Below, in pieces: positions 1 to 64,000 of a stretch of DNA of 64,000 nucleotides. Made by a program: the position numbers and the translations under genes. Positions within the stretch are counted from its first letter, which is position 1; each line of letters begins with the position of its first letter. The stretch is taken from assembly GCA_036504735.1 (NCBI GenBank), contig DASXUQ010000009.1:353204-417203 (forward strand). The letters are read 5' to 3'. The stretch is from a bacterium (GTDB lineage: Bacteria; Electryoneota; RPQS01). The notes under the pieces were generated by a model that did no database searches, had not been told where the DNA came from, and was given only the letters and a program-made list of their open reading frames with translations.

Positions 1-750
1 CTGATGTGCCAGGCGGTGGAAATGCTGCCGCCAGTCTTCGAATGGCTGGGCTACAAGAGACTGCGGCAATGGGCCGTGGGTCTCACCGCCGGAGCCACGG
101 TTACGGCAGTCGTGCTCTCGACGTTGCACCAATCTTCACTTGGCGCGCTCTTTCTCATCGCTCCGGGAAAACTGCATCCGCTGTGGTACACGATGTATCT
201 GCCGGTGTACTTTATCTGCAGTGCCATCGGCGGCGGCATCGGCATGATCATTTTCGAATCGTCGCTGTCGCACTCCTACTTCAAGGAGCAGACCAAGCAT
301 CATCCGCATGGTGAATTCGACAAGCTGACCATCGGCCTCGGCAAGGCCGGCGCGGTGGTCATGTACATGAACTTCCTTCTGCGCTGGCTGGGTGTGGCGC
401 ACGACAACCGCTGGGAACTTTTAACCACCGGCTGGGGCGCATGGTGGCTCGTGGAAGTGGTCGGATTTATCGGTCTGCCGTGTCTGGTATACCTTTGGGG
501 ATACCGCAAGGACAACGTGCTGGCCATCCGCATCGCCGCCGTCTGGTCGGTGATCGGGCTGATCCTGAACCGCTTCAACGTCGGCCTGATCGCCTTCAAC
601 TACACATCCACCGAGCGTTACGTCCCGCGCTGGACGGAAATCTGGGTCAGCGTGATGATTATCACGATTGGCGTTTTGATTTTCCGCTGGATGGTCAACC
701 GCATGCCCATCCTCCTTCAGCATCCTGACTATGCCGGCGACGAACACTAA
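1..750 (+). CDS. HybB/HmcC (NrfD-type) integral membrane subunit, 5' partial
   Basis: This is the C-terminal 250 residues of a polytopic membrane protein; the reading frame is open to base 1, so the start lies outside the window. About six hydrophobic helices are visible. The stretch around residues 39-80, STLHQSSLGALFL, then APGKLHPLWYT, then a Gly-rich helix ending in IFES, is the hallmark of HybB/HmcC proteins, the quinol-interacting membrane subunits of hydrogenase-2, Hmc and related redox complexes. A second family match, NRFNVGLIAFNYTS, sits near residue 190. NrfD-fold proteins bind no heme and pass electrons between the quinone pool and a partner Fe-S or multiheme subunit. The genes directly downstream are such partners, so this is inferred to be the membrane anchor of the complex. 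The partner Fe-S subunit is presumably upstream. Confidence 0.85.
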   Translation: MMCQAVEMLPPVFEWLGYKRLRQWAVGLTAGATVTAVVLSTLHQSSLGALFLIAPGKLHPLWYTMYLPVYFICSAIGGGIGMIIFESSLSHSYFKEQTKHHPHGEFDKLTIGLGKAGAVVMYMNFLLRWLGVAHDNRWELLTTGWGAWWLVEVVGFIGLPCLVYLWGYRKDNVLAIRIAAVWSVIGLILNRFNVGLIAFNYTSTERYVPRWTEIWVSVMIITIGVLIFRWMVNRMPILLQHPDYAGDEH

Positions 751-768
751 GCGCGTGAGGACACACCC

Positions 769-897
769 ATGAATTCGATGCAGGATTTCGCTCTCGTCAC
801 TCAGGCCGCGGAGTATATCGTTGGCATGACCGGTCTGCTGCTGTTTGCCCTTCTCTGGAAAGCCTTAAGCAAACCGAAGAAGGGAGCGCGGGCATGA
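769..897 (+). CDS. HmcD-like single-helix membrane peptide (42 aa)
   Basis: A 42-residue reading frame starts at ATG 769, 18 nt after the preceding stop, with GTGAGG upstream as a ribosome site. Its TGA overlaps the ATG of the next gene in an ATGA junction, which strongly suggests translational coupling. The protein has one central hydrophobic helix (YIVGMTGLLLFALLW, about residues 18-32) and a basic tail (KPKKGARA). Hmc operons of sulfate reducers carry a similarly tiny membrane subunit, HmcD, right after the NrfD-like HmcC, so position and architecture match. The assignment rests on context; the sequence is too short for firm homology. It probably stabilises the membrane complex. Confidence 0.7.
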   Translation: MNSMQDFALVTQAAEYIVGMTGLLLFALLWKALSKPKKGARA

Positions 898-2102
898 ATA
901 CGAAATTAGAAATTAGAAATGAGAAATTAGAAAGAAGACAGTTTTCTTTCAGCGTTTCAGCATTTCAGCGTCTCAGCGTTTGCGCTTGGTTTTTTGGTCT
1001 TTTGGCCTTTTGCTCATTGAGTTTCGCCGCGCCGCAGACGTTTCAGAAGAAGCGGAATACGCCGGCGGATTGCGCGGCCTGCCATACCTGCAAGAACCCG
1101 GATCAGACTAATCCCTGTCTGACGCTCTGCCCGCGGCCCCGCGCCACGTCGCAGGACATTATTCACGCGCCGGAAACCGTGCTCCTGTATGAACTGGAAA
1201 ACGAGTACGAACCGGTGGCCTTCAATCACCGCACCCATGCCCAGATGTCGGCGATGGGCGGCGAATGCGCCGACTGCCATCACTTCGGCGAAGGCGGGCG
1301 GATCGAGGCCTGCAAGCAGTGCCACAGCCTGACCGCGTCCGAAGATATGCGGCAGCCGGGGCTGAAGGGCGCCTACCACCGCCAGTGCATGAAGTGCCAC
1401 GAGCAGTGGAGCGGCGAGACCAACTGCGAGAATTGTCACATCAAGAAGGGCATGCCCGGACCGCTGACGGCGGCCAATGTCGCCGGAGCCCCTCACGAGA
1501 CGCACATGCCCGGCAATCTGAAAGATATGCAGCAGCCGGACAAGAAAGTCTGGCAGTCTTCCTATAACGGCGGCACGGTGGTGACGCTGCATCACAAGAA
1601 CCACACCGAAAAGTACGGGATCGACTGCGCCGCCTGCCATCACGCCGAAGGCTGCGGAAGCTGCCACAGCAAGCAGGGCACCACGGCGCAGGTCAGCAAG
1701 AGCGAACAGGCTCTGCACGCCACGTGCAATGCCTGCCATGCCGAGATGAGCTGCGGCCAGTGCCATCAGCAGAGTGAAGCGGTGGCCTTCAACCATGACC
1801 GCACCGGATTCCAGCTTGGCAAGCAGCACTCGAAACTGCAGTGCAAGTCCTGCCACGGCGATCCGTACCACTTTACCAAGCCGAAAGCCGACTGCAACGG
1901 CTGCCACAACAACTTTGCCGAAGGCAAGTTCAACCATGCCGCTACGGGCGTTTCGCTGGACGAGAACCACAAGGAAATCGGCTGCGAAATCTGCCACGTA
2001 AAGCGGGCCTTTGCCGAGCCGCCCAAGTGTACCGAGTGCCACGGCGCCGAAGTCGCCTATCCGGCCAAGGTCCCGGGAGCGCGGGTTAAGGGCAAGCATT
2101 AA
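894..2102 (+). CDS. Periplasmic 13-heme c-type cytochrome (class III-like)
   Basis: The 402-residue protein has 13 CXXCH heme-attachment motifs between about residues 60 and 380. Several are preceded by the spaced-histidine pattern of cytochrome c3/c7 (FNHRTH ... CADCHH; LHHKNH ... CAACHH), as in HmcA-type cytochromes. A hydrophobic segment ending SLSFA (residues about 33-45) is a signal peptide, so it acts in the periplasm. Near residue 60, CAACHTC is followed by two further cysteines (NPCLTLCP) that could bind another cofactor. The start overlaps the preceding stop (ATGA). Residues 3-30 are encoded by short tandem repeats of the intergenic type (901-978), giving an unusually long n-region; no better start was seen. 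It is inferred to accept electrons from the HybB-like subunit and pass them to the larger cytochromes downstream. Confidence 0.85.
   Translation: MNTKLEIRNEKLERRQFSFSVSAFQRLSVCAWFFGLLAFCSLSFAAPQTFQKKRNTPADCAACHTCKNPDQTNPCLTLCPRPRATSQDIIHAPETVLLYELENEYEPVAFNHRTHAQMSAMGGECADCHHFGEGGRIEACKQCHSLTASEDMRQPGLKGAYHRQCMKCHEQWSGETNCENCHIKKGMPGPLTAANVAGAPHETHMPGNLKDMQQPDKKVWQSSYNGGTVVTLHHKNHTEKYGIDCAACHHAEGCGSCHSKQGTTAQVSKSEQALHATCNACHAEMSCGQCHQQSEAVAFNHDRTGFQLGKQHSKLQCKSCHGDPYHFTKPKADCNGCHNNFAEGKFNHAATGVSLDENHKEIGCEICHVKRAFAEPPKCTECHGAEVAYPAKVPGARVKGKH
901..978 (+). repeat. Heptad/octad tandem repeat inside the 13-heme cytochrome gene
   Basis: Bases 901-935 are five 7-nt units (CGAAATT, AGAAATT, AGAAATG, AGAAATT, AGAAAGA). 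After an 11-nt spacer, bases 947-978 are four 8-nt units (TTTCAGCG, TTTCAGCA, TTTCAGCG, TCTCAGCG). The purine-rich then pyrimidine-rich layout is the same as in the purely intergenic copies of this family elsewhere in the window. Here it is translated as the n-region of the signal peptide. Confidence 0.8.
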
Positions 2103-2130
2103 TTCTCAGGACCCGTTCAGGACGCTGTGG

Positions 2131-2228
2131 GGAAAATGAAAAACTAAAAATGAAAAAGTAAAAGCGAAAAGAAGGCCCAACCGCTTCGTTCTTTCTTTTT
2201 AGTTTCTAATTTTTGGTTTATCGTTTTC
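2131..2228 (+). repeat. Paired purine/pyrimidine heptad island
   Basis: This fills most of the 163-nt gap between the 13-heme gene and the next cytochrome gene. Bases 2131-2172 are six 7-nt units (GGAAAAT, GAAAAAC, TAAAAAT, GAAAAAG, TAAAAGC, GAAAAGA). A GC-rich spacer (GGCCCAACCG) follows, then 2187-2228 holds six units with the shape xxTTTxx (CGTTCTT, TCTTTTT, AGTTTCT, AATTTTT, GGTTTAT, CGTTTTC). The two halves are imperfect reverse complements and could fold as a long hairpin. Confidence 0.8.
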
Positions 2229-2265
2229 CTCCGGCTCTCCCGACTCATTAACGAATAAAACGCCC

Positions 2266-4749
2266 ATGTCTCGACGGATTCCCCTTCTCGCGCTGCTTTT
2301 CCTGTGCGGAGCCCTCACGGCGCTGGCGGCCAGCAACCCCAACGACGTCTGCATGCAGTGCCACAGCGACTCCTCCATGACTCGCACGCTGGCCAACGGT
2401 GCGGTGCAGTCCCTGGCGGTTACTCCCGACACTCTCGCCGGCTCGCGCCACGCGTCCCTAAGTTGCGTGCAGTGCCATGCCGATCTGAAAGTCGCGGACT
2501 TCCCGCACCCGGAACACCTGAAGCCGGTGAACTGCGCAAGCTGCCATCAGGAGCCCGCTTCGCAGGTCGCTCACGGCGCGCACGAGTCGCAGATCAAATG
2601 CGCCGGCTGCCACGGTTCGCACAAGATTCTGAGTCCGTCCAATCCCAATTCGCCGGTATCGGCGGGCCGCATCAATCAGACCTGCGCCGATTGCCATAAC
2701 AAGCAGCACGCGCCGATCCGGGGACGCACCGCCCAGTATGCCAGTTATGACGTCGGCGTTCACGGCAGTCATCCCAAGACCGACGGGACCACCAACCCGA
2801 GTTGCACCACCTGCCACGGCACCCACACCATTGCCAATGAAGCCAATCTGGGGCCGCAGCTTGAAGCCGCCTGTTTGAAATGCCATCCCGGCGTCGAGCA
2901 GGAGTTCAAGCAGTCGGTGCATGCCGACATCAACGGTGGCCGCGCCAATTCCCATTGCTTCCAGTGCCACGGCGAACACCGCAGCCGCGCGCCCTCCGAT
3001 ACCACGCTGCGCGTGACCAATGAATCCTCGGCTGAAGCCACCTGCGGTCAGTGCCATGCCGAATCCGTTGCCCGCTACAATCAGAGCCTGCATGCCTATG
3101 CCCTGAAGAGCGGCAGCCCCCGCGCCCCGCGCTGCGAAAGCTGCCACGGCGGGCATAACATCCGCCGCGTGTCCGATCCGCTTTCCCCGATGTACCGTAC
3201 CAAGCAGCCGGAAACCTGCGCCAAGTGTCACAGCAAAATCGGCATCACCACCGATCCCGATGTGCGGCTGCCGCGCTCTTTCGAAAACTATCAGGAAAGC
3301 ACCCACGGCAAGCTGCTGGCCAAAGGCGACACCCGCGTTCCCGTGTGTATCGACTGCCACGGCGGTCACGCGATTCGTCCTGCCAGTGATCCGGCGTCCA
3401 CGATTGCTCCGCTGAATCTGGACAAAACCTGCGGCCGCTGCCATCCGCAGGAAGACCAGGCGTATCAGGCCTCCATCCACTACCGCGCCCTCAAGGCGGG
3501 TGTAACGGACGCGCCGAACTGCACGGGCTGCCACGGGGAGCACATCATGCTCTCGCCCAAGGATCCCAAGAGCAAGGTCAGCCATGCGCAGGTCGCGCGC
3601 GAAACGTGCGGCAAGTGCCACGACAACCCGGTGATGATTCGCAAGTACGGTCTGGCTCCCGATGTGGTCGAGACCTACCGCGACTCGTACCACGGTCTGG
3701 CCACGCTGGCCCGCAGCAGCCGCACGCCAAGCTGCCCCGATTGCCACGGCGCCCACAATGTGCGCACCGAGCGCGACTCGCTCTCGACCATCAACTCCGC
3801 CCACGTGGTCGAAACCTGCGCCAAGTGCCACAAACAGGCCGACGTCAAGTTCGCCCAATCCTACACGCATCGCGCGTTGCAGCCCATGGCGGGCGGTGCG
3901 ACCTATTGGGTGTCGCGCATGTACTGGGTGCTGATTGCCCTCGTCATCGGCGGCATGCTGCTGCACAATTTCATCATTCTGAACTTCCATATGCTGCTGG
4001 CCAAGAAGAAGCAGCACCTCGGCAAGAAGATTACGCGATTCGACACCCATCAGCTTATCCAGCATATGGCGCTGACGGTGTCCTTCACCATGCTTTCGGT
4101 GACCGGTTTTGCGCTGAAGTTCCCCAATGCCTGGTGGGTGAAGTGGCTGGCCGCCATCGGCCTGTCCGAGCCCGTGCGGCGGATCACGCACCGCATCATG
4201 GCGGTGATCCTGATCGCCTGCTCGGTCTACCATATCATCTATCTGTTCATGACCAAGCGTGGACGCGAAGAATGGAAGGCCATGCTTCCCGAGCCCGCCG
4301 ACATCACCGACATGACCAGCACTATGAAGTACCATCTGCAGCTCGGTCAGAAGCCGCCGGAATATGGCCGTTATGACTATTCGCAGAAGGCCGAATACTG
4401 GGCGCTGATCTGGGGAACGATTGTGATGATTGCCACGGGCTTTGTGCTCTGGTTCCCCGCGCAGCTTTCGCCGATGCTGCCCAAGTGGGCGGTCGCGGTC
4501 AGCCAGACGGTACACCTTTACGAGGCGTGGCTGGCGACGCTGGCGATTGTCGTCTGGCACTTCTTCTTTACCATCGCCCACCCGGAAGAATATCCCATGA
4601 GCTGGACCTGGCTCACGGGCAAAATGAATCTCGAACACGTGCGCCATCGTCACGGACGCTGGTACCGCACACTGGTGAAGAATAACGGGCAGACTCCCGA
4701 CGAAGATGCCCACGACGCGACTGCCGCAACGCAGGAAGAGACTCTCTAA
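2266..4749 (+). CDS. 17-heme cytochrome c fused to a b-type cytochrome membrane domain (paralog 1)
   Basis: 827 residues. A signal peptide (residues 1-21, ending LTALAA) is followed by 17 CXXCH motifs spread over residues about 29-535. Most sit in repeats of the form CxxCHGxH(x)nRxSDPxS, typical of large respiratory multihemes. After about residue 545 come five hydrophobic helices. Histidines in QHMAL, ITHRIMA, SVYHII, TVHLYEAWL and VWHFFFTIAHP resemble the heme b ligands of formate dehydrogenase gamma/cytochrome b561-type subunits. The protein therefore joins a periplasmic 17-heme wire to a quinone-facing diheme b membrane domain. The tail after residue 790 is acidic and cytoplasmic. The next gene, 4 nt downstream, is a paralog with the same architecture. 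Direction of electron flow cannot be read from the sequence. Confidence 0.88.
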   Translation: MSRRIPLLALLFLCGALTALAASNPNDVCMQCHSDSSMTRTLANGAVQSLAVTPDTLAGSRHASLSCVQCHADLKVADFPHPEHLKPVNCASCHQEPASQVAHGAHESQIKCAGCHGSHKILSPSNPNSPVSAGRINQTCADCHNKQHAPIRGRTAQYASYDVGVHGSHPKTDGTTNPSCTTCHGTHTIANEANLGPQLEAACLKCHPGVEQEFKQSVHADINGGRANSHCFQCHGEHRSRAPSDTTLRVTNESSAEATCGQCHAESVARYNQSLHAYALKSGSPRAPRCESCHGGHNIRRVSDPLSPMYRTKQPETCAKCHSKIGITTDPDVRLPRSFENYQESTHGKLLAKGDTRVPVCIDCHGGHAIRPASDPASTIAPLNLDKTCGRCHPQEDQAYQASIHYRALKAGVTDAPNCTGCHGEHIMLSPKDPKSKVSHAQVARETCGKCHDNPVMIRKYGLAPDVVETYRDSYHGLATLARSSRTPSCPDCHGAHNVRTERDSLSTINSAHVVETCAKCHKQADVKFAQSYTHRALQPMAGGATYWVSRMYWVLIALVIGGMLLHNFIILNFHMLLAKKKQHLGKKITRFDTHQLIQHMALTVSFTMLSVTGFALKFPNAWWVKWLAAIGLSEPVRRITHRIMAVILIACSVYHIIYLFMTKRGREEWKAMLPEPADITDMTSTMKYHLQLGQKPPEYGRYDYSQKAEYWALIWGTIVMIATGFVLWFPAQLSPMLPKWAVAVSQTVHLYEAWLATLAIVVWHFFFTIAHPEEYPMSWTWLTGKMNLEHVRHRHGRWYRTLVKNNGQTPDEDAHDATAATQEETL

Positions 4750-4753
4750 GTAC

Positions 4754-7246
4754 ATGGCTTTCCGATCCGCCCTCCTTGTCCTCTGGCTGTCCCTGGCCGC
4801 GGCCGTCTTTGCCCAGCAAAGCGAGCCGTGCATGGACTGCCATTCCGACCCGTCGCTCAAAGTTGAGCGCATGACGGGCACGGTCTCGCTGACCGTGACG
4901 CCTGACAGCCTGAAAGGCTCTCCGCACGAGGGCCTCAAGTGCACCGACTGTCACCAGAGCCTGCAGGGAACGACCGAGTTCCCCCACGGCGCGGTGAAGA
5001 CGGTCAACTGCGGTCAGTGCCACGAATCGCAGCTCAAGCAGTTCATGGCCGGCTTCTTCAAGAAGCTGAATGACATGGGCTACCGCTCGATTCCGGCCTG
5101 CAGTGACTGCCACGGCACGCACAAGATCAGCCGCCATGCCGACACCCGCCACGTCTGCGGCCTGTGCCACCGCGCCGAACTCAAGGCGCTGGAGGCCAGT
5201 GTCCACGGAGAAAAGGGCAAGGGCGACGAACGTCCGTTAAGCTGCACCTCCTGCCACGAACCGCATTTCAAGTCGCGGCGCGGGGAGATGACGGCGTCCG
5301 ACTGGCGGATGACGCTGGTCAAAGAGTGCATGCGCTGTCACACGCAGGAATCCAAGGACTACCTGGCCAGCAAGCACTACGCACAGGTTTCGTCCGGCGA
5401 CACTCTGGCTCCGACCTGTATCAATTGCCACGGCAACCACGATATTTTGTCGCCGAAGAATCCCGCCGCCCCGACCTCGGTCGAACGGCTGGACAACCTC
5501 TGCGCCCAATGCCACAGCGGCTATGTAGAAACGTTGCACCGCAAGGATGGCGCCGATCCCAAGCTCATGACCTGCGTGGCCTGCCACACGGGACACGAGA
5601 CGCAGATGACGCGCACGCCCGACGGCGTCACGCGGCAGACGATTCCCGGCAGTTGCAACGGCTGCCATGCCGACGAGCGCCACGCCAAAGAGACGCTTGC
5701 CCACGGCAAGGTCATGACCCTGAACGCCAGCGGCGGGCAGGCGAATTGTACTCAATGCCACGTGTATCACTGGCGCAAGAACGGCGGCACCCGCGAGGCG
5801 TCGCTGCGGATGCAGTGCCAGAACTGCCATGTAAAGGAAACCAAGGAATACGACCAGTCGCAGCACGCGGCGGCGCGGGCCAAGGGCCATAACGAAGCGC
5901 CCACCTGTGTCACGTGTCACGGCGAACGCGACATTCAGAAGGTTTCCGAGTCGATGCGGCCCCGCGAGGTGATTGACCTTTGCAGCCGCTGCCACGGCAA
6001 CCGGGAAATCGCGCTCAAATTCCAGCTCAACCCGGACGTGGTCAAGTCTTACAAGAAGACCTACCACGGACAGGTGTACAGCCTGGGCTATCAGGGCGAG
6101 GACTTTGCCACCTGTATCAACTGCCACGGCAATCACGATATTCGCTCGCCCAAGGATCCGCAGTCGCGGGTCAGTCAGCAGAACATCGTCAAGACCTGCG
6201 CCCGCTGCCACAAGGACGCCAACGAGAAGTTCGTCGGTTTCCTCTCCCACTACGATCCGCACGGCGGCGAAGTGGGCGCGCTCTCAGGTGAGAAGCGCGT
6301 GTCGGTGGTGGAACGGGCCATGAACGCGCTGCTGTTCTTTGTGTTCGGCTTCTTCGGCATTCACACTATTCTGTGGTTTGTCCGTTCGGGCATCGAAAAG
6401 AAGCGGCATCCGCGCACACGCTCGCCCGAGTCCGCCCGCAAATGGGTGCGCCGCTTTACCCCGTGGCAGCGCGTGCTGCATATCTTCCTGTTCTCGACCT
6501 TCCTGATTCAGGCGATGACGGGCCTGCCGCTCAAGTTCTCGCACAGCCAGATTGCCTACTGGATTGCCGCGCATATCATGGGCCTCCGCACCATGGCCAT
6601 GCTGCACCGGATCAGCGCCGCGGTGATGATTACGGTGTTCCTGCTGCATGTGCTGACACTTGCGTATCTGGCTCTGGTTCGGCGGCAAAAGGGCCTGTTT
6701 ATCGGCGAGAATTCGTTGGTGCCGCGTTTACAGGACCTTAAGGACATGATCGCGCATTTCCGCTGGTTTCTGTTTAATCGTACGCGACCGCACTTTGGAC
6801 GCTGGACTTATTGGGAAAAATTTGATTACTTTGCTGTGTTCTGGGGCGTGGTTGTAATTGGCTCTTCGGGCCTGGTGCTTTGGTTCCCCGAGTACTTTAC
6901 TCGTGCACTGCCCGGTTGGCTGATCAATTTAGCGCACGTCGTTCACAGCGAAGAAGCTCTACTGGCAACGGCTTTCATTTTCACCGTACACTTCTTCAAT
7001 GGCCACCTTCGCCCCGACAAATTCCCGATGGACGATGTGATCTTCACCGGACGCGAGTCCACCGAAGAGATCGCCCATGAGCGGCAGCGTCAGATGGTGG
7101 AACTGGAAAAGGCAGGTTCCATTGAAGAACAGGTCATTCCTCCCATGGGTTACTGGACACGGAAAATGCTGGTGATCTATGGCTGGATAGCCTTCGCCCT
7201 CGGAATCACGCTGCTGTTCTTTATCATTGGCAGCATGATTCTGTGA
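4754..7246 (+). CDS. 17-heme cytochrome c fused to a b-type cytochrome membrane domain (paralog 2)
   Basis: 830 residues from ATG 4754. An upstream in-frame ATG at 4706 lies inside the previous gene; 4754 gives a clean signal peptide (MAFRSALLVLWL ... VFAQQ) and has GGAAGAG upstream. There are 17 CXXCH motifs between residues about 25 and 485, then a membrane part with about six helices. Candidate heme b histidines are in WQRVLHIF, AMLHRIS, LLHVLTL, HVVHSEEALL and FTVHFFNGH. The order of domains and repeats such as GNHDI(L/R)SPK match paralog 1, so the two arose by tandem duplication. A final hydrophobic helix (about residues 803-825), absent from paralog 1, ends the protein. It probably forms a second quinone-linked branch of the same electron-transfer module. 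Confidence 0.88.
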   Translation: MAFRSALLVLWLSLAAAVFAQQSEPCMDCHSDPSLKVERMTGTVSLTVTPDSLKGSPHEGLKCTDCHQSLQGTTEFPHGAVKTVNCGQCHESQLKQFMAGFFKKLNDMGYRSIPACSDCHGTHKISRHADTRHVCGLCHRAELKALEASVHGEKGKGDERPLSCTSCHEPHFKSRRGEMTASDWRMTLVKECMRCHTQESKDYLASKHYAQVSSGDTLAPTCINCHGNHDILSPKNPAAPTSVERLDNLCAQCHSGYVETLHRKDGADPKLMTCVACHTGHETQMTRTPDGVTRQTIPGSCNGCHADERHAKETLAHGKVMTLNASGGQANCTQCHVYHWRKNGGTREASLRMQCQNCHVKETKEYDQSQHAAARAKGHNEAPTCVTCHGERDIQKVSESMRPREVIDLCSRCHGNREIALKFQLNPDVVKSYKKTYHGQVYSLGYQGEDFATCINCHGNHDIRSPKDPQSRVSQQNIVKTCARCHKDANEKFVGFLSHYDPHGGEVGALSGEKRVSVVERAMNALLFFVFGFFGIHTILWFVRSGIEKKRHPRTRSPESARKWVRRFTPWQRVLHIFLFSTFLIQAMTGLPLKFSHSQIAYWIAAHIMGLRTMAMLHRISAAVMITVFLLHVLTLAYLALVRRQKGLFIGENSLVPRLQDLKDMIAHFRWFLFNRTRPHFGRWTYWEKFDYFAVFWGVVVIGSSGLVLWFPEYFTRALPGWLINLAHVVHSEEALLATAFIFTVHFFNGHLRPDKFPMDDVIFTGRESTEEIAHERQRQMVELEKAGSIEEQVIPPMGYWTRKMLVIYGWIAFALGITLLFFIIGSMIL

Positions 7247-7334
7247 TTAGCCGGCGGGTAGGAATCCGCCCACCTAATCGGCTTTCGGGGCACGAGTGTG
7301 AAGCAATGTACGGTCGAAAACTGGAGAAACGAGC

Positions 7335-9275
7335 GTGTGGGTCTTCCGTGAATTTTTCGCAGCCGCCTGGGAAGTGGTGAAGCTTCCCTTCTGGCTGATT
7401 GGACAGGGTTGGCGGCGGTTCTTTGCACTGGGTGGGCGGCGGATCGCGCTCCTCGCGGGGGCGGCGGTGATTGTGACCATCGTGGCTCTCACTGTGCTGG
7501 TGGAAGCCACCTCTCAGCCGGGCTTCTGCGTCTCGTGCCACTTCATGAAGCCCTACTTCGACAGTTGGCGGCTCTCGGCCCATGCCGATACGCCCTGCAT
7601 CAAGTGCCACATCCCGCCGGGCGTCGGCGGCACCGTGCGTGCCAAGTTCATGGCGCTCTCGATGGTGGTGGACTACATGACCGGCGTTTACAAGCGTTCG
7701 AAACCGTGGGCGGAAATCGAGGATGCATCCTGTCTGCGGGGCGGCTGCCATGAAACCCGGCTCTTAAAAGGCCAGGTGAACTTCAAGGGCGTGACCTTTG
7801 ACCATACGCCGCACTTGACCCAGCCTCGCCGTGACCGCCATTTGCGCTGTACCTCCTGCCACGGCCAAATCGTGCAGGGCCAGCATATTACGGTGACCGA
7901 GAGCACCTGTTTCCTCTGTCACATGAAGCCGGATTCCTCCGGCAAGGCTACCGATCTGGCGCGCTGCACCCACTGCCACAAGCCGCCCACGGGACAGGCG
8001 GCGGCGGATACGTCCTTCGATCATGCGTCGGTGCTCTCGCGCGGTGTGGACTGTCTGAGCTGCCATTCGACCTTGACCTCCGGTGATGGCTATGTGCCGC
8101 CGGAACGCTGCAACAGTTGCCACGCCAAGCTCGAGCATGTTCAGAAGTACAATGACGAAGTGTTTGTGCATGAGATGCACGTGACCCAGCACAAGGTCGA
8201 CTGCCAGAACTGCCATTTGCAGATCCGGCATGGCACCGAGGCGATTACAGAGAAGAATCCGCAGGAGCAGTGCGCGACCTGCCACGGCGGCAAGGACAGC
8301 CCGATTGTCGCGGTGTGGAACGGCATGTTGCCGAATCTGCCGCGCTCGCCGTCGGTGATGGCAAAGCTGGGAATGTCCTGCAATGCCTGCCACGTGGAGC
8401 CGATTCATCAGGATGGCACAAAGACCGAGAAGCCCAAGTTCCGCGGTCCGCAGTGTTCTCCCTGCCATACCGAGAATTACAATTCCCTCTGGCCGATGTG
8501 GAAAGGTCCGCTGGCCCAGAAGGTGCAGGGCCTGCGCAAGGACGCCGAGCGTCTGCCCGAGCCCAAGCGGTCTCAGGTGCTGCAGGATCTGGATATTTAC
8601 GCGGCGGGCGATCCGGTGCACAATCCGGATTTGATTGCCGCCATTGCCAATCAGATCAGTGGCCGCAGCGAAGGGGGAGCCGGAACCCAGAATTGCGCGA
8701 GCTGCCACCCCGCGGCGTTGAACATTGCGCCATCGTGGAACGGTCTGCTGGTGCGGCATGCGACACACTTCAAGCAGGGGATCGGCTGCGAAACCTGCCA
8801 CAAGACCACTGAACCGGACCATGGCAAGCTTAAGCTGACTCTGGAGCAGTGCAACAATTGTCATCATAGCCGCGCAGCCAAGCAGGGGTGTCTGCCCTGC
8901 CATGATCTGCAGACCGGAGTCTATTCGGGTAAGTTGCCCAATCCGGTGGGCACCCAGCCCTCCACGATGTCGGCGGCGTCTGTCGGCTGCACCGACTGCC
9001 ATGCGTTGCAGGATGCCAAGGTGACGCGGCGCAATCCGGACGCCTGCGTGGCCTGCCATGAACCGGCCTTTGCCGATACTTTGAAGCTCTGGGAAGTCCG
9101 GAGCGATAGCCTGTTAAATCTTGCCGAACGTAAGATGCGCTCCTTGAATGCCGGCAGTAAAACCTATCAGAATTACCAGCAGTTTGTGGCCGCGCTGCGC
9201 AGCGATGGCAGCAAGACTGTTCACAACCCCGCACTATTTGCCGATTGGCTGAAGCGAATTGAGGTGGCCCCATGA
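7335..9275 (+). CDS. Membrane-anchored 18-heme cytochrome with NapC/NirT-type head
   Basis: 646 residues from GTG 7335, with GGAG 9 nt upstream. A short cytoplasmic lead is followed by one membrane anchor (about residues 35-56) and then FCVSCHFMKPYFDSW, the NapC/NirT signature in which the first heme faces the quinol site. Counting all motifs gives 17 CXXCH plus one CX4CH (CLRGGCH, about residues 134-140), so up to 18 hemes. The CX4CH variant is also known in some NapC-type proteins. NapC-family proteins oxidise menaquinol and feed periplasmic or outer-surface partners, but usually carry 4-5 hemes, so this is a much extended form. It sits 88 nt after the second 17-heme gene and its stop overlaps the start of a small HTH gene. 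Confidence 0.85.
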   Translation: MWVFREFFAAAWEVVKLPFWLIGQGWRRFFALGGRRIALLAGAAVIVTIVALTVLVEATSQPGFCVSCHFMKPYFDSWRLSAHADTPCIKCHIPPGVGGTVRAKFMALSMVVDYMTGVYKRSKPWAEIEDASCLRGGCHETRLLKGQVNFKGVTFDHTPHLTQPRRDRHLRCTSCHGQIVQGQHITVTESTCFLCHMKPDSSGKATDLARCTHCHKPPTGQAAADTSFDHASVLSRGVDCLSCHSTLTSGDGYVPPERCNSCHAKLEHVQKYNDEVFVHEMHVTQHKVDCQNCHLQIRHGTEAITEKNPQEQCATCHGGKDSPIVAVWNGMLPNLPRSPSVMAKLGMSCNACHVEPIHQDGTKTEKPKFRGPQCSPCHTENYNSLWPMWKGPLAQKVQGLRKDAERLPEPKRSQVLQDLDIYAAGDPVHNPDLIAAIANQISGRSEGGAGTQNCASCHPAALNIAPSWNGLLVRHATHFKQGIGCETCHKTTEPDHGKLKLTLEQCNNCHHSRAAKQGCLPCHDLQTGVYSGKLPNPVGTQPSTMSAASVGCTDCHALQDAKVTRRNPDACVACHEPAFADTLKLWEVRSDSLLNLAERKMRSLNAGSKTYQNYQQFVAALRSDGSKTVHNPALFADWLKRIEVAP

Positions 9276-9586
9276 CCCTTATCACCGAGACTGCAACTCC
9301 CGGAACGGATGCCGAGCGACCGAAAGCGGAACGCACGAGCCGTATCAAAGAACCTGCGGTGCGCTCCAAAAAAGTGGACGGCGCCGTGAAACCCGAGGAA
9401 GAACAGCCGGGGCGCCTCATCACGCTCACCGAAGCCGCTTTCCGCCTGGGCCGTGTCCACCGTACCACCATTATGCGCTGGGTCAAGGAAGGCAAGCTCA
9501 AGTGCATCCGCCTGTCCCGCAAAGCCATTCTCTTCGAGCCGGGCGAAATCGACCGCTTTATCCGCGAGCACCGGTACTCGGGATAA
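9272..9586 (+). CDS. Excisionase/MerR-type helix-turn-helix DNA-binding protein
   Basis: 104 residues starting in an ATGA overlap with the preceding cytochrome gene. Residues about 50-104 (ITLTEAAFRLGRVHRTTIMR, then WVKEGKLKCIR, then a FEPGEIDRFI end) match the winged HTH_17/excisionase fold: a helix-turn-helix with the WVKxGKL wing and the terminal IDRFI helix. The first 48 residues are polar and probably disordered. Its translational coupling to the multiheme genes suggests a regulator of the respiratory operon or a nucleoid-type accessory protein. No integrase lies nearby, so a phage excisionase role is unlikely. Confidence 0.8.
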   Translation: MTLITETATPGTDAERPKAERTSRIKEPAVRSKKVDGAVKPEEEQPGRLITLTEAAFRLGRVHRTTIMRWVKEGKLKCIRLSRKAILFEPGEIDRFIREHRYSG

Positions 9587-9590
9587 CGAC

Positions 9591-9676
9591 CGAAAACAGG
9601 AAATAGGAAATTTGAAATAGGAAAAGGGAGCAGCGGTTTTCTTTCCTCTTTCCTATTTCACATCTCCAATTATCTC
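9591..9676 (+). repeat. Paired heptad island ending at a promoter -35 box
   Basis: Bases 9591-9625 are five units (CGAAAAC, AGGAAAT, AGGAAAT, TTGAAAT, AGGAAAA). After the GC-rich spacer AGCAGCGG, bases 9642-9676 are TTTCCTC, TTTCCTA, TTTCACA, TCTCCAA and TTATCTC. The two arms are near reverse complements (TTTGAAATAGGAAA against TTTCCTATTTCA). The last unit abuts the TTGACT box of the downstream promoter. The island may also act as the operon terminator. Confidence 0.78.
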
Positions 9677-9704
9677 TTGACTTTCCCGAAAGTCGGCGTA
9701 TATT
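9677..9704 (+). promoter_or_regulatory. Sigma70-like promoter for the secreted propeller gene pair
   Basis: TTGACT (9677-9682), a 16-nt spacer and TATATT (9699-9704) lie 50 nt before the start codon at 9754. The same arrangement (TTGACA, 16 nt, TATATT followed by G) precedes the beta-helix gene at 15878. It is a classical housekeeping consensus rather than the Bacteroidota TTTG/TAnnTTTG type. Confidence 0.6.
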
Positions 9705-9753
9705 GATCCATAACAACCACGGCTGAGAAGCAAGCTTCCTCGGGAGGGTAGCT

Positions 9754-11223
9754 ATGGATCGGCAGCAGACTATGACTGGATTAGCCTTGCCACCTTGTGT
9801 GTGGCAGGGCTTTTTGTTGTGGATGGCTTTGTCTTGTTTGGGTGCATCCGCCTTTGCCCAGCCGGACAGTTTATGGAGCCGGATGTACGGCCAGTATGGC
9901 GAAGCGTGGGGTATCTCCGCTTTGCAGACGGCAGATGGCGGTTATCTGCTGACGGGCAGCATCGAGCAAGGGAACGACTGGAATTTCTATCTGCAGAAGA
10001 CTGCTGCCAATGGTGGTACGGTCTGGGAGCGGTCCTTTGGGATGGGGAGATATGACGGCGGTGGGTATCTGGCACCTGCGCGAGATGGCGGTTACGTTCT
10101 GGCAGGCACGGTCTGGACCAAGGACATGTACCTGCTGAAGATCAGTGCTGGCGGGGACTCCCTGTGGTCACACGAATACGGCAGGCAGATGACCGACAAT
10201 TGCACGGCGATTGAGCCGACTGTTGATGGTGGCTTCCTGCTGGCCGGATACCGGCAGACCGGTCTCACCGTTCTCGAAGGCATGATTTTGAAGACCGACG
10301 CCAATGGCGACAGCCTGTGGAGCCGCATTTTCGACTCCGAGCATGTGGAAGCTTTTCACGCGGTGCGCCAGACACCGGACGGTGGATACATCCTCTCGGG
10401 GCAAACCAATGACTCGTCAGCAGGCGGCTACGATGTCTGGCTGATGAAAACCGACTCGATGGGCAATACCATCTGGCAGCGGATTTACGGCGGCTTGGGA
10501 AACGACATCTTCGCTCATGTGCAGTTGTGCCCGGATGGCGGCTACATTGTGGCGGCAACGACCACGTCTTACGGCGCGGGCGGCGAGGATATCTGGCTGC
10601 TGAAGACCAATGCCCAGGGCGACAGTCTGTGGAGTAAGTCCTTCGGAGGCACTTCCGACGACGAAACCCACTCGGTACGGTCACTTCCCGACGGGGGTTT
10701 TGTCATCGGTGCGCACACAGCATCTTATGGCGGGGACGACCAGTTCTGGCTGATTCGAATGAATGCCGATGGCGACAGTCTGTGGAGCCGCGTCTTCGGC
10801 ACCGCAGGGGCGGAATGGTGTAACGATGTTCTGGCCACCACGGACGGCGGCTTTGCGCTGTTCGGCGCGGTCTCGCTGCTGAACATGCATCAGGCAGCTT
10901 TTCTGCTTAAGACGGGTCCGGACCCGCTGCTCTCCGCCGGGGCTTCCTTCAGCCTCCCGCCTTCATCCTTCACCCTTTCCAACTACCCGAATCCCTTCAA
11001 TTCCTCGACATGGGTGAGCTTTGATTTGCCTAAAGCAGGGAGTGCCTCGCTGAAGGTGTTTGATGTTTTGGGCCGGGAAGTTGCGGTGTTAAGGGATGGG
11101 CCGATGCCTGCGGGAAGTCATCGCCTGCTGCTGGATGGCACGGGGCTGGCCTCGGGAAGTTATGTGCTGCGGCTGGACGCTGGTGGTGCGGCACGGGCGA
11201 CCAAAATCACACTCTTAAAGTAG
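9754..11223 (+). CDS. Secreted beta-propeller repeat protein with C-terminal sorting domain
   Basis: 489 residues. It starts after the strong site GGGAGGGTA, with a signal peptide ending ASAFAQ (about residue 35). The body is about seven repeats of roughly 50 residues with the pattern DGGY(I/L)LxG, (W)LLKTDxxGDSLWSRxFG, like delta-60/propeller repeats. The last about 80 residues are the type IX-like sorting domain (NYPNPFNSST, then VFDVLGREV, then GSYVLRL, ending LLK). The protein is expected to be exported and cleaved or anchored at the surface. Its closest relative in the window is the next gene, which has the same signal, repeats and tail, so they are tandem duplicates. Ligand or function is unknown. 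Confidence 0.82.
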   Translation: MDRQQTMTGLALPPCVWQGFLLWMALSCLGASAFAQPDSLWSRMYGQYGEAWGISALQTADGGYLLTGSIEQGNDWNFYLQKTAANGGTVWERSFGMGRYDGGGYLAPARDGGYVLAGTVWTKDMYLLKISAGGDSLWSHEYGRQMTDNCTAIEPTVDGGFLLAGYRQTGLTVLEGMILKTDANGDSLWSRIFDSEHVEAFHAVRQTPDGGYILSGQTNDSSAGGYDVWLMKTDSMGNTIWQRIYGGLGNDIFAHVQLCPDGGYIVAATTTSYGAGGEDIWLLKTNAQGDSLWSKSFGGTSDDETHSVRSLPDGGFVIGAHTASYGGDDQFWLIRMNADGDSLWSRVFGTAGAEWCNDVLATTDGGFALFGAVSLLNMHQAAFLLKTGPDPLLSAGASFSLPPSSFTLSNYPNPFNSSTWVSFDLPKAGSASLKVFDVLGREVAVLRDGPMPAGSHRLLLDGTGLASGSYVLRLDAGGAARATKITLLK

Positions 11224-11260
11224 TCCGAAGATCATACTTAGCTCACTTGGGAGGGTAGCT

Positions 11261-12700
11261 ATGGAAAAGCGATGGATATTCCGGCGATGGGTCATGCTGG
11301 CGGCGGTATGCGGTCTGTCCGGCATGGCTATTGCCCAGCCGGACAGCCTATGGAGCCGACAATACGGACAACACAGCTACGCGTGGGGCATCTCCGCCTT
11401 GCAGACGGCGGATGGAGGGCTATTGCTGGGAGGGAACATCCTGCAGGGGAACAACTGGGACTTTCTGTTGGTGAAGACCGAGGCCAATGGCGACACCGCA
11501 TGGATGCGCCCATTCGGCGCGGGGCGCTATGGTGGCGGGGGATACCTGTGTTCATTAGCCGACGGCGGCTATCTTCTGGCGGGAACGACGGAAGCAGAGG
11601 GTTTCTATTTGCTGAAGGTGACGGCAAACGGCGATTCGGTATGGTCGAAGCAGTACGGCGCATTCGGGACAGACAACTGCACTGCCGTTGTTGCGACGCG
11701 GGACGGTGGCTTTCTGCTGGCAGGCTACCGCGCCTATGAGGACAGATTCGCGGCGATGATCCTGAAAGTCGACGCCAACGGGGACAGCTTGTGGAGTCGG
11801 CAATTCGGCGGACCCGGCCTGCAAGTTTTCTACTCAGTAAACCAGACACCGGACGGAGGCTACATCTGCTCCGGCATGAACAACTATCCTTCTGCGGGTG
11901 GATATGATATGTGGCTGGTGCGGACAGACTCTCTGGGATTCCCGCTCTGGCAACATATGTACGGTGGCCGGAATAATGAGATGTATGCCCACGTGCAGGC
12001 CTGTTCAGATGGAGGCTTTGTGCTTGCCGGGACCACGAATTCCTACGGCGCGGGAATTGAAGATGTGTGGCTGCTGAAAACCAATGCGCAGGGCGACAGC
12101 CTCTGGAGCCGCACCTTTGGCGGACCCAACTTTGACGAATGCAGCGCCGTGACCGTACTGCCAGACGGCGGCATTGCGTTGGGTGCACGCACGATGTCTT
12201 ACGGTCCAACCGGCAACAACTTCTGGCTGATCCGCACGGATGCGAACGGCGACAGCCTGTGGAGCCGGGTCTTCGGCACTGATAGCGACGAGTGGTGCAA
12301 TGATGTGCTGGCCACAAGCGATGGCGGTTTTGTGCTACTGGGCGGAGTGGACCTACCCGCTAACCACTACGCGATGTGGCTTGTCAAAACCGGCCGCGAT
12401 CCTGTGCTCTCCGCCGGGGCTTCCTTCAGCCTCCCGCCTTCAACCTTTAGCTTGTCTAATTATCCGAATCCCTTCAATTCCTCGACGTGGGTGAGCTTTG
12501 ATCTGCCTAAAGCGGGGAACGCGACGCTGAAGGTGTTTGATGTTTTGGGACGGGAAGTTGTGGTGTTAAGGAATGGGCCAATGCCTGCGGGAAGTCATCG
12601 CCTGCTGCTGGACGGTGCGGGGATGGCTTCGGGAAGTTATGTGCTACGGCTGGAAGCAGATGGTGCGGCACAAACAAAGAAAATGACACTTCTGAAATAG
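11261..12700 (+). CDS. Secreted beta-propeller repeat protein with sorting domain (tandem paralog)
   Basis: 479 residues, 37 nt after its paralog and likely cotranscribed. The leader GGGAGGGTAGCT before ATG is identical to that of the upstream gene. It has a signal peptide ending GMAIAQ, then about seven SLWSRxFGG/DGGYxxxG repeats. The linker at residues about 386-400 (ASFSLPPSTFSLS) is encoded by heptad repeats (12421-12448). A sorting domain (NYPNPFNSSTW ... GSYVLRLEADG) ends the protein. The bidirectional hairpin at 12722-12751 closes the transcription unit. Confidence 0.82.
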   Translation: MEKRWIFRRWVMLAAVCGLSGMAIAQPDSLWSRQYGQHSYAWGISALQTADGGLLLGGNILQGNNWDFLLVKTEANGDTAWMRPFGAGRYGGGGYLCSLADGGYLLAGTTEAEGFYLLKVTANGDSVWSKQYGAFGTDNCTAVVATRDGGFLLAGYRAYEDRFAAMILKVDANGDSLWSRQFGGPGLQVFYSVNQTPDGGYICSGMNNYPSAGGYDMWLVRTDSLGFPLWQHMYGGRNNEMYAHVQACSDGGFVLAGTTNSYGAGIEDVWLLKTNAQGDSLWSRTFGGPNFDECSAVTVLPDGGIALGARTMSYGPTGNNFWLIRTDANGDSLWSRVFGTDSDEWCNDVLATSDGGFVLLGGVDLPANHYAMWLVKTGRDPVLSAGASFSLPPSTFSLSNYPNPFNSSTWVSFDLPKAGNATLKVFDVLGREVVVLRNGPMPAGSHRLLLDGAGMASGSYVLRLEADGAAQTKKMTLLK

Positions 12701-12721
12701 CAGAAACAACACTGTACAAAA

Positions 12722-12751
12722 AAACAGGCGCGAGCATTTTCGCGCCTGTTT
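12722..12751. terminator. Bidirectional intrinsic terminator
   Basis: A perfect 12-bp stem (12722-12733 with 12740-12751) and 6-nt loop GCATTT, flanked by an A-run on the left and T-rich sequence on the right. It lies between the convergent genes ending at 12700 (+) and 12778 (-) and can serve both. Confidence 0.85.
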
Positions 12752-12777
12752 CATCTCAGCGTTTCAGACTTTTCATC

Positions 12778-13818
12778 TTACCACGGGCACACGGATGTGA
12801 CTTTGTAGAAGCGTGTGTGCGCTGCGGTGCCGGAAGAATCTACGAAGTAGGTGAACGGGGTTGTGCCAAGGTGGTCATAGATGCCGTTGGCGGTCGGGGA
12901 ATACCAGACCACAAAGTAACTGGGTCCGGTAACCTCCGGCCAATCCAGCAAAGGATAGCCACCGACGGATCCTAATACCACTGGTCCGGGAGCGGGGCAG
13001 CCGGGAAGCTGCGCGGAGACATCAAGACTGAAATATCCGACCTGATTGGCGCTCGTCCCTTCCACCAGAATATAGTAATCTCCGGCCGGCAAAAACCAGA
13101 CGGTCAATTCCGCGCCGAGATTACAGCCTGTATCGGCATCATCCATGAACTCGTTACAGCACTGTCCGAGGATCTGCACGCGAGCATCGAAGAAGTCACT
13201 GCAAACCGTGACATACAGGTTGCCCGTCGCCGGGTGGTGGAAGCGGTAAAACACATCGGGCGCTCCTGTACCGCACTGGCTGGTCATTCCCGCCGTGCAG
13301 CCTTCATCGTAATAGGGAAGCGAGGGGATAACGCGCGGCGTCGTGCAGTAATCATAGGATTCGGGCAGATGGATCGGGCATCGCAGAATCAGACTGTAGG
13401 TGCAGTCGGGATACGCCGGATGCCGCAGCACACGCAGCACATAGTCGGCGCTGCGCGGCGCCACATAGCGGATTTCCGAAAATAGTCCCGGGCCGTCATT
13501 TTGATTGACCGTCAGCAGGGAATCCCGGTCATCACACAGGGCCAGAACCGTATTAGTCACACTGCCGTCACAAGGGACCGTGGTGGCTATGATCGAATCC
13601 TGCATCCACGCATGAAAGCGGAAGTGGTCCAGATCACCCGTTGTCGCGAGGTCCGCACAATACACGGTATCGCCGCAAGCAATCAGGTTGGCCGTCTGTG
13701 ACGTATTGTTCGGCTCGTCTTCGGTCACAAGGGCGTGGGTCAGCCCGCCCATAAAGATCGGCGCCAGAATCAGCAGCCACTTTGTCATCCTGACCCACTG
13801 TAACCTGTACTCAGCCAT
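12778..13818 (-). CDS. Secreted protein with two PPC-like domains and an Fn3-like domain, no sorting tail
   Basis: 346 residues if the start is ATG 13818 (GAGG 7 nt upstream); longer in-frame starts exist at 13842 and 13887. The signal peptide is MTKWLLILAPIF...THA. The mature protein opens with EDEPNNTSQTANLI, the typical start of bacterial pre-peptidase C-terminal (PPC) domains. A second PPC-like unit (about residues 155-265) has many cysteines that could form disulfides. A final Fn3-like module follows (PLLDWPEVTGPSYFVVWYS). Unlike most secreted proteins here it ends bluntly (KVTSVCPW) without SPNPFNP, so it would leave the cell by another route or stay periplasmic. Function is unknown; PPC domains often mediate secretion or binding. 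Confidence 0.7.
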   Translation of the reverse strand: MAEYRLQWVRMTKWLLILAPIFMGGLTHALVTEDEPNNTSQTANLIACGDTVYCADLATTGDLDHFRFHAWMQDSIIATTVPCDGSVTNTVLALCDDRDSLLTVNQNDGPGLFSEIRYVAPRSADYVLRVLRHPAYPDCTYSLILRCPIHLPESYDYCTTPRVIPSLPYYDEGCTAGMTSQCGTGAPDVFYRFHHPATGNLYVTVCSDFFDARVQILGQCCNEFMDDADTGCNLGAELTVWFLPAGDYYILVEGTSANQVGYFSLDVSAQLPGCPAPGPVVLGSVGGYPLLDWPEVTGPSYFVVWYSPTANGIYDHLGTTPFTYFVDSSGTAAHTRFYKVTSVCPW

Positions 13819-13960
13819 CAGACCGCCTCGCCAAATGCCCATGGTATGCAAGTCATGATAGCGACTTTGCCGGGAATTGTCAAGCAAAATCTTGTGTTAC
13901 CGAAAGAAAACAGGAGTTATGGTGACCCTTCGGGATTCATCCATCCTTGGTCATCTGCAC

Positions 13961-13990
13961 AAAGGGACGGGCTCGCAAGCCCGTCCCTTT
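13961..13990 (-). terminator. Terminator-like hairpin after the 14018 gene
   Basis: A perfect 13-bp stem (13961-13973 with 13978-13990) and 4-nt loop CGCA lies 28 nt downstream of the stop of the - strand gene at 14018. Its core AAGGGACGG is shared with the hairpin at 14761-14789 behind the paralogous gene. The rest of 13819-14017 shows nothing else. Confidence 0.7.
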
Positions 13991-14017
13991 GCATAAGTCC
14001 ATGGTGTTCGGGAAGAA

Positions 14018-14674
14018 TCAATGCCCGCGCCTTCCACTACGGGGCTGTCCGCCGTCATGTGGGCCACCCCCGCCGTAGGGCCGTCCCGCATAGTGCCTGC
14101 CGAAATAGGGGCGGGAATAGTAGTGCCGTCCGGCGACGTAGGGGCCACGATGATAGTATGGCCCGAAGTACCACCTTGGACCGGGGCCGACCATGTAGAG
14201 CGGTGGCCGGAAAAAGTACACGTCGAAGTAAGCTTCGGTCGGATACCAGCCCGGCCAATATTCACCGGCATTCACCCACAGCGGAAAGCCTTGGTCATCG
14301 GTCAGCTCGATGACAAAGCCGGGACCCCAGATACCGCCGGCGAAGTACGGCCCGTCGATATCAGTCCGGTGCCATGCTTCCACCTGCACCGGAATTCCCA
14401 CTGCCAGATGATAGCCGCGCTCCCGCCAGAAAGATCGCGGTCCCAAATCCACATCGACACGCTCGCCGGACTCCGCGCGAATGGTCGCCGTCTCTCCATG
14501 TATGGACTCGACGGTTCCTTCGATCTGCTCCTTGGTCAATGGAGACTGATCCTGCGGTGCCGCTATGGAATCTGCATCGGCATCCGGATAGCTCGGAGCA
14601 TCCTGCGCAAATAGCGGGCTCTTTAGGGTGATAATCAGAAGCAGACTGAAGGTGAGAAGAAATCCCTGTCGCAT
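14018..14674 (-). CDS. Secreted small-domain protein with Gly/Tyr/Arg-rich tail (paralog A)
   Basis: 218 residues from ATG 14674, chosen because it opens a clean signal peptide (MRQGFLLTF ... LFAQD) and has GAGG 8 nt upstream. Residues about 45-125 form a compact domain (IEGTVESIHGETATIRAESG, then DLGPRSFWRERGYHL, then AGGIWGPGF). Its pattern resembles DUF5666/OB-fold-like secreted proteins. The tail after about residue 140 is low-complexity Tyr/Gly/Pro/Arg/His. The next gene on the same strand is a clear paralog, and the small protein at 24434 shares the G(E/T)IxxV ... LGPxxY core. It is probably exported; function unknown. Confidence 0.65.
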   Translation of the reverse strand: MRQGFLLTFSLLLIITLKSPLFAQDAPSYPDADADSIAAPQDQSPLTKEQIEGTVESIHGETATIRAESGERVDVDLGPRSFWRERGYHLAVGIPVQVEAWHRTDIDGPYFAGGIWGPGFVIELTDDQGFPLWVNAGEYWPGWYPTEAYFDVYFFRPPLYMVGPGPRWYFGPYYHRGPYVAGRHYYSRPYFGRHYAGRPYGGGGPHDGGQPRSGRRGH

Positions 14675-14760
14675 TGGTGTTGCCTCGCTCCCACATCGTC
14701 CCGCGGTGCATGATGCGGTGTTCATCAGCGCAACCGCTTGGACAGTCATCTTATAGGAAG

Positions 14761-14789
14761 AAGGGACGGGCCTTCACGGTCCGTCCCTT
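14761..14789 (-). terminator. Terminator-like hairpin after the 14801 gene
   Basis: A 12-bp stem with one G-T pair (14761-14772 with 14778-14789) and loop TTCAC, just downstream of the - strand gene ending at 14801. It shares its core with the hairpin at 13961-13990, so the duplication of the two genes seems to have carried the terminator along. Confidence 0.65.
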
Positions 14790-14800
14790 GGTTATCCTGG

Positions 14801-15526
14801 TTAGTGCCGGCGTTCTCCGCCGCGCTGGTCCCGGTGGTTGTCATCCCGTCCGTCACCCTGCCATCCGCCGCGATGATCGCGATCCCGATCCCGGTCGCCG
14901 TGCCTGTCGTCACGGCGATCATTGTGCCAGCCACCGCGCGGTGGTCCACCGTAGGGTCCGTCGAAGTGTCGCCACCCGAACCGGAAACCCGGCCGTCCGT
15001 AGAAATGATGGCGTCCCCACCACCACCGCGGGGGCGGTGTGCCATACCAGTAGGGAGGCGGAGGACCGTAGGCATAGGGAGCCGGTCCGCAGTAATAATG
15101 GTCATAGTAGTCGGCGGTCGGATACCAGCCGTCCCAGTAGTCATCCTGATCCGCCCACATGGGGAAGCCGTTGCCGTTGGTCAGTTCAAAGTAGAAGTCC
15201 GGTCCCCAGATGCCGCCGGCGAAAAATGGTCCGCGGTCATCATCGTCTCCGCGCCAGCCTTCCACCGTCACCTGACGGCCCGGAGTCAACCGGTAGCCGT
15301 GTTCACGCCAATAGGCTTGGGGGCCGAGATTGACCTGCACCCGGTCGCCGCGTCCGGTGCGGATGGTGGCCTTTTCTCCCTGAACCGATTCCACCATTCC
15401 GGAAATGCGTTCTTTTTTCAACTGTTCCGCGGCCCGGTTATTGGGCTGGGGTGGTGATGCGAGTGCTGCGCCGCCCAGAGCAAAACTCAGAAGCAGGCTC
15501 AGTATTAATTGTGTGCGTTGTCTCAT
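14801..15526 (-). CDS. Secreted small-domain protein with Arg/Gly/Asp-rich tail (paralog B)
   Basis: 241 residues from ATG 15526 (GAGG 6 nt upstream; another ATG lies four codons earlier). A signal peptide ends GGAALAS. Residues about 33-120 repeat the domain of the neighbour (ISGMVESVQGEKATIRTG, DLGP replaced by NLGPQAYWREHGYRL, AGGIWGPDF, GFPMWAD). The C-terminal 100 residues are extremely Trp/Tyr/Pro-rich, then Arg/Asp/Gly/His-rich (DRHGDRDRDRDHRGG), consistent with an unstructured, charged, possibly metal- or polyanion-binding segment. Function is unknown. Confidence 0.65.
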   Translation of the reverse strand: MRQRTQLILSLLLSFALGGAALASPPQPNNRAAEQLKKERISGMVESVQGEKATIRTGRGDRVQVNLGPQAYWREHGYRLTPGRQVTVEGWRGDDDDRGPFFAGGIWGPDFYFELTNGNGFPMWADQDDYWDGWYPTADYYDHYYCGPAPYAYGPPPPYWYGTPPPRWWWGRHHFYGRPGFRFGWRHFDGPYGGPPRGGWHNDRRDDRHGDRDRDRDHRGGWQGDGRDDNHRDQRGGERRH

Positions 15527-15877
15527 GGTTGGCCTCATGGAAGCTGTAGTACCGTGTTCTGCTCATTGGACGCCGCCATTTTCAAGAGGTTTAATCCCGC
15601 TGCGCCGCATCCTACCTGAGCACGTCGTTTGCAAATTACCCAGTCGCTCTAACCCCTGCATCAGATGTTCATCCCCTTGCATAAGTTACACTTTGAGCAT
15701 GGCCGCATGTTCCCGAAAGCAGAAGATGGCGTGCTCAACGCGACGGGATCAGCGTTTCTGAAGATTACCGTGTCTATATTCAATAATTATAGTTTTCTCT
15801 TGACATTTTCCATCGACGAGATATATTGTTGACAGCAGACGTCGCACCGCACCTTCATCTGAGGAACAGTTATAAAC
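15527..15877. promoter_or_regulatory. Divergent intergenic region with sigma70-like promoter (15800-15827)
   Basis: This 351-nt gap separates two divergent genes. On the + strand TTGACA (15800-15805), a 16-nt spacer and TATATT (15822-15827) match the promoter at 9677-9704 in spacing and -10 sequence. GAGGAA before ATG 15878 is the ribosome site. No other structure stands out in 15540-15790. Confidence 0.55.
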
Positions 15878-17593
15878 ATGCGCATCATCTTTGCCGGTTT
15901 TTTTTTGCTGATTCTTAGCTCTGGGGCTTTGGCCGATACCACGTGGGTTTCGGGAGGTGTTTCCGGAATATAGGGGGCGGAGCACAGTCCGTATGTAATC
16001 CGCAGCGGGGCTTGGGTGCTGGGCGGCCAGACGTTCCACATTAGTCCCGGTGTTCGCGTTTGTTTTTCGGCACATGCCCAGTTTTACGTGGAAGCCACCG
16101 CCCGACTCGAAGCTATCGGCGCGGTAGAAGACTCGGTTTATTTCACGCTGGATACTCTTGCCTACGACAGTTTTGGCTATCTGGAAGGTTGGGATGGAAT
16201 AAACTTCTCTCCCGACGCAGACACCTGCCGTTTCGAATGGTGTGTGCTGGAACATTCCCGTTGTGCAGGCTATGGCGGGCTCTTATGGATGGTGTCCGCA
16301 CCGCTGACCATGCGGAACTCTACTTGCCGCGACAATCGGGCGAGCGTCGGTGGTGTGGCATGCCTGCAAGGGTACGTGGACATCTCCCACTGTCTGTTCG
16401 AGTCCAACTCGGCGCTCCAAGGCGGTGTCTTTTTCTCCGACTTCGGCACCGGCACGATCACGGATTGCGTCTTCCGCAACAACTTCGTTCCCAATCCGGA
16501 CTCGCCCTATTCAGGCGGAGAAGGCGGTGTGCTCTTGTATGCCTCGCACTCACCACTCAGGTTTCAGCGTTGCGATTTTCTGAATAACGCGGCACTGGGC
16601 GGTGGTGCGGTTTGGGTGCCAGTCGGAGATACTTCTCTGGTCTTTGAGGACTGCCGCTTTGTGGGCAATCATGCCGACAGTTGCGGCGGAGCGATGGGAA
16701 GCCAGACGAGCAGCCCTGCATCGGCCAAGTTCGTGCGCTGCCTGTTTGACAGCAATTCAACACCTGGTGCGGGCGGCGGCCTTCTGATCTGTTCATCCAC
16801 GGTGATAGACCACTGCGTCATCACTCATAACAGCGCGTCGCTTGGCGGCGGAATCTGCTTGCGGCTCAACGGCTGCCCCTGGCGTCCGTCCATGCGCCAA
16901 AACACGATCATCGGGAACACCGCCGCCGAAGGTGCGGGCATCCATCTGCAGGACTGGGCGGGTGTCCGGAACAACATTATTGCCTTCAATCATGGCCCCG
17001 GTATGCATCTTCCCGATGCGGACTCCTCGACAATCGGCTTCAACCTGCTTTATGGCAACAGCGGCGGCAATGTAACTCCTTTGGGCAGTCGTGTCGGCCA
17101 GAGCGCCGGAGTCAACCGGAATGGTGACCTCTGCGACGCGTACATGAATGTGCTGCTTGATCCGTTGCTGGTCGACACCGCGACGGAAGATTACCATTTG
17201 ACAGAGACTTCGCCGTGCATTGACGCGGGCGATCCCGCATCGCCGAATGATCCCGACAGCACCCTTGCGGATATCGGCGCGCATTACTTCCCGCATCCGA
17301 ACAGGGTTGCTCTGGCCTTTGTCTCTTATCCTTCGTCTCTTATCCTTTCTTCCTACCCGAATCCGTTCAATCCGTCGACCGAAATCTCCTTTACGATGTC
17401 GAAAACGGGGCAGGCCACGCTGGCGGTATACGACCTGCAAGGCAGGATCGTGAAGACACTGCTGGCGAAAGTGTGTGCCGCCGGAGAGCACCGCTTCACC
17501 TTCGAGGGCGCTGCGCTGCCGTCGGGTGTTTACTTTGCCCGCCTCAGCGCCAATCACCTGGTGCGGACTCACAAATTGCTGCTGCTGAAGTAA
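15878..17593 (+). pseudogene. Secreted right-handed beta-helix protein interrupted by an in-frame TAG
   Basis: Reading from ATG 15878 gives a signal peptide (MRIIFAGFFLLIL ... ALAD) and mature start TTWVSGGVSG. Then TAG at 15971-15973 (codon 32), after which the same frame stays open to 17593 with GAEHSPYVIRSG. The paralog 17633 reads VSGNWTAEHSPYVIQ at this point, so TAG replaces the Trp codon TGG. The 540-residue body has repeated CxFxxNxAxxGG beta-helix turns (about residues 115-350). It ends in a sorting domain (SYPNPFNPSTEISF ... GVYFARL ... LLLK). It is either a fresh nonsense allele, a sequencing error, or read through. Downstream starts would lack the signal peptide. Confidence 0.75.
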
Positions 17594-17632
17594 CCCGAGC
17601 TTCTATCATCACTGCAACTTAAGGTGCATCCC

Positions 17633-19318
17633 ATGAACACTCGATTTAGCCTTGCTGTAATTGCTCTGCTCATGCTATCCTCCTGGGCTTTTGCCGATAC
17701 CACGTGGGTTTCGGCGGGAAATGTGTCGGGCAACTGGACGGCGGAGCATAGCCCGTACGTCATTCAGGGTGACGTGCATGTTCCGGGAGAGCAGGCATTG
17801 GACATTGGCGCGGGGGTGCGCGTGTACTTTGACGGCTTGTACCGGCTGGAAGTGGACAGCCTGGGCTCCTTCAGCGCCGTCGGCGCGGAAGGGGATTCGG
17901 TGGTGTTTACTACCGACACCCTAATCCATCCGCTGCGCTGGTGCGGGATCCTGATGCACACTCCGGCGGATACCGTGCGCATGAGCTACTGCGTGATCGA
18001 GAACATGCGCCGCGACAGCACACGAATGCAAGGGCTGCCGCGCGATACGATTGCCAACCAGGCTGCGCTGCAAATTGAGAACGGCATCGGATTGAACTTA
18101 TCCCACAGCCGTCTGCGTTACAATCGGGGATCTGCAATGGGCGGCGCGTTAAGGCTATACGGCTGTGATGCGACGATTACGGAGTGTGTCTTCACCGGCA
18201 ATTCCGGCGGATACGGCGGCGGAATCAACTTGGGCTCCAAGGCAGATATCCGGAATTGTCTGTTTGAGGGCAATGCTTCGGGCGGTGGCGGCGGGGCGAT
18301 TCATGTGTGCTTCGGGAATGGGGAATCCTCGATCAGAGATTGCGTATTTCGGAAGAACTGGGCCGTCACTCTGGCTCCCGATGGCGGCGGCGCGATCCTG
18401 CATCACACAGGCATCTTGCATGTTACCGGTTGCGCATTCCTCGGAGACTCTGTAGATGTCGGTGCCGACGGTGGAGCCATTAACTCGGGTGCCGTGGCCG
18501 CCGATAACCCGCTTGCGCTGACGGTTGGGGACTGCCTGTTTGCGGATAACAGGGCGGGAAGCCGTGGCGGAGCCATTGTGATGGCGAACGGCTCCATGAC
18601 TAACTGCACCGTCGTAAGAAGCTATACCTTCGGCGGCGCTGCCGTAAGTTGGCACTTGGAAAGGCAGGCAGAAGACACCGTGAGCGTGGTCAACACCATT
18701 GTTGCCAATAGCCGGCGTGGCTCAGGCATCGCGCTCTTTGGGACACATGCGCAGCTTCGCAACAGCCTGATCTTCGGCAACGCCGACGGCGGCGCGGTCA
18801 TCATGTCGGATACCCTTATGGGACGCGTCATCCAAACCAACACCAACGGCGATTCCTGCGATGTTTATCAGAACATTTTTCTTGATCCGCTGTTTGCCGA
18901 TACGGCGGCGGGAGACTATCATCTGACGGCAAACTCTCCGTGCATCGACGCCGGGGATCCTGCCTCGCCGCGTGATCCGGATGGCACCGTGGCCGACATC
19001 GGCGCGTATTACTTCCCGCAGCCGAATGCGGCACATCGGGACGTCATCCTTTATCCTTCCGCCTTTAGCCTTTCTTCCTACCCCAATCCCTTCAATGCGG
19101 CTACGCGTATCGCGTTTGATCTTCCACGCGAGTGCAGGGTCGCGCTGCAGGTGTATGATATTAGCGGGCGGCTGGTGAGGGTACTGGTGGATGGACAACT
19201 CAAAGCGGGGCAACATGAAGCGCGCTTTGACGGAGAAGGATTGGCCTCGGGGGTGTACTTTGTCCGTTTGCAGGCAGGAGAGCTAACCCGTATGCAGAAG
19301 ATTGTGCTGATGAAGTAA
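17633..19318 (+). CDS. Secreted right-handed beta-helix protein with sorting domain
   Basis: 561 residues from ATG 17633 (AAGG 8 nt upstream; a GTG at 17624 is also in frame). A signal peptide ends SSWAFAD. The body consists of parallel beta-helix coils with the recurring motif C(V/L)FxxNxAxxxGGA(I/L), of the kind found in polysaccharide lyases and adhesins. DxYQNIFLDPLFADTAAGDY ends the coil region, followed by the typical SPCIDAGDPASPRDPDG segment. The sorting domain is SYPNPFNAATR ... SGVYFVRL ... VLMK. It is a tandem duplicate of the interrupted gene just upstream (40 nt). No catalytic residues can be assigned; adhesin, carbohydrate-binding or structural roles are all possible. Confidence 0.82.
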   Translation: MNTRFSLAVIALLMLSSWAFADTTWVSAGNVSGNWTAEHSPYVIQGDVHVPGEQALDIGAGVRVYFDGLYRLEVDSLGSFSAVGAEGDSVVFTTDTLIHPLRWCGILMHTPADTVRMSYCVIENMRRDSTRMQGLPRDTIANQAALQIENGIGLNLSHSRLRYNRGSAMGGALRLYGCDATITECVFTGNSGGYGGGINLGSKADIRNCLFEGNASGGGGGAIHVCFGNGESSIRDCVFRKNWAVTLAPDGGGAILHHTGILHVTGCAFLGDSVDVGADGGAINSGAVAADNPLALTVGDCLFADNRAGSRGGAIVMANGSMTNCTVVRSYTFGGAAVSWHLERQAEDTVSVVNTIVANSRRGSGIALFGTHAQLRNSLIFGNADGGAVIMSDTLMGRVIQTNTNGDSCDVYQNIFLDPLFADTAAGDYHLTANSPCIDAGDPASPRDPDGTVADIGAYYFPQPNAAHRDVILYPSAFSLSSYPNPFNAATRIAFDLPRECRVALQVYDISGRLVRVLVDGQLKAGQHEARFDGEGLASGVYFVRLQAGELTRMQKIVLMK

Positions 19319-19601
19319 AAGCCAAAAGAAGAAGGCCGATGAGGGTTAGGTTTCGGGCGGGTTGTGGATGTGGTAATGGTTCGGCGGGCCGGTCTTAGAC
19401 CGGCCCCTACCCCGACTCGGCATGGAGAAATAGCGACCCCGAGGTCCTTCCCGAAGACGGGCAGGATGACAAATCATTGGGGGCGGGGTCCTGAATGGCA
19501 AGGGATAGGGAGTGCAGAAAGGGCGACCGTTATGGCCGCCCTTTTAATGAACTGTTCCCTTCCTCCACTTTAGTGGGGGAAGGGTCAGGGATGGGGGTTC
19601 G
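19319..19601. other. Intergenic region with hairpin-forming repeats
   Basis: No gene was seen between the convergent ends. It holds a perfect 9-bp hairpin (19386-19394 with 19398-19406, loop TTA) followed by CCTACCCC, and a hairpin around 19559-19583 (CTTCCTCCACT with AGTGGGGGAAG). These GC-rich palindromes resemble dispersed intergenic repeats rather than classical terminators. Confidence 0.5.
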
Positions 19602-19981
19602 TTATTCTTCGTGTCCTTCCAGTTCGGCGCCTTGGGCGTCGGATTCGGCATTGCGGACCTGAGTGGACACGTCGGATGATTCCACTGCGGGCTCGGGGTT
19701 CTCTTCTTCTTCCTGCTGTTGCTGCAGAGAGCCTTCAATGTTCTCGCCACGGGCGCGGAACTCCGATTCGGGTTCGGGATAGTCTGCCTTGCCGTCGGGG
19801 GTGAAGCGGGTCTCCTGCGGAGTCATCCATTGCGTGGTGACGTTACCGTATTCGGGAGAGAGCTGGTCCCGCCGCTCATTGGGAGCTTCCCTTTCCAGCG
19901 AATCTTCAATGGCCTGCGGATCTTCCGCAGCATCATCTATCGGGAGCGGTCCGTATTCGGCGGAGCTTTCTTTTTTGTCAT
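19602..19981 (-). pseudogene. Small acidic low-complexity protein gene with an apparent 1-nt frameshift
   Basis: An open frame of 118 codons ends at 19602 but has no good start. The ATG at 19981, 12 nt after the stop of the upstream gene, opens another frame (ATG ACA AAA AAG AAA). One extra A in that run of six A would join the two frames and give a protein of about 125 residues starting MTKKESSAEYGP. The product is very acidic with Gln/Glu runs (QQQQEEEE) and no recognisable domain. The choices are a homopolymer sequencing error, a frameshift mutation, or use of ATG 19826 for a 74-residue product. It would be coexpressed with the FAD-linked oxidase. Confidence 0.5.
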
Positions 19982-19992
19982 GATGGTCTTTC

Positions 19993-21429
19993 TTACTGCA
20001 CCGCTACGGTCTCTTCTTCGGGCACCAGATTCTGGTTGAAGCAGAACATATTCTCGGGATCGTACTTCCGCTTCAGATCCACCAGCCGGGCAAAGGTGCG
20101 GTCGCTGTAGGCGGCGCGAGTGCGCTCGTTGTCATCCTGCATAAAGTTGGAATACACATTGCCACTGGCATAGGGCCGCAGCGCGTTCCATGCGTCGCGG
20201 GACCATTGAATATGCCCATTGGGCGGACTCTGGTCATTCCACAAGGAGATCCAGTTGAGGACATATGTGGCGTCGCGCTGGCCGAAGGCCGTCTTGCCTT
20301 CACCGACTTTGCTGACGGCGCCGCCCAGATGCTGCACGTGGACCTCGGAATTCGGCGAGGTGCGGCGCGAGGCAAACTCACAGATCAGATCGATGGCCGC
20401 ATCATCGAGACGGTTCAGGAAATCGGATTTCAAATAGCACTGAATCCCCGGAGGAGCCGATGCATCGAACATGGATTGCATCGCAACGTACGGCATGGGA
20501 CCGAAGAGGTTGACGTCGGGCGGACCGAAGAGGCGCACCGGCTTCAAGGCATCGTCGCCCTTGGCCAGATCGCCGCAATAACATGCCGCCAGCGCCACCA
20601 TCGGCTTGCCCTGCAATTCAGCAGGTACGAACGGTGCGGGCGGTGCGGTCATAAACGCAACCATCGACGTCAGTTCATCGGGGGCCTTGGCGGTGAAGTC
20701 GCGGAAAAAGCGCAGCAACTCGCTGGCCCTCTCGGCGCGGTACAGTGCTGCGCCGCCGTAGATGATCGGGCCGACATTATGGAGCTGATATTCGAAGGAG
20801 GTCACCACACCGAAGTTGCCGCCACCGCCGCGCACACCCCAGTAGAGATCTTCATTGTGCTTGTGATTGGCGGTAATGAACTGGCCGTCGGCGGTGACAA
20901 CATCCACCGAAAGCAGATTGTCGCACGATAGTCCATGCTTGCGCATCAGCCAGCCGATGCCGCCGCCCAGCGTCAGCCCGGCGATTCCGGTATGGGAAAT
21001 CAGGCCGCCGGTGGTTGCCAGGCCGAAGAGTTGGGTTTCATGGTCGAACAGTCCCCAGGTAACTCCCGGTTGGGTGCGCACCGTCTTGCGGTCGGCATCC
21101 ACCCACACACCCTTCATCAGGGAAAAATCCACCACCAAGCCATCATCACATACCGAATAGCCGGGAAAACTGTGCCCGCCGCCCCGTACTGCCACGGGCA
21201 GATGATAGGCCCGGGCAAAGCTCAACGCCGCAATCACATCCGCCGAACCGAGGCAGCGCACGATAAACGCCGGACGCCGGTTGATCATTCCATTCCACAC
21301 GGCCCGTGCCGCATCATATCCATCTTCGCCGGGTCGAATCACCATGCCACGAAGATCCGACCTCAGTCGTGTGACCGCCGCATCGTCCACTGCTGCCGGT
21401 TGCGGAGGTACCGCGTCCATCATTGCCAT
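19993..21429 (-). CDS. FAD-linked oxidase, berberine-bridge-enzyme-like
   Basis: 478 residues with AGGAGG before the start. An FAD-binding (PCMH/VAO-type) domain lies at about residues 50-220. RGGGHSFPG (near 85) supplies the histidine that usually carries covalent FAD, and THTGIAGLTLGGG-like sequence (SHTGIAGLTLGGGIGWLMRK) follows near 145. The second covalent cysteine of bicovalent enzymes is not evident there, so single attachment is likely. The C-terminal BBE segment is clear (YSNFMQDD ... LVDLKRKYDPENMFCFNQN). These enzymes oxidise alcohols, sugars or amines with O2 or another acceptor; the substrate cannot be deduced. No signal peptide is seen, so it is cytoplasmic. Confidence 0.85.
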   Translation of the reverse strand: MAMMDAVPPQPAAVDDAAVTRLRSDLRGMVIRPGEDGYDAARAVWNGMINRRPAFIVRCLGSADVIAALSFARAYHLPVAVRGGGHSFPGYSVCDDGLVVDFSLMKGVWVDADRKTVRTQPGVTWGLFDHETQLFGLATTGGLISHTGIAGLTLGGGIGWLMRKHGLSCDNLLSVDVVTADGQFITANHKHNEDLYWGVRGGGGNFGVVTSFEYQLHNVGPIIYGGAALYRAERASELLRFFRDFTAKAPDELTSMVAFMTAPPAPFVPAELQGKPMVALAACYCGDLAKGDDALKPVRLFGPPDVNLFGPMPYVAMQSMFDASAPPGIQCYLKSDFLNRLDDAAIDLICEFASRRTSPNSEVHVQHLGGAVSKVGEGKTAFGQRDATYVLNWISLWNDQSPPNGHIQWSRDAWNALRPYASGNVYSNFMQDDNERTRAAYSDRTFARLVDLKRKYDPENMFCFNQNLVPEEETVAVQ

Positions 21430-21875
21430 GCCGCCTCCTGTATGATCGAGATAGATGAGTTAATAAGGGAATCACGTTGCCGTTAATTGAAACATTTCAC
21501 TATGAGAAATACACGCAGTAGGTAAACCTACAGTTCCGAAACCCTCATCTGTACCGCTTTGGGCAAGCGGTAGTATCAATTGCTATGCCATGGGATAACA
21601 AAAGCCGCGCGAAGCGGTTGTACACTTCGCGCGGCAGATAGTGGGGTCAAAACGCAACAGGAGTTCACGGGCACGACAGGTCGTGCCCCTACGGCAGAGT
21701 CTTATCCTAAGTTTGTTTGTGCCGGCAGACCCCTATCCCCCGGCCCCGCCTTCGTCGAGGTCCGGGACCTTTCCCCATGAAATAGGGAAAGGGGAGCAGA
21801 GGAAGGATAGCAAGGTCTCCACGTCGAACCCCTACGCCGCCGAGCAGGCGACCCGGGGGCAGGCGTCACGCCTGC
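21430..21875. other. Intergenic region with hairpin and a dispersed palindromic repeat
   Basis: No gene is supported. It contains an 11-bp perfect hairpin (21604-21614 with 21625-21635) and a 30-nt palindromic repeat (21668-21697) whose core is GGGCACGAC, AG, GTCGTGCCC, followed by CTACGGCAG. A near copy in opposite orientation lies at 23741-23770. Confidence 0.55.
21668..21697 (+). repeat. Dispersed 30-nt palindromic repeat, copy 1
   Basis: 9-bp arms at 21669-21677 and 21680-21688 with a 2-nt centre, then CTACGGCAG. It matches the reverse complement of 23741-23770 at 28 of 30 positions. Both copies are intergenic, like REP-type elements. Confidence 0.6.
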
Positions 21876-22598
21876 TTAGTCGAGGCGGTTCAGGAAATCG
21901 CGGAAGACCGGGAGGAAGACGTGATCGCGCAGGCTGTCCAGCGGGTGATTGGTATCGGGGAAGACACAGAGCTGTCCGCGGCGCAGAGCGCGGTACAGAT
22001 CGATGACTTCGTTGACCGGCACCAGTTCGTCGCGGTCGCCGCCGGAAACCATCACCGGCAGTTCGCTGTCTTCGAGATCCATTTCCGTCAGGCCGCTATC
22101 GGGCATGCCGGTGATCATCTTGGCCAGCCACGGCATCATGGCATCGAGCTTCTCGTCGCCATGTTCGCTGCGGAGTTGCGCCAGACGGTCGGGGTTGTTC
22201 TCTTCGAGGTAGGCGACATCCAGTTCGGCGGCGAGGTTTTCCGCTTCTTCACCGGACCAGTAAAACTTGGTGGCGTGCATCCACACACCGACGACGCGGT
22301 TCTTATGCTTGAGGGCATAGGACAGCGCGGCATAACCGCCCGTGCTGTAACCGAGCAGCACGGCAGGTTCGGCATGCAGACCGTTGAGCAGGCGGTCGAT
22401 CTCTTCGACCATCACGCGCATGGTCAGGCTCTTGGTCATTTCCGACGGCCCGTGTCCGGGCAGATCGGCGGCAATGACGGTATAGCCCATATCGGCGATG
22501 GGCTGAAGGTAGCGTTTCCACTGGGACTCGATTGTCCCTAACATGCCGGGGAGCACTAATACCGGCGGTCCGCTCCCGATGGATTGATGATGTAACAT
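21876..22598 (-). CDS. Alpha/beta-hydrolase fold protein
   Basis: 240 residues. The N-terminal strand-loop VLVLPGMLGTIESQW provides the oxyanion region, and VIAADLPGHGPSE follows. The nucleophile elbow is LGYSTGGYAAL (about residue 83). The acid is Asp in VSGGDRDELVP (about 188), and the histidine is in PDTNHPLDSL (about 215). The full Ser-Asp-His triad is therefore present. Cytoplasmic, with no signal peptide. It resembles small esterase/menH-like hydrolases, but the substrate is unknown. It sits between an FAD-linked oxidase and an aldo/keto reductase on the same strand, with intergenic repeats on both sides, so it is probably its own transcript. Confidence 0.82.
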   Translation of the reverse strand: MLHHQSIGSGPPVLVLPGMLGTIESQWKRYLQPIADMGYTVIAADLPGHGPSEMTKSLTMRVMVEEIDRLLNGLHAEPAVLLGYSTGGYAALSYALKHKNRVVGVWMHATKFYWSGEEAENLAAELDVAYLEENNPDRLAQLRSEHGDEKLDAMMPWLAKMITGMPDSGLTEMDLEDSELPVMVSGGDRDELVPVNEVIDLYRALRRGQLCVFPDTNHPLDSLRDHVFLPVFRDFLNRLD

Positions 22599-22650
22599 GG
22601 TCTTCTGGGTAATGTCCTATGTCGATGGCGGCCACAAGCCGCGTTGATTG

Positions 22651-22742
22651 AATACGAAACAAAAAAAGCGAAAAGCGAAAATGCGAAAAGCGAAAATGAA
22701 TGGACGGCTGTTTCCTATTTTCTATTTCACATTTCCAATTTT
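22651..22742 (+). repeat. Paired heptad island
   Basis: Purine-rich units at 22651-22699 (AATACGA, AACAAAA, AAAGCGA, AAAGCGA, AAATGCG, AAAAGCG, AAAATGA). A spacer ATGGACGG follows, then pyrimidine units at 22708-22742 (CTGTTTC, CTATTTT, CTATTTC, ACATTTC, CAATTTT). The right edge lies 2 nt from the stop codon of the aldo/keto reductase gene. Confidence 0.78.
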
Positions 22743-22744
22743 CT

Positions 22745-23710
22745 TCACAGTCCGTTGCTCACTTCGTCCAGTTCGTTTTCCTCTTCCTGCGACAGGCGTT
22801 TGCCCGAAGCGGTGAGGGAATCGTCTAATTGCTGGATGGAGGTCGCGCCGATGATCGGGCTGGTGACAAACGGTTTGGAGAGCAGCCAGGCCAGTGCGGT
22901 CTGGGTCATGCTTTCGCCGCGCTTCCGGGCCATCAGTTCGAGCAGCTCCAGCACTTTGAGCACCTGCGGCGTCATCTTATCGGACGCGCGCTGGTTCAGC
23001 GTGTGCCGCGCGTTTTGCGGCAGCGGCTGGCCTGCTTTGTACTTGCCCGTCAGCAGTCCGCCTTCGAGGGGAGAATAGGGGATCACGCCCATTTTCGTCT
23101 CTTCGACATAGGGCAGCAGATCATCTTCGAAGGCCTTGCGGCAGATCAGATTATACTTGGGCTGGGTGCAGATGAACTTGCACTGGTAATGGGTGTGCGC
23201 GTAGTCATTGGCGCGGCGCGTGAGGTCTGCGGGGAAATTGGAGACGCCGATGTAGCGGACTTTGCCTTCGCGGATCAGTTCGCAGAGTGTATCCACGGTT
23301 TCTTCAATCGGCGTATTCGGATCCGGCGCGTGGCACTGGTAGAGGTCGATGTAGTCGACCTGCAGCCGTTGCAGCGAATCGGCACAGGCGCGCAGAATAT
23401 GTTTGCGTCCCAGCCCTTCGCCGTCTTCCCCTTCCCACATCCGCCCGCGCACCTTGGTGGCCAGCACAATCCGGTCGCGCGGCTTAGTCTTCAGCCATGT
23501 GCCGACCATGCGCTCGGCGACTCCGCCGGGATTGCCTTCCACCCAACTGCTGTAGACGTCCGCCGTATCCACAAAATTAATGCCCCGGTCGAAAGCGCGG
23601 TCAAGAATCTGATGGGACAGGGCTTCATCCGTCTGCCAGCCCATGGTCATCGTGCCCATGCACAGTTCGGACACCTTCAAAGCGGTATTATCAATCGTAC
23701 GGAATTTCAT
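22745..23710 (-). CDS. Aldo/keto reductase
   Basis: 321 residues from ATG 23710; an in-frame ATG 15 codons earlier adds only a non-homologous lead. It is a TIM-barrel NADPH-dependent reductase with the full tetrad: Asp and Tyr in NFVDTADVYSSW, Lys in VLATKVRG, and His in DLYQCHAPDP. The family blocks GKVRYIGVSNFPA, MGVIPYSPLEGGLLTGKY and VTSPIIGATSIQQL complete it. It belongs to the group of YajO/PhdK-like bacterial AKRs that act on aldehydes, sugars or xenobiotics. It lies 72 nt behind the ferredoxin gene, with a palindromic repeat between them. Confidence 0.9.
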   Translation of the reverse strand: MKFRTIDNTALKVSELCMGTMTMGWQTDEALSHQILDRAFDRGINFVDTADVYSSWVEGNPGGVAERMVGTWLKTKPRDRIVLATKVRGRMWEGEDGEGLGRKHILRACADSLQRLQVDYIDLYQCHAPDPNTPIEETVDTLCELIREGKVRYIGVSNFPADLTRRANDYAHTHYQCKFICTQPKYNLICRKAFEDDLLPYVEETKMGVIPYSPLEGGLLTGKYKAGQPLPQNARHTLNQRASDKMTPQVLKVLELLELMARKRGESMTQTALAWLLSKPFVTSPIIGATSIQQLDDSLTASGKRLSQEEENELDEVSNGL

Positions 23711-23740
23711 AATTAAGATCCGGGATGGTATGGCCAACGT

Positions 23741-23770
23741 CTGCCGTAGGGGCACGACATGTCATGCCCG
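23741..23770 (-). repeat. Dispersed 30-nt palindromic repeat, copy 2
   Basis: This matches the reverse complement of 21668-21697 with two differences and sits in the gap between the ferredoxin and aldo/keto reductase genes. Its palindromic core is imperfect because of those changes. Confidence 0.6.
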
Positions 23771-23782
23771 TCGGAATAAAGC

Positions 23783-24103
23783 TTAAGACTTCGGCTTTTC
23801 GTACACATTTCCCCGGCGGGGCGGGTCGGTGGCCGGGCGGGGATCGGGCACGGGATTATTTTTGAATAAAGGGGATAATTTGGCGTTGATCTCCGCGTAG
23901 ACGGGATCTTCGTCGGGATGTTCGATAATCGCTTCCACGGGGCACTCGGGGACGCAGGCTCCGCAGTCAATACACAGTTTAGGGTCAATGACCGCGAAGG
24001 GCTGGCCTTCGTAGTCGCCGGGGTAGATGCAGTAGACCGGGCAAACCTGCATGCATGAGGCATACTGTTCGCCGAGGCACTTGTCGGTAATCACGAATGT
24101 CAT
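23783..24103 (-). CDS. Seven-iron (3Fe-4S/4Fe-4S) ferredoxin, FdxA-like
   Basis: 106 residues. The first cluster motif is C9-X7-C17-X3-C21-P (KCLGEQYASCMQVCPV), the spacing of FdxA-type ferredoxins with a 3Fe-4S cluster. The second is CIDCGACVPECPVEAI (residues about 44-59), a classical 4Fe-4S motif. PVYCIYPGDY between them is also FdxA-like. The 45-residue C-terminal extension is Pro-rich and probably flexible. It is a soluble low-potential electron carrier; it could serve the neighbouring reductase, but no specific partner is proven. Confidence 0.9.
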   Translation of the reverse strand: MTFVITDKCLGEQYASCMQVCPVYCIYPGDYEGQPFAVIDPKLCIDCGACVPECPVEAIIEHPDEDPVYAEINAKLSPLFKNNPVPDPRPATDPPRRGNVYEKPKS

Positions 24104-24433
24104 CGTTAATTCAGTCCTAACTAATCCGAAATCAAAATGTTAAAATCAATAAAAACAAATACCATTGTCGAAAGAGCGGGCTTAGGGCCCGCTCTTCAAA
24201 CGCTTGGTAATATGGCAAATCTCCCGCAAATAAGCAATGGAAATTGCAACGATTTCACATTTTCCTGATGAAAAAAGATTTGTAGAGGGAGGCCATGTCC
24301 GGTTATTTTTTGCGGGAAAATCCCAAGACCCGGTTGTAAGGCGGTTTAAACCTCCTTGGGCGGGCGGTGTCTAAAGGGCATTCGCAGGCAGGAGATAAGG
24401 CTTTGCGACTTTAAGCTATAGAGGAGATGATGT
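24104..24433. promoter_or_regulatory. Divergent intergenic region with GC-rich hairpin
   Basis: This lies between the ferredoxin gene (-) and the gene at 24434 (+), so it must hold both promoters. A perfect 9-bp hairpin (24173-24181 with 24187-24195, loop TTAGG) is the only obvious structure. GAGGAG at 24421-24426 is the ribosome site of the right-hand gene. I could not choose promoters with confidence. Confidence 0.45.
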
Positions 24434-24871
24434 ATGAAGCGCGCGATGTACCTCGTGATGTACCTGATGCTGCTGATTGGTGTTGTGGCGGTCAGCCTGC
24501 CGGCTGCGGCTAAGGAGCACAAGTCCACGGCCAAGCAGGAGAAACTGTTCCAGAAGGGCAAACATGAGACCGTGAGCGGAGAGATCACCGACGTGAAGAC
24601 CCGGGGAGGCCGGGACAATCAGGGAAGCCGCGTGGTGCTGACCGTGAAGACGGGCACCGGCGATCAGACCGTACTGATTGGCCCCGAAGCCTATCTGAAG
24701 GACAATCACTTTGACCTGAAGGCTCATGATCAGATCACCGTGGATGGCTCGCTGGTGGACTTCCACGGCCATAAGGTCATCATGGCCCAGAGACTGCAAC
24801 ACGATCAGGCTGAACTGAAACTCCGCGACGAATCCGGCCGTCCGATGTGGACGACCGCCGCCGCCAAGTAA
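24434..24871 (+). CDS. Small secreted protein of the LGPxxY domain type
   Basis: 145 residues with a hydrophobic signal segment (YLVMYLMLLIGVVAVSLPAAA) and a strong ribosome site. The mature domain (SGEITDVKTRGG ... VLTVKTG ... VLIGPEAYLKDNHFDL, then DQITVDGSLVDFHGHKVIMA) follows the same strand order as the first domain of the proteins at 14018 and 14801: G-x-I/V-x-x-V, then GPxxY, then a hydrophobic-G strand. It lacks their low-complexity tails. It is probably a periplasmic or secreted OB-fold-like protein; ligand unknown. Confidence 0.65.
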   Translation: MKRAMYLVMYLMLLIGVVAVSLPAAAKEHKSTAKQEKLFQKGKHETVSGEITDVKTRGGRDNQGSRVVLTVKTGTGDQTVLIGPEAYLKDNHFDLKAHDQITVDGSLVDFHGHKVIMAQRLQHDQAELKLRDESGRPMWTTAAAK

Positions 24872-24901
24872 CTTCTTCCTTTCACCTTCGTTCAAGCGCA
24901 T

Positions 24902-24930
24902 AACGGGCGCGGAGTTTTTCCGCGCCCGTT
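24902..24930. terminator. Bidirectional intrinsic terminator
   Basis: A perfect 12-bp GC-rich stem (24902-24913 with 24919-24930) with loop GTTTT, located between the convergent genes ending at 24871 (+) and 24977 (-). Confidence 0.8.
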
Positions 24931-24976
24931 GGCATTTCCGGCTTCTTGTAGTGCCGGACGGCAGTCCGCTCTTATT

Positions 24977-26473
24977 CTATTTGAGCAGGAGGAGCTTCTG
25001 CGTCTTGTTGACTGATCCAGTGGCCAGCCGCGCAAAATAGATCCCCGAAGGTAGGTTGCTTCCGTCGAAAGTCACCTGATGCTCGCCTGCCTCATACGAT
25101 GTGTTTGTCAGCAGGAGCACTTCCCGTCCCATGATGTCGTAGACCGTCAGCTTCACTCGCTGCGCGCGCGGCACGGTGAAGGTAATTTGCGTGGCGGGGT
25201 TGAAGGGATTGGGGAAGGCGGACAGCGAATATGATTCTACTTGCGCCGACCTCTGGCCGACATCGATGTCAAGATACTCACCGAAGCGGTATAGCTTGAT
25301 GCGGCTGCCATCGCGGTTTCCTAATCTGCGAGCAGATCCGTCATAGCGACCGATAATCCTCAGGTCAAACGACCACGGATCAATGGCCAGAGTATCCGTA
25401 TGACCATAGGAATGGCCATTTGTGGCATTCAGAACCTCGAAGTCCTGCTGATTCCACCGGTAACACAGAAACTCCTCCGACGAATTGCCGCCGATCACAT
25501 TCGCTGCCAGTGTTGTCCAATAACTGTTGGGAATCCGCCAGAGTTCGCCGAGACTGTCCTCCGCTGCCCAGTTGGACCCGACGTCGCCGAAGAATACAGG
25601 CCTTCCCGTCGTACTGTCATAGGTGCAAAGCACGTCGCCTTCAAAACAAAGGTCCGAGTTGCTATCCGGCAAACCACAGGCTGCTGCCCACGATTCGCGA
25701 ACCGTGTCAGCCATGAGTTCCAGCGTGCTTGCTCGATAATTGACACTGACATGATTTCCGCCGGGACCCTCAAAACTCGAAGTACTGGTACCTGCGCGCG
25801 CAAGATGGACGGTCCGGCCATCCCAAGCCCAAGCGGCGCTTGAAACCATATCCAAGCGGGCTGTCACGGTCGTGTCTCCCGCAAGAATATTCGCCAAGAG
25901 GAGCCCCTTATGAGTGTCGTCCGTGAAGCGGGAAGAACCTTCGTCGTCGAGATAGTGGTAATGGTACCGAATCAGCGCGGGCACGATTGTACTAACGGCG
26001 GGCGGCGGTGGCAACGGAGCGGCTGTGGCAACCCGGTATTCGTCAATATCCCAGTGCTGGTGCAGGTCTGTGTGCTCATAGTGCCAGCCAAGCGCTGGAG
26101 TCAACGGCGCACCATCGGAGAGACGAAAAACCTGGAAGGATTCAACGGACCATGCCGTGGAGAAGGAACTGGCAATGAGGACTTCGGCTTCGTACCCGCC
26201 ACCCCAGAATGCATGTATGGATATGGGCGAGCCGATGCTCAAATCCAGCGAGTCCACCCCCGCCGAATCTGTCCTTCCCCAGTAGATTCGCGTCTGCGTC
26301 GAGTCGTGCGTCACCGCCTGCACCCACAGATAATACCCATCTGGGTGCGGCATCACATCCCAGATGGCTCCGGCTTGAGGCAGCGTAATCGTCTGGTCCA
26401 ACTCCAGCGGAACAAGCTGGGCGGAGGCGAGGAGGGGGAATATGAGGAGGAGAAGAAATCCGAGCGGTTTCAT
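24977..26473 (-). CDS. Secreted protein with C-terminal sorting domain, function unknown
   Basis: 498 residues with GGGAGG upstream and a signal peptide (MKPLGFLLLLIFPLLASAQ). The middle about 390 residues contain repeated Trp/Tyr-rich beta segments (DGYYLWVQAV, GRTDSAGVDSL, WAWDGRTVHLARAG, GTHxxG-like turns) that suggest a beta-propeller, but I could not assign a family. The end is a sorting domain (AFPNPFNPATQITF, VYDIMGREVLLL, GIYFARL, LLLK). It has no close paralog in the window. Unlike most sorting-domain genes here, its pre-domain linker is not heptad-encoded. Confidence 0.72.
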   Translation of the reverse strand: MKPLGFLLLLIFPLLASAQLVPLELDQTITLPQAGAIWDVMPHPDGYYLWVQAVTHDSTQTRIYWGRTDSAGVDSLDLSIGSPISIHAFWGGGYEAEVLIASSFSTAWSVESFQVFRLSDGAPLTPALGWHYEHTDLHQHWDIDEYRVATAAPLPPPPAVSTIVPALIRYHYHYLDDEGSSRFTDDTHKGLLLANILAGDTTVTARLDMVSSAAWAWDGRTVHLARAGTSTSSFEGPGGNHVSVNYRASTLELMADTVRESWAAACGLPDSNSDLCFEGDVLCTYDSTTGRPVFFGDVGSNWAAEDSLGELWRIPNSYWTTLAANVIGGNSSEEFLCYRWNQQDFEVLNATNGHSYGHTDTLAIDPWSFDLRIIGRYDGSARRLGNRDGSRIKLYRFGEYLDIDVGQRSAQVESYSLSAFPNPFNPATQITFTVPRAQRVKLTVYDIMGREVLLLTNTSYEAGEHQVTFDGSNLPSGIYFARLATGSVNKTQKLLLLK

Positions 26474-26543
26474 GGGGCAGCCTCCCTATTTGCAGCGGAA
26501 ACGGGAATTGTCTCAAATTCGCCAAATTGTACCACAAAAACAA

Positions 26544-26574
26544 GAGCCGCGCGAACATTTTGTTCACGCGGCTC
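26544..26574. terminator. Hairpin downstream of the DUF1015 gene
   Basis: A 14-bp stem with one mismatch (26544-26557 with 26561-26574), loop TTT. It lies about 100 nt after the - strand stop at 26679 and before the start of the next - strand gene, so it is the probable transcription end of the DUF1015 gene. Confidence 0.55.
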
Positions 26575-26678
26575 CGTCTATCATGACCCTTTTCTCCGTT
26601 TTGAGGAGGAAGAGCGCACAGCCGTGCGGCGCTACAGAGGCGCGATAAATCGCGCGGTTGCCCCTTTCAGCGTTTCAG

Positions 26679-27980
26679 CTATTTCTTAATCTTCAGCGGC
26701 ATCATCACCAGGCCGGCCAGAAGCTTCGGGTAGAAGTCGGTGGACTTTTGGGGCATGCGCTCGCCGACGCTGGCGACGTCCTTGACATTCTTGACATCGG
26801 TCGGGTTCAGCAGGAAGACGGCCTGAATGCCGCCCTTGCCCAGCTTTTCCATAGCCTCTTCGGTGTGGCGCACGTACTCCACATTGGTGAAGGCTTCGAG
26901 CTTGGCCTTGTCGATGCCCAGCTCATTTTCGAGGATCAGCTTGTGGAGCACGGTCACGTCAAGACGGCGGGAGGGCTCGGAAGCATCCGGCACCACGGTG
27001 TCCATCACCTTGGGATCCTTGATCTTCAGGAAATAGAACGGGGCCGGGGCATTGACGGCGGCCATGCCGAACACATTCTTGCCATTGCGGTTTTCCATCT
27101 TCCTGGTCAGCTCATCGGCGGACTTCACCGGCTCGATCTCAAAGTTCCTGGAGAGGGCGGCCAGCAGCTTGTCGGTGGAGAAATCGGAGACATTCTTGAC
27201 GAGGCGATGGGTGGGGAAGATCACCAGACCCGGGTCTTCCATCGGGAAGAGGGCCATCATGCGATGGTCAAAGCCCTGGCTGCCTTCCGGCTTCCAGCCC
27301 TTGGCAAGGCACTCATTTTTATAATTTACAGCAGTTTCGAAACGGTGATGGCCATCGGCGATGAACAGTTCCTTGGGAGCCACCAAGGCTTGCAGCTTGG
27401 CCACAGTGGCCGGATCGGTGATTGCCCAGACCTTGTGGGTCTCGCCGAAGTCATCCACGGCTTCAATCAGCGGCTTCTGACCGGCAATGGCGGCATCCAT
27501 GATCTTCACGGACTCGTTCTGCGGGTCGGAAAAGAGCATGAAGATGTTTTCGTCATTGGTTTCGGTGGCGCGCAGCAACCGCAGACGGTCGGCCTTAGGC
27601 CCGGCCAGGGTGTGCTCGTGGGCGCGAACGCCCTTTTCTTCAAGTTCAACCGAGGCGATAAACCCTTTGCGGGTATAGGTTTGACCACGAAACTTGAACG
27701 TCTGATAATAGACATAGATGGCCGGCTGGGCATCATTCTTCAGAAGACCCTTGTCCACCCACTCCCGCAGGGTCTTGCCCGCGCCGGGATAAGGGGTTTC
27801 TTTGTCAGCCACGGATTCATCGGAGAGGATGACGCGTACAATGTTGTAGGGGTGGCGCTCGTAGTACTTGACCTGAAGCGCGCGGTCGATTTTGTCGTAG
27901 GGCTGAGTAACCAGCTTGTTAATGTCCCCAGCGGCACTCTGGTCATAGCGCAGAGCGACGAAAGGTGCGATTTTAGCCAT
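26679..27980 (-). CDS. DUF1015 family cytoplasmic protein
   Basis: 433 residues from ATG 27980 (GGGAAA upstream). MAKIAPFVALRYD, then VTQPYDKIDRA, then ERHPYNIVRVIL are the family's N-terminal block. YVYYQTFKFRGQTYTRKGFIASVELE, HEHTLAGPKADRL and LFIADGHHRFETAVNY follow in the expected order, and the length is normal. The family is widespread and of uncertain role. From memory, some members have been reported as free serine kinases making O-phosphoserine; I cannot verify that here. If correct, it would link to the serA and SerC-type genes elsewhere in the window. Confidence 0.88.
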   Translation of the reverse strand: MAKIAPFVALRYDQSAAGDINKLVTQPYDKIDRALQVKYYERHPYNIVRVILSDESVADKETPYPGAGKTLREWVDKGLLKNDAQPAIYVYYQTFKFRGQTYTRKGFIASVELEEKGVRAHEHTLAGPKADRLRLLRATETNDENIFMLFSDPQNESVKIMDAAIAGQKPLIEAVDDFGETHKVWAITDPATVAKLQALVAPKELFIADGHHRFETAVNYKNECLAKGWKPEGSQGFDHRMMALFPMEDPGLVIFPTHRLVKNVSDFSTDKLLAALSRNFEIEPVKSADELTRKMENRNGKNVFGMAAVNAPAPFYFLKIKDPKVMDTVVPDASEPSRRLDVTVLHKLILENELGIDKAKLEAFTNVEYVRHTEEAMEKLGKGGIQAVFLLNPTDVKNVKDVASVGERMPQKSTDFYPKLLAGLVMMPLKIKK

Positions 27981-28058
27981 GAACGGATTTCCCAATAAAA
28001 CACGTGAGCTGCTTTGTACAAAAATACGCAAACCGGGTCGGAAAATCAAGCCGGGCGG

Positions 28059-28087
28059 TTGACTAACATGATGGAATTTTCTATGTT
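28059..28087 (+). promoter_or_regulatory. Putative sigma70-like promoter for the MgtE-like gene
   Basis: TTGACT (28059-28064), a 17-nt spacer and TATGTT (28082-28087), with the start codon at 28234. The leader between (28110-28200) contains several short GC-rich hairpins (AAGCCACC/GGTGGCTT, GGACTCT/AGAGTCC). Confidence 0.45.
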
Positions 28088-28233
28088 GTTAAGTTGAACC
28101 TGTGTGAGGCAAGCCCCAAGGGCCGCCGTGGTGGCTTTCCAAAGCCACCCGGTCCCGCTGACCATTGCGGGGGGACTCTGGAGAGTCCCCACCGCGAGTT
28201 ATCGCAACGGGGATTCTGCGAAGGAGACTTCCT

Positions 28234-29517
28234 ATGACAGCCCGTATTGTCGAAGAACTGCATTTTCTATCCGAATTTTTAGGGCGGCCGGCCAAGAGCA
28301 AGAAGCTGGGCACGTCCATGGGCCGTATCTGGGACTGTGTGGCCACCTTAACGGAACTCTATCCGCAGGTGAAGGGCCTGGTGCTGCGGCACCGGCAGGA
28401 GCTGGTGCTCTACCCGGCCACGGCGCAGGAATATGCCGATCTGTTCAAAAAGGGCCACCTTACGGTGGATGAGCAGCGGATCATGCCGTTGGAGATGGGA
28501 CCGAATGACGTGGGCGTGCGCGACATGCTGTGGGATAAGCAGATCGTGGACGTGGAAGGCGCCAAGGTGGTGCGCGTGAACGACGTGCATCTGCTGATCG
28601 GCGAGCGGCAGTGGATCGTGCATGTGGATGTGGGCTTTGCGGGGTTGATGCGCCGCTTAGGCTGGGAAGCGCCGATGCGCTCCACCTTCAAAGTGCTGGG
28701 CAAGGAGATCCACGACGAACTGATCAGTTGGAAGTTCGTGCAGCCGGTCTCCTCGCAGACGGCGCACATGGAACCGATCCGTCTGACGGTGGGTGCGCAG
28801 CGGCTGAATGATCTGCATCCGGGCGAAATTGCGGACATCCTCGAAGACCTCGATCACCAGCAGCGGCAGGCGATGGTGGCGGCCCTCGAGCCGGAGACCG
28901 CCGCCGAGGCCTTGCAGGAGACCGACGAGGATGTGCAGAAGTCGATCATCGAGGGGATGGACGAAGAGCTGGCGGCGGACATCTTAGAGGAGATGGAGCC
29001 TTCGGAAGCGGCGGACATTCTGGCGAACATCGACGAGGAAGCCGCCTCGGGGATTATGGAGGCGATGGAGAGCGAGGAGGAGGTGGCCGAGATCGAGGAG
29101 CTGATGACCTACTCCGAAGATACGGCGGGCTCCCTGATGACGACGGATTATGTGGAGATCGGCGCGGACCGCACGGTGGGGGAAGCGATGGAAGCGGTGC
29201 GCGAAGCGGCGGAGGATGTGGAGTCGATCTACTACGTGTATCTGCACGATGACGACGGCAAATTGATCGGCGCACTCAGTCTGCGCCATCTGCTGCGCAC
29301 GGACCCGCGTTTGCAGGTGGGCAACATTCTGCAGCCGCGGCTGATTACCCTGCACCTCGATTCGCAGGTCACGGAAATCGCCGAGACCTTTTTGCGCTAC
29401 TATTTCCTCTGCCTTCCGGTGGTCGATGACGACGGCGTGCAGCGCGGCGTGATCACCTTCAAGCACGGCTTCGACCAGCTCTTGCCGCATTTGTACCGGG
29501 CGTGGAAAGCAGACTGA
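28234..29517 (+). CDS. Soluble MgtE-like protein: PRC-barrel-like, MgtE_N and CBS domains without the channel
   Basis: 427 residues from ATG 28234 with AAGGAG 7 nt upstream. Residues 1-185 contain two beta-rich PRC-barrel-like units (GTSMGRIWDCVATLTELYPQ; DKQIVDVEGAKVVRVNDVHL). Residues about 190-290 form the superhelical MgtE_N domain with repeated (E)A(A/L)DIL(E)(E)(M/L) helices. SEDTAGSLMTTDYVEI introduces a CBS pair (about 300-420) with YYVYLHDDDGKLIGALSLRHLL. The membrane channel domain of MgtE Mg2+ transporters is absent. It is therefore likely a cytoplasmic Mg2+- or nucleotide-sensing regulator rather than a transporter. Confidence 0.85.
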   Translation: MTARIVEELHFLSEFLGRPAKSKKLGTSMGRIWDCVATLTELYPQVKGLVLRHRQELVLYPATAQEYADLFKKGHLTVDEQRIMPLEMGPNDVGVRDMLWDKQIVDVEGAKVVRVNDVHLLIGERQWIVHVDVGFAGLMRRLGWEAPMRSTFKVLGKEIHDELISWKFVQPVSSQTAHMEPIRLTVGAQRLNDLHPGEIADILEDLDHQQRQAMVAALEPETAAEALQETDEDVQKSIIEGMDEELAADILEEMEPSEAADILANIDEEAASGIMEAMESEEEVAEIEELMTYSEDTAGSLMTTDYVEIGADRTVGEAMEAVREAAEDVESIYYVYLHDDDGKLIGALSLRHLLRTDPRLQVGNILQPRLITLHLDSQVTEIAETFLRYYFLCLPVVDDDGVQRGVITFKHGFDQLLPHLYRAWKAD

Positions 29518-29677
29518 AGCTGAGTCAGCTTCACCACGAAGCCGCCTGCGGCGGGGGGACAACGCGGGAATACCGCGTGGTCCTCGGCGAATCTTGTCAC
29601 AAAAACTTTGTGGTCGCGCGATTCATCGCGCTACATTCTGCCCAAAAGCAAAACGCACATTGGCTGGCGCACCAAGC

Positions 29678-30973
29678 ATGAGACTGCTAACAACGTGCCT
29701 ATTGATAGGCTTGGGAATACTCGTAGCACAGGCGCAGACGCCCAAATCGCGCCGCAGGTCGCCGAAAACGGACGCTTTCCTTGCGCGCACCGACTCTGCA
29801 GGGCATGTTCTCTGGGCTAAGACGTTCAGTATGGGTGCTGAAACACGCTGTAGGGCAGCGGTCGCAACTTCGAGCGGTGGATTTGTGCTTGGTGGGACAG
29901 CCGATAGTTGCTACTATGTGCATACGCAGGGCGGGGCCTGCTGGATAATGATGACCGACAGCATGGGCGGTACGCAATGGGAGAATTGTTACTGGCGAGA
30001 AGGGGACGACTACCGCAGCCTTCACACATTGATGCGGACAAAAGAAGGCAACATCGTTGCCGCCGGGCCAACATGGATGTTGTGCATCAGCGAGGCAGGC
30101 GAAGTGCTGTGGGCACAGACGTATGTAATTGGAAATGGTGGCGGCAACAGAGTAGTAGTGCCGTGTCCCGACGGCGGGTTTGTGATGGCTGGGTCGGGTT
30201 TTATGCGGCCCAACGGGAAGGGTCAAGGCGGTTGGGTCTCGAAAACCGACGCCAAAGGGCAACGGCAATGGCTACGCCAATTCGGCAGCGGTTACACGGA
30301 TTGGCTGATGGATGCAACAGTGACACCGGACGGACGGATCGTTTCCGTCGGTCAAGCCTATGCGGACAGCGCTGACGTTAACCTTTGCGACTGGAACAGC
30401 GACGGCTGGGTGGTGGTGCTCGACTCCAAAGGCCGGAAACTCTGGAACCACATTTATGGTCACAAGAATGTCGGGATGCGTTTCCTACGAGTGTGGGCTG
30501 CACCCGACGGAGAACTACTGCTCAGCGGGCAGTTATCATGGCCTCGTGGGAGTTCGAAACAATCCTCGGAAAATCTGATAATGCGCCTCAGTGCGGATGG
30601 TGACAGCGTGTGGAGTCAGCGTCGACAAGATGGGTGGATTCAAGATTTGGGCGACACTACGAGCGGTTCCAATCTCCCGCTCGGCTATTACGATCAGGTT
30701 ATGCGCCTCGAACCACAGCGAAACCTTCCTCCCGGGGCTGCAATGTTTTCTGGAGGGGATCAGATCGCAGAACACCTGCGCTCCGCGGGTTACCTTGGCC
30801 GTGTAATAGGCACTCGCACGGGTATTACGCCTAAGGGGTACTTCGAGGCCGGATGGGTGGAACGTGCGCCATTTGCGCTGTACCCCAGGAACACCATAGA
30901 GTGGCGGTTGCGGTTAAAACCAGTGCCGAAGCTGCGGCCGTATGTGGCGCAGCGGGATGTCGTCCGGCATTAG
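29678..30973 (+). CDS. Exported propeller-repeat protein lacking the sorting domain
   Basis: 431 residues from ATG 29678, which opens the signal peptide MRLLTTCLLIGLGILVAQAQ; an upstream in-frame ATG adds a non-signal lead. The repeats (SGGFVLGGT, KTDAKGQRQWLRQFGSG, TPDGRIVSVGQAY, LSADGDSVWSQ) are the same type as in the genes at 9754, 11261 and 44342, but more divergent. The last about 90 residues (LRLEPQRNLPPG... LRPYVAQRDVVRH) show no SPNPFNP domain. It is either a periplasmic version or a member that lost its tail. Confidence 0.65.
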   Translation: MRLLTTCLLIGLGILVAQAQTPKSRRRSPKTDAFLARTDSAGHVLWAKTFSMGAETRCRAAVATSSGGFVLGGTADSCYYVHTQGGACWIMMTDSMGGTQWENCYWREGDDYRSLHTLMRTKEGNIVAAGPTWMLCISEAGEVLWAQTYVIGNGGGNRVVVPCPDGGFVMAGSGFMRPNGKGQGGWVSKTDAKGQRQWLRQFGSGYTDWLMDATVTPDGRIVSVGQAYADSADVNLCDWNSDGWVVVLDSKGRKLWNHIYGHKNVGMRFLRVWAAPDGELLLSGQLSWPRGSSKQSSENLIMRLSADGDSVWSQRRQDGWIQDLGDTTSGSNLPLGYYDQVMRLEPQRNLPPGAAMFSGGDQIAEHLRSAGYLGRVIGTRTGITPKGYFEAGWVERAPFALYPRNTIEWRLRLKPVPKLRPYVAQRDVVRH

Positions 30974-31062
30974 TGGACGCACTGCCGTGCGCGGCTACGG
31001 ATTTGATGGTGGTGCGCGGGCACGATACGAGACAGAGAATTTTCTAACCTTCGATAAGAGCC

Positions 31063-32262
31063 ATGTCTGAGCAACAGATCAAGTGTCCCAAGTGCGGGCA
31101 TAATTTTGCGGTGACGGAGGCGATGACGCAGCAGATCGCCAACGAGTACCGCGAAAAATACAAGAGCGCCGCCGCCGATTTGCAGGCGAAGTACGAGCAG
31201 AAGCTCGAGGAAGAGCGCAAGGGTGTCGAGCAGCAGATCAAGGAACGGCTCGAAGCGGAGAAGGTGCGCGCGCGGGAAGACGTGGCGGTGGAACTGAAGG
31301 ATTTGCAGGCGCAACTCGAAGAGAAGGCCAAAAAGCTCGACGAAGCGCACACCCTCGAACTGGACCTGCGCAAAAAGCAGCGGGACCTTGATGAGCGGGC
31401 GCGGAACATCGAACTGGAACTGACGCGCAAGATGGCCGAGGAGCGGGACGGGCTGCTGCTGGAAGGACGCAAGCGAGCCGACGAAGAGCACGAACTGAAG
31501 CTCAAGGAAAAAGAGAAGCAGCTCGGCGACGCGCTGAAGCAGGTGGATGAGATGAAGCGCAAGCTGGAGCAGGGCAGCCAGCAGACACAGGGCGAGATTC
31601 TGGAACTGGAACTGGAAGAGCAACTGCGCATCAACTTCCCCGACGATGAAATTCAGCCGGTAGCTAAGGGCGTGCGCGGCGGCGACGTGATCCAGCGCAT
31701 CGCGGGCTCGGGCGATCCGCTGTGCATTCTCTATGAATTCAAGAACACCAAGAACTGGTCGGACGGCTGGGTGTCGAAACTCAAGCAGGACCAGCGGGAA
31801 TGCAAGGCGGAGATGGCGGTGCTGGTGACGCGCGCGCTGCCCAAAGAGATCAGTTGCTTCGGCCAGAAAGACGGCGTGTGGGTGACGGATTTTGCCTCGG
31901 CTATCGGCGTGGCCTGCGTGCTGCGCGAGAGTCTGATCCGCATTTCCTACGCGCGCACCGCCGCCGAGGGAATGAGCTACAAGATGGAGCTGATCTACAA
32001 ATATCTCTCCGGCCCGGAATTCCGCCAGCGGGTCGAGGCGATTGTGGAGAACATCCGCGACATGCAGAAGGATTTGAACGATGAGATGCGGCGCATCACC
32101 AAGCTCTGGGAGAAGCGGCAGACGCAGCTCATGATCATGCAGTCGAGCACGATTTCGATTCACGGCAAGCTGCATGCGATTATCGGCAACGCGCTCTCGG
32201 AGATTCCGGTGCTGCAGTTGCCGCCCGAAGACGGGAGATTGGAAATAGGAAATGAGAAATAG
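31063..32262 (+). CDS. DUF2130 protein: zinc ribbon, coiled coil and restriction-endonuclease-like domain
   Basis: 399 residues. The N-terminal zinc knuckle is IKCPKCGHNF (residues 6-15). A long charged coiled coil occupies about 25-185. The DUF2130 core (about 185-380) carries LEEQLRINFPDDEIQPVAKG, GGDVIQRI and ILYEFKNTKNWSDGW. The acid plus ExK pattern resembles the PD-(D/E)XK nuclease fold, but catalysis is unproven. The last residues (RLEIGNEK) and the TAG stop are encoded by the heptad repeat that begins at 32241, so the natural end of the gene seems to have been displaced by repeat growth. No SD of note; the helicase gene follows 59 nt later. Confidence 0.85.
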   Translation: MSEQQIKCPKCGHNFAVTEAMTQQIANEYREKYKSAAADLQAKYEQKLEEERKGVEQQIKERLEAEKVRAREDVAVELKDLQAQLEEKAKKLDEAHTLELDLRKKQRDLDERARNIELELTRKMAEERDGLLLEGRKRADEEHELKLKEKEKQLGDALKQVDEMKRKLEQGSQQTQGEILELELEEQLRINFPDDEIQPVAKGVRGGDVIQRIAGSGDPLCILYEFKNTKNWSDGWVSKLKQDQRECKAEMAVLVTRALPKEISCFGQKDGVWVTDFASAIGVACVLRESLIRISYARTAAEGMSYKMELIYKYLSGPEFRQRVEAIVENIRDMQKDLNDEMRRITKLWEKRQTQLMIMQSSTISIHGKLHAIIGNALSEIPVLQLPPEDGRLEIGNEK

Positions 32263-32275
32263 GAAATAGGATATG
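32241..32275 (+). repeat. Heptad island straddling the DUF2130 stop codon
   Basis: Five units (GGAAATA, GGAAATG, AGAAATA, GGAAATA, GGATATG). The TAG stop at 32260-32262 lies inside the third and fourth units. Only the purine-rich half is present here. Confidence 0.8.
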
Positions 32276-32321
32276 GGGCCTTCAGCCCATCCCGTGGTTC
32301 GGCCGATCGGCTGTCCACAAG

Positions 32322-33659
32322 ATGGAAAGGCAAGGCCTTCACGATGAGCGCGACATTATGCGCGCGCTTCAGGAAACAACGAAAGAAGAAAGACATTTGA
32401 CGAAGACAACAACGCAGGCGAAGGACTTTACGAAGTTCGGGCTGGACGAACGACTGATCAAGGCCGTGACCGAAATGGGGTATGAACGGCCGACGCCGAT
32501 CCAGGAGCAGGCGATACCCTCGCTGCTGGAAGGCAAGGATGTGATCGGCTCGGCGCAGACCGGCACGGGCAAAACCGCGGCCTTCGGGCTGCCGATCCTG
32601 CACAAGTTTCTGGGCCAGCAGACGAAGGGGCACTCGCTCCGCGCGCTGATCCTCTCCCCTACCCGCGAACTGGCGGCGCAGATCGAAGAGGCGCTGAAAG
32701 CCTACGCCAAGCACACCAAGCTGAAAGTGGCCGTGGTGATCGGCGGCGTGTCCATCGTGCCGCAGACCAAGCGGCTGAAGGACGGCGTGGACATTCTGGT
32801 GGCCACACCGGGACGGCTGCTGGACCACGTGGAGCACGGCAACGTGCGGTTCGACCAGCTCGAAGTGTTTGTGCTGGACGAAGCGGACCGCATGCTGGAC
32901 ATGGGTTTCCTGCCCGACGTGCGGCGGATTGTGGCGATGCTTCCCAAGCAGCGGCAGACGATGCTGTTCTCCGCGACGGTGCCGCCGGAAATTGCGGTGC
33001 TGGCGGGAAGTTTGCTGCACAATCCGGAGCGCGTGCAGGTCGGGCGCACGTCGCAGGCAGCGGTGGGCATCACCCATGCGGTGTATCCGGTGCAGGCGCA
33101 TCTGAAACCGGATCTGCTATCCTCGCTGCTGCGGGACATCGGATCGCCCTCGGTGCTGATTTTCACGCGCACCAAACGCCGCGCGGACAAGCTGTCGCGG
33201 GCGCTGGGCAAATCGGGTCTGAAGATCGCGGTGATCCACGGCGACCGTACGCAGAATCAGCGGATCGCGGCGCTGGAAGGGTTCAAGCGCGGCAAGTTTG
33301 AAGTGCTGGTGGCGACGGACATCGCGGCGCGCGGTCTGGACGTGGAAGGAATCACCCACGTGATCAATTTCGACGTTCCGGCAACGCCGGAAGATTATGT
33401 GCACCGCATCGGCCGCACGGCGCGCGCCGAAGCCGTGGGCGACGCCTTTACACTGGTGGCACCGGAAGAGGAATACGAAATGCGGCAGATCGAAAGCCAT
33501 CTGGGCCGCGCGCTTCCCCGCGTGGCGCTGCGCGATTTCGATTACGGCGTGGCCGCACCGGAAACCCGCAACTCCCTGCAGCGGGCCAGTGTGAACAAGA
33601 AGACCATTCCCACCAGCTTCCATTCGTCGCGAAGGAAAGCGCTGCCGAGGAAACGCTGA
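32322..33659 (+). CDS. DEAD-box RNA helicase, RhlE-like
   Basis: 445 residues if it starts at ATG 32322; ATG 32358 is an alternative and neither has a strong ribosome site. All motifs are present: Q (GYERPTPIQEQAIP), I (AQTGTGKT), Ia (PTRELAAQ), Ib (TPGRLLDH), II (DEAD), III (SAT), IV (LIFTRTKRRAD), V (ATDIAARGLDV) and VI (HRIGRTARA). A basic tail (SSRRKALPRKR) follows the helicase core and probably binds RNA. The compact core and short tail fit RhlE, which acts in ribosome assembly and RNA turnover, especially in the cold. Cytoplasmic. Confidence 0.92.
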   Translation: MERQGLHDERDIMRALQETTKEERHLTKTTTQAKDFTKFGLDERLIKAVTEMGYERPTPIQEQAIPSLLEGKDVIGSAQTGTGKTAAFGLPILHKFLGQQTKGHSLRALILSPTRELAAQIEEALKAYAKHTKLKVAVVIGGVSIVPQTKRLKDGVDILVATPGRLLDHVEHGNVRFDQLEVFVLDEADRMLDMGFLPDVRRIVAMLPKQRQTMLFSATVPPEIAVLAGSLLHNPERVQVGRTSQAAVGITHAVYPVQAHLKPDLLSSLLRDIGSPSVLIFTRTKRRADKLSRALGKSGLKIAVIHGDRTQNQRIAALEGFKRGKFEVLVATDIAARGLDVEGITHVINFDVPATPEDYVHRIGRTARAEAVGDAFTLVAPEEEYEMRQIESHLGRALPRVALRDFDYGVAAPETRNSLQRASVNKKTIPTSFHSSRRKALPRKR

Positions 33660-33821
33660 GGGAACGCAAGCCATTGTTCATCAGTGCATAGAGAAACGCA
33701 CATGGGCAATGGATTGCGGCTTAATTATGCCTTGTTTGTATTTATGCTTCGGCGGTATACCCTTTTTCCCTTTCCTCTTTCAGCGTTCCATTACGTCTCC
33801 AGTCATTTTTAGCAACTTCCT

Positions 33822-35096
33822 TTGACCTTTCCATCTCCCATCCGCAATATTAAATCCCGGTTCAATCCCACATGGGCGCGGCTGCTGCTGTTTATGTCCG
33901 TGATGGGACCGGGGATAATTACAGCCAACGTGGACAACGACGCGGGCGGCATCACCACGTACTCCGTGGCGGGCGCGCACTACGGGTTGGCCACGCTATG
34001 GATCTTCATTCCCATGACCGTGGCCCTGATCATGATTCAGGAGATGGTCAACCGTATGGGTGTGGTGACGGGCAAGGGGCTCTCGGACCTGATCCGCGAG
34101 CAGTTCGGCGCGCGCTGGACCTTCTACCTGATGGTCGCGCTGCTGGCGACAAACTTCGGCAACGTGCTGGCGGAGTTTTCCGGTGTGGCGGCGGCGGGAG
34201 AGTTGTTCGGTGTGCCGCGCTGGGTCAGTGTGCCGATTGCCGGCGCGCTGGTGTGGGCGCTGGTGATTGCCGGAACCTATGCCACCATCGAGAAGATCTT
34301 TTTAGTGGCCACGCTGTTTTATGCGGCCTATATTATCAGCGGCGTCGAAGTGCGGCCCGACTGGCTGGCGGTGGGCAAATCGCTGGTGATTCCCACTATT
34401 ACCAGCGAGCGCGCCTATTTGTTTACGCTGATCGGCCTGGTGGGAACCACCATTGCGCCGTGGATGCAGTTTTACCAACAGGCTTCGGTGGTCGAGAAGA
34501 ATATTCCGCTGAAGAATTACCGCTATTCGCGGATGGACACGATTTTCGGCGGGATCACGGTCAGTGTGGTGGCGCTGTTCATTGTAGTGGTCTGCGCGGA
34601 CACGCTGTTTGTCCATGCGGTGCGGGTAGAGACGGCGGATGAAGCCGCCAAGGCGCTGGCGCCGCTGGCGGGACGGTTTGCCTCGATCCTCTTCGGGCTC
34701 GGTCTGTTGAACGCCAGCCTGTTTGCGGCCTCGATCCTGCCGATCTCCACTTCCTACACGATTTGCGAGGCGATGGGCTGGGAAAGCGGTCTGGACAAGA
34801 AGTATTCGGAAGCCAGGCAGTTCTACTTTCTGTATACGGCGCTGATCGTAATCGGCGGCCTGTTTGTGATGATACCCGGCCTGCCGCTGATCGGCGTGAT
34901 GCTACTCTCGCAGGTGGTCAACGGGATTATGCTGCCCTTCACCGTGGTGCCGATTCTGCTGTTTGTCAATAACAAGCGGCTGATGGGCACCTATGTCAAT
35001 GGCCGCCTTTACAACTATGTCTGCTGGATTTTTATGGGGGCCATCACGCTGCTCTCGCTGCTGTATCTGGTGATGCAGTTTACCGGGAAAGAGTAG
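33822..35096 (+). CDS. Nramp-like divalent metal transporter with non-canonical metal site
   Basis: 424 residues from TTG 33822. An in-frame stop lies just upstream and the next ATG is inside helix 1, so TTG is the likely start. About 11 transmembrane helices follow Nramp order. Canonical Nramps have DPGN in helix 1 and MPH in helix 6. Here helix 1 reads ANVDNDAGGITTYS and helix 6 reads VGTTIAPWMQFYQQ. The metal-coordinating residues are therefore altered, as in Nramp-related subfamilies with changed ion selectivity (for example Mg2+-type). It has no cotranscribed partner; the right-hand side is a shared terminator. Substrate uncertain. Confidence 0.82.
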   Translation: MTFPSPIRNIKSRFNPTWARLLLFMSVMGPGIITANVDNDAGGITTYSVAGAHYGLATLWIFIPMTVALIMIQEMVNRMGVVTGKGLSDLIREQFGARWTFYLMVALLATNFGNVLAEFSGVAAAGELFGVPRWVSVPIAGALVWALVIAGTYATIEKIFLVATLFYAAYIISGVEVRPDWLAVGKSLVIPTITSERAYLFTLIGLVGTTIAPWMQFYQQASVVEKNIPLKNYRYSRMDTIFGGITVSVVALFIVVVCADTLFVHAVRVETADEAAKALAPLAGRFASILFGLGLLNASLFAASILPISTSYTICEAMGWESGLDKKYSEARQFYFLYTALIVIGGLFVMIPGLPLIGVMLLSQVVNGIMLPFTVVPILLFVNNKRLMGTYVNGRLYNYVCWIFMGAITLLSLLYLVMQFTGKE

Positions 35097-35100
35097 GCGG

Positions 35101-35149
35101 GAAAATAGGAAATCCGAAATAGGAAACCCGGACCCCGAAAACAGAAACG
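35101..35149 (+). repeat. Heptad island fused to a terminator
   Basis: Seven units (GAAAATA, GGAAATC, CGAAATA, GGAAACC, CGGACCC, CGAAAAC, AGAAACG) begin 4 nt after the Nramp stop and run into the terminator stem. Confidence 0.75.
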
Positions 35150-35170
35150 GCCGCAATCATGCGGCCGTTT
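35145..35170. terminator. Bidirectional intrinsic terminator
   Basis: A perfect 11-bp stem (35145-35155 with 35160-35170), loop ATCA, followed by TGTTTT on the + strand and an A/C-rich tract on the other. It lies between convergent genes ending at 35096 (+) and 35195 (-). Confidence 0.85.
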
Positions 35171-35194
35171 TGTTTTATCCATGGGCGAAGAGAT

Positions 35195-36055
35195 CTACGG
35201 GATTTCGGGTTTGACGGGGGACGGGGTGGAAGCGGAGAGCAGCATGCCGGCGAAGATGAAACCCGCGCCGGTGAGGGTCGCGATGCCGGGGACGGCGCCG
35301 AGGATAATCCACGAGGCGAGTCCGGCGAACACCGGTTCCATGGCATAGATGATGGCGGCGGCAGTGGTGGAGATGCGGGGCTGATAGCGCATCTGTGCCC
35401 AGACGCCGAGAGTGGTGGCAAGCAGCGAGGTGATGAGCAGCGCGGCCAGCAGAAGCGGCGAGAAGGTCAAGCGCGGAGCCTCGAGGGGAATGGCCAGGCC
35501 GGCCAGCAGCATGACGGCGGCAATTTGCAGCCAGGAAAGCTGGATCTCATTTTCATGTTTGGCCCAGCGGCCCACATAGACCACCTGCAAGGCAAAGCTG
35601 ACTGCACAGAGCAGTGTCAGCGCATCGCCGAGGTTGAGGCCGCCTGCCGATGGTTCGGACATGATGGCGGTTCCGGCAAAGGCCAGAACTACCGCAATAA
35701 TTTGCCGGCGGTTGATGCGCTCGCGGAAGAGCAGCCACGCAAACAGCGGAGTCATGGGTACGAGAGTGCCTGTCAGAAATCCCGCGCGCGCGGCGGTGGT
35801 CAGGCCAAGCCCGAAGGTTTGCAGCGCGTAGCCCGCGCCGAGCAAAATTCCCAGCACGGCGCCCTTCCAAAGCAGGGTGTGGTTCAGGCGGAAGGCGCGC
35901 GGCCAGACCAGCAGCGGAAACACTACCGCCGCCAGACCGAACCGCAGGCCAATAAACACCATCGGCGAGGCGGAATGCAGCGCGGCCTGCACCAGCGGAA
36001 AGGTAAATCCCCACGCCAACGTCAGGGACAACAGACTCACATAGGCAACAAGCAT
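35195..36055 (-). CDS. EamA/DMT-family membrane transporter
   Basis: 286 residues with ten predicted helices in two EamA repeats (about 1-135 and 145-280). The first repeat has SLLSLTLAWGFTFPLVQAAL and FIGLRFGLAAVVFPLL; the second has VSFALQVVYVGRWA and ATTLGVWAQMRYQPRIS, ending with AIIYAMEPVFAGLASW. These are typical drug/metabolite-exporter motifs. The family exports amino acids, nucleosides and metabolites, and no substrate can be inferred. It stands alone on the - strand, bounded by a terminator and a heptad island. Confidence 0.88.
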   Translation of the reverse strand: MLVAYVSLLSLTLAWGFTFPLVQAALHSASPMVFIGLRFGLAAVVFPLLVWPRAFRLNHTLLWKGAVLGILLGAGYALQTFGLGLTTAARAGFLTGTLVPMTPLFAWLLFRERINRRQIIAVVLAFAGTAIMSEPSAGGLNLGDALTLLCAVSFALQVVYVGRWAKHENEIQLSWLQIAAVMLLAGLAIPLEAPRLTFSPLLLAALLITSLLATTLGVWAQMRYQPRISTTAAAIIYAMEPVFAGLASWIILGAVPGIATLTGAGFIFAGMLLSASTPSPVKPEIP

Positions 36056-36070
36056 GAGGCCAAGATAGTA

Positions 36071-36126
36071 ACAAAATAGGAAATTTGAAATAGGAAAGGG
36101 AAAGACTTAAGACTGGAAACCTGAAA
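36071..36126 (+). repeat. Heptad island upstream of the EamA gene
   Basis: Eight units of changing sequence (ACAAAAT, AGGAAAT, TTGAAAT, AGGAAAG, GGAAAGA, CTTAAGA, CTGGAAA, CCTGAAA). It ends at the terminator hairpin of the facing gene. Confidence 0.72.
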
Positions 36127-36169
36127 AAGGCCCTGCCTATTCCGCGTGGGCGGATCAGGCAGGGCCTTT
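36126..36169 (-). terminator. Intrinsic terminator of the surface-protein array
   Basis: A perfect 13-bp stem (36126-36138 with 36157-36169) with an 18-nt loop, followed on the - strand by a T-run. It is 26 nt beyond the last gene (36195) of the - strand array. Confidence 0.8.
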
Positions 36170-36194
36170 CAATTCGAGAGGCTGTCGGGCGCGG

Positions 36195-37763
36195 CTACTT
36201 GAGCAGTAATACCTTCCTCGTCGCCAGATGCTGACCAGCCTGCAACCGGACAAAGTACACACCCGTGGCCAAGCCGTCGGCGCTGAGGTTTATGCTATGG
36301 TCTCCAGCTTCTACGGCGGACAGATCGATCTGTTTGACGCTGCGGCCTAAGACATCGAAGAGGGTGACCTTCACTGCGCCGGGTTCGGAAAGGGTGTAAT
36401 GCAAGGTGGTGGTCAGATTGAAGGGATTAGGGGAAACATCGAAGACCACCGGCGAAGGATGGCCGCCGGGAAGACCACGGCCGCGCAGGACGATTTGGAA
36501 ATAGTGGTAGGGTGTGCTGATGTAGAGGACGCCGGAAAAGGTCCCCGTATGAGTTGGGGTGAAGCGAGCGGGAATGTTGAACCCCCGGGCGTAGAATGGC
36601 GGCACCCGCGTGGCCCAGAAGGGAGAAGTAGCCGTGACCGAGCCGAGATTGCATTCTACACCAACATAGACATAGCCGGTGTCCCATACCGTCTGGCCCA
36701 CGGGGACATCTCCGAAGTTCAACGTGTCGGTATTGCGAGAGGTATTGTCATCATAGGATGGAACCCCGGGCGGACTCCACGGCACAAAGCGCGGATCCCA
36801 GCGATAGTGTACGAAATAGCCCGTGGAGATATTGGTGGAGCGGTGCAGCGAACCGCGCCGTTTTTGTGTCAAAGACCCATAGACATAGGCCGAGCCGCGA
36901 TCATCGCGGTGCGGTGTGCCTACGGGATTTTCATAGACGTAACCACTATCCAAATCGTTCTGCTGTTCGAAGGTGAAGCTCTCGCCCAGCGCATAGAGCG
37001 CAGCAGAAATGGCGATGCTGGTCAGATCGGGATCACTCTGGTTAATGCCCAGCCCATTGGAGTTCTCGCGGCCATTGGCCGGAGTGTTGGCGATTTTGAT
37101 ATCGGCTTCCGAGGCCAGCATCAGGTAGTTCGGACTCTCGGGGGGAACAGTAACTCCATGGGTCAAATCGGCATCATCATACACCACATTATCCAGCAGT
37201 CGCATATTATACGAACAGCCGATGGAGACTTCACCGCTCATGTGGCCTTCGATATCCAACGGACGGTCGAAAAACATGCATCGGCGGCGTCCCAACGGGA
37301 CAGCCCAACTGTCGGAAGAATCGAAGGGAGTCCCTGTCCACCAACGGCTGACCAACGCGGTGTCCCCGCGCAGATGCACGCGATAAGACTTGCCCGCATC
37401 GGAGAAAAACAGATCCTGAATCATCGCACAGCGGCGTAGCTCGGTCAGTTGGCTGGGTATTTCGACGCGCGGCGCACGGAAAATTGGCATAAAGCCGTGG
37501 AAGCCGGGATTGTAGCCGGGGCCGCGCCAGAAATCCCGTTCCGTAGTGCTGACCTGACCGTAGAACTGAGGACTGCCCTCAATGGCGATCAGACTGTTGG
37601 AGTGGACACTGCCTTGCAGTGTGTCCGAGGTCCAAAACTTGATGCGGTCCCCGAAGATTGACATCTCCTGGTCGGAGAGATACGTATAGTTGATGCCATA
37701 CGCCAGCGACACCAAGAATATGAGCAGGGCCGCGAAGACCAGATGTTGTAAACGAATTTGCAT
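36195..37763 (-). CDS. Surface-array protein, family member 1, with sorting domain
   Basis: 522 residues from ATG 37763 (GGGAGGGTACC upstream). The N-terminal helix (RLQHLVFAALLIFLVSLAYG) resembles a signal or pilin-like segment. The conserved body has HSNSLIAIEGSPQFYGQV, DFWRGPGYNPGFHG, ANTPANGRENSNG and SFTFEQQNDLDSGYVYE, seen in six proteins of this window. The G-x-V-HSN-x-L-I-G-x-P-x-FYG pattern recalls DUF4900-type proteins, but I am not certain. A beta-sandwich of HYDIN/ASH type (DTLNFGDVPVGQTVWDTG) precedes the sorting domain (VSPNPFNLTTTLHYTL ... GVYFVRL ... LLLK). It is probably an exported surface or filament-associated protein. Confidence 0.75.
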   Translation of the reverse strand: MQIRLQHLVFAALLIFLVSLAYGINYTYLSDQEMSIFGDRIKFWTSDTLQGSVHSNSLIAIEGSPQFYGQVSTTERDFWRGPGYNPGFHGFMPIFRAPRVEIPSQLTELRRCAMIQDLFFSDAGKSYRVHLRGDTALVSRWWTGTPFDSSDSWAVPLGRRRCMFFDRPLDIEGHMSGEVSIGCSYNMRLLDNVVYDDADLTHGVTVPPESPNYLMLASEADIKIANTPANGRENSNGLGINQSDPDLTSIAISAALYALGESFTFEQQNDLDSGYVYENPVGTPHRDDRGSAYVYGSLTQKRRGSLHRSTNISTGYFVHYRWDPRFVPWSPPGVPSYDDNTSRNTDTLNFGDVPVGQTVWDTGYVYVGVECNLGSVTATSPFWATRVPPFYARGFNIPARFTPTHTGTFSGVLYISTPYHYFQIVLRGRGLPGGHPSPVVFDVSPNPFNLTTTLHYTLSEPGAVKVTLFDVLGRSVKQIDLSAVEAGDHSINLSADGLATGVYFVRLQAGQHLATRKVLLLK

Positions 37764-37776
37764 GGTACCCTCCCGG

Positions 37777-37804
37777 AGTAAAAGCAAAAAGCGAAAAGTA
37801 AAAA
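37777..37804 (+). repeat. Heptad island
   Basis: Four units (AGTAAAA, GCAAAAA, GCGAAAA, GTAAAAA) in the 51-nt gap between two array genes. Confidence 0.7.
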
Positions 37805-37814
37805 CGGGCGGAAG

Positions 37815-39383
37815 CTACTTGAGCAGCAGCAGCTTTTTCATAGCCATCTGCTGTCCGGACTGTAACCGCACGAAGTAGACCCCGGTGGCCAAGCCGTCGG
37901 CACTGAGGCTCACGTCGTGCGCTCCGGCTTCGACCTTTAAAAGATCGATCTGTTTGACGCTGCGGCCCAAAACATCGAACAGGGTGATAGTCACTTCGCC
38001 GGGGTCGCTCAAAGAGTAGTGCAAGGTGGTGGTCAGGTTGAAGGGATTGGGGGAAACATCGAAGACCATCGGCGAAGGGTTGCCGCCGGGCATGCCGCGA
38101 CCCCGCAGCACGATCTGGAACGACTGTGCCGGAGTATAGATGTAGAGAATTCCGGAATATTGTCCGGTGTGTGTCGGCGTGAAGCGGGCGGGAATATGGA
38201 AGGAACTGCTATCGAACGGCGGCACGCGGGTGGCATAAAAGGGAGGTGTGGCGGTGACGGCTCCCAAGGTAGTGACGACATTCAGGTAGACTCGCGCTGT
38301 GTCCCAGACCGTCCGCCCAACCGGAACCGTACCGAAATCCAAGGTGTCGGTGGTGCGGGGGCGGGGAGCGTCGAACGACAGCGCTCCGGGAGGCATCCAC
38401 GCGGCAAAGCGCCTGTCCCAGCGGTACTGCTTTGCGTAGCCCGTAGACATGTTGGATGACCGGTGCACATAGCCGCGACGCATTTGGGCCAGCGAGCCGT
38501 AGAGATACACGGTGCCGCGGTCGTCTTGGGCGGGTTGCGGCGGATCGCCGATCTGGTAGACATAGCCGCTGTCCACGTCGTTCTGCTGCTCGAAGGTGAA
38601 ACTCTCGCCGAGCGCAACCAGCGCGGCGCTGATGACGATGCCGGAAAGGTTACGATCAGGCTGACTGAGGCCCTCGCCATTGGAATTCTCGCGGCCATTG
38701 GCGGGAGTGTTGGCAATCTTAATGTCATGCTCCGAAACCAGCATCAGGTAATTGATACTGGTCAAGGGGGTGCGGCCCGTCAGTGAGTCCGCATCGTCGT
38801 ATACGACATTATCCAGCAGCCGGAGATCGCACGCCGTTCCGATGGATGCTTCGCCGCTCATGTGGCCTTCGATATCCAGCGGGCCGTCAAAGAAGATGCA
38901 CCGGCCGCGAGGCAGGGTGATCAGCCAGGAGTCTGTCGAGTCAAAGGGTGTCCCGGTCCACCAGCGGCTGACCAGCGCGGAATCGCCGCGCAGATGCACG
39001 CGATAGGACTTGGCCATATCGGCGAAGAACATGCTCTGAATCATCGCGCAATTGCGCAATTCCTGGGCACGATGCGGGATTTCCACGCGCGGCGCGCAGA
39101 ACTGCGGCAGGGGGCCGTGGAAGCCGGGATTGTAGCCCGGTCCACGCCAGAAATCGCACTCCGAAGTGGTTACCGACGCATAGAACTGGGGTGTACCTTC
39201 GATAGCGAGCAAGCCATTGGAGTGCACGGGGCCTTCGATCGTATCCGGCGTCCAGAATCGAATGCGGTCACCGAACGGGGTGGTTTCGCAATCGGAAAGA
39301 TAGAAGTAGTTGATGCCGTAGGCCAGCGATACAAGGGACACCACCAGCGCCGCGAAGACCAGATGTTGTAAGCGAACGTGCAT
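37815..39383 (-). CDS. Surface-array protein, family member 2, with sorting domain
   Basis: 522 residues, closest to member 1 throughout, including the same N-terminal helix (RLQHLVFAALVVSLVSLAYG). It repeats FWRGPGYNPGFHGPLPQF, YRVHLRGDSALVSRWWTGTP, MSGEASIGTACDLRLLDNVV and ANTPANGRENSNGEGL. An ASH-like module (DTLDFGTVPVGRTVWDTARV) and the sorting domain (VSPNPFNLTTTLHYSL, GVYFVRL, LLLK) follow. The start has GGGAGGGTTCA before ATG. The high similarity to member 1 over a shared operon-like strand suggests recent tandem duplication. Confidence 0.75.
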   Translation of the reverse strand: MHVRLQHLVFAALVVSLVSLAYGINYFYLSDCETTPFGDRIRFWTPDTIEGPVHSNGLLAIEGTPQFYASVTTSECDFWRGPGYNPGFHGPLPQFCAPRVEIPHRAQELRNCAMIQSMFFADMAKSYRVHLRGDSALVSRWWTGTPFDSTDSWLITLPRGRCIFFDGPLDIEGHMSGEASIGTACDLRLLDNVVYDDADSLTGRTPLTSINYLMLVSEHDIKIANTPANGRENSNGEGLSQPDRNLSGIVISAALVALGESFTFEQQNDVDSGYVYQIGDPPQPAQDDRGTVYLYGSLAQMRRGYVHRSSNMSTGYAKQYRWDRRFAAWMPPGALSFDAPRPRTTDTLDFGTVPVGRTVWDTARVYLNVVTTLGAVTATPPFYATRVPPFDSSSFHIPARFTPTHTGQYSGILYIYTPAQSFQIVLRGRGMPGGNPSPMVFDVSPNPFNLTTTLHYSLSDPGEVTITLFDVLGRSVKQIDLLKVEAGAHDVSLSADGLATGVYFVRLQSGQQMAMKKLLLLK

Positions 39384-39400
39384 TGAACCCTCCCGGGGGA

Positions 39401-39435
39401 AACGATGAACGGGGAACGATAAACGATGAACGAGG
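39401..39435 (+). repeat. Heptad island
   Basis: Five units (AACGATG, AACGGGG, AACGATA, AACGATG, AACGAGG) in the gap between array genes. Confidence 0.8.
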
Positions 39436-39460
39436 AAAGGTACCTGCTGCTATCAGCGTG

Positions 39461-40999
39461 TCACTTCAGCAGCAAAATCTTTTGTGTTAATGTTTGGCCG
39501 GCGGCTTTCAGGCTGACAAAGTAGACGCCGGAGGAGAGGCCTTCGGCGTTCAGTTGCGCGGTGTGGGCTCCGGCGGGTACGGACGAAAAGTCCATCTGCT
39601 TGACACTGCGGCCCAGCACATCAAACAGGGTAATCTTCACGGCGCCGGCTTCAGGCAGGGAATAGCTTAGCGTGGTGGTCAGATTGAAAGGATTGGGAGC
39701 GACATCGAAGACCACCGGTTGCGGTCCACCCGCGGGCATGCCGCGGCCACGCAGCACAATCTGGAAATAATCTCCGGTCACGCTGATGTACAGGATGCCT
39801 GTGAACTGCCCGACGCGGGGTGGAATAAAACGGGTAGGGATGGCAAAACTATCGCTGACGAATGGCGGCACCCGCGTGGCATAGAACGGGTAATTGGCAA
39901 TGACCGAGCCCAGAGTCACGGCGGACGGCAGCACGATATAGGCGGTGTCCCAGACCGTCTGGCCCACCGCTACATTGCCGAAATTAAGAGTATCGGTGAC
40001 CAGCGGTTCGTCACCCGGAAGGTGCTGCCAGCACGGCGGAAGAATACGGTCGATGCGCCAATCGTAGCGTGCTTGCAGCATATAGCCGGTGAAGGTGTTG
40101 GTGCTGCGGCGCAGGGGCTTCCAATGGCTTTGTACCATGCTGCCATAAAGATAAATTGTGCCGCGCTCGTCGGGCACACACTCACAGACATAGCCACTGT
40201 CGATATCATTCTGCTGATCGAAGGTGATGCTGCCTCCCGCCCAGAGCAGGCCATCGATCACGATGCTGGTGAGATGGGAATTATTTTGACTACTACCGAG
40301 CCCATCGGAATTCCAGCGCCCATTGGCCGGGGTATTGGCAATCTTGATGTCATGTTCGGAGGCGATGCCGAGTATGGCCAGTGAGTTCACCGGGATCTGT
40401 CCTTGAGGCCCTGCACCCGCATAGGTGATGTTGTCAATCAGCCGAATGTCGTGAGACGAGCCGATGGTCACCTGACCGGTGAGACCGGATCCCTTTAATT
40501 CCAGCGGACCGTCAAAGAACAGGCACGCCCGCCCGACAATCGGAATCGGCCAGCGCTCGGTGGAATCAAAGGGTGTACCCTCATCCCACATGTCGCAGTA
40601 GATGGTGCCACCGGCAATCGTTGCCCGGAACTGCTTGCCGGGGAAGTCATAGAACTGTCCCTGCATGGCCGCACCTTGGCGCAGGTTGGTCAGGGTGGTG
40701 GGGATTTCGACCTGCGGTGCATTGAAAATCGGCTGCGGACCGTGAAACTCAGGATTGTAGTCCGGCCCATGACTGAAAGCCGGCGCGGAAATACTCACTT
40801 GGCCATAGAATACGGGATGACCCGCGATGGCCAGCGGGCCATTACAGTGCACCTCACCTTGAATGGTATCGCCCGTAATGAACGGACAGATCGAGCTATC
40901 CTGCGGCAAAGGCTGTCCATCATTGGACAGCCATAAATAGGCGGCATGACACGGCAGAGCCGCGACGCACAGCCATAACAGACATGCGACATAACGCAT
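39461..40999 (-). CDS. Surface-array protein, family member 3, with sorting domain
   Basis: 512 residues from ATG 40999 (GGGAGGGAAACC upstream). It differs from members 1 and 2 at the N-terminus, with a conventional signal peptide (MRYVACLLWLCVAALPCHA). The body keeps the family pattern (EVHCNGPLAIAGHPVFYGQV, FSHGPDYNPEFHGPQPIF, HDIKIANTPANGRWNSDGLG, QQNDIDSGYVCE). An ASH-like module (DTLNFGNVAVGQTVWDTAYI) and sorting domain (VAPNPFNLTTTLSYSL, SGVYFVSL, LLLK) complete it. It is more divergent than its neighbours, so an older duplicate. Confidence 0.75.
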   Translation of the reverse strand: MRYVACLLWLCVAALPCHAAYLWLSNDGQPLPQDSSICPFITGDTIQGEVHCNGPLAIAGHPVFYGQVSISAPAFSHGPDYNPEFHGPQPIFNAPQVEIPTTLTNLRQGAAMQGQFYDFPGKQFRATIAGGTIYCDMWDEGTPFDSTERWPIPIVGRACLFFDGPLELKGSGLTGQVTIGSSHDIRLIDNITYAGAGPQGQIPVNSLAILGIASEHDIKIANTPANGRWNSDGLGSSQNNSHLTSIVIDGLLWAGGSITFDQQNDIDSGYVCECVPDERGTIYLYGSMVQSHWKPLRRSTNTFTGYMLQARYDWRIDRILPPCWQHLPGDEPLVTDTLNFGNVAVGQTVWDTAYIVLPSAVTLGSVIANYPFYATRVPPFVSDSFAIPTRFIPPRVGQFTGILYISVTGDYFQIVLRGRGMPAGGPQPVVFDVAPNPFNLTTTLSYSLPEAGAVKITLFDVLGRSVKQMDFSSVPAGAHTAQLNAEGLSSGVYFVSLKAAGQTLTQKILLLK

Positions 41000-41092
41000 G
41001 GTTTCCCTCCCACACGGTGAAAGTACCCCGGCGCGGGTTAAGCCGTTTCCCTCCCGCAAGAGCACGCACTTAACCCGGCCGGAACAATGAGA

Positions 41093-42664
41093 TTATTTCA
41101 GCAGGAGCACCTTACGGGTAATGGTTTGGCCTGCGGCGTGCAGATTTATAAAGTAGACGCCGGATGCCAGACCGTTGGCCTCCAGTTTCAGCGTGTGTGC
41201 ACCGGCGCCCTCGGCGGGCAGATCCACTTGCCGGGCCACGCGGCCTAAGATATCGTAGAGCACGATCTTCACGGCACCCGATTCCGGCAGATCATAGCGG
41301 ATCACCGTGGTCAGGTTGAACGGATTGGGCGAAATGTCCACGTTCACCGGCGCACGGGCGGGCATCCCGCGTCCCCGCAGCACGATCTGGAAGTAGCGTG
41401 TTCCCGCGCTGATGTAGAGGATACCGCTGAACTGCGCGGCGCGCGTCGGCGTGAACCGCGTGGGAATGGCAAAGCTGTCGCTATGGAAGGGCGGCACCCG
41501 GGTGGCAAAGAACGGCGTATTGGCAATCACCGAGCCGAGATCACCCGGCACCGAAAGATACACGCGCGCCGTATCCCACACCGTGGTCCCGACCGGCACC
41601 GTACCAAAATCGAGGGTATCGGTTGAGGGTCGCCGCTCTTCATCGAATTCGAAACCGCAGGGCATGGTCATGTGGGCAAGGCGCGGGTCATAGCGCATGT
41701 GCAGATCGTACCCGGTGCTGGTATTCGAAGAGCGATGAAGATAGCCACGCCGCCGCTGCGCCAGACTGCCGTAGAGGTAAATTATACCTCGTTCATCACT
41801 GTGCGGCGTGCCGGCGGGATCTTCATACACGTACCCACTGTCGATATCGTTCTGCTGTTCGAAGGTGAAATGCTCGCTCAGAGCATACAGCGCCGCAGTG
41901 ATGATCACGCTTGTAGAATCGGGATTGGTCTGATTGAATCCCCGGCCATTTGAATTCCAGCGGCCATTGGCGGGCGTGTTGGCGATCTTGATGTCATGCT
42001 CGGAGACCAGCGCGAGTAGATTCGGACTGCTCTCCGGAGTGTCTCCGGTGAGGGAATCGGCGTCATCATAGCGGATATTGTCCAGAATCCGGATGTTGTG
42101 GGAACTGCCGATGGAAACTTGACCGCTCAGATGGCCGAGGATTTCCAGCGGGCCGTCAAAGAACATGCAGCGCCGCATCACAAGGGCGACCATCCACGTG
42201 TCGCTGGAATCGAACGGCGTTCCGGTCCAATAGCGGCAGACCAGCGCGCTGTCACCGCGCAAGTACACGCGGTAAGAGCGGAACGGCTCGTCGTAGAACG
42301 TGCGCTGAATCATGGCGCCGTCCCGCAGATTCTCTGCCATGAGCGGCATATCCACGTGCGGCGCGCGGAATTGCGGCGCAGGACCGTGGAAGCCGGGATT
42401 ATAGCCGGGGCCTCGCCAGAAATCGCACTCGGTAGTGCTGACCAGACTGTAAAATTGCGGACTGCTGTATATGGCGATTAGACTGTTAGAGTGCACGGGA
42501 CCCATCAGCGTGTCGCCCTGCGTGAACGGATGGCGGTAGAGTGGGCTGTCTCCGAACGTCGTAAGTTCGCAATCCGAAATGTACATGTACTGAATGCCGT
42601 AGGCGGCACTGACCAGAACGATAATCAGCACCGCAAACACGAGTTTTTGCGTCAGGTGATGCAT
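41093..42664 (-). CDS. Surface-array protein, family member 4, with sorting domain
   Basis: 523 residues. The N-terminal helix is LTQKLVFAVLIIVLVSAAYG, and the family body follows (GPVHSNSLIAIYSSPQFYSL, FWRGPGYNPGFHGPAPQF, SGQVSIGSSHNIRILDNI, ANTPANGRWNSNGRG, HFTFEQQNDIDSGYVYED). The ASH-like module begins DTLDFGTVPVGTTVWDTARV, and the sorting domain is ISPNPFNLTTVIRYDL ... GVYFINL ... LLLK. Only 8 nt separate it from the preceding gene's stop, so the two are cotranscribed. Its ribosome site is weaker than those of other members. Confidence 0.75.
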   Translation of the reverse strand: MHHLTQKLVFAVLIIVLVSAAYGIQYMYISDCELTTFGDSPLYRHPFTQGDTLMGPVHSNSLIAIYSSPQFYSLVSTTECDFWRGPGYNPGFHGPAPQFRAPHVDMPLMAENLRDGAMIQRTFYDEPFRSYRVYLRGDSALVCRYWTGTPFDSSDTWMVALVMRRCMFFDGPLEILGHLSGQVSIGSSHNIRILDNIRYDDADSLTGDTPESSPNLLALVSEHDIKIANTPANGRWNSNGRGFNQTNPDSTSVIITAALYALSEHFTFEQQNDIDSGYVYEDPAGTPHSDERGIIYLYGSLAQRRRGYLHRSSNTSTGYDLHMRYDPRLAHMTMPCGFEFDEERRPSTDTLDFGTVPVGTTVWDTARVYLSVPGDLGSVIANTPFFATRVPPFHSDSFAIPTRFTPTRAAQFSGILYISAGTRYFQIVLRGRGMPARAPVNVDISPNPFNLTTVIRYDLPESGAVKIVLYDILGRVARQVDLPAEGAGAHTLKLEANGLASGVYFINLHAAGQTITRKVLLLK

Positions 42665-42672
42665 GGCTTCTC

Positions 42673-44274
42673 TTACTTCACGAGCAACAGTTTCTGCGTC
42701 AGCGAATGCTGTGCGGTTTCCAGACGAGCAAGGTACAGACCCGAGGGCAGATTGGCGCCGTCGAACATCACCGCATGCTCTCCGGCGGCGGTTTTCTGAT
42801 CCAGCAGCGTCGCCACCAGCCGTCCCGCCACGTCATAGACCTTCAGCGTGACCATTCCCGCCTGCGGCAGGGTAAAGGCAATCCGCGTGGACGGGTTGAA
42901 GGGATTGGGGCTCGAAGAAAGGATGACGGATGACGGATGAAGGATGGGGTCGGAGACCGCATTGGGTTCGCCGGTGCCGGTGCCGCTGACGGGAATGCTG
43001 TACCACCGGTGGTAGTAGTCGATGTACAGATGAATGGTGTCGCTGACCTCACCGGGCTCGGTGGGGATGAAATAGACCGGCATGGTGCGCTGCCACATGA
43101 GGGTGTCGCCATTGGTCTGCACGAAGAACGGCGCGGGCGCCACCACGCTGTCGATGCGCACCGGCACAAAGTCGTTGCTCATCGTTACCCATTGCCGCCC
43201 TGTGGACCCGATAGCCACTTCGCCGAAGCTCACCGATGACGGTTGAATCAGATTCTCCCGGCCTTCGAAGACTCCAACATGCCAGTAGCGCAACTGCTCA
43301 TCGTAGCGGTACTGCTTGAGATAGCCGGTGGAGCCGTTCGCCGAGCGATGCATGTAGCCGCGGCGGTGCTGCGCCAGGCCGCCCCACAGGTAGACGGTGC
43401 CGCGGTCATCCATGTGCGGTGTGCCGGTAGGATTCTGGTAGACATAACCGCTGTCGAGATCATTCTGCTGATCGAAGGTAAAGCTTTCGCCCAGCACAAA
43501 GTAGAGCCCGTTCAGCAGAATACTGGAGGAATCGAGGTTGGTCTGATTGAGGCCGCGCCCGCCGGAGTTTTCCCGGCCATTGGCGTAGGTATTCAGAACC
43601 TTGATCTCGCCTTCGGCCACCAGCGCAAACTTCTCCGCATGATTGTCGGCGGGCCTGCCGTTGGCCGGATTGGAACTGGCATACAGAAGATTGTCTTCCA
43701 GCCCCGCACGGCCGGACACGCCCATGATGAGGTTGCCGCTGACCGTGCCCCACAGGTTGACAATGGGGCTGTCAAAGAAGACAACGGACGAATCGGGAAG
43801 AGCATGCGAACTCACCTCGCTGCTGTCAAAGGACATGCCCAGACGTGCCCAGGAAACGAGCATATGGTCACCCTCGAGGTGTACCCGGGCCTGCATCGTG
43901 TCGCCCTGGCTGAAGTAAAGCCCTTGGGTGGCAGCCTGCTGGCGGATCCAGGGCACGGTCGTCGGCATTTCCAGCCGCGGTGCGTTGAACACGGGCGGGT
44001 AGTCGGTGGTGAAGCCGGGATTGTAGCCCGGGCCGCGCCAGAAATCGGCCTCGCTGGAGATCACCAGATCGCAGTAATACGGATCCTGCATGATGGCGAT
44101 CTGGTCATTGGAGCGTACTGGTCCGCAAAGCGTGTCGCTGTGCCAAAACTTGATCCGCTCGCCAAATCGAGTGGTCTCGACATCCGAATAGTAGACGTAG
44201 TTGACGCCGTACGCCAGCGACACAAGGCTGATAAGCAGTGCCGCGAACAAAAGATGTTGTAGACGGACTTGCAT
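42673..44274 (-). CDS. Surface-array protein, family member 5, with sorting domain
   Basis: 533 residues from ATG 44274 (AGGAGAGG upstream). Same N-terminal helix (RLQHLLFAALLISLVSLAYG) and body (GPVRSNDQIAI, DFWRGPGYNPGFTTDYPP, NTYANGRENSGGRGLNQT, SFTFDQQNDLDSGYVYQN). The module before the tail is SVSFGEVAIGSTGRQWVTM, a different ASH version from members 1-4 and shared in type with member 6. The linker DPILHPSSVILSSS is heptad-encoded (42916-42943: AGAAAGG, ATGACGG, ATGACGG, ATGAAGG on the + strand), directly followed by SPNPFNPSTRIAF. Confidence 0.75.
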   Translation of the reverse strand: MQVRLQHLLFAALLISLVSLAYGVNYVYYSDVETTRFGERIKFWHSDTLCGPVRSNDQIAIMQDPYYCDLVISSEADFWRGPGYNPGFTTDYPPVFNAPRLEMPTTVPWIRQQAATQGLYFSQGDTMQARVHLEGDHMLVSWARLGMSFDSSEVSSHALPDSSVVFFDSPIVNLWGTVSGNLIMGVSGRAGLEDNLLYASSNPANGRPADNHAEKFALVAEGEIKVLNTYANGRENSGGRGLNQTNLDSSSILLNGLYFVLGESFTFDQQNDLDSGYVYQNPTGTPHMDDRGTVYLWGGLAQHRRGYMHRSANGSTGYLKQYRYDEQLRYWHVGVFEGRENLIQPSSVSFGEVAIGSTGRQWVTMSNDFVPVRIDSVVAPAPFFVQTNGDTLMWQRTMPVYFIPTEPGEVSDTIHLYIDYYHRWYSIPVSGTGTGEPNAVSDPILHPSSVILSSSPNPFNPSTRIAFTLPQAGMVTLKVYDVAGRLVATLLDQKTAAGEHAVMFDGANLPSGLYLARLETAQHSLTQKLLLVK

Positions 44275-44341
44275 GATACCTCTCCTGATGTTGGTTCGTG
44301 ACTCGCCCTCTATTTTCTCCCCAAAACTCACAATTCGTGTT

Positions 44342-45766
44342 TCACTTGACGAGCAGCAGCTTCACGGCGTTTTGACGGTGCGGGGTGGACAGGCGGGCGA
44401 TGTAAGTGCCCGCCGCCAGATCCGAACCGTCGAACAAGATAGAATGCTCGCCCGCCGCCCAAAAGCCCCGCGACAGGATCGCGGCTCGCCGCCCCAGCAG
44501 GTCATAGACCTCCAGCGTTGTCCATCCCGCCTGCGGCAGCACGAAACTGAGCCGCGTCTGCGGATTGAACGGATTGGGGCTGGAGGAAAGGCTGAAGGCG
44601 GAAGGATGAAGGATGGAGCCTCGATCCTCCGCCGAAAGCCGCGGTCCGGTCTTCAGCAGCCAGGCATCCACGGTATTACCCGGATGCCGGTAATAGCAAC
44701 CGCCGAGAATACACTCTCCGTCGGCTGTTGCCTCAATATCGTTGATTTCACAGTCGGCCACGGGCTCGGCATCACGCTGCCAGAGCACCATGCCGGCGGA
44801 GTCCGTACGCAGAAAGGTAGAACTGCCGGCCATCAGAAAACCGCCATCATTCAAAGGCGCGGCGCTGATGACCGTGCGGTTGGACGTTTCCGCCCAGTAA
44901 AGCTGGCTCCAGAGCATGGTACCGGCAGAATCGGTCTTCATCAGCCAGCGGTCGTAGGTCAGATGGTCCGGCTGCATATGCAGCCCGCTGAGGATGATGT
45001 TTCCATCCGCGGCAAACCGCGCGCGGTGACATTGAAAGGCGGGCACAATCGCGTGGCGCGTGCAGGACAGGCTGTCCCCGGCCGAATCGGCGCGCAGCAC
45101 CCACAGCTCCCAGCCGCCGTATTCATCGGTTTCCATCTGGGAAAGGAGGGTGAAGGTGCTGTCGGCGTTTTGCCGGATGTTCAGCGGGGAGTCGTTCAGC
45201 GGTCCGCTGATCACGCTTGTCCAGAGCACGGCGCCGCCGGCATCCATGCGGCAGAGCTGTAGATTGCGGCGCGTTCCCGCCGCACCCAGGGGCGTGCATC
45301 CGGCGTAGATAACACCGCCGTCAATGGTCTCGGTGACGAAGTTGCCGTACCCGGCATCGCTATTGGGAAAAACTTGCGTCCAGAGCGTGTCCCCCTGGGC
45401 GTTGGCGCGCACCACGCGCTCGCCGGCGCCGAAGGCGTCACTCCAGCCCACCATCACAAAGCCGCCGTCGGACATCACCCGGAAATCTTCCAGCAAGTCC
45501 GCCTGCCCTGCGCCGTACATGCGACTCCACAGGCTGTCCCCCGTGGCCGTCGTGCGTACCACCCAGAAATCGCTGTTGCCTGCCCCGAAGGAATAGGTGT
45601 ATCCGGCAAAGAAGTAACCGCCGTCGGGCAGTTGCCGCACCACCGAGCCGCCATCGTCGTTGGTCCCGCCGTAGGTGCGCGTCCATTGGTCGTCGGGCTG
45701 GGCGCACAGCAGTGCGGGACTCAGCAGCAGAAGAAGAAGCATGAGCAGGCGGAATTTCAGCAACAA
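44342..45766 (-). CDS. Secreted beta-propeller repeat protein with sorting domain
   Basis: 474 residues from TTG 45766 (AGGAAA upstream); ATG 45742 also gives a signal peptide (MLLLLLLSPALLCAQ). Repeats of about 50 residues (DGGYFFAGYTYSFGAGNSDF, WVVRTTATGDSLWSRMYG, DGGFVMVGWSDAFG) match the genes at 9754 and 11261. The linker GSILHPSAFSLSS is heptad-encoded (44585-44612), and that DNA is nearly identical to the intergenic repeat at 62677-62700. The sorting domain is SPNPFNPQTRLSF ... GTYIARL ... LLVK. Confidence 0.8.
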   Translation of the reverse strand: MLLKFRLLMLLLLLLSPALLCAQPDDQWTRTYGGTNDDGGSVVRQLPDGGYFFAGYTYSFGAGNSDFWVVRTTATGDSLWSRMYGAGQADLLEDFRVMSDGGFVMVGWSDAFGAGERVVRANAQGDTLWTQVFPNSDAGYGNFVTETIDGGVIYAGCTPLGAAGTRRNLQLCRMDAGGAVLWTSVISGPLNDSPLNIRQNADSTFTLLSQMETDEYGGWELWVLRADSAGDSLSCTRHAIVPAFQCHRARFAADGNIILSGLHMQPDHLTYDRWLMKTDSAGTMLWSQLYWAETSNRTVISAAPLNDGGFLMAGSSTFLRTDSAGMVLWQRDAEPVADCEINDIEATADGECILGGCYYRHPGNTVDAWLLKTGPRLSAEDRGSILHPSAFSLSSSPNPFNPQTRLSFVLPQAGWTTLEVYDLLGRRAAILSRGFWAAGEHSILFDGSDLAAGTYIARLSTPHRQNAVKLLLVK

Positions 45767-45781
45767 TCTTGTGTTTCCTGC

Positions 45782-45809
45782 TAAGAAATGAGAAACGAGA
45801 AACGATGAA
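45782..45809 (+). repeat. Heptad island
   Basis: Four units (TAAGAAA, TGAGAAA, CGAGAAA, CGATGAA) between two array genes. Confidence 0.72.
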
Positions 45810-45831
45810 GGCGGCGAGCGCCTTCGACGGG

Positions 45832-47772
45832 TTACTTGATAAGCATCAGCTTCAGGGTAGCCTGGCGGTGCGGAGACAGCAGGCGCGCGAAGTAGATGCC
45901 TGCCGAGAGTGTGGACCCGTCAAAGGAGATGGTGTGCTCGCCGGCACTAAGCAACCCGTCGTGCAGCGTGGCCAACCGCTGGCCCAGAATGTCGAACAGG
46001 CCAAGATTCACGCGCTCCGCTTCCGGCAGCGAGAAGGACAGCCGCGTCTGCGGATTGAACGGATTGGGAGCGCAGGAAAGGGTGAAGGATGAAGGCTGAA
46101 GAATGAAAGGGATATTTTCTGCCGGGGAAGGGCTGAGGTTCAGCCACGTTTCTCTCGGGGTCAGCAGATCAGGATGACTGTCATTGTTGACATCGGCAAA
46201 GGAGATTTCCGGCGCGGAGAAAACAGGCAGAACTCCCGCATGGATATCCCATTCACCGTTGCGGTAGAAGTAGGCATCCCAGTGTCCGCTGCTCTCATCG
46301 CCGAAGGTTTTGCCCAGCAGTTCACACACGCCATCACCGTCCAAATCCACCAGCCGGAAGTTCAGCAAGCCCTCGGGAAGCCCCGCGCTCCATTCCGGAT
46401 GCAGCACCAATGCGGTATCCTGCGCAAAGGTAAATTCATAGAACAGGATGCGCGGGCTTTCCTCGCCGATCGTACCCAGTGCGGCCAGTTCGGCGCGGTC
46501 ACTACCCGTGATGTTTCCGATCTGCGCAAACTGCAGCAACGTATCCGGGTTATAGACATGGCGGAAACTGCTGTTGGTCAGATTGAAATCAGTTTCGAAG
46601 CGATCGATAGTGCCCGCACCCGTGTTAAGCTGGAATTCCCAGGCTCGATAGCCTTCGCTCTGAGGGTTGCCGCTGCCCATCGTGAGCAGCAGATCCTTGC
46701 GGCCATCGCCGTTCACATCCGCCATGCTGGCGGCCAAGCACTTGCCGCTGTAAGCGTGCACCAAAGTGTTTCGGTCGTCAACCCATCCAGCGCTGTTTCG
46801 CAGCAGCAGGTCAAACTCGGTCCACCCGTTGGCCAGCGACGGCTGGTTGTGCGCGATAGCGACGGTGGTTCCGGCGGCCGTGTGCACAGTGCCCAGCGCC
46901 ATGCCGGACACATGTCCGAGATGCGTGGTCGACGAGGCATGGGTAGCCGACGCGGTGACAACCACCGCGAAGCCGGAATAGCCGGGGAGGCGGAACAGGC
47001 CTTCCCATTCACCGTCGCCATTAAGATCCCCTCCGCCCGGGCCGCTTAAGTAGGGAGTCTGCCACGGGGCATAAGTGGAGAAACGGATGCCGGGATGCAG
47101 ATTTGTGGCGATCACGTACCCCGGCGCGGCGGCAAAATCCAGATCACCGTCGTGGTCGAAGTCGCCATCAAACAGATTGGTCACCGGGTATTCACCGGTA
47201 GTGACTACCGTATCCGCGCTCCAGTCCCCCGCGGTACTGCGGTGTTCGAGGGTGAGCAGGTCGTATCCCGCAACGCGCTGCCAGATTATGCCATCCAGTT
47301 CGCCGTCGCCGTTGTAGTCGCCGAAGATCGCCTGCTCCAGTGTGTGCGGCAGGGCAAAGTCAAAGAGCAGCATGTCATTGCGCGTCCAGCGCCACGACAC
47401 CGCATTTTGCAATTTCCATGCGCGCGGCGGGTTGTCGTAGACCACCAGTTCTTTGGCAGGATCATCATCCAGATTTGTCGCCCAGAGGCGGCCATAGCCG
47501 AGGGGCTGGGTGATGGTATGCAGCGTCCAGTGGATATTGTCCGCATTGCGCACGGCGACCTGCGCACCGTTGGGAGAGAGCAGGATCACTTCGTCGCGGC
47601 CATCGCCGTCAAAGTCTCCCACCGCCACCATGGCAGAGGTATCCGCCGAGAACGGTGTCTCGAAGCCGGAGGGATCCCGAAAATCTCCATCCATCCTTTG
47701 CCACTGCCACGGTTGCGCAAACAGAGCCCCGGCGCAGATCAGGCAAGCCAAAACAATGATGCAGCATTTCAT
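45832..47772 (-). CDS. Secreted FG-GAP/VCBS-type repeat protein with sorting domain
   Basis: 646 residues from ATG 47772 (GAGGA upstream; a TTG two codons earlier is in frame). A signal peptide ends GALFAQ. The body has at least six Ca2+-binding-like FG-GAP blades: VAVGDFDGDGRDEVILL, ATNLDDDPAKELVVYD, IFGDYNGDGELDGIIW, FDGDFDHDGDLDFAAAPG, ASMADVNGDGRKDLLLTM, FRLVDLDGDGVCELLG and FADVNNDSHPDLLTP. This predicts an integrin-like beta-propeller. The heptad-encoded linker (46075-46109; IPFILQPSSFTLS) leads into APNPFNPQTRLSF and ends LMLIK. Binding partner unknown. Confidence 0.83.
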   Translation of the reverse strand: MKCCIIVLACLICAGALFAQPWQWQRMDGDFRDPSGFETPFSADTSAMVAVGDFDGDGRDEVILLSPNGAQVAVRNADNIHWTLHTITQPLGYGRLWATNLDDDPAKELVVYDNPPRAWKLQNAVSWRWTRNDMLLFDFALPHTLEQAIFGDYNGDGELDGIIWQRVAGYDLLTLEHRSTAGDWSADTVVTTGEYPVTNLFDGDFDHDGDLDFAAAPGYVIATNLHPGIRFSTYAPWQTPYLSGPGGGDLNGDGEWEGLFRLPGYSGFAVVVTASATHASSTTHLGHVSGMALGTVHTAAGTTVAIAHNQPSLANGWTEFDLLLRNSAGWVDDRNTLVHAYSGKCLAASMADVNGDGRKDLLLTMGSGNPQSEGYRAWEFQLNTGAGTIDRFETDFNLTNSSFRHVYNPDTLLQFAQIGNITGSDRAELAALGTIGEESPRILFYEFTFAQDTALVLHPEWSAGLPEGLLNFRLVDLDGDGVCELLGKTFGDESSGHWDAYFYRNGEWDIHAGVLPVFSAPEISFADVNNDSHPDLLTPRETWLNLSPSPAENIPFILQPSSFTLSCAPNPFNPQTRLSFSLPEAERVNLGLFDILGQRLATLHDGLLSAGEHTISFDGSTLSAGIYFARLLSPHRQATLKLMLIK

Positions 47773-47786
47773 GAGCAATCCTCGAG

Positions 47787-49373
47787 TTACTTCAGCAGCA
47801 CAAGTTTGAGTGTTCTTTGGTGGGATGCCGCTTCCAGCCGCAGGAAATAGATCCCCGCCGGAAGCTGCGCCCCGTCAAAGGTCACGCGATGTTGACCTGC
47901 TGTCAGCAAACCGTTTTGCAGGACCGAGATCTGCTGGCCGAGAAGGTCGAAGACCTTGACCGTTACCCTTTCTGCCGATGGCAACGTGAAAGCGATCTGG
48001 GTGGTTGGGTTGAAGGGGTTGGGATAGACGGAGAGACTGAAGGATGCGGGCTGAAGGATGACGTCGGGAGACCCGTTCGGATTTGGGGTTGCCGTGCCGC
48101 GGACGGGGATCTTGAACCACTGCTGATAATAGTCGAGATAGACGCGAACGGTATCGGCAAATGTTCCCGCATGGTCCGGCGCGAATGTGACCACAATCGG
48201 CTGCTCCCAGCGGTAGCTGTCGGGCCGCACCGCCTGAAACTGAGACGGCACGCGGATGCTGTCAATCGTCAGGGGGACAAAGTCATTGCGGACCGTCACC
48301 GTATCCTGCACGGTTCTGCCTGCTTGAATGGTGCCGAAGTTGATGGAGGCCGGTGTCAGCACATTTTCCTGACCCTCAAAGACTCCGATGTGCCAGAACT
48401 TCAGTAGCGGATCATAACGGTACTGTTTCAAATAGCCCGTGGTACCATTGGTTGACCGGTGCACATAGCCGCGCCGCGCCTGCGTCAGGGATCCCCACAG
48501 ATAGATGGTGCCACGATCATCCGTGTGCGGCGAACCGGGAGGATCCTGATAGACATAGCCGCTGTCTACGTCATTCTGCTGCTCGAAGGTGAAGCTTTCG
48601 CCTAACGCACAATAAACGCCATTCAAGGCGATGCTGGTGAGAGCGGGATTCGTCTGGCTATTACCGAGGCCGCCCGAATTCTCGCGGCCATTGGCCGTCG
48701 TGTTCAGAATCTTGATTTCTCCTTCAGCGACCAGTGCGAACTTCTCTGGATGATTGGGGGCAAGCTGTCCCTGCGGCCCGGTGGAGCTGGTATAGACGAT
48801 GTTGTCTTCCAAACCGATTTGTCCGGAGGCACCAAGTATCAAGATCGTACTGAGAGTTCCGAAGATGCGTACGTGCTGTGCATCAAAGAACACCACCATG
48901 GAATCGGCGAGAGGCACAAAAATCATCCTGGTGCTGTCATAGGCTGCCCCTTCTGGCCAATAGTCTATTCGCATGACGCGAGATTCGAGTTGAACCCGGT
49001 ACTGCATCCCCGGAAAACTGTAGAAATTTCCCTGTGCCGCTGCCTGCTGGCGGATTGACGTTACAACGTGCGGGAAGGACAGCGTCGGTGCATCCGTAAT
49101 CACGTACGACCCGCGGAAATATGGCCCCCAGGCAAAGCTATCGCAGGCCATCATCAGAAAGTCGTAATTGTAAGGCAATTGCAGCGGGTTGGAACCAAAG
49201 CAGTCGTTGGAGCGGATGGGCCCCATCAGGCTGTCCATAGCCGAGAAATGCATGCGCTGGCCGAGCACGGTCACTTCCGAGTCGGTGCAGTACATGTAAT
49301 TGAGACCGTAGGCGAGCGACACCAGCGATATGACCAGCGCCGCAAAGATGAGATGTTGGAAACGGATGTGCAT
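47787..49373 (-). CDS. Surface-array protein, family member 6, with sorting domain
   Basis: 528 residues from ATG 49373 (GGGAGGGTATC upstream). N-terminal helix RFQHLIFAALVISLVSLAYG. The body is closest to member 5 (GPIRSNDCFGSNPLQLP, AEGEIKILNTTANGRENSGG, SFTFEQQNDVDSGYVYQD, SLTQARRGYVHRSTNGTTGY). The pre-tail module has NVLTPASINFGTIQAGRTVQ. Its heptad-encoded linker (48031-48058; DVILQPASFSLS) precedes VYPNPFNPTTQIAF; the domain ends LVLLK. The typical DFWRGPGYNPGFHG is replaced here, so the N-terminal third is the most divergent in the family. Confidence 0.75.
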   Translation of the reverse strand: MHIRFQHLIFAALVISLVSLAYGLNYMYCTDSEVTVLGQRMHFSAMDSLMGPIRSNDCFGSNPLQLPYNYDFLMMACDSFAWGPYFRGSYVITDAPTLSFPHVVTSIRQQAAAQGNFYSFPGMQYRVQLESRVMRIDYWPEGAAYDSTRMIFVPLADSMVVFFDAQHVRIFGTLSTILILGASGQIGLEDNIVYTSSTGPQGQLAPNHPEKFALVAEGEIKILNTTANGRENSGGLGNSQTNPALTSIALNGVYCALGESFTFEQQNDVDSGYVYQDPPGSPHTDDRGTIYLWGSLTQARRGYVHRSTNGTTGYLKQYRYDPLLKFWHIGVFEGQENVLTPASINFGTIQAGRTVQDTVTVRNDFVPLTIDSIRVPSQFQAVRPDSYRWEQPIVVTFAPDHAGTFADTVRVYLDYYQQWFKIPVRGTATPNPNGSPDVILQPASFSLSVYPNPFNPTTQIAFTLPSAERVTVKVFDLLGQQISVLQNGLLTAGQHRVTFDGAQLPAGIYFLRLEAASHQRTLKLVLLK

Positions 49374-49385
49374 GATACCCTCCCT

Positions 49386-49420
49386 GAGAATGATGAACGA
49401 CAAACGCTGAACGATGAACC
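49386..49420 (+). repeat. Heptad island
   Basis: Five units (GAGAATG, ATGAACG, ACAAACG, CTGAACG, ATGAACC) between array genes. Confidence 0.75.
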
Positions 49421-49431
49421 AGCGCCCCGAT

Positions 49432-50863
49432 TTACTTCAGCAGCACAAGTTTGAGTGTTGTTAGATGGGATGCCGCTTCCAGCCGCAGGAAATAGATCCC
49501 CGCCGGAAGGTGCGCCCCGTCAAAGGTCACTCGATGTTGACCTGCAGTCAGCAAACCGTTTTGCAGGACCGAGATCTGCTGGCCGAGGATGTCAAAGACC
49601 TTGACCGTTACCGGTCCGGCTGTTGGCAGAGAGAACGTAATCTCTGTCGCGGGATTGAACGGATTGGGATACGCCGATAGGCCGAAAGATGCGGGCGAAG
49701 CGATGAACGAAGGGGCCATCGATGGTATCTGTTCATATCCGATCTTCGCCAGCCATATCTGGCCGGACTGAGTCTGTGTCAAGGCGGTTCCGGCAACCAC
49801 ATAGGCACCGCTGGCGGTTCGCGCCACGGAGTTGGCCTGACCGTGCGTGGTGCTGAACGTCATGCTCCATAAGCTGTCACCTTCCGCATCCGTTTTCAAG
49901 ATGCCAATCACGGCAGTCGATGTTGGGTACTCCAATCCAACCAGCATAAAGCCGCCGTCGGCGGTTTGCTGCGCGTCATACGCTTGCCAATCGTAACTTC
50001 GGCTGCCGTAGGTGCGAGCCCACAAGCTGTCGCCGGCGCTGCTGACCTTCTGGATCCGCATGCCCAAATAATAGCCGGAGCCGATGGGTCCTAAGCCTCC
50101 CACCACGTAGCCGCCGTCCTCGGTCACCGTCACCGCCTGTGCGGAGCCACGATCCAAGTGCCGCGTCCACAGGGTATCACCGTTTTCGTCCAGTCGCACC
50201 AGCCATTTGTAAATGTCTTGCGGCTGCCAGTATCCTGCGGCAATAAAGCCTCCATCGCTGGTCTGCCGAACCGCATTGAAGTGCTCGTCTGCCCAGCGTT
50301 CACCGAGCGTCCGCGTCCATAGGGTATCGCCGAGGCTGTTCAATCGTACAAGATAGCCGTTGCACAGCGACCCTCCGGCAGGCATCCGGTTGCCGGCTAC
50401 AATGTAGCCGGCAACCGGATGTCTGCTGCACCGATTCGAAATTCGCCAAGGTGTCGACCGAAAAAGTGCGCGTCCATACAGTATCTCCAAGCCGGTCGGT
50501 CTTGATGACCCAGCCATCTTGATTGAGATAAGGAGCGCCGTTGCAACGGCCGGCCAAGACGAAGCCGCTGTCGGCCGTCTGCACGATGGCATTAATGCCA
50601 TCGTAGCCGTTGCCGCCATAGGTGCGGTTCCATTCGATGTTTCCTGCCGAATCGGTCTTCACCAACCAGGCATCCGAGCCTCCGGCGCCCAGCGAACTGG
50701 TGAGTCCGACGATAGCAAAGCCACCATCAATGGTGGCGCAGACCGCGGTGCCTTCCTCTCCTGAATTGCCGCCATAGGTGCGGGTCCACAAGGTGTCCAG
50801 CGGCTGCGCAATTGCTACACCACAGAGCGCGAGCGTCAGCAAAATCATCAAAGAATATTTCAC
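49432..50863 (-). pseudogene. Secreted beta-propeller protein with sorting domain, broken by a frameshift
   Basis: From ATG 50863 the signal peptide (MKYSLMILLTLALCGVAIAQ) and about two propeller repeats are read in one frame as far as VDTLANFESVQQT. The frame then shifts; the other frame continues from YIVAGNRMPAGG through four more repeats to the sorting domain (AYPNPFNPATEITF ... GIYFLRL ... LVLLK). The paralogs read QTxDGGYIVAG across this joint. The shift of one extra base falls inside a perfect 18-bp inverted repeat (50383-50421), which suggests a templated mutation. Whether this is a true allele or an assembly error cannot be told here. Confidence 0.8.
50383..50421. repeat. Perfect 18-bp inverted repeat at the frameshift
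   Basis: Arms 50383-50400 and 50404-50421 are perfect reverse complements, with a 3-nt loop AAT. The right arm (+ coordinates) holds the second frame's codons for VAGNRM. The left arm replaces the expected (D)GGY codons of the repeat consensus. Confidence 0.95.
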
Positions 50864-50891
50864 GGCTGTTCCCTCCCGAGGAATTCCAGAG

Positions 50892-51250
50892 TTACTTCAG
50901 CAGCACGAGTTTGAGTGTTCTTTGGTGGGATGCCGCTTCCAGCCGCAGGAAATAAATCCCCGCCGGAAGCTGCGCCCCGTCAAAGGTCACGCGATGACTG
51001 CCGGTTCGACTGAAGGCAGCCGAAGATGACCTCGGTTGTCGGATTAGAGGCATTCGAAGCGGCGGAGAGGTTGAAGGATGCGCGGAGTGAAGGCCGGATC
51101 CACCGAGGAGCAGATGGTACCTATGCCGCCAACCGACACGCCATCAGGTGTGCCGGTACTGTCGGCATTAGGAAGGCGAATGGCCATCCGTGCCTACTGA
51201 GCAGACGCGAAGATCAGGAGGACACCAAAAGCAATCGAAAGTGCGCGCAT
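50892..51250 (-). pseudogene. Remnant of a secreted sorting-domain protein
   Basis: ATG 51250, with the strong site GGAGAGGAAAAGG, encodes a signal peptide (MRALSIAFGVLLIFASAQ) and then an immediate TAG. Further on, different frames still read SFNLSAASNASNPTTEVIF, a degenerate SFSLSxYPNPFNPTTEIxF. After a deletion and frameshift comes SHRVTFDGAQLPAGIYFLRL and the terminal LKLVLLK. The whole passenger domain is missing. The tail DNA is nearly identical to that of the genes ending at 47787 and 49432. Confidence 0.75.
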
Positions 51251-51927
51251 TTGACCTTTTCCTCTCCAAAGGCGGTCATGCAATAACAGTGCAACCGTGC
51301 AGAAAATGCAAAGCCTTCCGGTGAAGAGAAAATAGTACTCTTCACTCGGAAGGCTCTGTAAAAACATAGGTTTCACCGGAGATGTGTAGCTTTGGAGATC
51401 AGACGCGAAACCGCCAGTAACGGACAAAGCTCGCGCATGAACCCTTGGCAACCCGCCGGATCAGCCCTACAGAGCCGCTATGAACTGCCGTGAAAACAGC
51501 ATCTCAGAGCGGGCCTGATATGTAAGGACGGTGGCCGCAGCGCATGCAGCAATCAACAAATAGCCGTGCAACAACCTTGCCGGAAGCCAGGGCTAAAGGA
51601 TAAGACCGGAGACCAGAGACTGAAGACTTGAAACGCGCTCTGAAAAGGCCTTCAAGTCTCTGGTCTTTAGTCTCGAGTCTTCCCTTAGCCCTTCAGAAAA
51701 ACTTCACCCCCCGCCCATTTACCTTTGACCGGGGAGGGTGGTGGTCAAGAGCTGAGGGCAGGGGGGTCAGAAAGAGTCAAAATCAGAAGGCGAAGCGATC
51801 ATCGGGATGATGGATTTTGGACACACCTGTCCAGATCCCTCATCCCTCCGTCTTCATCCTTTTCCTAAGTTAACAAGCTTTCCGGATTATTGCAACTCTT
51901 TTGGCGAAAAAAGAGAATCGAGCGCTC
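51251..51927. other. Long intergenic region with structured segments and no gene
   Basis: No convincing gene. A long imperfect hairpin (51312-51328 with 51338-51355, one bulge) lies upstream of the remnant gene. Bases 51360-51500 contain short complementary words but match no riboswitch I can name with confidence. A heptad island occupies 51601-51680, and 51700-51900 shows nothing specific. Confidence 0.5.
51601..51680 (+). repeat. Paired heptad island
   Basis: Purine half 51601-51635 (TAAGACC, GGAGACC, AGAGACT, GAAGACT, TGAAACG). Pyrimidine half 51653-51680 (CAAGTCT, CTGGTCT, TTAGTCT, CGAGTCT). The halves are imperfect reverse complements (AGACCAGAGACT pairs with AGTCTCTGGTCT), so the island can form a long hairpin. 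Confidence 0.78.
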
Positions 51928-54900
51928 TTAGCGGAGGAGCAGCATCTTGTGGGTTTGAGCAAAGCCCGGAGCCTGTAAACGATAGAAATAGACTCCCGAT
52001 GCCAGCCCGGATGCATCAAAGCGCGTCGTATGTTCCCCGGCTTCCATCACCCCATCGGCCAGAGTCCTCACCAGCCTCCCCATCACGTTGTACACCCGCA
52101 GTTCCACACGCCCCCGCACCGCCAGATCGAATTGGATAAGCGTGGTCGGATTGAAAGGGTTGGGAAAAGCGGGATGAAGCGCGAAACGGGAAGCAAGGGC
52201 TATTCTCGGCTTCGCAGCGAGAACGGTCTGTTCGAGAGTAAGCCGCTGGGCGCGGACATGGTAGACTGTCAGTGCTTGACTGTCGTCCGTTTGCCATTCG
52301 GTCCAAGCGAGAGTGACGTGTCCACGCCCGTCAGATGCGGCCACGGGAGGATAATAATAACTGACGGGCGCTTGCTGAATTGGGCTCCCTTCGGGTGCCG
52401 CCCAAAAGGGATCGCTTGCAGGTTGCCCCGAAGCATCGAGGTGCCGACAGAATATCTTGAACCCTCCAAGGTCTCTGCTGCACCACGCGGCGAACAGCCC
52501 GTCGCTGCCGTCGGGAGTCACGGATAACTGGGAGACGCCACTGTCCGTGACGCAGACCTGAGCGCCTTCCCAGATGAGATTGCCCTCGGGCGAAAGCTTC
52601 GTCGCCATTACGGATGATCTGACGACAGGCCAACCTTCGTACTGAGTCCACGCCAGCATCAGATTATTATGAGCATCCACTGCCGTGGCGGAAAGGCCGC
52701 GCGACAAGGTCGAGGGCTGGAGCACCACAAGGCCGTCCGTGCCCCAAAGCCGCGTCGAATCGGCCGCCAAATGCTGCGCGAAAACGGCAGAGGAATCGGG
52801 AAGAGAGTCGGCTGGTGCAGCTATCCTCTTGCCCCAAGCGAAATAGGCCCCGCCGTTGCCATCGGCCACCATCGGCGGCGGGTTGGGATCCCAGTTGCTG
52901 CAATAGCGCCCGTCAGGGAAGGCTCCCGACACTTGAACAGCCCATTCCCGCTGCCCAAGACCGGTGACGCGAGCGCAGAAGAGGTCAGCATGAAAGCCGA
53001 CGGTTGCAGCATACCTCCCTATGCTGTACGCAATAAGGCAGGACGCATCGGAGTTGGCAACGATGCCGAAGGGTTCATTACCCAAGCAGTTTGACGCCGT
53101 TGCCACGAGAGTCGGCGGCGACCATACCTGATTCAGCAGGCTGTCGAGTCGCGCGATATACACGCGCTGATCGGTTTGCGAAATACTCTCTGCCCATGCA
53201 ACATAGACTCCCCCCTGTCTATCCGGGGCGCAGACAAAACGGTATGGCGAGCCTGTCACTGGCGCTATAGCTCGGCCAAGCCCGTCGCCTGCCGCCTGCC
53301 CCGCCGCATTGATCCGCGTGACCCGATATGAGCTTACCGGGGAGTGATAATCCGAAAACACTGCGAAGAACCCGCCGTGCTCATCCGGACAACTGGCCAG
53401 AGGCGATGCGTATGCCCCGGGGTCAGTATCCTGCTGGCACAAGCTGTCGCCTCCGGATGCTCCCGAAGCATGGCCTGTGGAGTCAAGAATCTGAAAATAT
53501 GTGTAAACGCGCTCATCTCGCCGGTCCGGCCACAGAACTGCCGTATTCCCATTTCCCGTACTGACAGCTTGCACATACTCCACCTCTCCATTCAATCCGC
53601 CGGCAAGGTGAAGTCCCGCAGGAGTTAGTTGCCGTTCGCCTGAAGTCATGCCGAGAATCTGTGCCCGAACACCGGTGACGCCCCGCGTGACATCATTCCA
53701 TGCAACCAGAACTCGAGCGGAGTCTGTCGGGACGATGACGGCATCGTAATGATGCAGCGAATCCTCTGACACAGGCACGCCGCCCGGCCCATTCCATAGG
53801 CGGGTGCCACTGGCAGACACGCGTGCGGCACGGACATCCGAGTATCCGTTACCGCGCTCTTTGCCCCAGGCAACAACCGCTCCGCCCGCACCGTCAGATG
53901 CTGCCCGCGGCGAAATGTTACAGAAGGCCGAATAGCTCCAGAGACCTACTCCATTGGCCGTCCATGGGAAGCTGCCCTGCGGCGAAACCTTCAATGCATA
54001 GACGGTATTGGGACTGCCGTGGAAGGCGAGGAGACAACCATCTACGGTGTCCTGGTTGACGCTGGCAATGAGGTTGTAATCAGTGGCTCCCCGGTTGCAG
54101 GACACGCCGTTGGCGGCCCACGTCACCTCCCCCAGCGAATCCATACGCTGTATGTGCAACGCGCCGTCATTCGTGAGCGTAGGGGTCCAGGAGACATAAC
54201 AACCACCGGATCCGTCCAGGCAGATGTGTGGGCCGTAGATTGAACAGTAAGCGGCATAGATTTGTACACCGCTCTCATTCCACAGGAGTGATCCGGAGGA
54301 GTTCAACTTGTTAACCCGGATGCGGCTCAGGCTCTCCCGATAATCCTCCCAGGCGATCAACAGGTTGCCTGCGTCATCACATGCCGTTGCTGGTGATGAT
54401 CCGGAGTTGGTTGCAGCCACCGCCACCGGTGCTTCCCACACGGACGTCCCCTCACCTGCGATGCGCAATGCGTAAATAGAGTCGCTTCCGCTAGTACCTC
54501 TATCCCATGCAAGGATAGCTCCTCCGGAATGATCGTCGGTCATCGTGTATGCGAGTACGAAGCCATCAACTTCACTGCCCTCAATCTCAACTCCGGTGAA
54601 GTTGTCGGCGCTCCACTGCCGTTGTCCCGCAGCGTTCAGTTTCTGCGCTCGAATTTTACAGCATTCATCGTCGTGAAACTGACAGTCGCGTGGTGAACGA
54701 TAATCCTGCCATGCAACTATCCATCCGTCGCTCCCCGCGATGGCCGCCGGATAGCGTTGCCCGCCGGGATCGCCGCACACGATTACTCCACCTTCCGCCC
54801 ATTGCGGTGTCCCATCCGGGCTGATCAATTGCGCCCAGATGTCTCCATCACCGCCGGCAAAACTGCTCCACACCACCAGCACGTCCCCTTGCTCATTCCG

Positions 54901-55035
54901 CGCCGCCACCTGTTCCCATTGCAGATCGTCGCCTTGCCGAATCACCACGCCGGTCGTGTCCCATTGGCGGGGATCGGCAAAAAGCGACCTGTTTGTGAGG
55001 AGTAAGCATGTCAGAGTAATCAGCAGTGACTTCAT
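51928..55035 (-). CDS. Large secreted repeat protein (1035 aa) with sorting domain
   Basis: From ATG 55035 (GGAGGGAAAC upstream); an in-frame ATG 12 codons earlier adds a non-signal lead. A signal peptide (MKSLLITLTCLLLTNRSLFA) precedes about 16 irregular repeats of the kind GGAxVAWxDYR ... VRAQxLxxxGxxxW. Examples are GNLLIAWEDYRES, GGAVVAWGKERG and GGAYFAWGKRIA. This is consistent with one or more beta-propellers. The sorting domain (AFPNPFNPTTLIQFDL, VYNVMGRLVRTL, GVYFYRL) ends LLLR. It is the longest gene in the window, has no close paralog here, and its linker is not heptad-like. Confidence 0.78.
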   Translation of the reverse strand: MKSLLITLTCLLLTNRSLFADPRQWDTTGVVIRQGDDLQWEQVAARNEQGDVLVVWSSFAGGDGDIWAQLISPDGTPQWAEGGVIVCGDPGGQRYPAAIAGSDGWIVAWQDYRSPRDCQFHDDECCKIRAQKLNAAGQRQWSADNFTGVEIEGSEVDGFVLAYTMTDDHSGGAILAWDRGTSGSDSIYALRIAGEGTSVWEAPVAVAATNSGSSPATACDDAGNLLIAWEDYRESLSRIRVNKLNSSGSLLWNESGVQIYAAYCSIYGPHICLDGSGGCYVSWTPTLTNDGALHIQRMDSLGEVTWAANGVSCNRGATDYNLIASVNQDTVDGCLLAFHGSPNTVYALKVSPQGSFPWTANGVGLWSYSAFCNISPRAASDGAGGAVVAWGKERGNGYSDVRAARVSASGTRLWNGPGGVPVSEDSLHHYDAVIVPTDSARVLVAWNDVTRGVTGVRAQILGMTSGERQLTPAGLHLAGGLNGEVEYVQAVSTGNGNTAVLWPDRRDERVYTYFQILDSTGHASGASGGDSLCQQDTDPGAYASPLASCPDEHGGFFAVFSDYHSPVSSYRVTRINAAGQAAGDGLGRAIAPVTGSPYRFVCAPDRQGGVYVAWAESISQTDQRVYIARLDSLLNQVWSPPTLVATASNCLGNEPFGIVANSDASCLIAYSIGRYAATVGFHADLFCARVTGLGQREWAVQVSGAFPDGRYCSNWDPNPPPMVADGNGGAYFAWGKRIAAPADSLPDSSAVFAQHLAADSTRLWGTDGLVVLQPSTLSRGLSATAVDAHNNLMLAWTQYEGWPVVRSSVMATKLSPEGNLIWEGAQVCVTDSGVSQLSVTPDGSDGLFAAWCSRDLGGFKIFCRHLDASGQPASDPFWAAPEGSPIQQAPVSYYYPPVAASDGRGHVTLAWTEWQTDDSQALTVYHVRAQRLTLEQTVLAAKPRIALASRFALHPAFPNPFNPTTLIQFDLAVRGRVELRVYNVMGRLVRTLADGVMEAGEHTTRFDASGLASGVYFYRLQAPGFAQTHKMLLLR

Positions 55036-55098
55036 GTTTCCCTCCAAGGAAGTTACCGGGCCACATTGCATGACAGGATGTTCTACGCGCCAGAAGCC

Positions 55099-55129
55099 GG
55101 CGCGCCGGTGAAATGCTCACCGGCGCGCC
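55099..55129 (-). terminator. Terminator-like hairpin after serA
   Basis: A perfect 13-bp stem (55099-55111 with 55117-55129), loop AATGC, 15 nt after the stop of serA on the - strand. No T-run follows. Confidence 0.65.
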
Positions 55130-55143
55130 GTTCAGTCCGTTGC

Positions 55144-56052
55144 CTATTTCTTGAAGTAGTCCTTGAGGATTTCCACCACTTCGCCGCCGACGCGGGATTG
55201 GGCTTCGCCGGTGGCGGCGCCGATGTGCGGGGTGACGATGACTTTGGGATGCTCCACCAGATCGCGGCGGGGATTGGGCTCGCCGACAAACACATCGAGG
55301 CCTGCACCACGGACCTTGCCGCTGTTGAGGGCGGCAATCAGCGCCTCCTCATCCACCGTGCCGCCACGGGCACAGTTAATCAGCACCACACCCTGCTTCA
55401 TCAGGGCAAATTCCGCCGCGCCGATTTCCGGGCCAACGGTCTTGTCGAAGGGGATATGCAGGGAAATGAAGTCGGCCTGCTCCAGCACTTCCTGCTTGGA
55501 GACCAGCGGGAAACCGTGGTTCTTGACGGCTTCGGGGAATTTGTCATAGGCCATGATCCACATGCCGAGGGCCGCGCACCGCTGGGCAAGCTGCGCGCCG
55601 ATGCGGCCCATGCCGATGAGGCCCAGCACCTTGCCGCCCAGTTCGATGCCCTTGCCGAATTCCTTCTTTTCCCATTTGCCCGACTTGGTAGAGGCATCGG
55701 CCTGTGGGATCTGCCGCGCACAGGCGAACATCATGCCGAGGGCCAGTTCGGCCACGGACGCGCTGGACGCGCCGGGAGTGTTGCGCACTTCAATACCCTT
55801 GCTCTTGGCATGGGCGACTTCGATGTTGTCCACGCCCACGCCGCCGCGAATGACGAGCTTCAGACCGTTGGCATTGTCCAGCACCGGTTTGGTAATTTTG
55901 GTAGCCGAGCGCACGACAACCGCGTCGAACTTCTTAATGTTCTCGATCAGTTCCGGCTCGGGAAAGAACTGTTCGGTGACGTCAAAGCCGAGCTTCTTCA
56001 GTTCGGCCACGGCATTCTTGTCCATGCCGTCCGTAATGAGAATTTTTTCCAT
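55144..56052 (-). CDS. serA: D-3-phosphoglycerate dehydrogenase, short form
   Basis: 302 residues, NAD-dependent 2-hydroxyacid dehydrogenase fold. The substrate domain contains VVVRSATKITKPVLD and RGGVGVDNIEVAHAKSKGI. The nucleotide domain has LGLIGMGRIGAQLAQR (about residue 145). The catalytic Arg is in NCARGGTVDEEAL, the Glu in GLDVFVGEPNP, and the His in VIVTPHIGAAT. These blocks match PGDH rather than lactate or glycerate enzymes. It lacks the C-terminal ACT domain (about 530 residues in the long form), so no serine feedback site is present. It makes 3-phosphohydroxypyruvate, the substrate of the SerC-type aminotransferase at 60830 on the same strand. Confidence 0.9.
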   Translation of the reverse strand: MEKILITDGMDKNAVAELKKLGFDVTEQFFPEPELIENIKKFDAVVVRSATKITKPVLDNANGLKLVIRGGVGVDNIEVAHAKSKGIEVRNTPGASSASVAELALGMMFACARQIPQADASTKSGKWEKKEFGKGIELGGKVLGLIGMGRIGAQLAQRCAALGMWIMAYDKFPEAVKNHGFPLVSKQEVLEQADFISLHIPFDKTVGPEIGAAEFALMKQGVVLINCARGGTVDEEALIAALNSGKVRGAGLDVFVGEPNPRRDLVEHPKVIVTPHIGAATGEAQSRVGGEVVEILKDYFKK

Positions 56053-56095
56053 GGTAAGTGTTTCCCAGTTGGGTTATGAAACGGGGGTAAAAGTC

Positions 56096-56130
56096 AAACG
56101 ATGAACGAGAAACGATGAGTGATGAACGGA
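56096..56130 (+). repeat. Heptad island upstream of serA
   Basis: Five units (AAACGAT, GAACGAG, AAACGAT, GAGTGAT, GAACGGA). Together with 56131-56224, where nothing else is recognised, it separates serA from the N-acetyltransferase gene. Confidence 0.75.
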
Positions 56131-56224
56131 AGAATCCGAAAGTAGTTGCCCAGCTTGCTGGGCTATGATGCCATGATCGCGGTGCGGACTGTTTGCCGCC
56201 GCAAAGGGAAAAGCCGAGGGCGTG

Positions 56225-57058
56225 TCATTCCCACACGTCGCGGAAGGCCGGGATTTCGGTCAGGGCTTCGGCAACAACGGCGCGGGGAATGGCGAAGAGG
56301 CGCTCGGCCTCTTCGGCCACGGCCTCAGGGCCCGTAAGGGTGCGCCGGATGGTCTGCCCGCCCGCCATTTCGAGGCTTTCCAGATTGTGCAGCACGCGCG
56401 AGCCGCCGGGTGTGTACGTGGCGATGAGCACGCCGTTCATAAAGGTTGCGTCGGGGCAGAAGGAATCGGCAATTACGGCAGAGAAATCGGCGATTGCGCG
56501 CGGCGCAGGATTCACGGTGTAGCCGTGCCGCAGTTCGCCACGGCGACGCAGGGTCAGCCGCGACCGGCCCGCTGCGTCCTGCGGCGCGAGCACATAGCGA
56601 TCCTCGCCATGGATGATCACAACGTCTGCGGGCAGATCGCGCGGCAGGGGGTCCAGAAACGGCGCACCGTAGCCCACATCCACCAGAAATTCTCGCCCCT
56701 CCGTCCGTACGAGGCTGACCACGTGCACATCCGGCGCGCTCATGTCCGCGCCGCACAATGTCACGTCATAGCCAAGATGGCGCAGCAGGGAATGGAAATG
56801 GCCATTGTTGGCGTAGCAGGTGCCGCCGAAGTGAAAGGCCTCGATCCCCGCAAGGAACCGGTCAAGATCCGGAAAGCCCCGCCAACCGTAGCGCTTTTTG
56901 TAAAAGAGCTTGGAAACATTTTCGAACGGCACGCGCCGCAGATGCGCCCGCACCAGTTCGGTAAGAGCCGCATAGCCGGGAGCCCGGCGCGTGACGCCCA
57001 ACAGAGACAGGTAGCGGTCGAACAGATCCTGAGCCGCTGGCGGGTGGGCGGGAAGCAT
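56225..57058 (-). CDS. Arylamine N-acetyltransferase
   Basis: 277 residues with the NAT triad: Cys in FGGTCYANNGHFHSLLRHLG (about residue 80), His in DVHVVSLVRT (about 111) and Asp in FLVDVGYGAP (about 127). The N-terminal block RVPFENVSKLFYKK is also typical. The enzyme transfers acetyl or other acyl groups from CoA to arylamines, hydrazines or related amines; in some bacteria NATs act in natural-product or cholesterol pathways. Cytoplasmic. It starts 9 nt after the stop of the preceding secreted-protein gene, so it is probably cotranscribed with the surface pair, an odd partnership. Confidence 0.88.
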   Translation of the reverse strand: MLPAHPPAAQDLFDRYLSLLGVTRRAPGYAALTELVRAHLRRVPFENVSKLFYKKRYGWRGFPDLDRFLAGIEAFHFGGTCYANNGHFHSLLRHLGYDVTLCGADMSAPDVHVVSLVRTEGREFLVDVGYGAPFLDPLPRDLPADVVIIHGEDRYVLAPQDAAGRSRLTLRRRGELRHGYTVNPAPRAIADFSAVIADSFCPDATFMNGVLIATYTPGGSRVLHNLESLEMAGGQTIRRTLTGPEAVAEEAERLFAIPRAVVAEALTEIPAFRDVWE

Positions 57059-57067
57059 AGCTCTTTG

Positions 57068-58480
57068 TTACTTCAGATAGGCCAGCTTAAGCGTGCGTGT
57101 GGTCTGTCCGGATTTCAGCACGGCAAAGTAGATTCCGCCCGCTCCCGCCGGAGACCAGCTCTGTGTGTGCGTGCCTGCGGCCTGCATCCCGTCAAACAAT
57201 GTCGCCACTTTTTGCCCCAGCAGATTGTAGACGGAAAGAACGATCTTCTGCGCCTGTGGCAGACTGTACTCGATTTGCGCCTCACTGTTGAACGGATTGG
57301 GACTGGAAGAAAGGCTGAAGGCTGAAGGATGAAGGCTGGAATGCCGATCACTTGATTGCAGCGGAGTATCCCAGCCGAGGGACGCAAGGTGCAGAGAAAC
57401 GGTGCTGGAATCGAGCGGGCTGTATTCGACCCACAGCGCGGCGATCAGGCCGTTACCGGTCATGGCCAATGCGGCCTCCGAGATCAGGTAACCCGCTTGC
57501 GGTTCGGCGAGCAAACCCGGAAGAGACGAAATCGCGCCCATCGTGTCCGCGCGGAACAAATACCAGTCCCCGATGCCGCCGGCGAGCCACGCCATGCCGA
57601 AGTCGGGATGGGACGCGGAAGCGAGGGGCAAGCCTTCCGTGGTAGCGCGCGCTTGAGCACTCTGCCCAACAACTTCATAGAGGCGTGCCCTGTCCGAAGC
57701 GCAAAGTACGAGGGTATGCGCGGCGCGCGTGCGCAAAAAGTTCACGACATTTGCCGGGCAATCCAGTGGGGTGGGCGGTGGTTGCACCATTTCGTGCGGC
57801 AGAAGCAGGAACAGCGATGGATCCGAACCAAGGGCAATAAGAGAGTCCGGTGAAATCGAGCGGATCATAAGACGGTCTCTTGGTCCTTGAAAATAGTTCA
57901 ACGTCTGCGCCACCTCGCCTGACCACAGATAATCCTCGCCACTAACACTAATGCCGCCTTCCTGCTGTTGCGGTGTGCGGACATCCCAATAATCAATCCA
58001 GGCAGCGGCATAGCCGCTGTCTCGCGGCGCGAGCACTGGCGAAACATGGCGGCTGGCATACGTCCATGGGCTGTTGTCACACCAGTTGTTTCCCGAATCG
58101 ATGACCCTGCCCGTGTCTGCGGCATCTCCACCCGTATAAATAACGGTCTGATTGATCGCGGACGTGGTGTCGTAAACGAGTGCCACCCACCTCGAACTCG
58201 TCATGGTCACGTCGGCCAGCCAGCGCGTCCAGCCGGAGCCATGCGTCGTCAACGCTTCCGGTCCCGCCACCACCTGCCCGTTCTGCAGCAACACCGTGGC
58301 ATGAAATACCGTGTCGGCGATCTGATAGAATACATCCGCCGTGTCCGCATTGCGCAAGGTCAGATGCGGCTGGGAAATGGTGGCCATGGTGGTCAGTTCG
58401 GTCACCGTGAAAGGTCCGGTGAAGGGCTGCGAGAAGGCAACCGTCGACAGGAACACTAAAGCAGCAACTAAGCGTAGCAT
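57068..58480 (-). CDS. Secreted protein with sorting domain, paralog pair member 1
   Basis: 470 residues with an ideal AAGGAGG site and a signal peptide (MLRLVAALVFLSTVAFSQ). Shared with the gene at 58497 are GPFTVTELTTMATISQPHLT, LRNADTADVFYQIADTV, the VALVYDTTSAINQTVIYTG strand and the pre-tail segment SLHLASLGW. The fold is probably all-beta; no known domain was identified. The linker HSSLHPSAFSLSS is heptad-encoded (57308-57335: AGAAAGG, CTGAAGG, CTGAAGG, ATGAAGG on the + strand). SPNPFNSEAQIEYSL follows, and the protein ends LKLAYLK, a variant of the usual LLLK. Confidence 0.75.
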   Translation of the reverse strand: MLRLVAALVFLSTVAFSQPFTGPFTVTELTTMATISQPHLTLRNADTADVFYQIADTVFHATVLLQNGQVVAGPEALTTHGSGWTRWLADVTMTSSRWVALVYDTTSAINQTVIYTGGDAADTGRVIDSGNNWCDNSPWTYASRHVSPVLAPRDSGYAAAWIDYWDVRTPQQQEGGISVSGEDYLWSGEVAQTLNYFQGPRDRLMIRSISPDSLIALGSDPSLFLLLPHEMVQPPPTPLDCPANVVNFLRTRAAHTLVLCASDRARLYEVVGQSAQARATTEGLPLASASHPDFGMAWLAGGIGDWYLFRADTMGAISSLPGLLAEPQAGYLISEAALAMTGNGLIAALWVEYSPLDSSTVSLHLASLGWDTPLQSSDRHSSLHPSAFSLSSSPNPFNSEAQIEYSLPQAQKIVLSVYNLLGQKVATLFDGMQAAGTHTQSWSPAGAGGIYFAVLKSGQTTRTLKLAYLK

Positions 58481-58496
58481 GAGTTCCTCCTTGACG

Positions 58497-59939
58497 TTAT
58501 TTCAGGTAGACCACTTTCGATGTGCGGACGGCGTCCGCGGACTTCAGCATGACAAAATAAATCCCCGTGCCGCACTGCGGCGTCCACATCAGTGTGTGGG
58601 ATCCCGCGATCTGAGGGCCGCTGATAAGCTGCTCGATCTTCTGACCGAGCACATTGTAAATGCTCAGTTCGAGTGGCCCCGCATGCGGCAGCGTGTACTC
58701 GATGCGCAACGTGCCATTAAAAGGATTGGGGCTGGAAGAAAGGATGAAGGATGAGGGATGAGGGATGAAGGAAGATCCTGCATCGAGGATCGCGTAGGGG
58801 CTCAGAGAAATGATCCGCAGTTGGACGCGGCTGGTGTCCTGCACGCCGTTTTCGAGCCACACACTGGCCAGAAAGCCATCTGTGGCCATGCCCAAGGTCG
58901 ATTCTCCGAGATGAAAACCACTGCGCGGCGTGGCCAGCAGTCCCGGCAGGTAGAACATCCCGCCGCTGGTGTCCACACGCATCACGTAGAGTTCCGTGGC
59001 CCCTCCGGACAGCCACGCCATACCGTAGTTGCGGTCTCCGGCAAAACTGTGGGGCACGCCGCGGGTTGTCTGGCGCAACAGACTGGTCTCATTTCTGAGT
59101 TCCATCAGCCGCGCACTGTCGGCATTGGCCAGCACAAACAGCCGACCCCCGGGAGTGGCCAGAAAGCCGACCGGATGGGGCGCCCAGCAGGCGTATTCCC
59201 GGTTCCAGACACTTGGCGGCTCAAAGAACGGGGACAGGTGGCGCAACATGGCCGTGCTGTCGAGGGTGGATATGCCGCAGGCCAGCACCGAATCCGCGCG
59301 CACGGAGCGGATCAACATGGCGTCATAGTCCCGCCCGAAATCATCATGTCCGATGCGCACCGCGGCGGTATCCGGCGGATAGTCCATGCCCAGCCAGCTT
59401 ACGCCGGCTTCCCGTGCACCGCCTTGAGTCACCACATACTCCCAGGCATTCAGCCATGCGGCCACGAATCCACCTCCGACTCGCGGCGCCAGATGCAGGG
59501 AATAGTTGTAACTGCCTTCACTATAGGGCAGTCCCGTGGGACGGGTGCGGTCCGCGGCCACGATTTCGCCGTCGCCGGGAGTATCCAGCCCGCGGTAGAT
59601 GAGCGTGCGGTTGAACTCGGCCGTGGTGTCATAGACCAGTACCGCCCAGTCCGCTCCGGTCCAGACGGCGTCGCAGATCTGCCGCGTCCAGTTCTGGCCT
59701 TCCATTGCCAGTTCCTGCGGCCCGGCAAACATCTGGCCGTCCTGCAGCGTGACCGCAAGATGATAGACCGTATTCTGAGAAGCATAAAAGACATCCGCCG
59801 TATCCGCGCTGCGCAGCGTGACATGCAGATCGCTCATCCGCGCATAGCTGCCGGTCTCAAAGACCGTGAACGGCCCGCGCGGCGGCTGGGCAAAGAGCGC
59901 CGACGAAAGGAACAACAGGGCAAGAAGAGCGCGTTGCAT
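58497..59939 (-). CDS. Secreted protein with sorting domain, paralog pair member 2
   Basis: 480 residues; signal peptide MQRALLALLFLSSALFAQ. It matches its neighbour along the length (GPFTVFETGSYARMSDLHVT, LRSADTADVFYASQNTVYHL, WAVLVYDTTAEFNRTLIYRG, FHLGESTLGMATDGFLASVW). This is a tandem duplicate 16 nt upstream in the same transcript. The linker is the clearest heptad case in coding DNA (58737-58771: AGAAAGG, ATGAAGG, ATGAGGG, ATGAGGG, ATGAAGG), read as FIPHPSSFILSS before SPNPFNGTLRIEYTL. It ends VVYLK. Confidence 0.75.
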   Translation of the reverse strand: MQRALLALLFLSSALFAQPPRGPFTVFETGSYARMSDLHVTLRSADTADVFYASQNTVYHLAVTLQDGQMFAGPQELAMEGQNWTRQICDAVWTGADWAVLVYDTTAEFNRTLIYRGLDTPGDGEIVAADRTRPTGLPYSEGSYNYSLHLAPRVGGGFVAAWLNAWEYVVTQGGAREAGVSWLGMDYPPDTAAVRIGHDDFGRDYDAMLIRSVRADSVLACGISTLDSTAMLRHLSPFFEPPSVWNREYACWAPHPVGFLATPGGRLFVLANADSARLMELRNETSLLRQTTRGVPHSFAGDRNYGMAWLSGGATELYVMRVDTSGGMFYLPGLLATPRSGFHLGESTLGMATDGFLASVWLENGVQDTSRVQLRIISLSPYAILDAGSSFIPHPSSFILSSSPNPFNGTLRIEYTLPHAGPLELSIYNVLGQKIEQLISGPQIAGSHTLMWTPQCGTGIYFVMLKSADAVRTSKVVYLK

Positions 59940-59955
59940 CGTTCCTCCGGTGAAG

Positions 59956-60717
59956 TTACGGTGTGAATCTCGTTACCACTCGCTTTGTGAGTGGGTCATA
60001 GAGAACTATATCTACGAACCTCGCGTCGACCCAGTGCACGAAAAAACCCGCGTCGATAGGGTTATCAAACTTGGGCCTGAGAACGTCTACACACTCCATG
60101 GCACTGTTATTAGCACTCCAAAGCTTGACGCCCACAGCGAGTTTGATCGTCTTGCTCAATCTCTCAGCTTCCTTAGGCGGTCTATGAAGGGCGAGCTTCA
60201 TAGTGTGAGTGCCATAATCATAGATGCTGTCTGGAAGTGAGCGAAGACCATTCACGTTAAGCACGTAATCGTGCGACCACACCTCTTTCACTGTCACTGA
60301 CGCGCCGTACGCGTTGGATCCCTTGTAAGATCCTCTATTCTCAATCACGTTTCTGACTAAGATCGGATCGCCTTCTATACCTCGGTAGTCTGTCGGCCTA
60401 CGGTCGGGATTTCCTCCGCCATGAAACTCGAGAACTTGCGATTCAAGATCGTAGGTGTACGATTTCGAAATGAGGCCCGCAGTGCCTAATGGAATGTAGT
60501 AGACTATAGAGGTGTCCACGGTTTTCGACAGGCGCTTCTCGAATTCCTCTTTTGTCTCGAACTCTCTTCTTTCAGGGTCGGTCTTCAGGGAAATGACGCG
60601 AGAGAAGAATGTTTCCACATTCTGAATTCTCACGGTACCCTGGGCTTTCGCGGTCTGGCTTCGTAAAGGGTGCGGAAGGCTAACCAGAAGGAGAATTGCC
60701 ATGCAAAGGTATCTCAT
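59956..60717 (-). CDS. Exported protein of unknown function
   Basis: 253 residues from ATG 60717 (AGGAG upstream); a longer frame to 60858 would overlap the neighbouring gene end and is unlikely. A signal peptide (MRYLCMAILLLVSLPHPLRS) and a helical stretch with EFETKEEFEKRL are followed by an all-beta region (YYIPLGTAGLISKSYTYDL, VWSHDYVLNVNGL, FVHWVDARFVDIVLYDP). No sorting domain is present. Codon use looks more AT-rich than in the surrounding secreted genes, which may point to separate origin. No family was recognised. Confidence 0.65.
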   Translation of the reverse strand: MRYLCMAILLLVSLPHPLRSQTAKAQGTVRIQNVETFFSRVISLKTDPERREFETKEEFEKRLSKTVDTSIVYYIPLGTAGLISKSYTYDLESQVLEFHGGGNPDRRPTDYRGIEGDPILVRNVIENRGSYKGSNAYGASVTVKEVWSHDYVLNVNGLRSLPDSIYDYGTHTMKLALHRPPKEAERLSKTIKLAVGVKLWSANNSAMECVDVLRPKFDNPIDAGFFVHWVDARFVDIVLYDPLTKRVVTRFTP

Positions 60718-60781
60718 TGCATCTCCTGATATGCGTATGACAACAATCACGCCGAGCGAGCTGTGAGCCGTAGTCAGAGTG

Positions 60782-60817
60782 GAGCAAGGGCACGGTGGTT
60801 GTGCCGTGCCCTTGCTC
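60782..60817 (-). terminator. Terminator-like hairpin after the aminotransferase
   Basis: A perfect 14-bp stem (60782-60795 with 60804-60817) with an 8-nt loop, 13 nt beyond the stop of the - strand aminotransferase gene. Confidence 0.75.
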
Positions 60818-60829
60818 AGAGTCTGTTTC

Positions 60830-61930
60830 TTAGGCTTTGACGGCGGCGCCGTTGGCAACCACGGGAATCAGTTCATCCAGCCAGCCGAGCAGTTCCTTGA
60901 TCTCGGCCATGGTGCAGTCTCCCATGTGGGCGATGCGGAAGGTCTTCTCTTTCAGATCACCGTAGCCATTGGAGATGATCGCATGGTACTTCTTGGACAG
61001 CGCCTTGTTCAGGTCGCCGATGGGAATGCCCAGCGTGTTATTGATGCAGGTCAAGGTGTTGGATTCGAAGCCCTTCTCGGGGTAGAGTTCGAAGCCGGCA
61101 TTGACGGCCCACTCGCGCACGACCTTGGCCATGGCAAGGTGACGCGCCCAGCGGTTTTCGAGGCCTTCTTCATTCAGAATATGGTCGCAGGCGGCCTTCA
61201 GACCGAAGATAATGGGGATAGCGGGAGTGTGCGGGGTCTGAGCCTTGTCATTGTACTTCTTGGCGTCCACGAAATTGACATAGTAGCCGGGAGCCTTGGC
61301 CTGCGCCGCGCGCTCCATGGCCTTATTCGACACCATCGTCACACACAGACCGGTGGGCAGGCCCCAGCACTTCTGAGTGCCGGCGAGGCAGACGTCGAGG
61401 CCAAGCTTGTCGCATTCGATCTTGTCGCCAGCCATGGCCGAGACGGCGTCCACGCAGAACATGACATTGGGGTATTTCTTCATCATGGCGGCGACCTTTT
61501 CGATGGGCGCGCGCACGCCGGTGGAGGTCTCGTTGAAGACCATGCACAGCACATCATACTCGCCGGTGGCCAGCTTGGCGTCAATCGCCTCGGCGCTGAC
61601 GGCCTGGCCCCAGGGGACTTCGATCTTGTCGGCGGCAATGCCGTTGAACTTGTTGATTTCGAACCAGCGCTTGGAAAAGGCGCCGTTGACCGTGGTCAAA
61701 ACCTTCTTCTGGCACAGGTTGCGGACGCTGCCTTCCATAACTCCGGATGCCGAGCAGGTGAAGAGGAGGACATCCTGTTCAGTGTAAAGGATTTTCTGCA
61801 GCATCGGGATCAGGGCGCCGTGCAGATCCTTGTACTTCTGGGTGCGGTGGCCGATTTGCGGCGAGGCCACAGCGGCGAGGAGTTCGGGACGGACCTCTGA
61901 GGGTCCGGGGATAAATAATTTGTCGTGCAT
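60830..61930 (-). CDS. Class V aminotransferase, SerC/serine-glyoxylate type
   Basis: 366 residues, fold-type I PLP enzyme. It opens with LFIPGPSEVRPELL, then IGHRTQKYKDLH. TCSASGVMEGSVRN binds the cofactor phosphate and FCVDAVSAMAG carries the PLP-ring Asp. AGTQKCWGLPTGL has the Schiff-base lysine (about residue 193). This subgroup includes alanine/serine-glyoxylate aminotransferases and the phosphoserine aminotransferases used by bacteria that lack classical SerC. The serA gene about 5 kb away on the same strand favours the phosphoserine role (3-phosphohydroxypyruvate plus glutamate). Expected to be cytoplasmic. Confidence 0.85.
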   Translation of the reverse strand: MHDKLFIPGPSEVRPELLAAVASPQIGHRTQKYKDLHGALIPMLQKILYTEQDVLLFTCSASGVMEGSVRNLCQKKVLTTVNGAFSKRWFEINKFNGIAADKIEVPWGQAVSAEAIDAKLATGEYDVLCMVFNETSTGVRAPIEKVAAMMKKYPNVMFCVDAVSAMAGDKIECDKLGLDVCLAGTQKCWGLPTGLCVTMVSNKAMERAAQAKAPGYYVNFVDAKKYNDKAQTPHTPAIPIIFGLKAACDHILNEEGLENRWARHLAMAKVVREWAVNAGFELYPEKGFESNTLTCINNTLGIPIGDLNKALSKKYHAIISNGYGDLKEKTFRIAHMGDCTMAEIKELLGWLDELIPVVANGAAVKA

Positions 61931-62247
61931 GATCGGCTCACTCAGATTGTAGGGTATTGATTTTCAGCATTTTGCAATTTAAGCAAAACGCAACTATTTC
62001 CACGTTCCAAAATTAGCAAATTCCCGTGTCAAAGGCAATACAATGCCGAGAGATGCTCGAATTGTTTGGGACATCTTCGTTGCCTTTGGTGCGGAATGTT
62101 TTATCTTTAAGGGATGCCAATTCCGAACCCCCTTCTGATTCCCCCTTTTTCAAAGGGGGAAGGATGAGTTGTCTCCCCCCTTAGCATAAGGGGGGATAAA
62201 AGGGGGGTACCGTCCGAACATCCTGAAGAATTACTGAGGCAACAAAT
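61931..62247. other. Divergent intergenic region with two C/G-run hairpins
   Basis: This must hold the promoters of the aminotransferase (-) and the gene at 62248 (+). Two hairpins are perfect: CCCCCTTT with AAAGGGGG (62141-62148, 62152-62159) and CCCCCCTTA with TAAGGGGGG (62175-62183, 62187-62195). A third G-run follows at 62202. This resembles a dispersed palindromic element. GAGG at 62236 is the ribosome site for the right-hand gene. Confidence 0.5.
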
Positions 62248-62670
62248 ATGAACTCCCGTTTGAGAATCTTCTCCGCATTGGTTATACTATTTGGTCTGCT
62301 GGCGGCCCTTGGACACAGTCAAGAGAAGGCCGAAAGTTCTGCTCCCGCAAATAGTGCTCCCGCTGACAGCGCCAAGCCGCTGCCGTGGCTGCATGTGGAG
62401 GTGGAAACCAGTTACGGCTGGTTCTGGCAGAAATCCACCGGCATTGCCTACACCACTGCCGGACGGGACAGCAAACAGCGGGTAAAGGTCGGCAAGCTCT
62501 GTGTGCGCCTTGCCGCCCATGACACCACCGTCAAGTGCCTGGAGAATGCGGACTCGGTGGTCGTCTTTGAACAGAAGAAGGGTGTCGGCATCCACAAGCT
62601 GACCGCCTTTGTCTCCGCCTGGACCGAAAACCCCAAGCTGGATACGCTGCGGGTGCAGATGAACCCGTAA
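62248..62670 (+). CDS. Small exported protein of unknown function
   Basis: 140 residues with a clear signal peptide (SALVILFGLLAALGHSQ) and a short Ala/Ser/Pro linker (about residues 28-43). A beta-rich domain of about 90 residues follows (WLHVEVETSYGWFWQKSTG, VGKLCVRLAAHDTTVKCLEN, SVVVFEQKKGVGIHKLTAF). No family was recognised and there is no sorting domain. It is expected in the periplasm. The heptad island right after its stop separates it from the DinB-like gene. Confidence 0.65.
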   Translation: MNSRLRIFSALVILFGLLAALGHSQEKAESSAPANSAPADSAKPLPWLHVEVETSYGWFWQKSTGIAYTTAGRDSKQRVKVGKLCVRLAAHDTTVKCLENADSVVVFEQKKGVGIHKLTAFVSAWTENPKLDTLRVQMNP

Positions 62671-62672
62671 GA

Positions 62673-62755
62673 AAGGATGAAGGCGGAAGGATGAAGGATG
62701 AACCCGCCGACCTCTTCAGTTTATAATTTATCATTTTCAATTTCTAATTTTCCCC
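62673..62755 (+). repeat. Paired heptad island
   Basis: Purine half 62673-62700 (AAGGATG, AAGGCGG, AAGGATG, AAGGATG) starts 2 nt after the stop codon. Pyrimidine half 62714-62755 (CTTCAGT, TTATAAT, TTATCAT, TTTCAAT, TTCTAAT, TTTCCCC) ends 3 nt before the next start codon, so no Shine-Dalgarno sequence remains there. Confidence 0.8.
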
Positions 62756-62758
62756 TCC

Positions 62759-63232
62759 ATGACTTCCCAAAACCTTCTCAACCAGTTCCGCTTTAACCAG
62801 ATGATTCTGGTGCGTACACTGGCGGACATTTCTCAGGAAGACAGCCTGTGCCCCCCGGCGGCGCAGGGCAATTGCATCAACTATCTGCTGGGCCATCTGA
62901 TTGCCACCCGGTCTTTTCTGCTGCGGGATCTCGGGGCCGCGCCCGTTTGGGGCGAGGGGCTTGCCGTGTATGACCGCAACCCCAAGGACTTCCCCGCCGG
63001 CGCCAAGCCGCTCTCCGAGCTGAACGGGCTGTTGCAGGAGTCGCTCGAGACCGTCACCGCCACGCTGCACTCTTTCGAGCCCCGCCTCGGCGAGTCGGCC
63101 AAGCAGTTCCCCCATCTGCCCGAAGGCGGCACCTTCACCGACCGCATCGGCAGCTTCATCTGCCACGAAGCCTACCACGTCGGCCAGATCGGACTGGCAC
63201 GGCGGGCGCTGGGAAAACCGGGGCTGTTTTGA
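62759..63232 (+). CDS. DinB-like metal-binding helical-bundle protein
   Basis: 157 residues, length typical of DinB/DUF664 proteins. The four-helix pattern carries the three metal-ligand positions: His in NYLLGHLIATR (about residue 46) and two His in ICHEAYHVGQIGLARR (about 139 and 143). Members bind Ni2+/Zn2+-type ions and act in thiol transfer or stress responses; the exact role here is unknown. Cytoplasmic. Notably the 5' leader is a pyrimidine-rich heptad block with no ribosome-binding sequence. Confidence 0.85.
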   Translation: MTSQNLLNQFRFNQMILVRTLADISQEDSLCPPAAQGNCINYLLGHLIATRSFLLRDLGAAPVWGEGLAVYDRNPKDFPAGAKPLSELNGLLQESLETVTATLHSFEPRLGESAKQFPHLPEGGTFTDRIGSFICHEAYHVGQIGLARRALGKPGLF

Positions 63233-63233
63233 A

Positions 63234-63268
63234 GAAAATAGGAAATGGGAAATAGGAAATAGGAAAGA
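63234..63268 (+). repeat. Heptad island directly after a stop codon
   Basis: Five units (GAAAATA, GGAAATG, GGAAATA, GGAAATA, GGAAAGA) starting 1 nt after the DinB-like stop. The rest of the gap to 63533 shows no gene or clear terminator. Confidence 0.8.
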
Positions 63269-63533
63269 AGAGCGGCGGTAGGGGCTGATTGCATCGCCCG
63301 CCAAGCCTGAACAGCACCGCCGAGCCCGGTTGAGCCGAATTGCGAACGGACCTGCACTGCTTACACAACCCGGCCGAAACGCAGCCCCACCGCTACTACT
63401 CCACACCCTCCGGGTGCGGGTGAAAGACAGAAGGATCTTGGCCTTTTCGTCCTGACGGTACTCCGGAAAGATCTCAGGCAGATAACCAGATCGAAAGCTG
63501 CTCCTGTTTCAGAAAAAAAGTTAGAGAGGAATC

Positions 63534-63815
63534 GTGTTCAACGCCAAGGGCTATCTTTGGAGTGGGCCATATCCCTTCGGCCCAAGATCAACGGTTCGCG
63601 CGCCTGCCTTCTATTTGATCCTCGACGCGGATGAAGATCCTCGCGCTGTCGGTGCGGTCTCGCGAGACCAGCGCGGCGAGGATGTTCTCCGCGAACAAAA
63701 CATGAACCCGCGCAGTCGTTATCTGATCTGCTATCAAACCGTAACTAGCGAGGATGGCGGCGAGGTCGAAGACCGCCTTGACTTCTATCGAGAGCTATAT
63801 GAGATTGGGGGATAG
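63534..63815 (+). CDS. Small protein of unknown function
   Basis: 93 residues from GTG 63534 with AGAGAGGA upstream, a good site that decides the start. The sequence (FNAKGYLWSGPYPFGPRS, FYLILDADEDPRAVG, NPRSRYLICYQTV, ERLDFYRELYE-like end) is mixed alpha/beta without a signal peptide or known motif. It is followed 15 nt later by another gene in the same direction, and the two probably form a unit. Their sequence looks less GC-rich than the rest of the window. A nuclease or toxin partner is conceivable but unsupported. Confidence 0.55.
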   Translation: MFNAKGYLWSGPYPFGPRSTVRAPAFYLILDADEDPRAVGAVSRDQRGEDVLREQNMNPRSRYLICYQTVTSEDGGEVEDRLDFYRELYEIGG

Positions 63816-63830
63816 GGCGTGGAAAGGAAC

Positions 63831-64000
63831 ATGACGATAATGAAGACACACTGGGATCAATGGAGTTGCCTGGAGAGGGCTGCTGATCACCTTCTTGCAT
63901 GGGAGCAGGATGGCCGAAATGCCATTCCGTTGATCTACTGTGCACTCGAATTACGGTTCGCAATAGAGTCGTACCTTCTAAGTCGCTATGAGAACATAAT
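63831..64000 (+). CDS. Protein of unknown function, 3' partial (possible HEPN-like helices)
   Basis: The frame from ATG 63831 (GGAAAGGAAC just upstream) stays open to the window edge, 56 residues. They are strongly helical (WSCLERAADHLLAWEQD, then AIPLIYCALELRFAIESYLL). The pattern of a helix with ALELRxAIExYL is like the first two helices of HEPN-type or AbiV-like proteins, but the key RX4-6H motif is not in the visible part. It probably pairs with the gene at 63534. The function cannot be called from this fragment. Confidence 0.5.
   Translation, partial: MTIMKTHWDQWSCLERAADHLLAWEQDGRNAIPLIYCALELRFAIESYLLSRYENI

Follow-up and report, generated by a model that had tools for sequence, protein, structure and literature searches.

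Heptanucleotide repeats in frame at the T9SS sorting-domain junction of an Electryoneota bacterium

Rickettsia palindromic elements are short dispersed repeats that have been captured in frame in proteins at tolerated sites. Among long simple sequence repeats (SSRs), heptanucleotides are the most abundant class in prokaryotes, according to the summary of Mrazek et al. 2007 given in PMC4679880. In Xanthomonas and Nostoc, GGGAATC and GGGGA(C/T)T heptads form dispersed, mostly intergenic tandem arrays that vary at homologous sites; when on the coding strand they lie 0–50 bp from stops, and when on the non-coding strand they precede genes (PMC4692102). The TAACTGA direct repeats of marine Beggiatoaceae give stops on one strand and are open on the other, and MacGregor and colleagues proposed that heptad repeats might be tolerated between protein modules or at protein ends (PMC4679880). 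The T9SS type A sorting domain (TIGR04183/PF18962), at whose edge the repeats described here lie, is a seven-strand Ig-like fold in the RgpB CTD structure (PMC4804311).

Here we analyze heptad repeats in a 64-kb stretch of an Electryoneota genome of 4.16 Mb (positions 353204–417203 of contig C9, G000:C9; hereafter the window), extending the counts to 2.05 Mb of the same genome and to relatives within the phylum. The arrays are of a known kind, bacterial heptanucleotide arrays, with a 7-nt period that exceeds other periods genome-wide; what is new, and well supported, is that they have been captured in frame time and again at a single protein-export junction in genomes across the phylum. They share with the Xanthomonas and Nostoc heptads a strand- and stop-biased intergenic placement, but here the coding copies cluster at a single type of domain junction, and the AAGGATG unit lacks the GGG runs that the three-tetrad G-quadruplex rule (PMC4692102) demands; G-quadruplex heptads were set aside as a class, given that the consensus holds GG only. 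As in the Beggiatoaceae, the heptads are direct repeats with stops on one strand and an open opposite strand, although TAACTGA stands mostly before start codons, whereas the arrays here for the most part follow stops and have in-frame copies at export-signal junctions. In contrast to prokaryotic long heptanucleotide SSRs in general, a fixed, non-periodic AAGGCGG unit recurs, which points to copying of an element and not to slippage alone. Unlike the Rickettsia elements, the arrays are tandem 7-nt units and not palindromic.

Sorting-domain genes and their heptad linkers

A profile search with the T9SS sorting domain PF18962 gave at least 150 matches in the genome, and a gene of the T9SS translocon is present (SprA_N PF14349, E 2.2e-34, in a 2266-aa frame). 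The window alone contains 17 sorting domains (CTDs), and all eight window proteins tested passed TIGR04183 at their C-terminus with 24.6–46.2 bits (cut-off 23). One such domain lies at 58497..58730 on the minus strand, behind the linker at 58737..58776, with PNPFN at 58730, a TIGR04183 score of 37.0 bits and a match to PF18962. An AlphaFold (AF2) model of a window CTD with its linker has a pLDDT of 82 and seven strands arranged as an Ig-like beta-sandwich, and Foldseek returned weak matches to it, among them RemA-CTD (8gl6) and the mirolase CTD (8qb1). The domain behind the heptad linkers is a T9SS type A sorting domain, and the heptad stretch falls just upstream of the range of the curated models.

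A sequence-only reading of the window had named ten stretches in which heptads precede the sorting domain of secreted proteins. In all ten, an in-frame [PS]NPFN codon run follows directly, and eight have clear heptads (lag-7 or lag-14 run score ≥8); 48031-48058 is weak and passes at lag 14 only, and 12421-12448 stays below the threshold (4/7). On the minus strand, the best lag-7 run (score 20) is found at 58737..58776 in ORF 58497-59939, with the peptide SSFIPHPSSFILS. It is followed by LHPSAFSLS at 57310..57340 (ORF 57068-58480), which reads AAGGCTG AAGGCTG AAGGATG AAGG on the plus strand, the weak VILQPASFSLS at 48031..48061 (ORF 47787-49403), FILQPSSFTLS at 46075..46109 (ORF 45832-47778, with an FG-GAP passenger), ILHPSAFSLS at 44588..44621 (ORF 44342-45766), which has the diagnostic AAGGCGG unit in frame phase 1, and ILHPSSVILS at 42916..42949 (ORF 42673-44331). 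The plus-strand linkers are VILYPSAFSLS at 19044..19073 (ORF 17624-19318), which includes CCGCCTT, SYPSSLILS at 17316..17349 (ORF 16016-17593), with a period of 14 (2×7), and FSLPPSSFTLS at 10944..10977 (ORF 9754-11223), whose CCGCCTT is in phase 0 and displaced by one heptad from the ILHPSAF type. An eroded paralogue of this last linker, at 12421..12448 (ORF 11261-12700), retains the peptide FSLPPSTFSLS with its DNA heptads partly gone.

For a wider sample we scored the 60 nt before PNPFN in 162 CTD linkers from 2.05 Mb, half of the genome, and called heptads at a run score of at least 8. Such runs occur in 14 linkers at lag 7, 16 at lag 14 and 6 at lag 21, and in 0–2 at all other lags from 4 to 24; with a looser cut (lag 7 or lag 14), 18 of the 162 linkers are positive, nine of them in the window. 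Control 60-nt windows elsewhere in the same CTD genes were positive in 8 of 5,124 cases. The description of such linkers as a feature of many genes is therefore apt locally (9/17 window CTD genes) but too broad for the genome sample, where it covers only 14–18 of 162.

The periodicity could have been a by-product of protein sequence, with a selected linker peptide coming first and amino-acid choice producing the DNA pattern. The heptad peptide does fit a conserved P-x-x-F-x-L, and homologues free of heptads retain that motif. When the peptides were back-translated with the codon usage of the genome, however, a mean of 0.45 linkers were periodic (maximum 3) against the 14 observed, and the codons of the heptad linkers are those of the repeat (Leu CTT 96% versus 13% in the genome, Pro CCT 70% versus 11%, His CAT 100% versus 50%). 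Hence, the linker periodicity is a property of the DNA and not of amino-acid choice. Moreover, the same DNA element is also present after stop codons and within the genes for QueG and aldehyde dehydrogenase (ALDH), where no such peptide is needed. A protein-first origin is thus highly improbable, and as the sole cause it is refuted by the codon test; it holds for the register and length of the linkers.

Non-coding islands and the shared element

Seven is the leading tandem period in the 2.05 Mb, with 103 islands at lag 7 and 2–18 at most other lags; lag 8 has 53 islands, lag 16 has 35 and lag 24 has 32, and lags 14 and 21 are multiples of 7. The commonest 7-nt unit is AAGGATG. The CATCCTT/AAGGATG family comprises 70 islands, against 0–2 for each of four scrambled units, and 45 of the 70 are intergenic. 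The core of an island is AAGGATG-AAGGCGG-AAGGATG in an array of about 22–38 nt, and other units are less numerous. Allowing at most one mismatch, the 22-mer AAGGATGAAGGCGGAAGGATGA occurs 61 times in this genome and is found in 8 of 20 relatives, with a reversed control of 0.

The islands are placed at gene ends. Among 30 testable islands, 28 are in purine sense and no more than 15 nt from a stop codon, compared with a mean of 7.2 and a maximum of 15 under random placement, and relatives with a scorable gene end show the same placement. In the window, the non-coding island AAAGGATGAAGGCGGAAGGATGAAGGATGAAC (62672..62703, plus strand) begins 2 nt past the stop of the plus-strand ORF 62248-62670 and has the unit order of the coding copies.

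The similarity of this island to a coding linker had been taken to argue for one origin of coding and non-coding copies, and both points are borne out. The string near 44588-44615 and the island at 62672-62703 have GAAGGCGGAAGGATGAAGGATG in common, exactly, and the order of units is equal, including the AAGGCGG unit. Read antisense, the linker at 44588-44615 is AAGGCTG-AAGGCGG-AAGGATG-AAGGATG, and the unit order of the islands is found in many linkers; most non-coding islands, and many linkers, carry the AAGGCGG variant at one and the same position. A shared origin of the linker heptads and the non-coding islands is supported.

Two other kinds of element were considered and rejected. A palindromic coding repeat (RPE/REP kind) fails by inspection, given that the core AAGGATGAAGGCGGAAGGATGA, made up almost entirely of purines, is unable to self-pair. 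A CsrA-binding array, suggested by the likeness of AGGAUG to the CsrA consensus, would call for CsrA, and PF02599 had no match in the genome although the controls E. coli, B. subtilis and T. maritima were positive. We found no terminal structure, recognized target-site duplication or dispersal machinery for the heptad arrays.

Several other repeats were noted alongside. AAATAGG-type purine heptads (32234-32271, 35103-35130, 36074-36097 and 63236-63266) lie at or just behind the stops of plus-strand genes (32262, 35096, 36079 and 63232), as the AAGGATG islands do. T-rich or pyrimidine-sense heptads (TTTTGCT, TCGTTTC; for example 45784-45805, 49388-49419 and 37780-37804) stand between a stop and the next start on the minus strand, and the spacers that carry them resemble mosaics of different heptads. 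Long pure AAGGATG arrays of at least 13 units lie at two contig ends (C8:357345-357446 and C17:1-100), where the assembly breaks. Tandem period 8 ranks second with 53 islands, which shows that the process is not wholly restricted to 7-nt units.

Register and length at the export junction

In its pyrimidine sense, (CCTTCAT)n is open in three frames, all of which give the cyclic peptide HPSSFIL; in the purine sense most frames meet TGA. The CCGCCTT unit of the linkers lies at −23 (in one case −26) or −30 from PNPFN, with an atypical copy at −24 (C8_313937). Positions −23 and −30 are two reading phases one heptad (7 nt) apart and give LHPSAFSL and LPPSSFSL, and the residue register is equal in both, since all frames of (CCTTCAT)n translate to a single cyclic heptapeptide. 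P-S-x-F-x-L results from any CCTTNNN heptad and matches a conserved P-x-x-F/Y-x-L of the junction. Sorting domains without heptads in this genome read LPTEFALHQNYPNPFNP, and heptad-free linkers aligned on Leu have P at −5 in 65%, F/Y at −2 in 77% and L in 82%, frequencies that are somewhat inflated by the anchored alignment.

The linker had been described as a site where a flexible spacer between passenger and export signal is tolerated. The description holds only in part. In the AlphaFold model of CTD plus linker, confidence is low up to about linker residue 12, in keeping with a spacer-like upstream half, but fairly high from PSSFIL onward, where the downstream half fills the conserved P-x-x-F/Y-x-L and leads into the first strand; that half is thus part of the edge of the sorting domain.

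The junction recurs as a site of heptads. In a scan of the phylum, a linker pattern of three CCTT heptads before PNPFN was present in 16 of 39 genomes from four families (f1, f3, f6 and f7), with a reversed control of 0, and the CCTT-heptad linkers of these other members keep the same register. Within the present genome, about 17 of about 25 in-gene islands belong to CTD linkers, a class that accounts for 0.59% of coding DNA (binomial ~1e-32), with the in-gene calls resting on a home-made gene caller and some of them uncertain. A literature query with PNPFNP gave no match, nor did a text search for HPSSFILHPSSF.

Growth of the linkers by three 7-nt units, or seven residues, at a time had been proposed from the coding capacity of the repeat. 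It is contradicted by homologues, in which linkers with, without or with another heptad have the same length. The closest genomes compared belong to different genera of its family. In the family of ORFs 57068-58480 and 58497-59939, a conserved Trp position and PNPFN are 24 aa apart in all homologues, whether these have CCTT heptads, a TTCGTCG-type heptad (L206) or none (L207, L209 and L215). In the KTGPDP family, the distance from KT to PNPFN in f1 is 26 aa with heptads (L235, L239 and L246) and without (L236, L254, L262 and L264), and in f3 it is 27 aa with CCTTCAT (L230) or with CCTTTAA/CCTTCAA units (L222 and L228). The protein keeps the linker at a set length even as the DNA heptad appears, disappears or switches to another unit. 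Because lengths are constant, replacement, or an ancestral array followed by loss, is needed rather than simple insertion, and the arrival step in T9SS linkers was not caught. The paralogues at 10987 and 12464 resemble synonymous erosion of formerly periodic DNA, as does LHPSSFALSSY at C8:43959, which is written in GC-rich codons.

Constant lengths also bear on the idea of a phase-variable export switch, in which slippage by one 7-nt unit would shift the frame, remove the sorting domain and toggle secretion. Seven is not a multiple of three, and the array stands exactly between passenger and export signal. However, the arrays are short (3–5 units) and imperfect, all scored CTD frames are intact, homologues do not vary in length and the same arrays occur in QueG and ALDH, which leaves such a switch an almost negligible probability.

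A neighboring pair of genes in the window raises the further idea of a recombination handle, with heptads as short homology for the exchange of sorting domains among passengers. The PNPFN runs at 48023 and 49668 belong to adjacent ORFs (47787-49403 and 49432-50619) with unrelated passengers; their CTD DNA is 88% identical, and the identity stops 28 nt upstream of PNPFN, suggesting that a CTD was converted or shuffled between neighbors. One gene of this pair is without heptads, though, and heptads are entirely absent from other CTD pairs whose breakpoint falls in the linker (C8_144182/146226 and C19_377626/36689). Given that breakpoints fall in linkers also without heptads, we judged the domain-swap handle weak and consider it very unlikely.

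In-frame capture beyond the linkers and the origin of the arrays

True in-frame gains do occur outside CTD linkers, in two housekeeping genes. The QueG-like epoxyqueuosine reductase of this genome has TTCCTTCATCCTTCATCCTTCATCCTTCATCCTTTC in a loop, a net gain of 6 aa over most relatives, in which the site is empty. In an ALDH loop (G000:C19:236858-236894; L285-L290), CATCCTT is repeated four times in this genome (+8 aa) and CATCGTT four times in G003 (+10 aa), G001 has another, GC-rich repeat of the CCCCCCTTCCAAGGGGGG type, and the site is empty in G005, G007 and G010; this loop is a hot spot for insertions. Net, these sites gained 18, 24 and 30 nt, all divisible by 3 but none by 7.

Local replication slippage, which has been proposed for heptanucleotide SSRs of bacteria and by which arrays would grow in place in 7-nt units and appear related only through a preference for certain units, has several points in its favor. 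Lag 7 leads genome-wide (103 islands), pure arrays can be long (13 units at the end of contig C17), and homologous sites differ in their unit, as in ALDH (CATCCTT versus CATCGTT) or in linkers (CCTTCAT versus CCTTTAA or TTCGTCG). Against it stand the linker lengths, which show no 7-nt or 7-aa steps, and the identical non-periodic AAGGCGG variant at the same place in islands and linkers, which is hard to obtain by independent slippage. Slippage may extend arrays, but alone it explains the repeated AAGGCGG unit poorly, and we regard it as a rather unlikely origin.

The arrays are probably a dispersing heptanucleotide repeat that has been captured in frame, repeatedly, at permissive sites, with the T9SS junction as its main sink. 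Short dispersed arrays would normally settle immediately downstream of a stop codon, purine strand in sense, arriving by dispersal or a templated process rather than by local slippage. Most would survive there, where either orientation is harmless, and in-gene copies would survive only where the peptide is tolerated. The T9SS junction would be the chief sink because CCTTNNN heptads encode P-S-x-F-x-L, matching its P-x-x-F/Y-x-L motif. After capture, selection on the protein would fix length and register, and the DNA heptads would erode synonymously to normal codons; the direction would be DNA first, with the peptide kept.

Under this reading of dispersal and capture, the junction offers a countable case of a non-coding simple repeat turned protein, with one element in two phases giving the same motif at an export signal's edge. 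Together, empty housekeeping sites and differing units at homologous sites make the question of slippage versus dispersal in bacterial heptanucleotide repeats directly testable. There is also a warning, in that conserved-looking linkers such as HPSSFILS need not mean shared protein ancestry. A stronger version, in which an active, putative copying process spreads heptad cassettes of about 30 nt through the phylum, targets gene ends and keeps writing a T9SS junction piece (PSSFxL) into new secreted proteins, is improbable; if true, a selfish micro-repeat would supply protein-sorting sequence.

Two further in-gene occurrences were seen. One signal peptide harbors a heptad copy, and a Ser/Thr kinase-PEGA protein (G000:C2:88974-89180) has three purine-sense islands in frame (KDEGGRMKDEG) in a linker.
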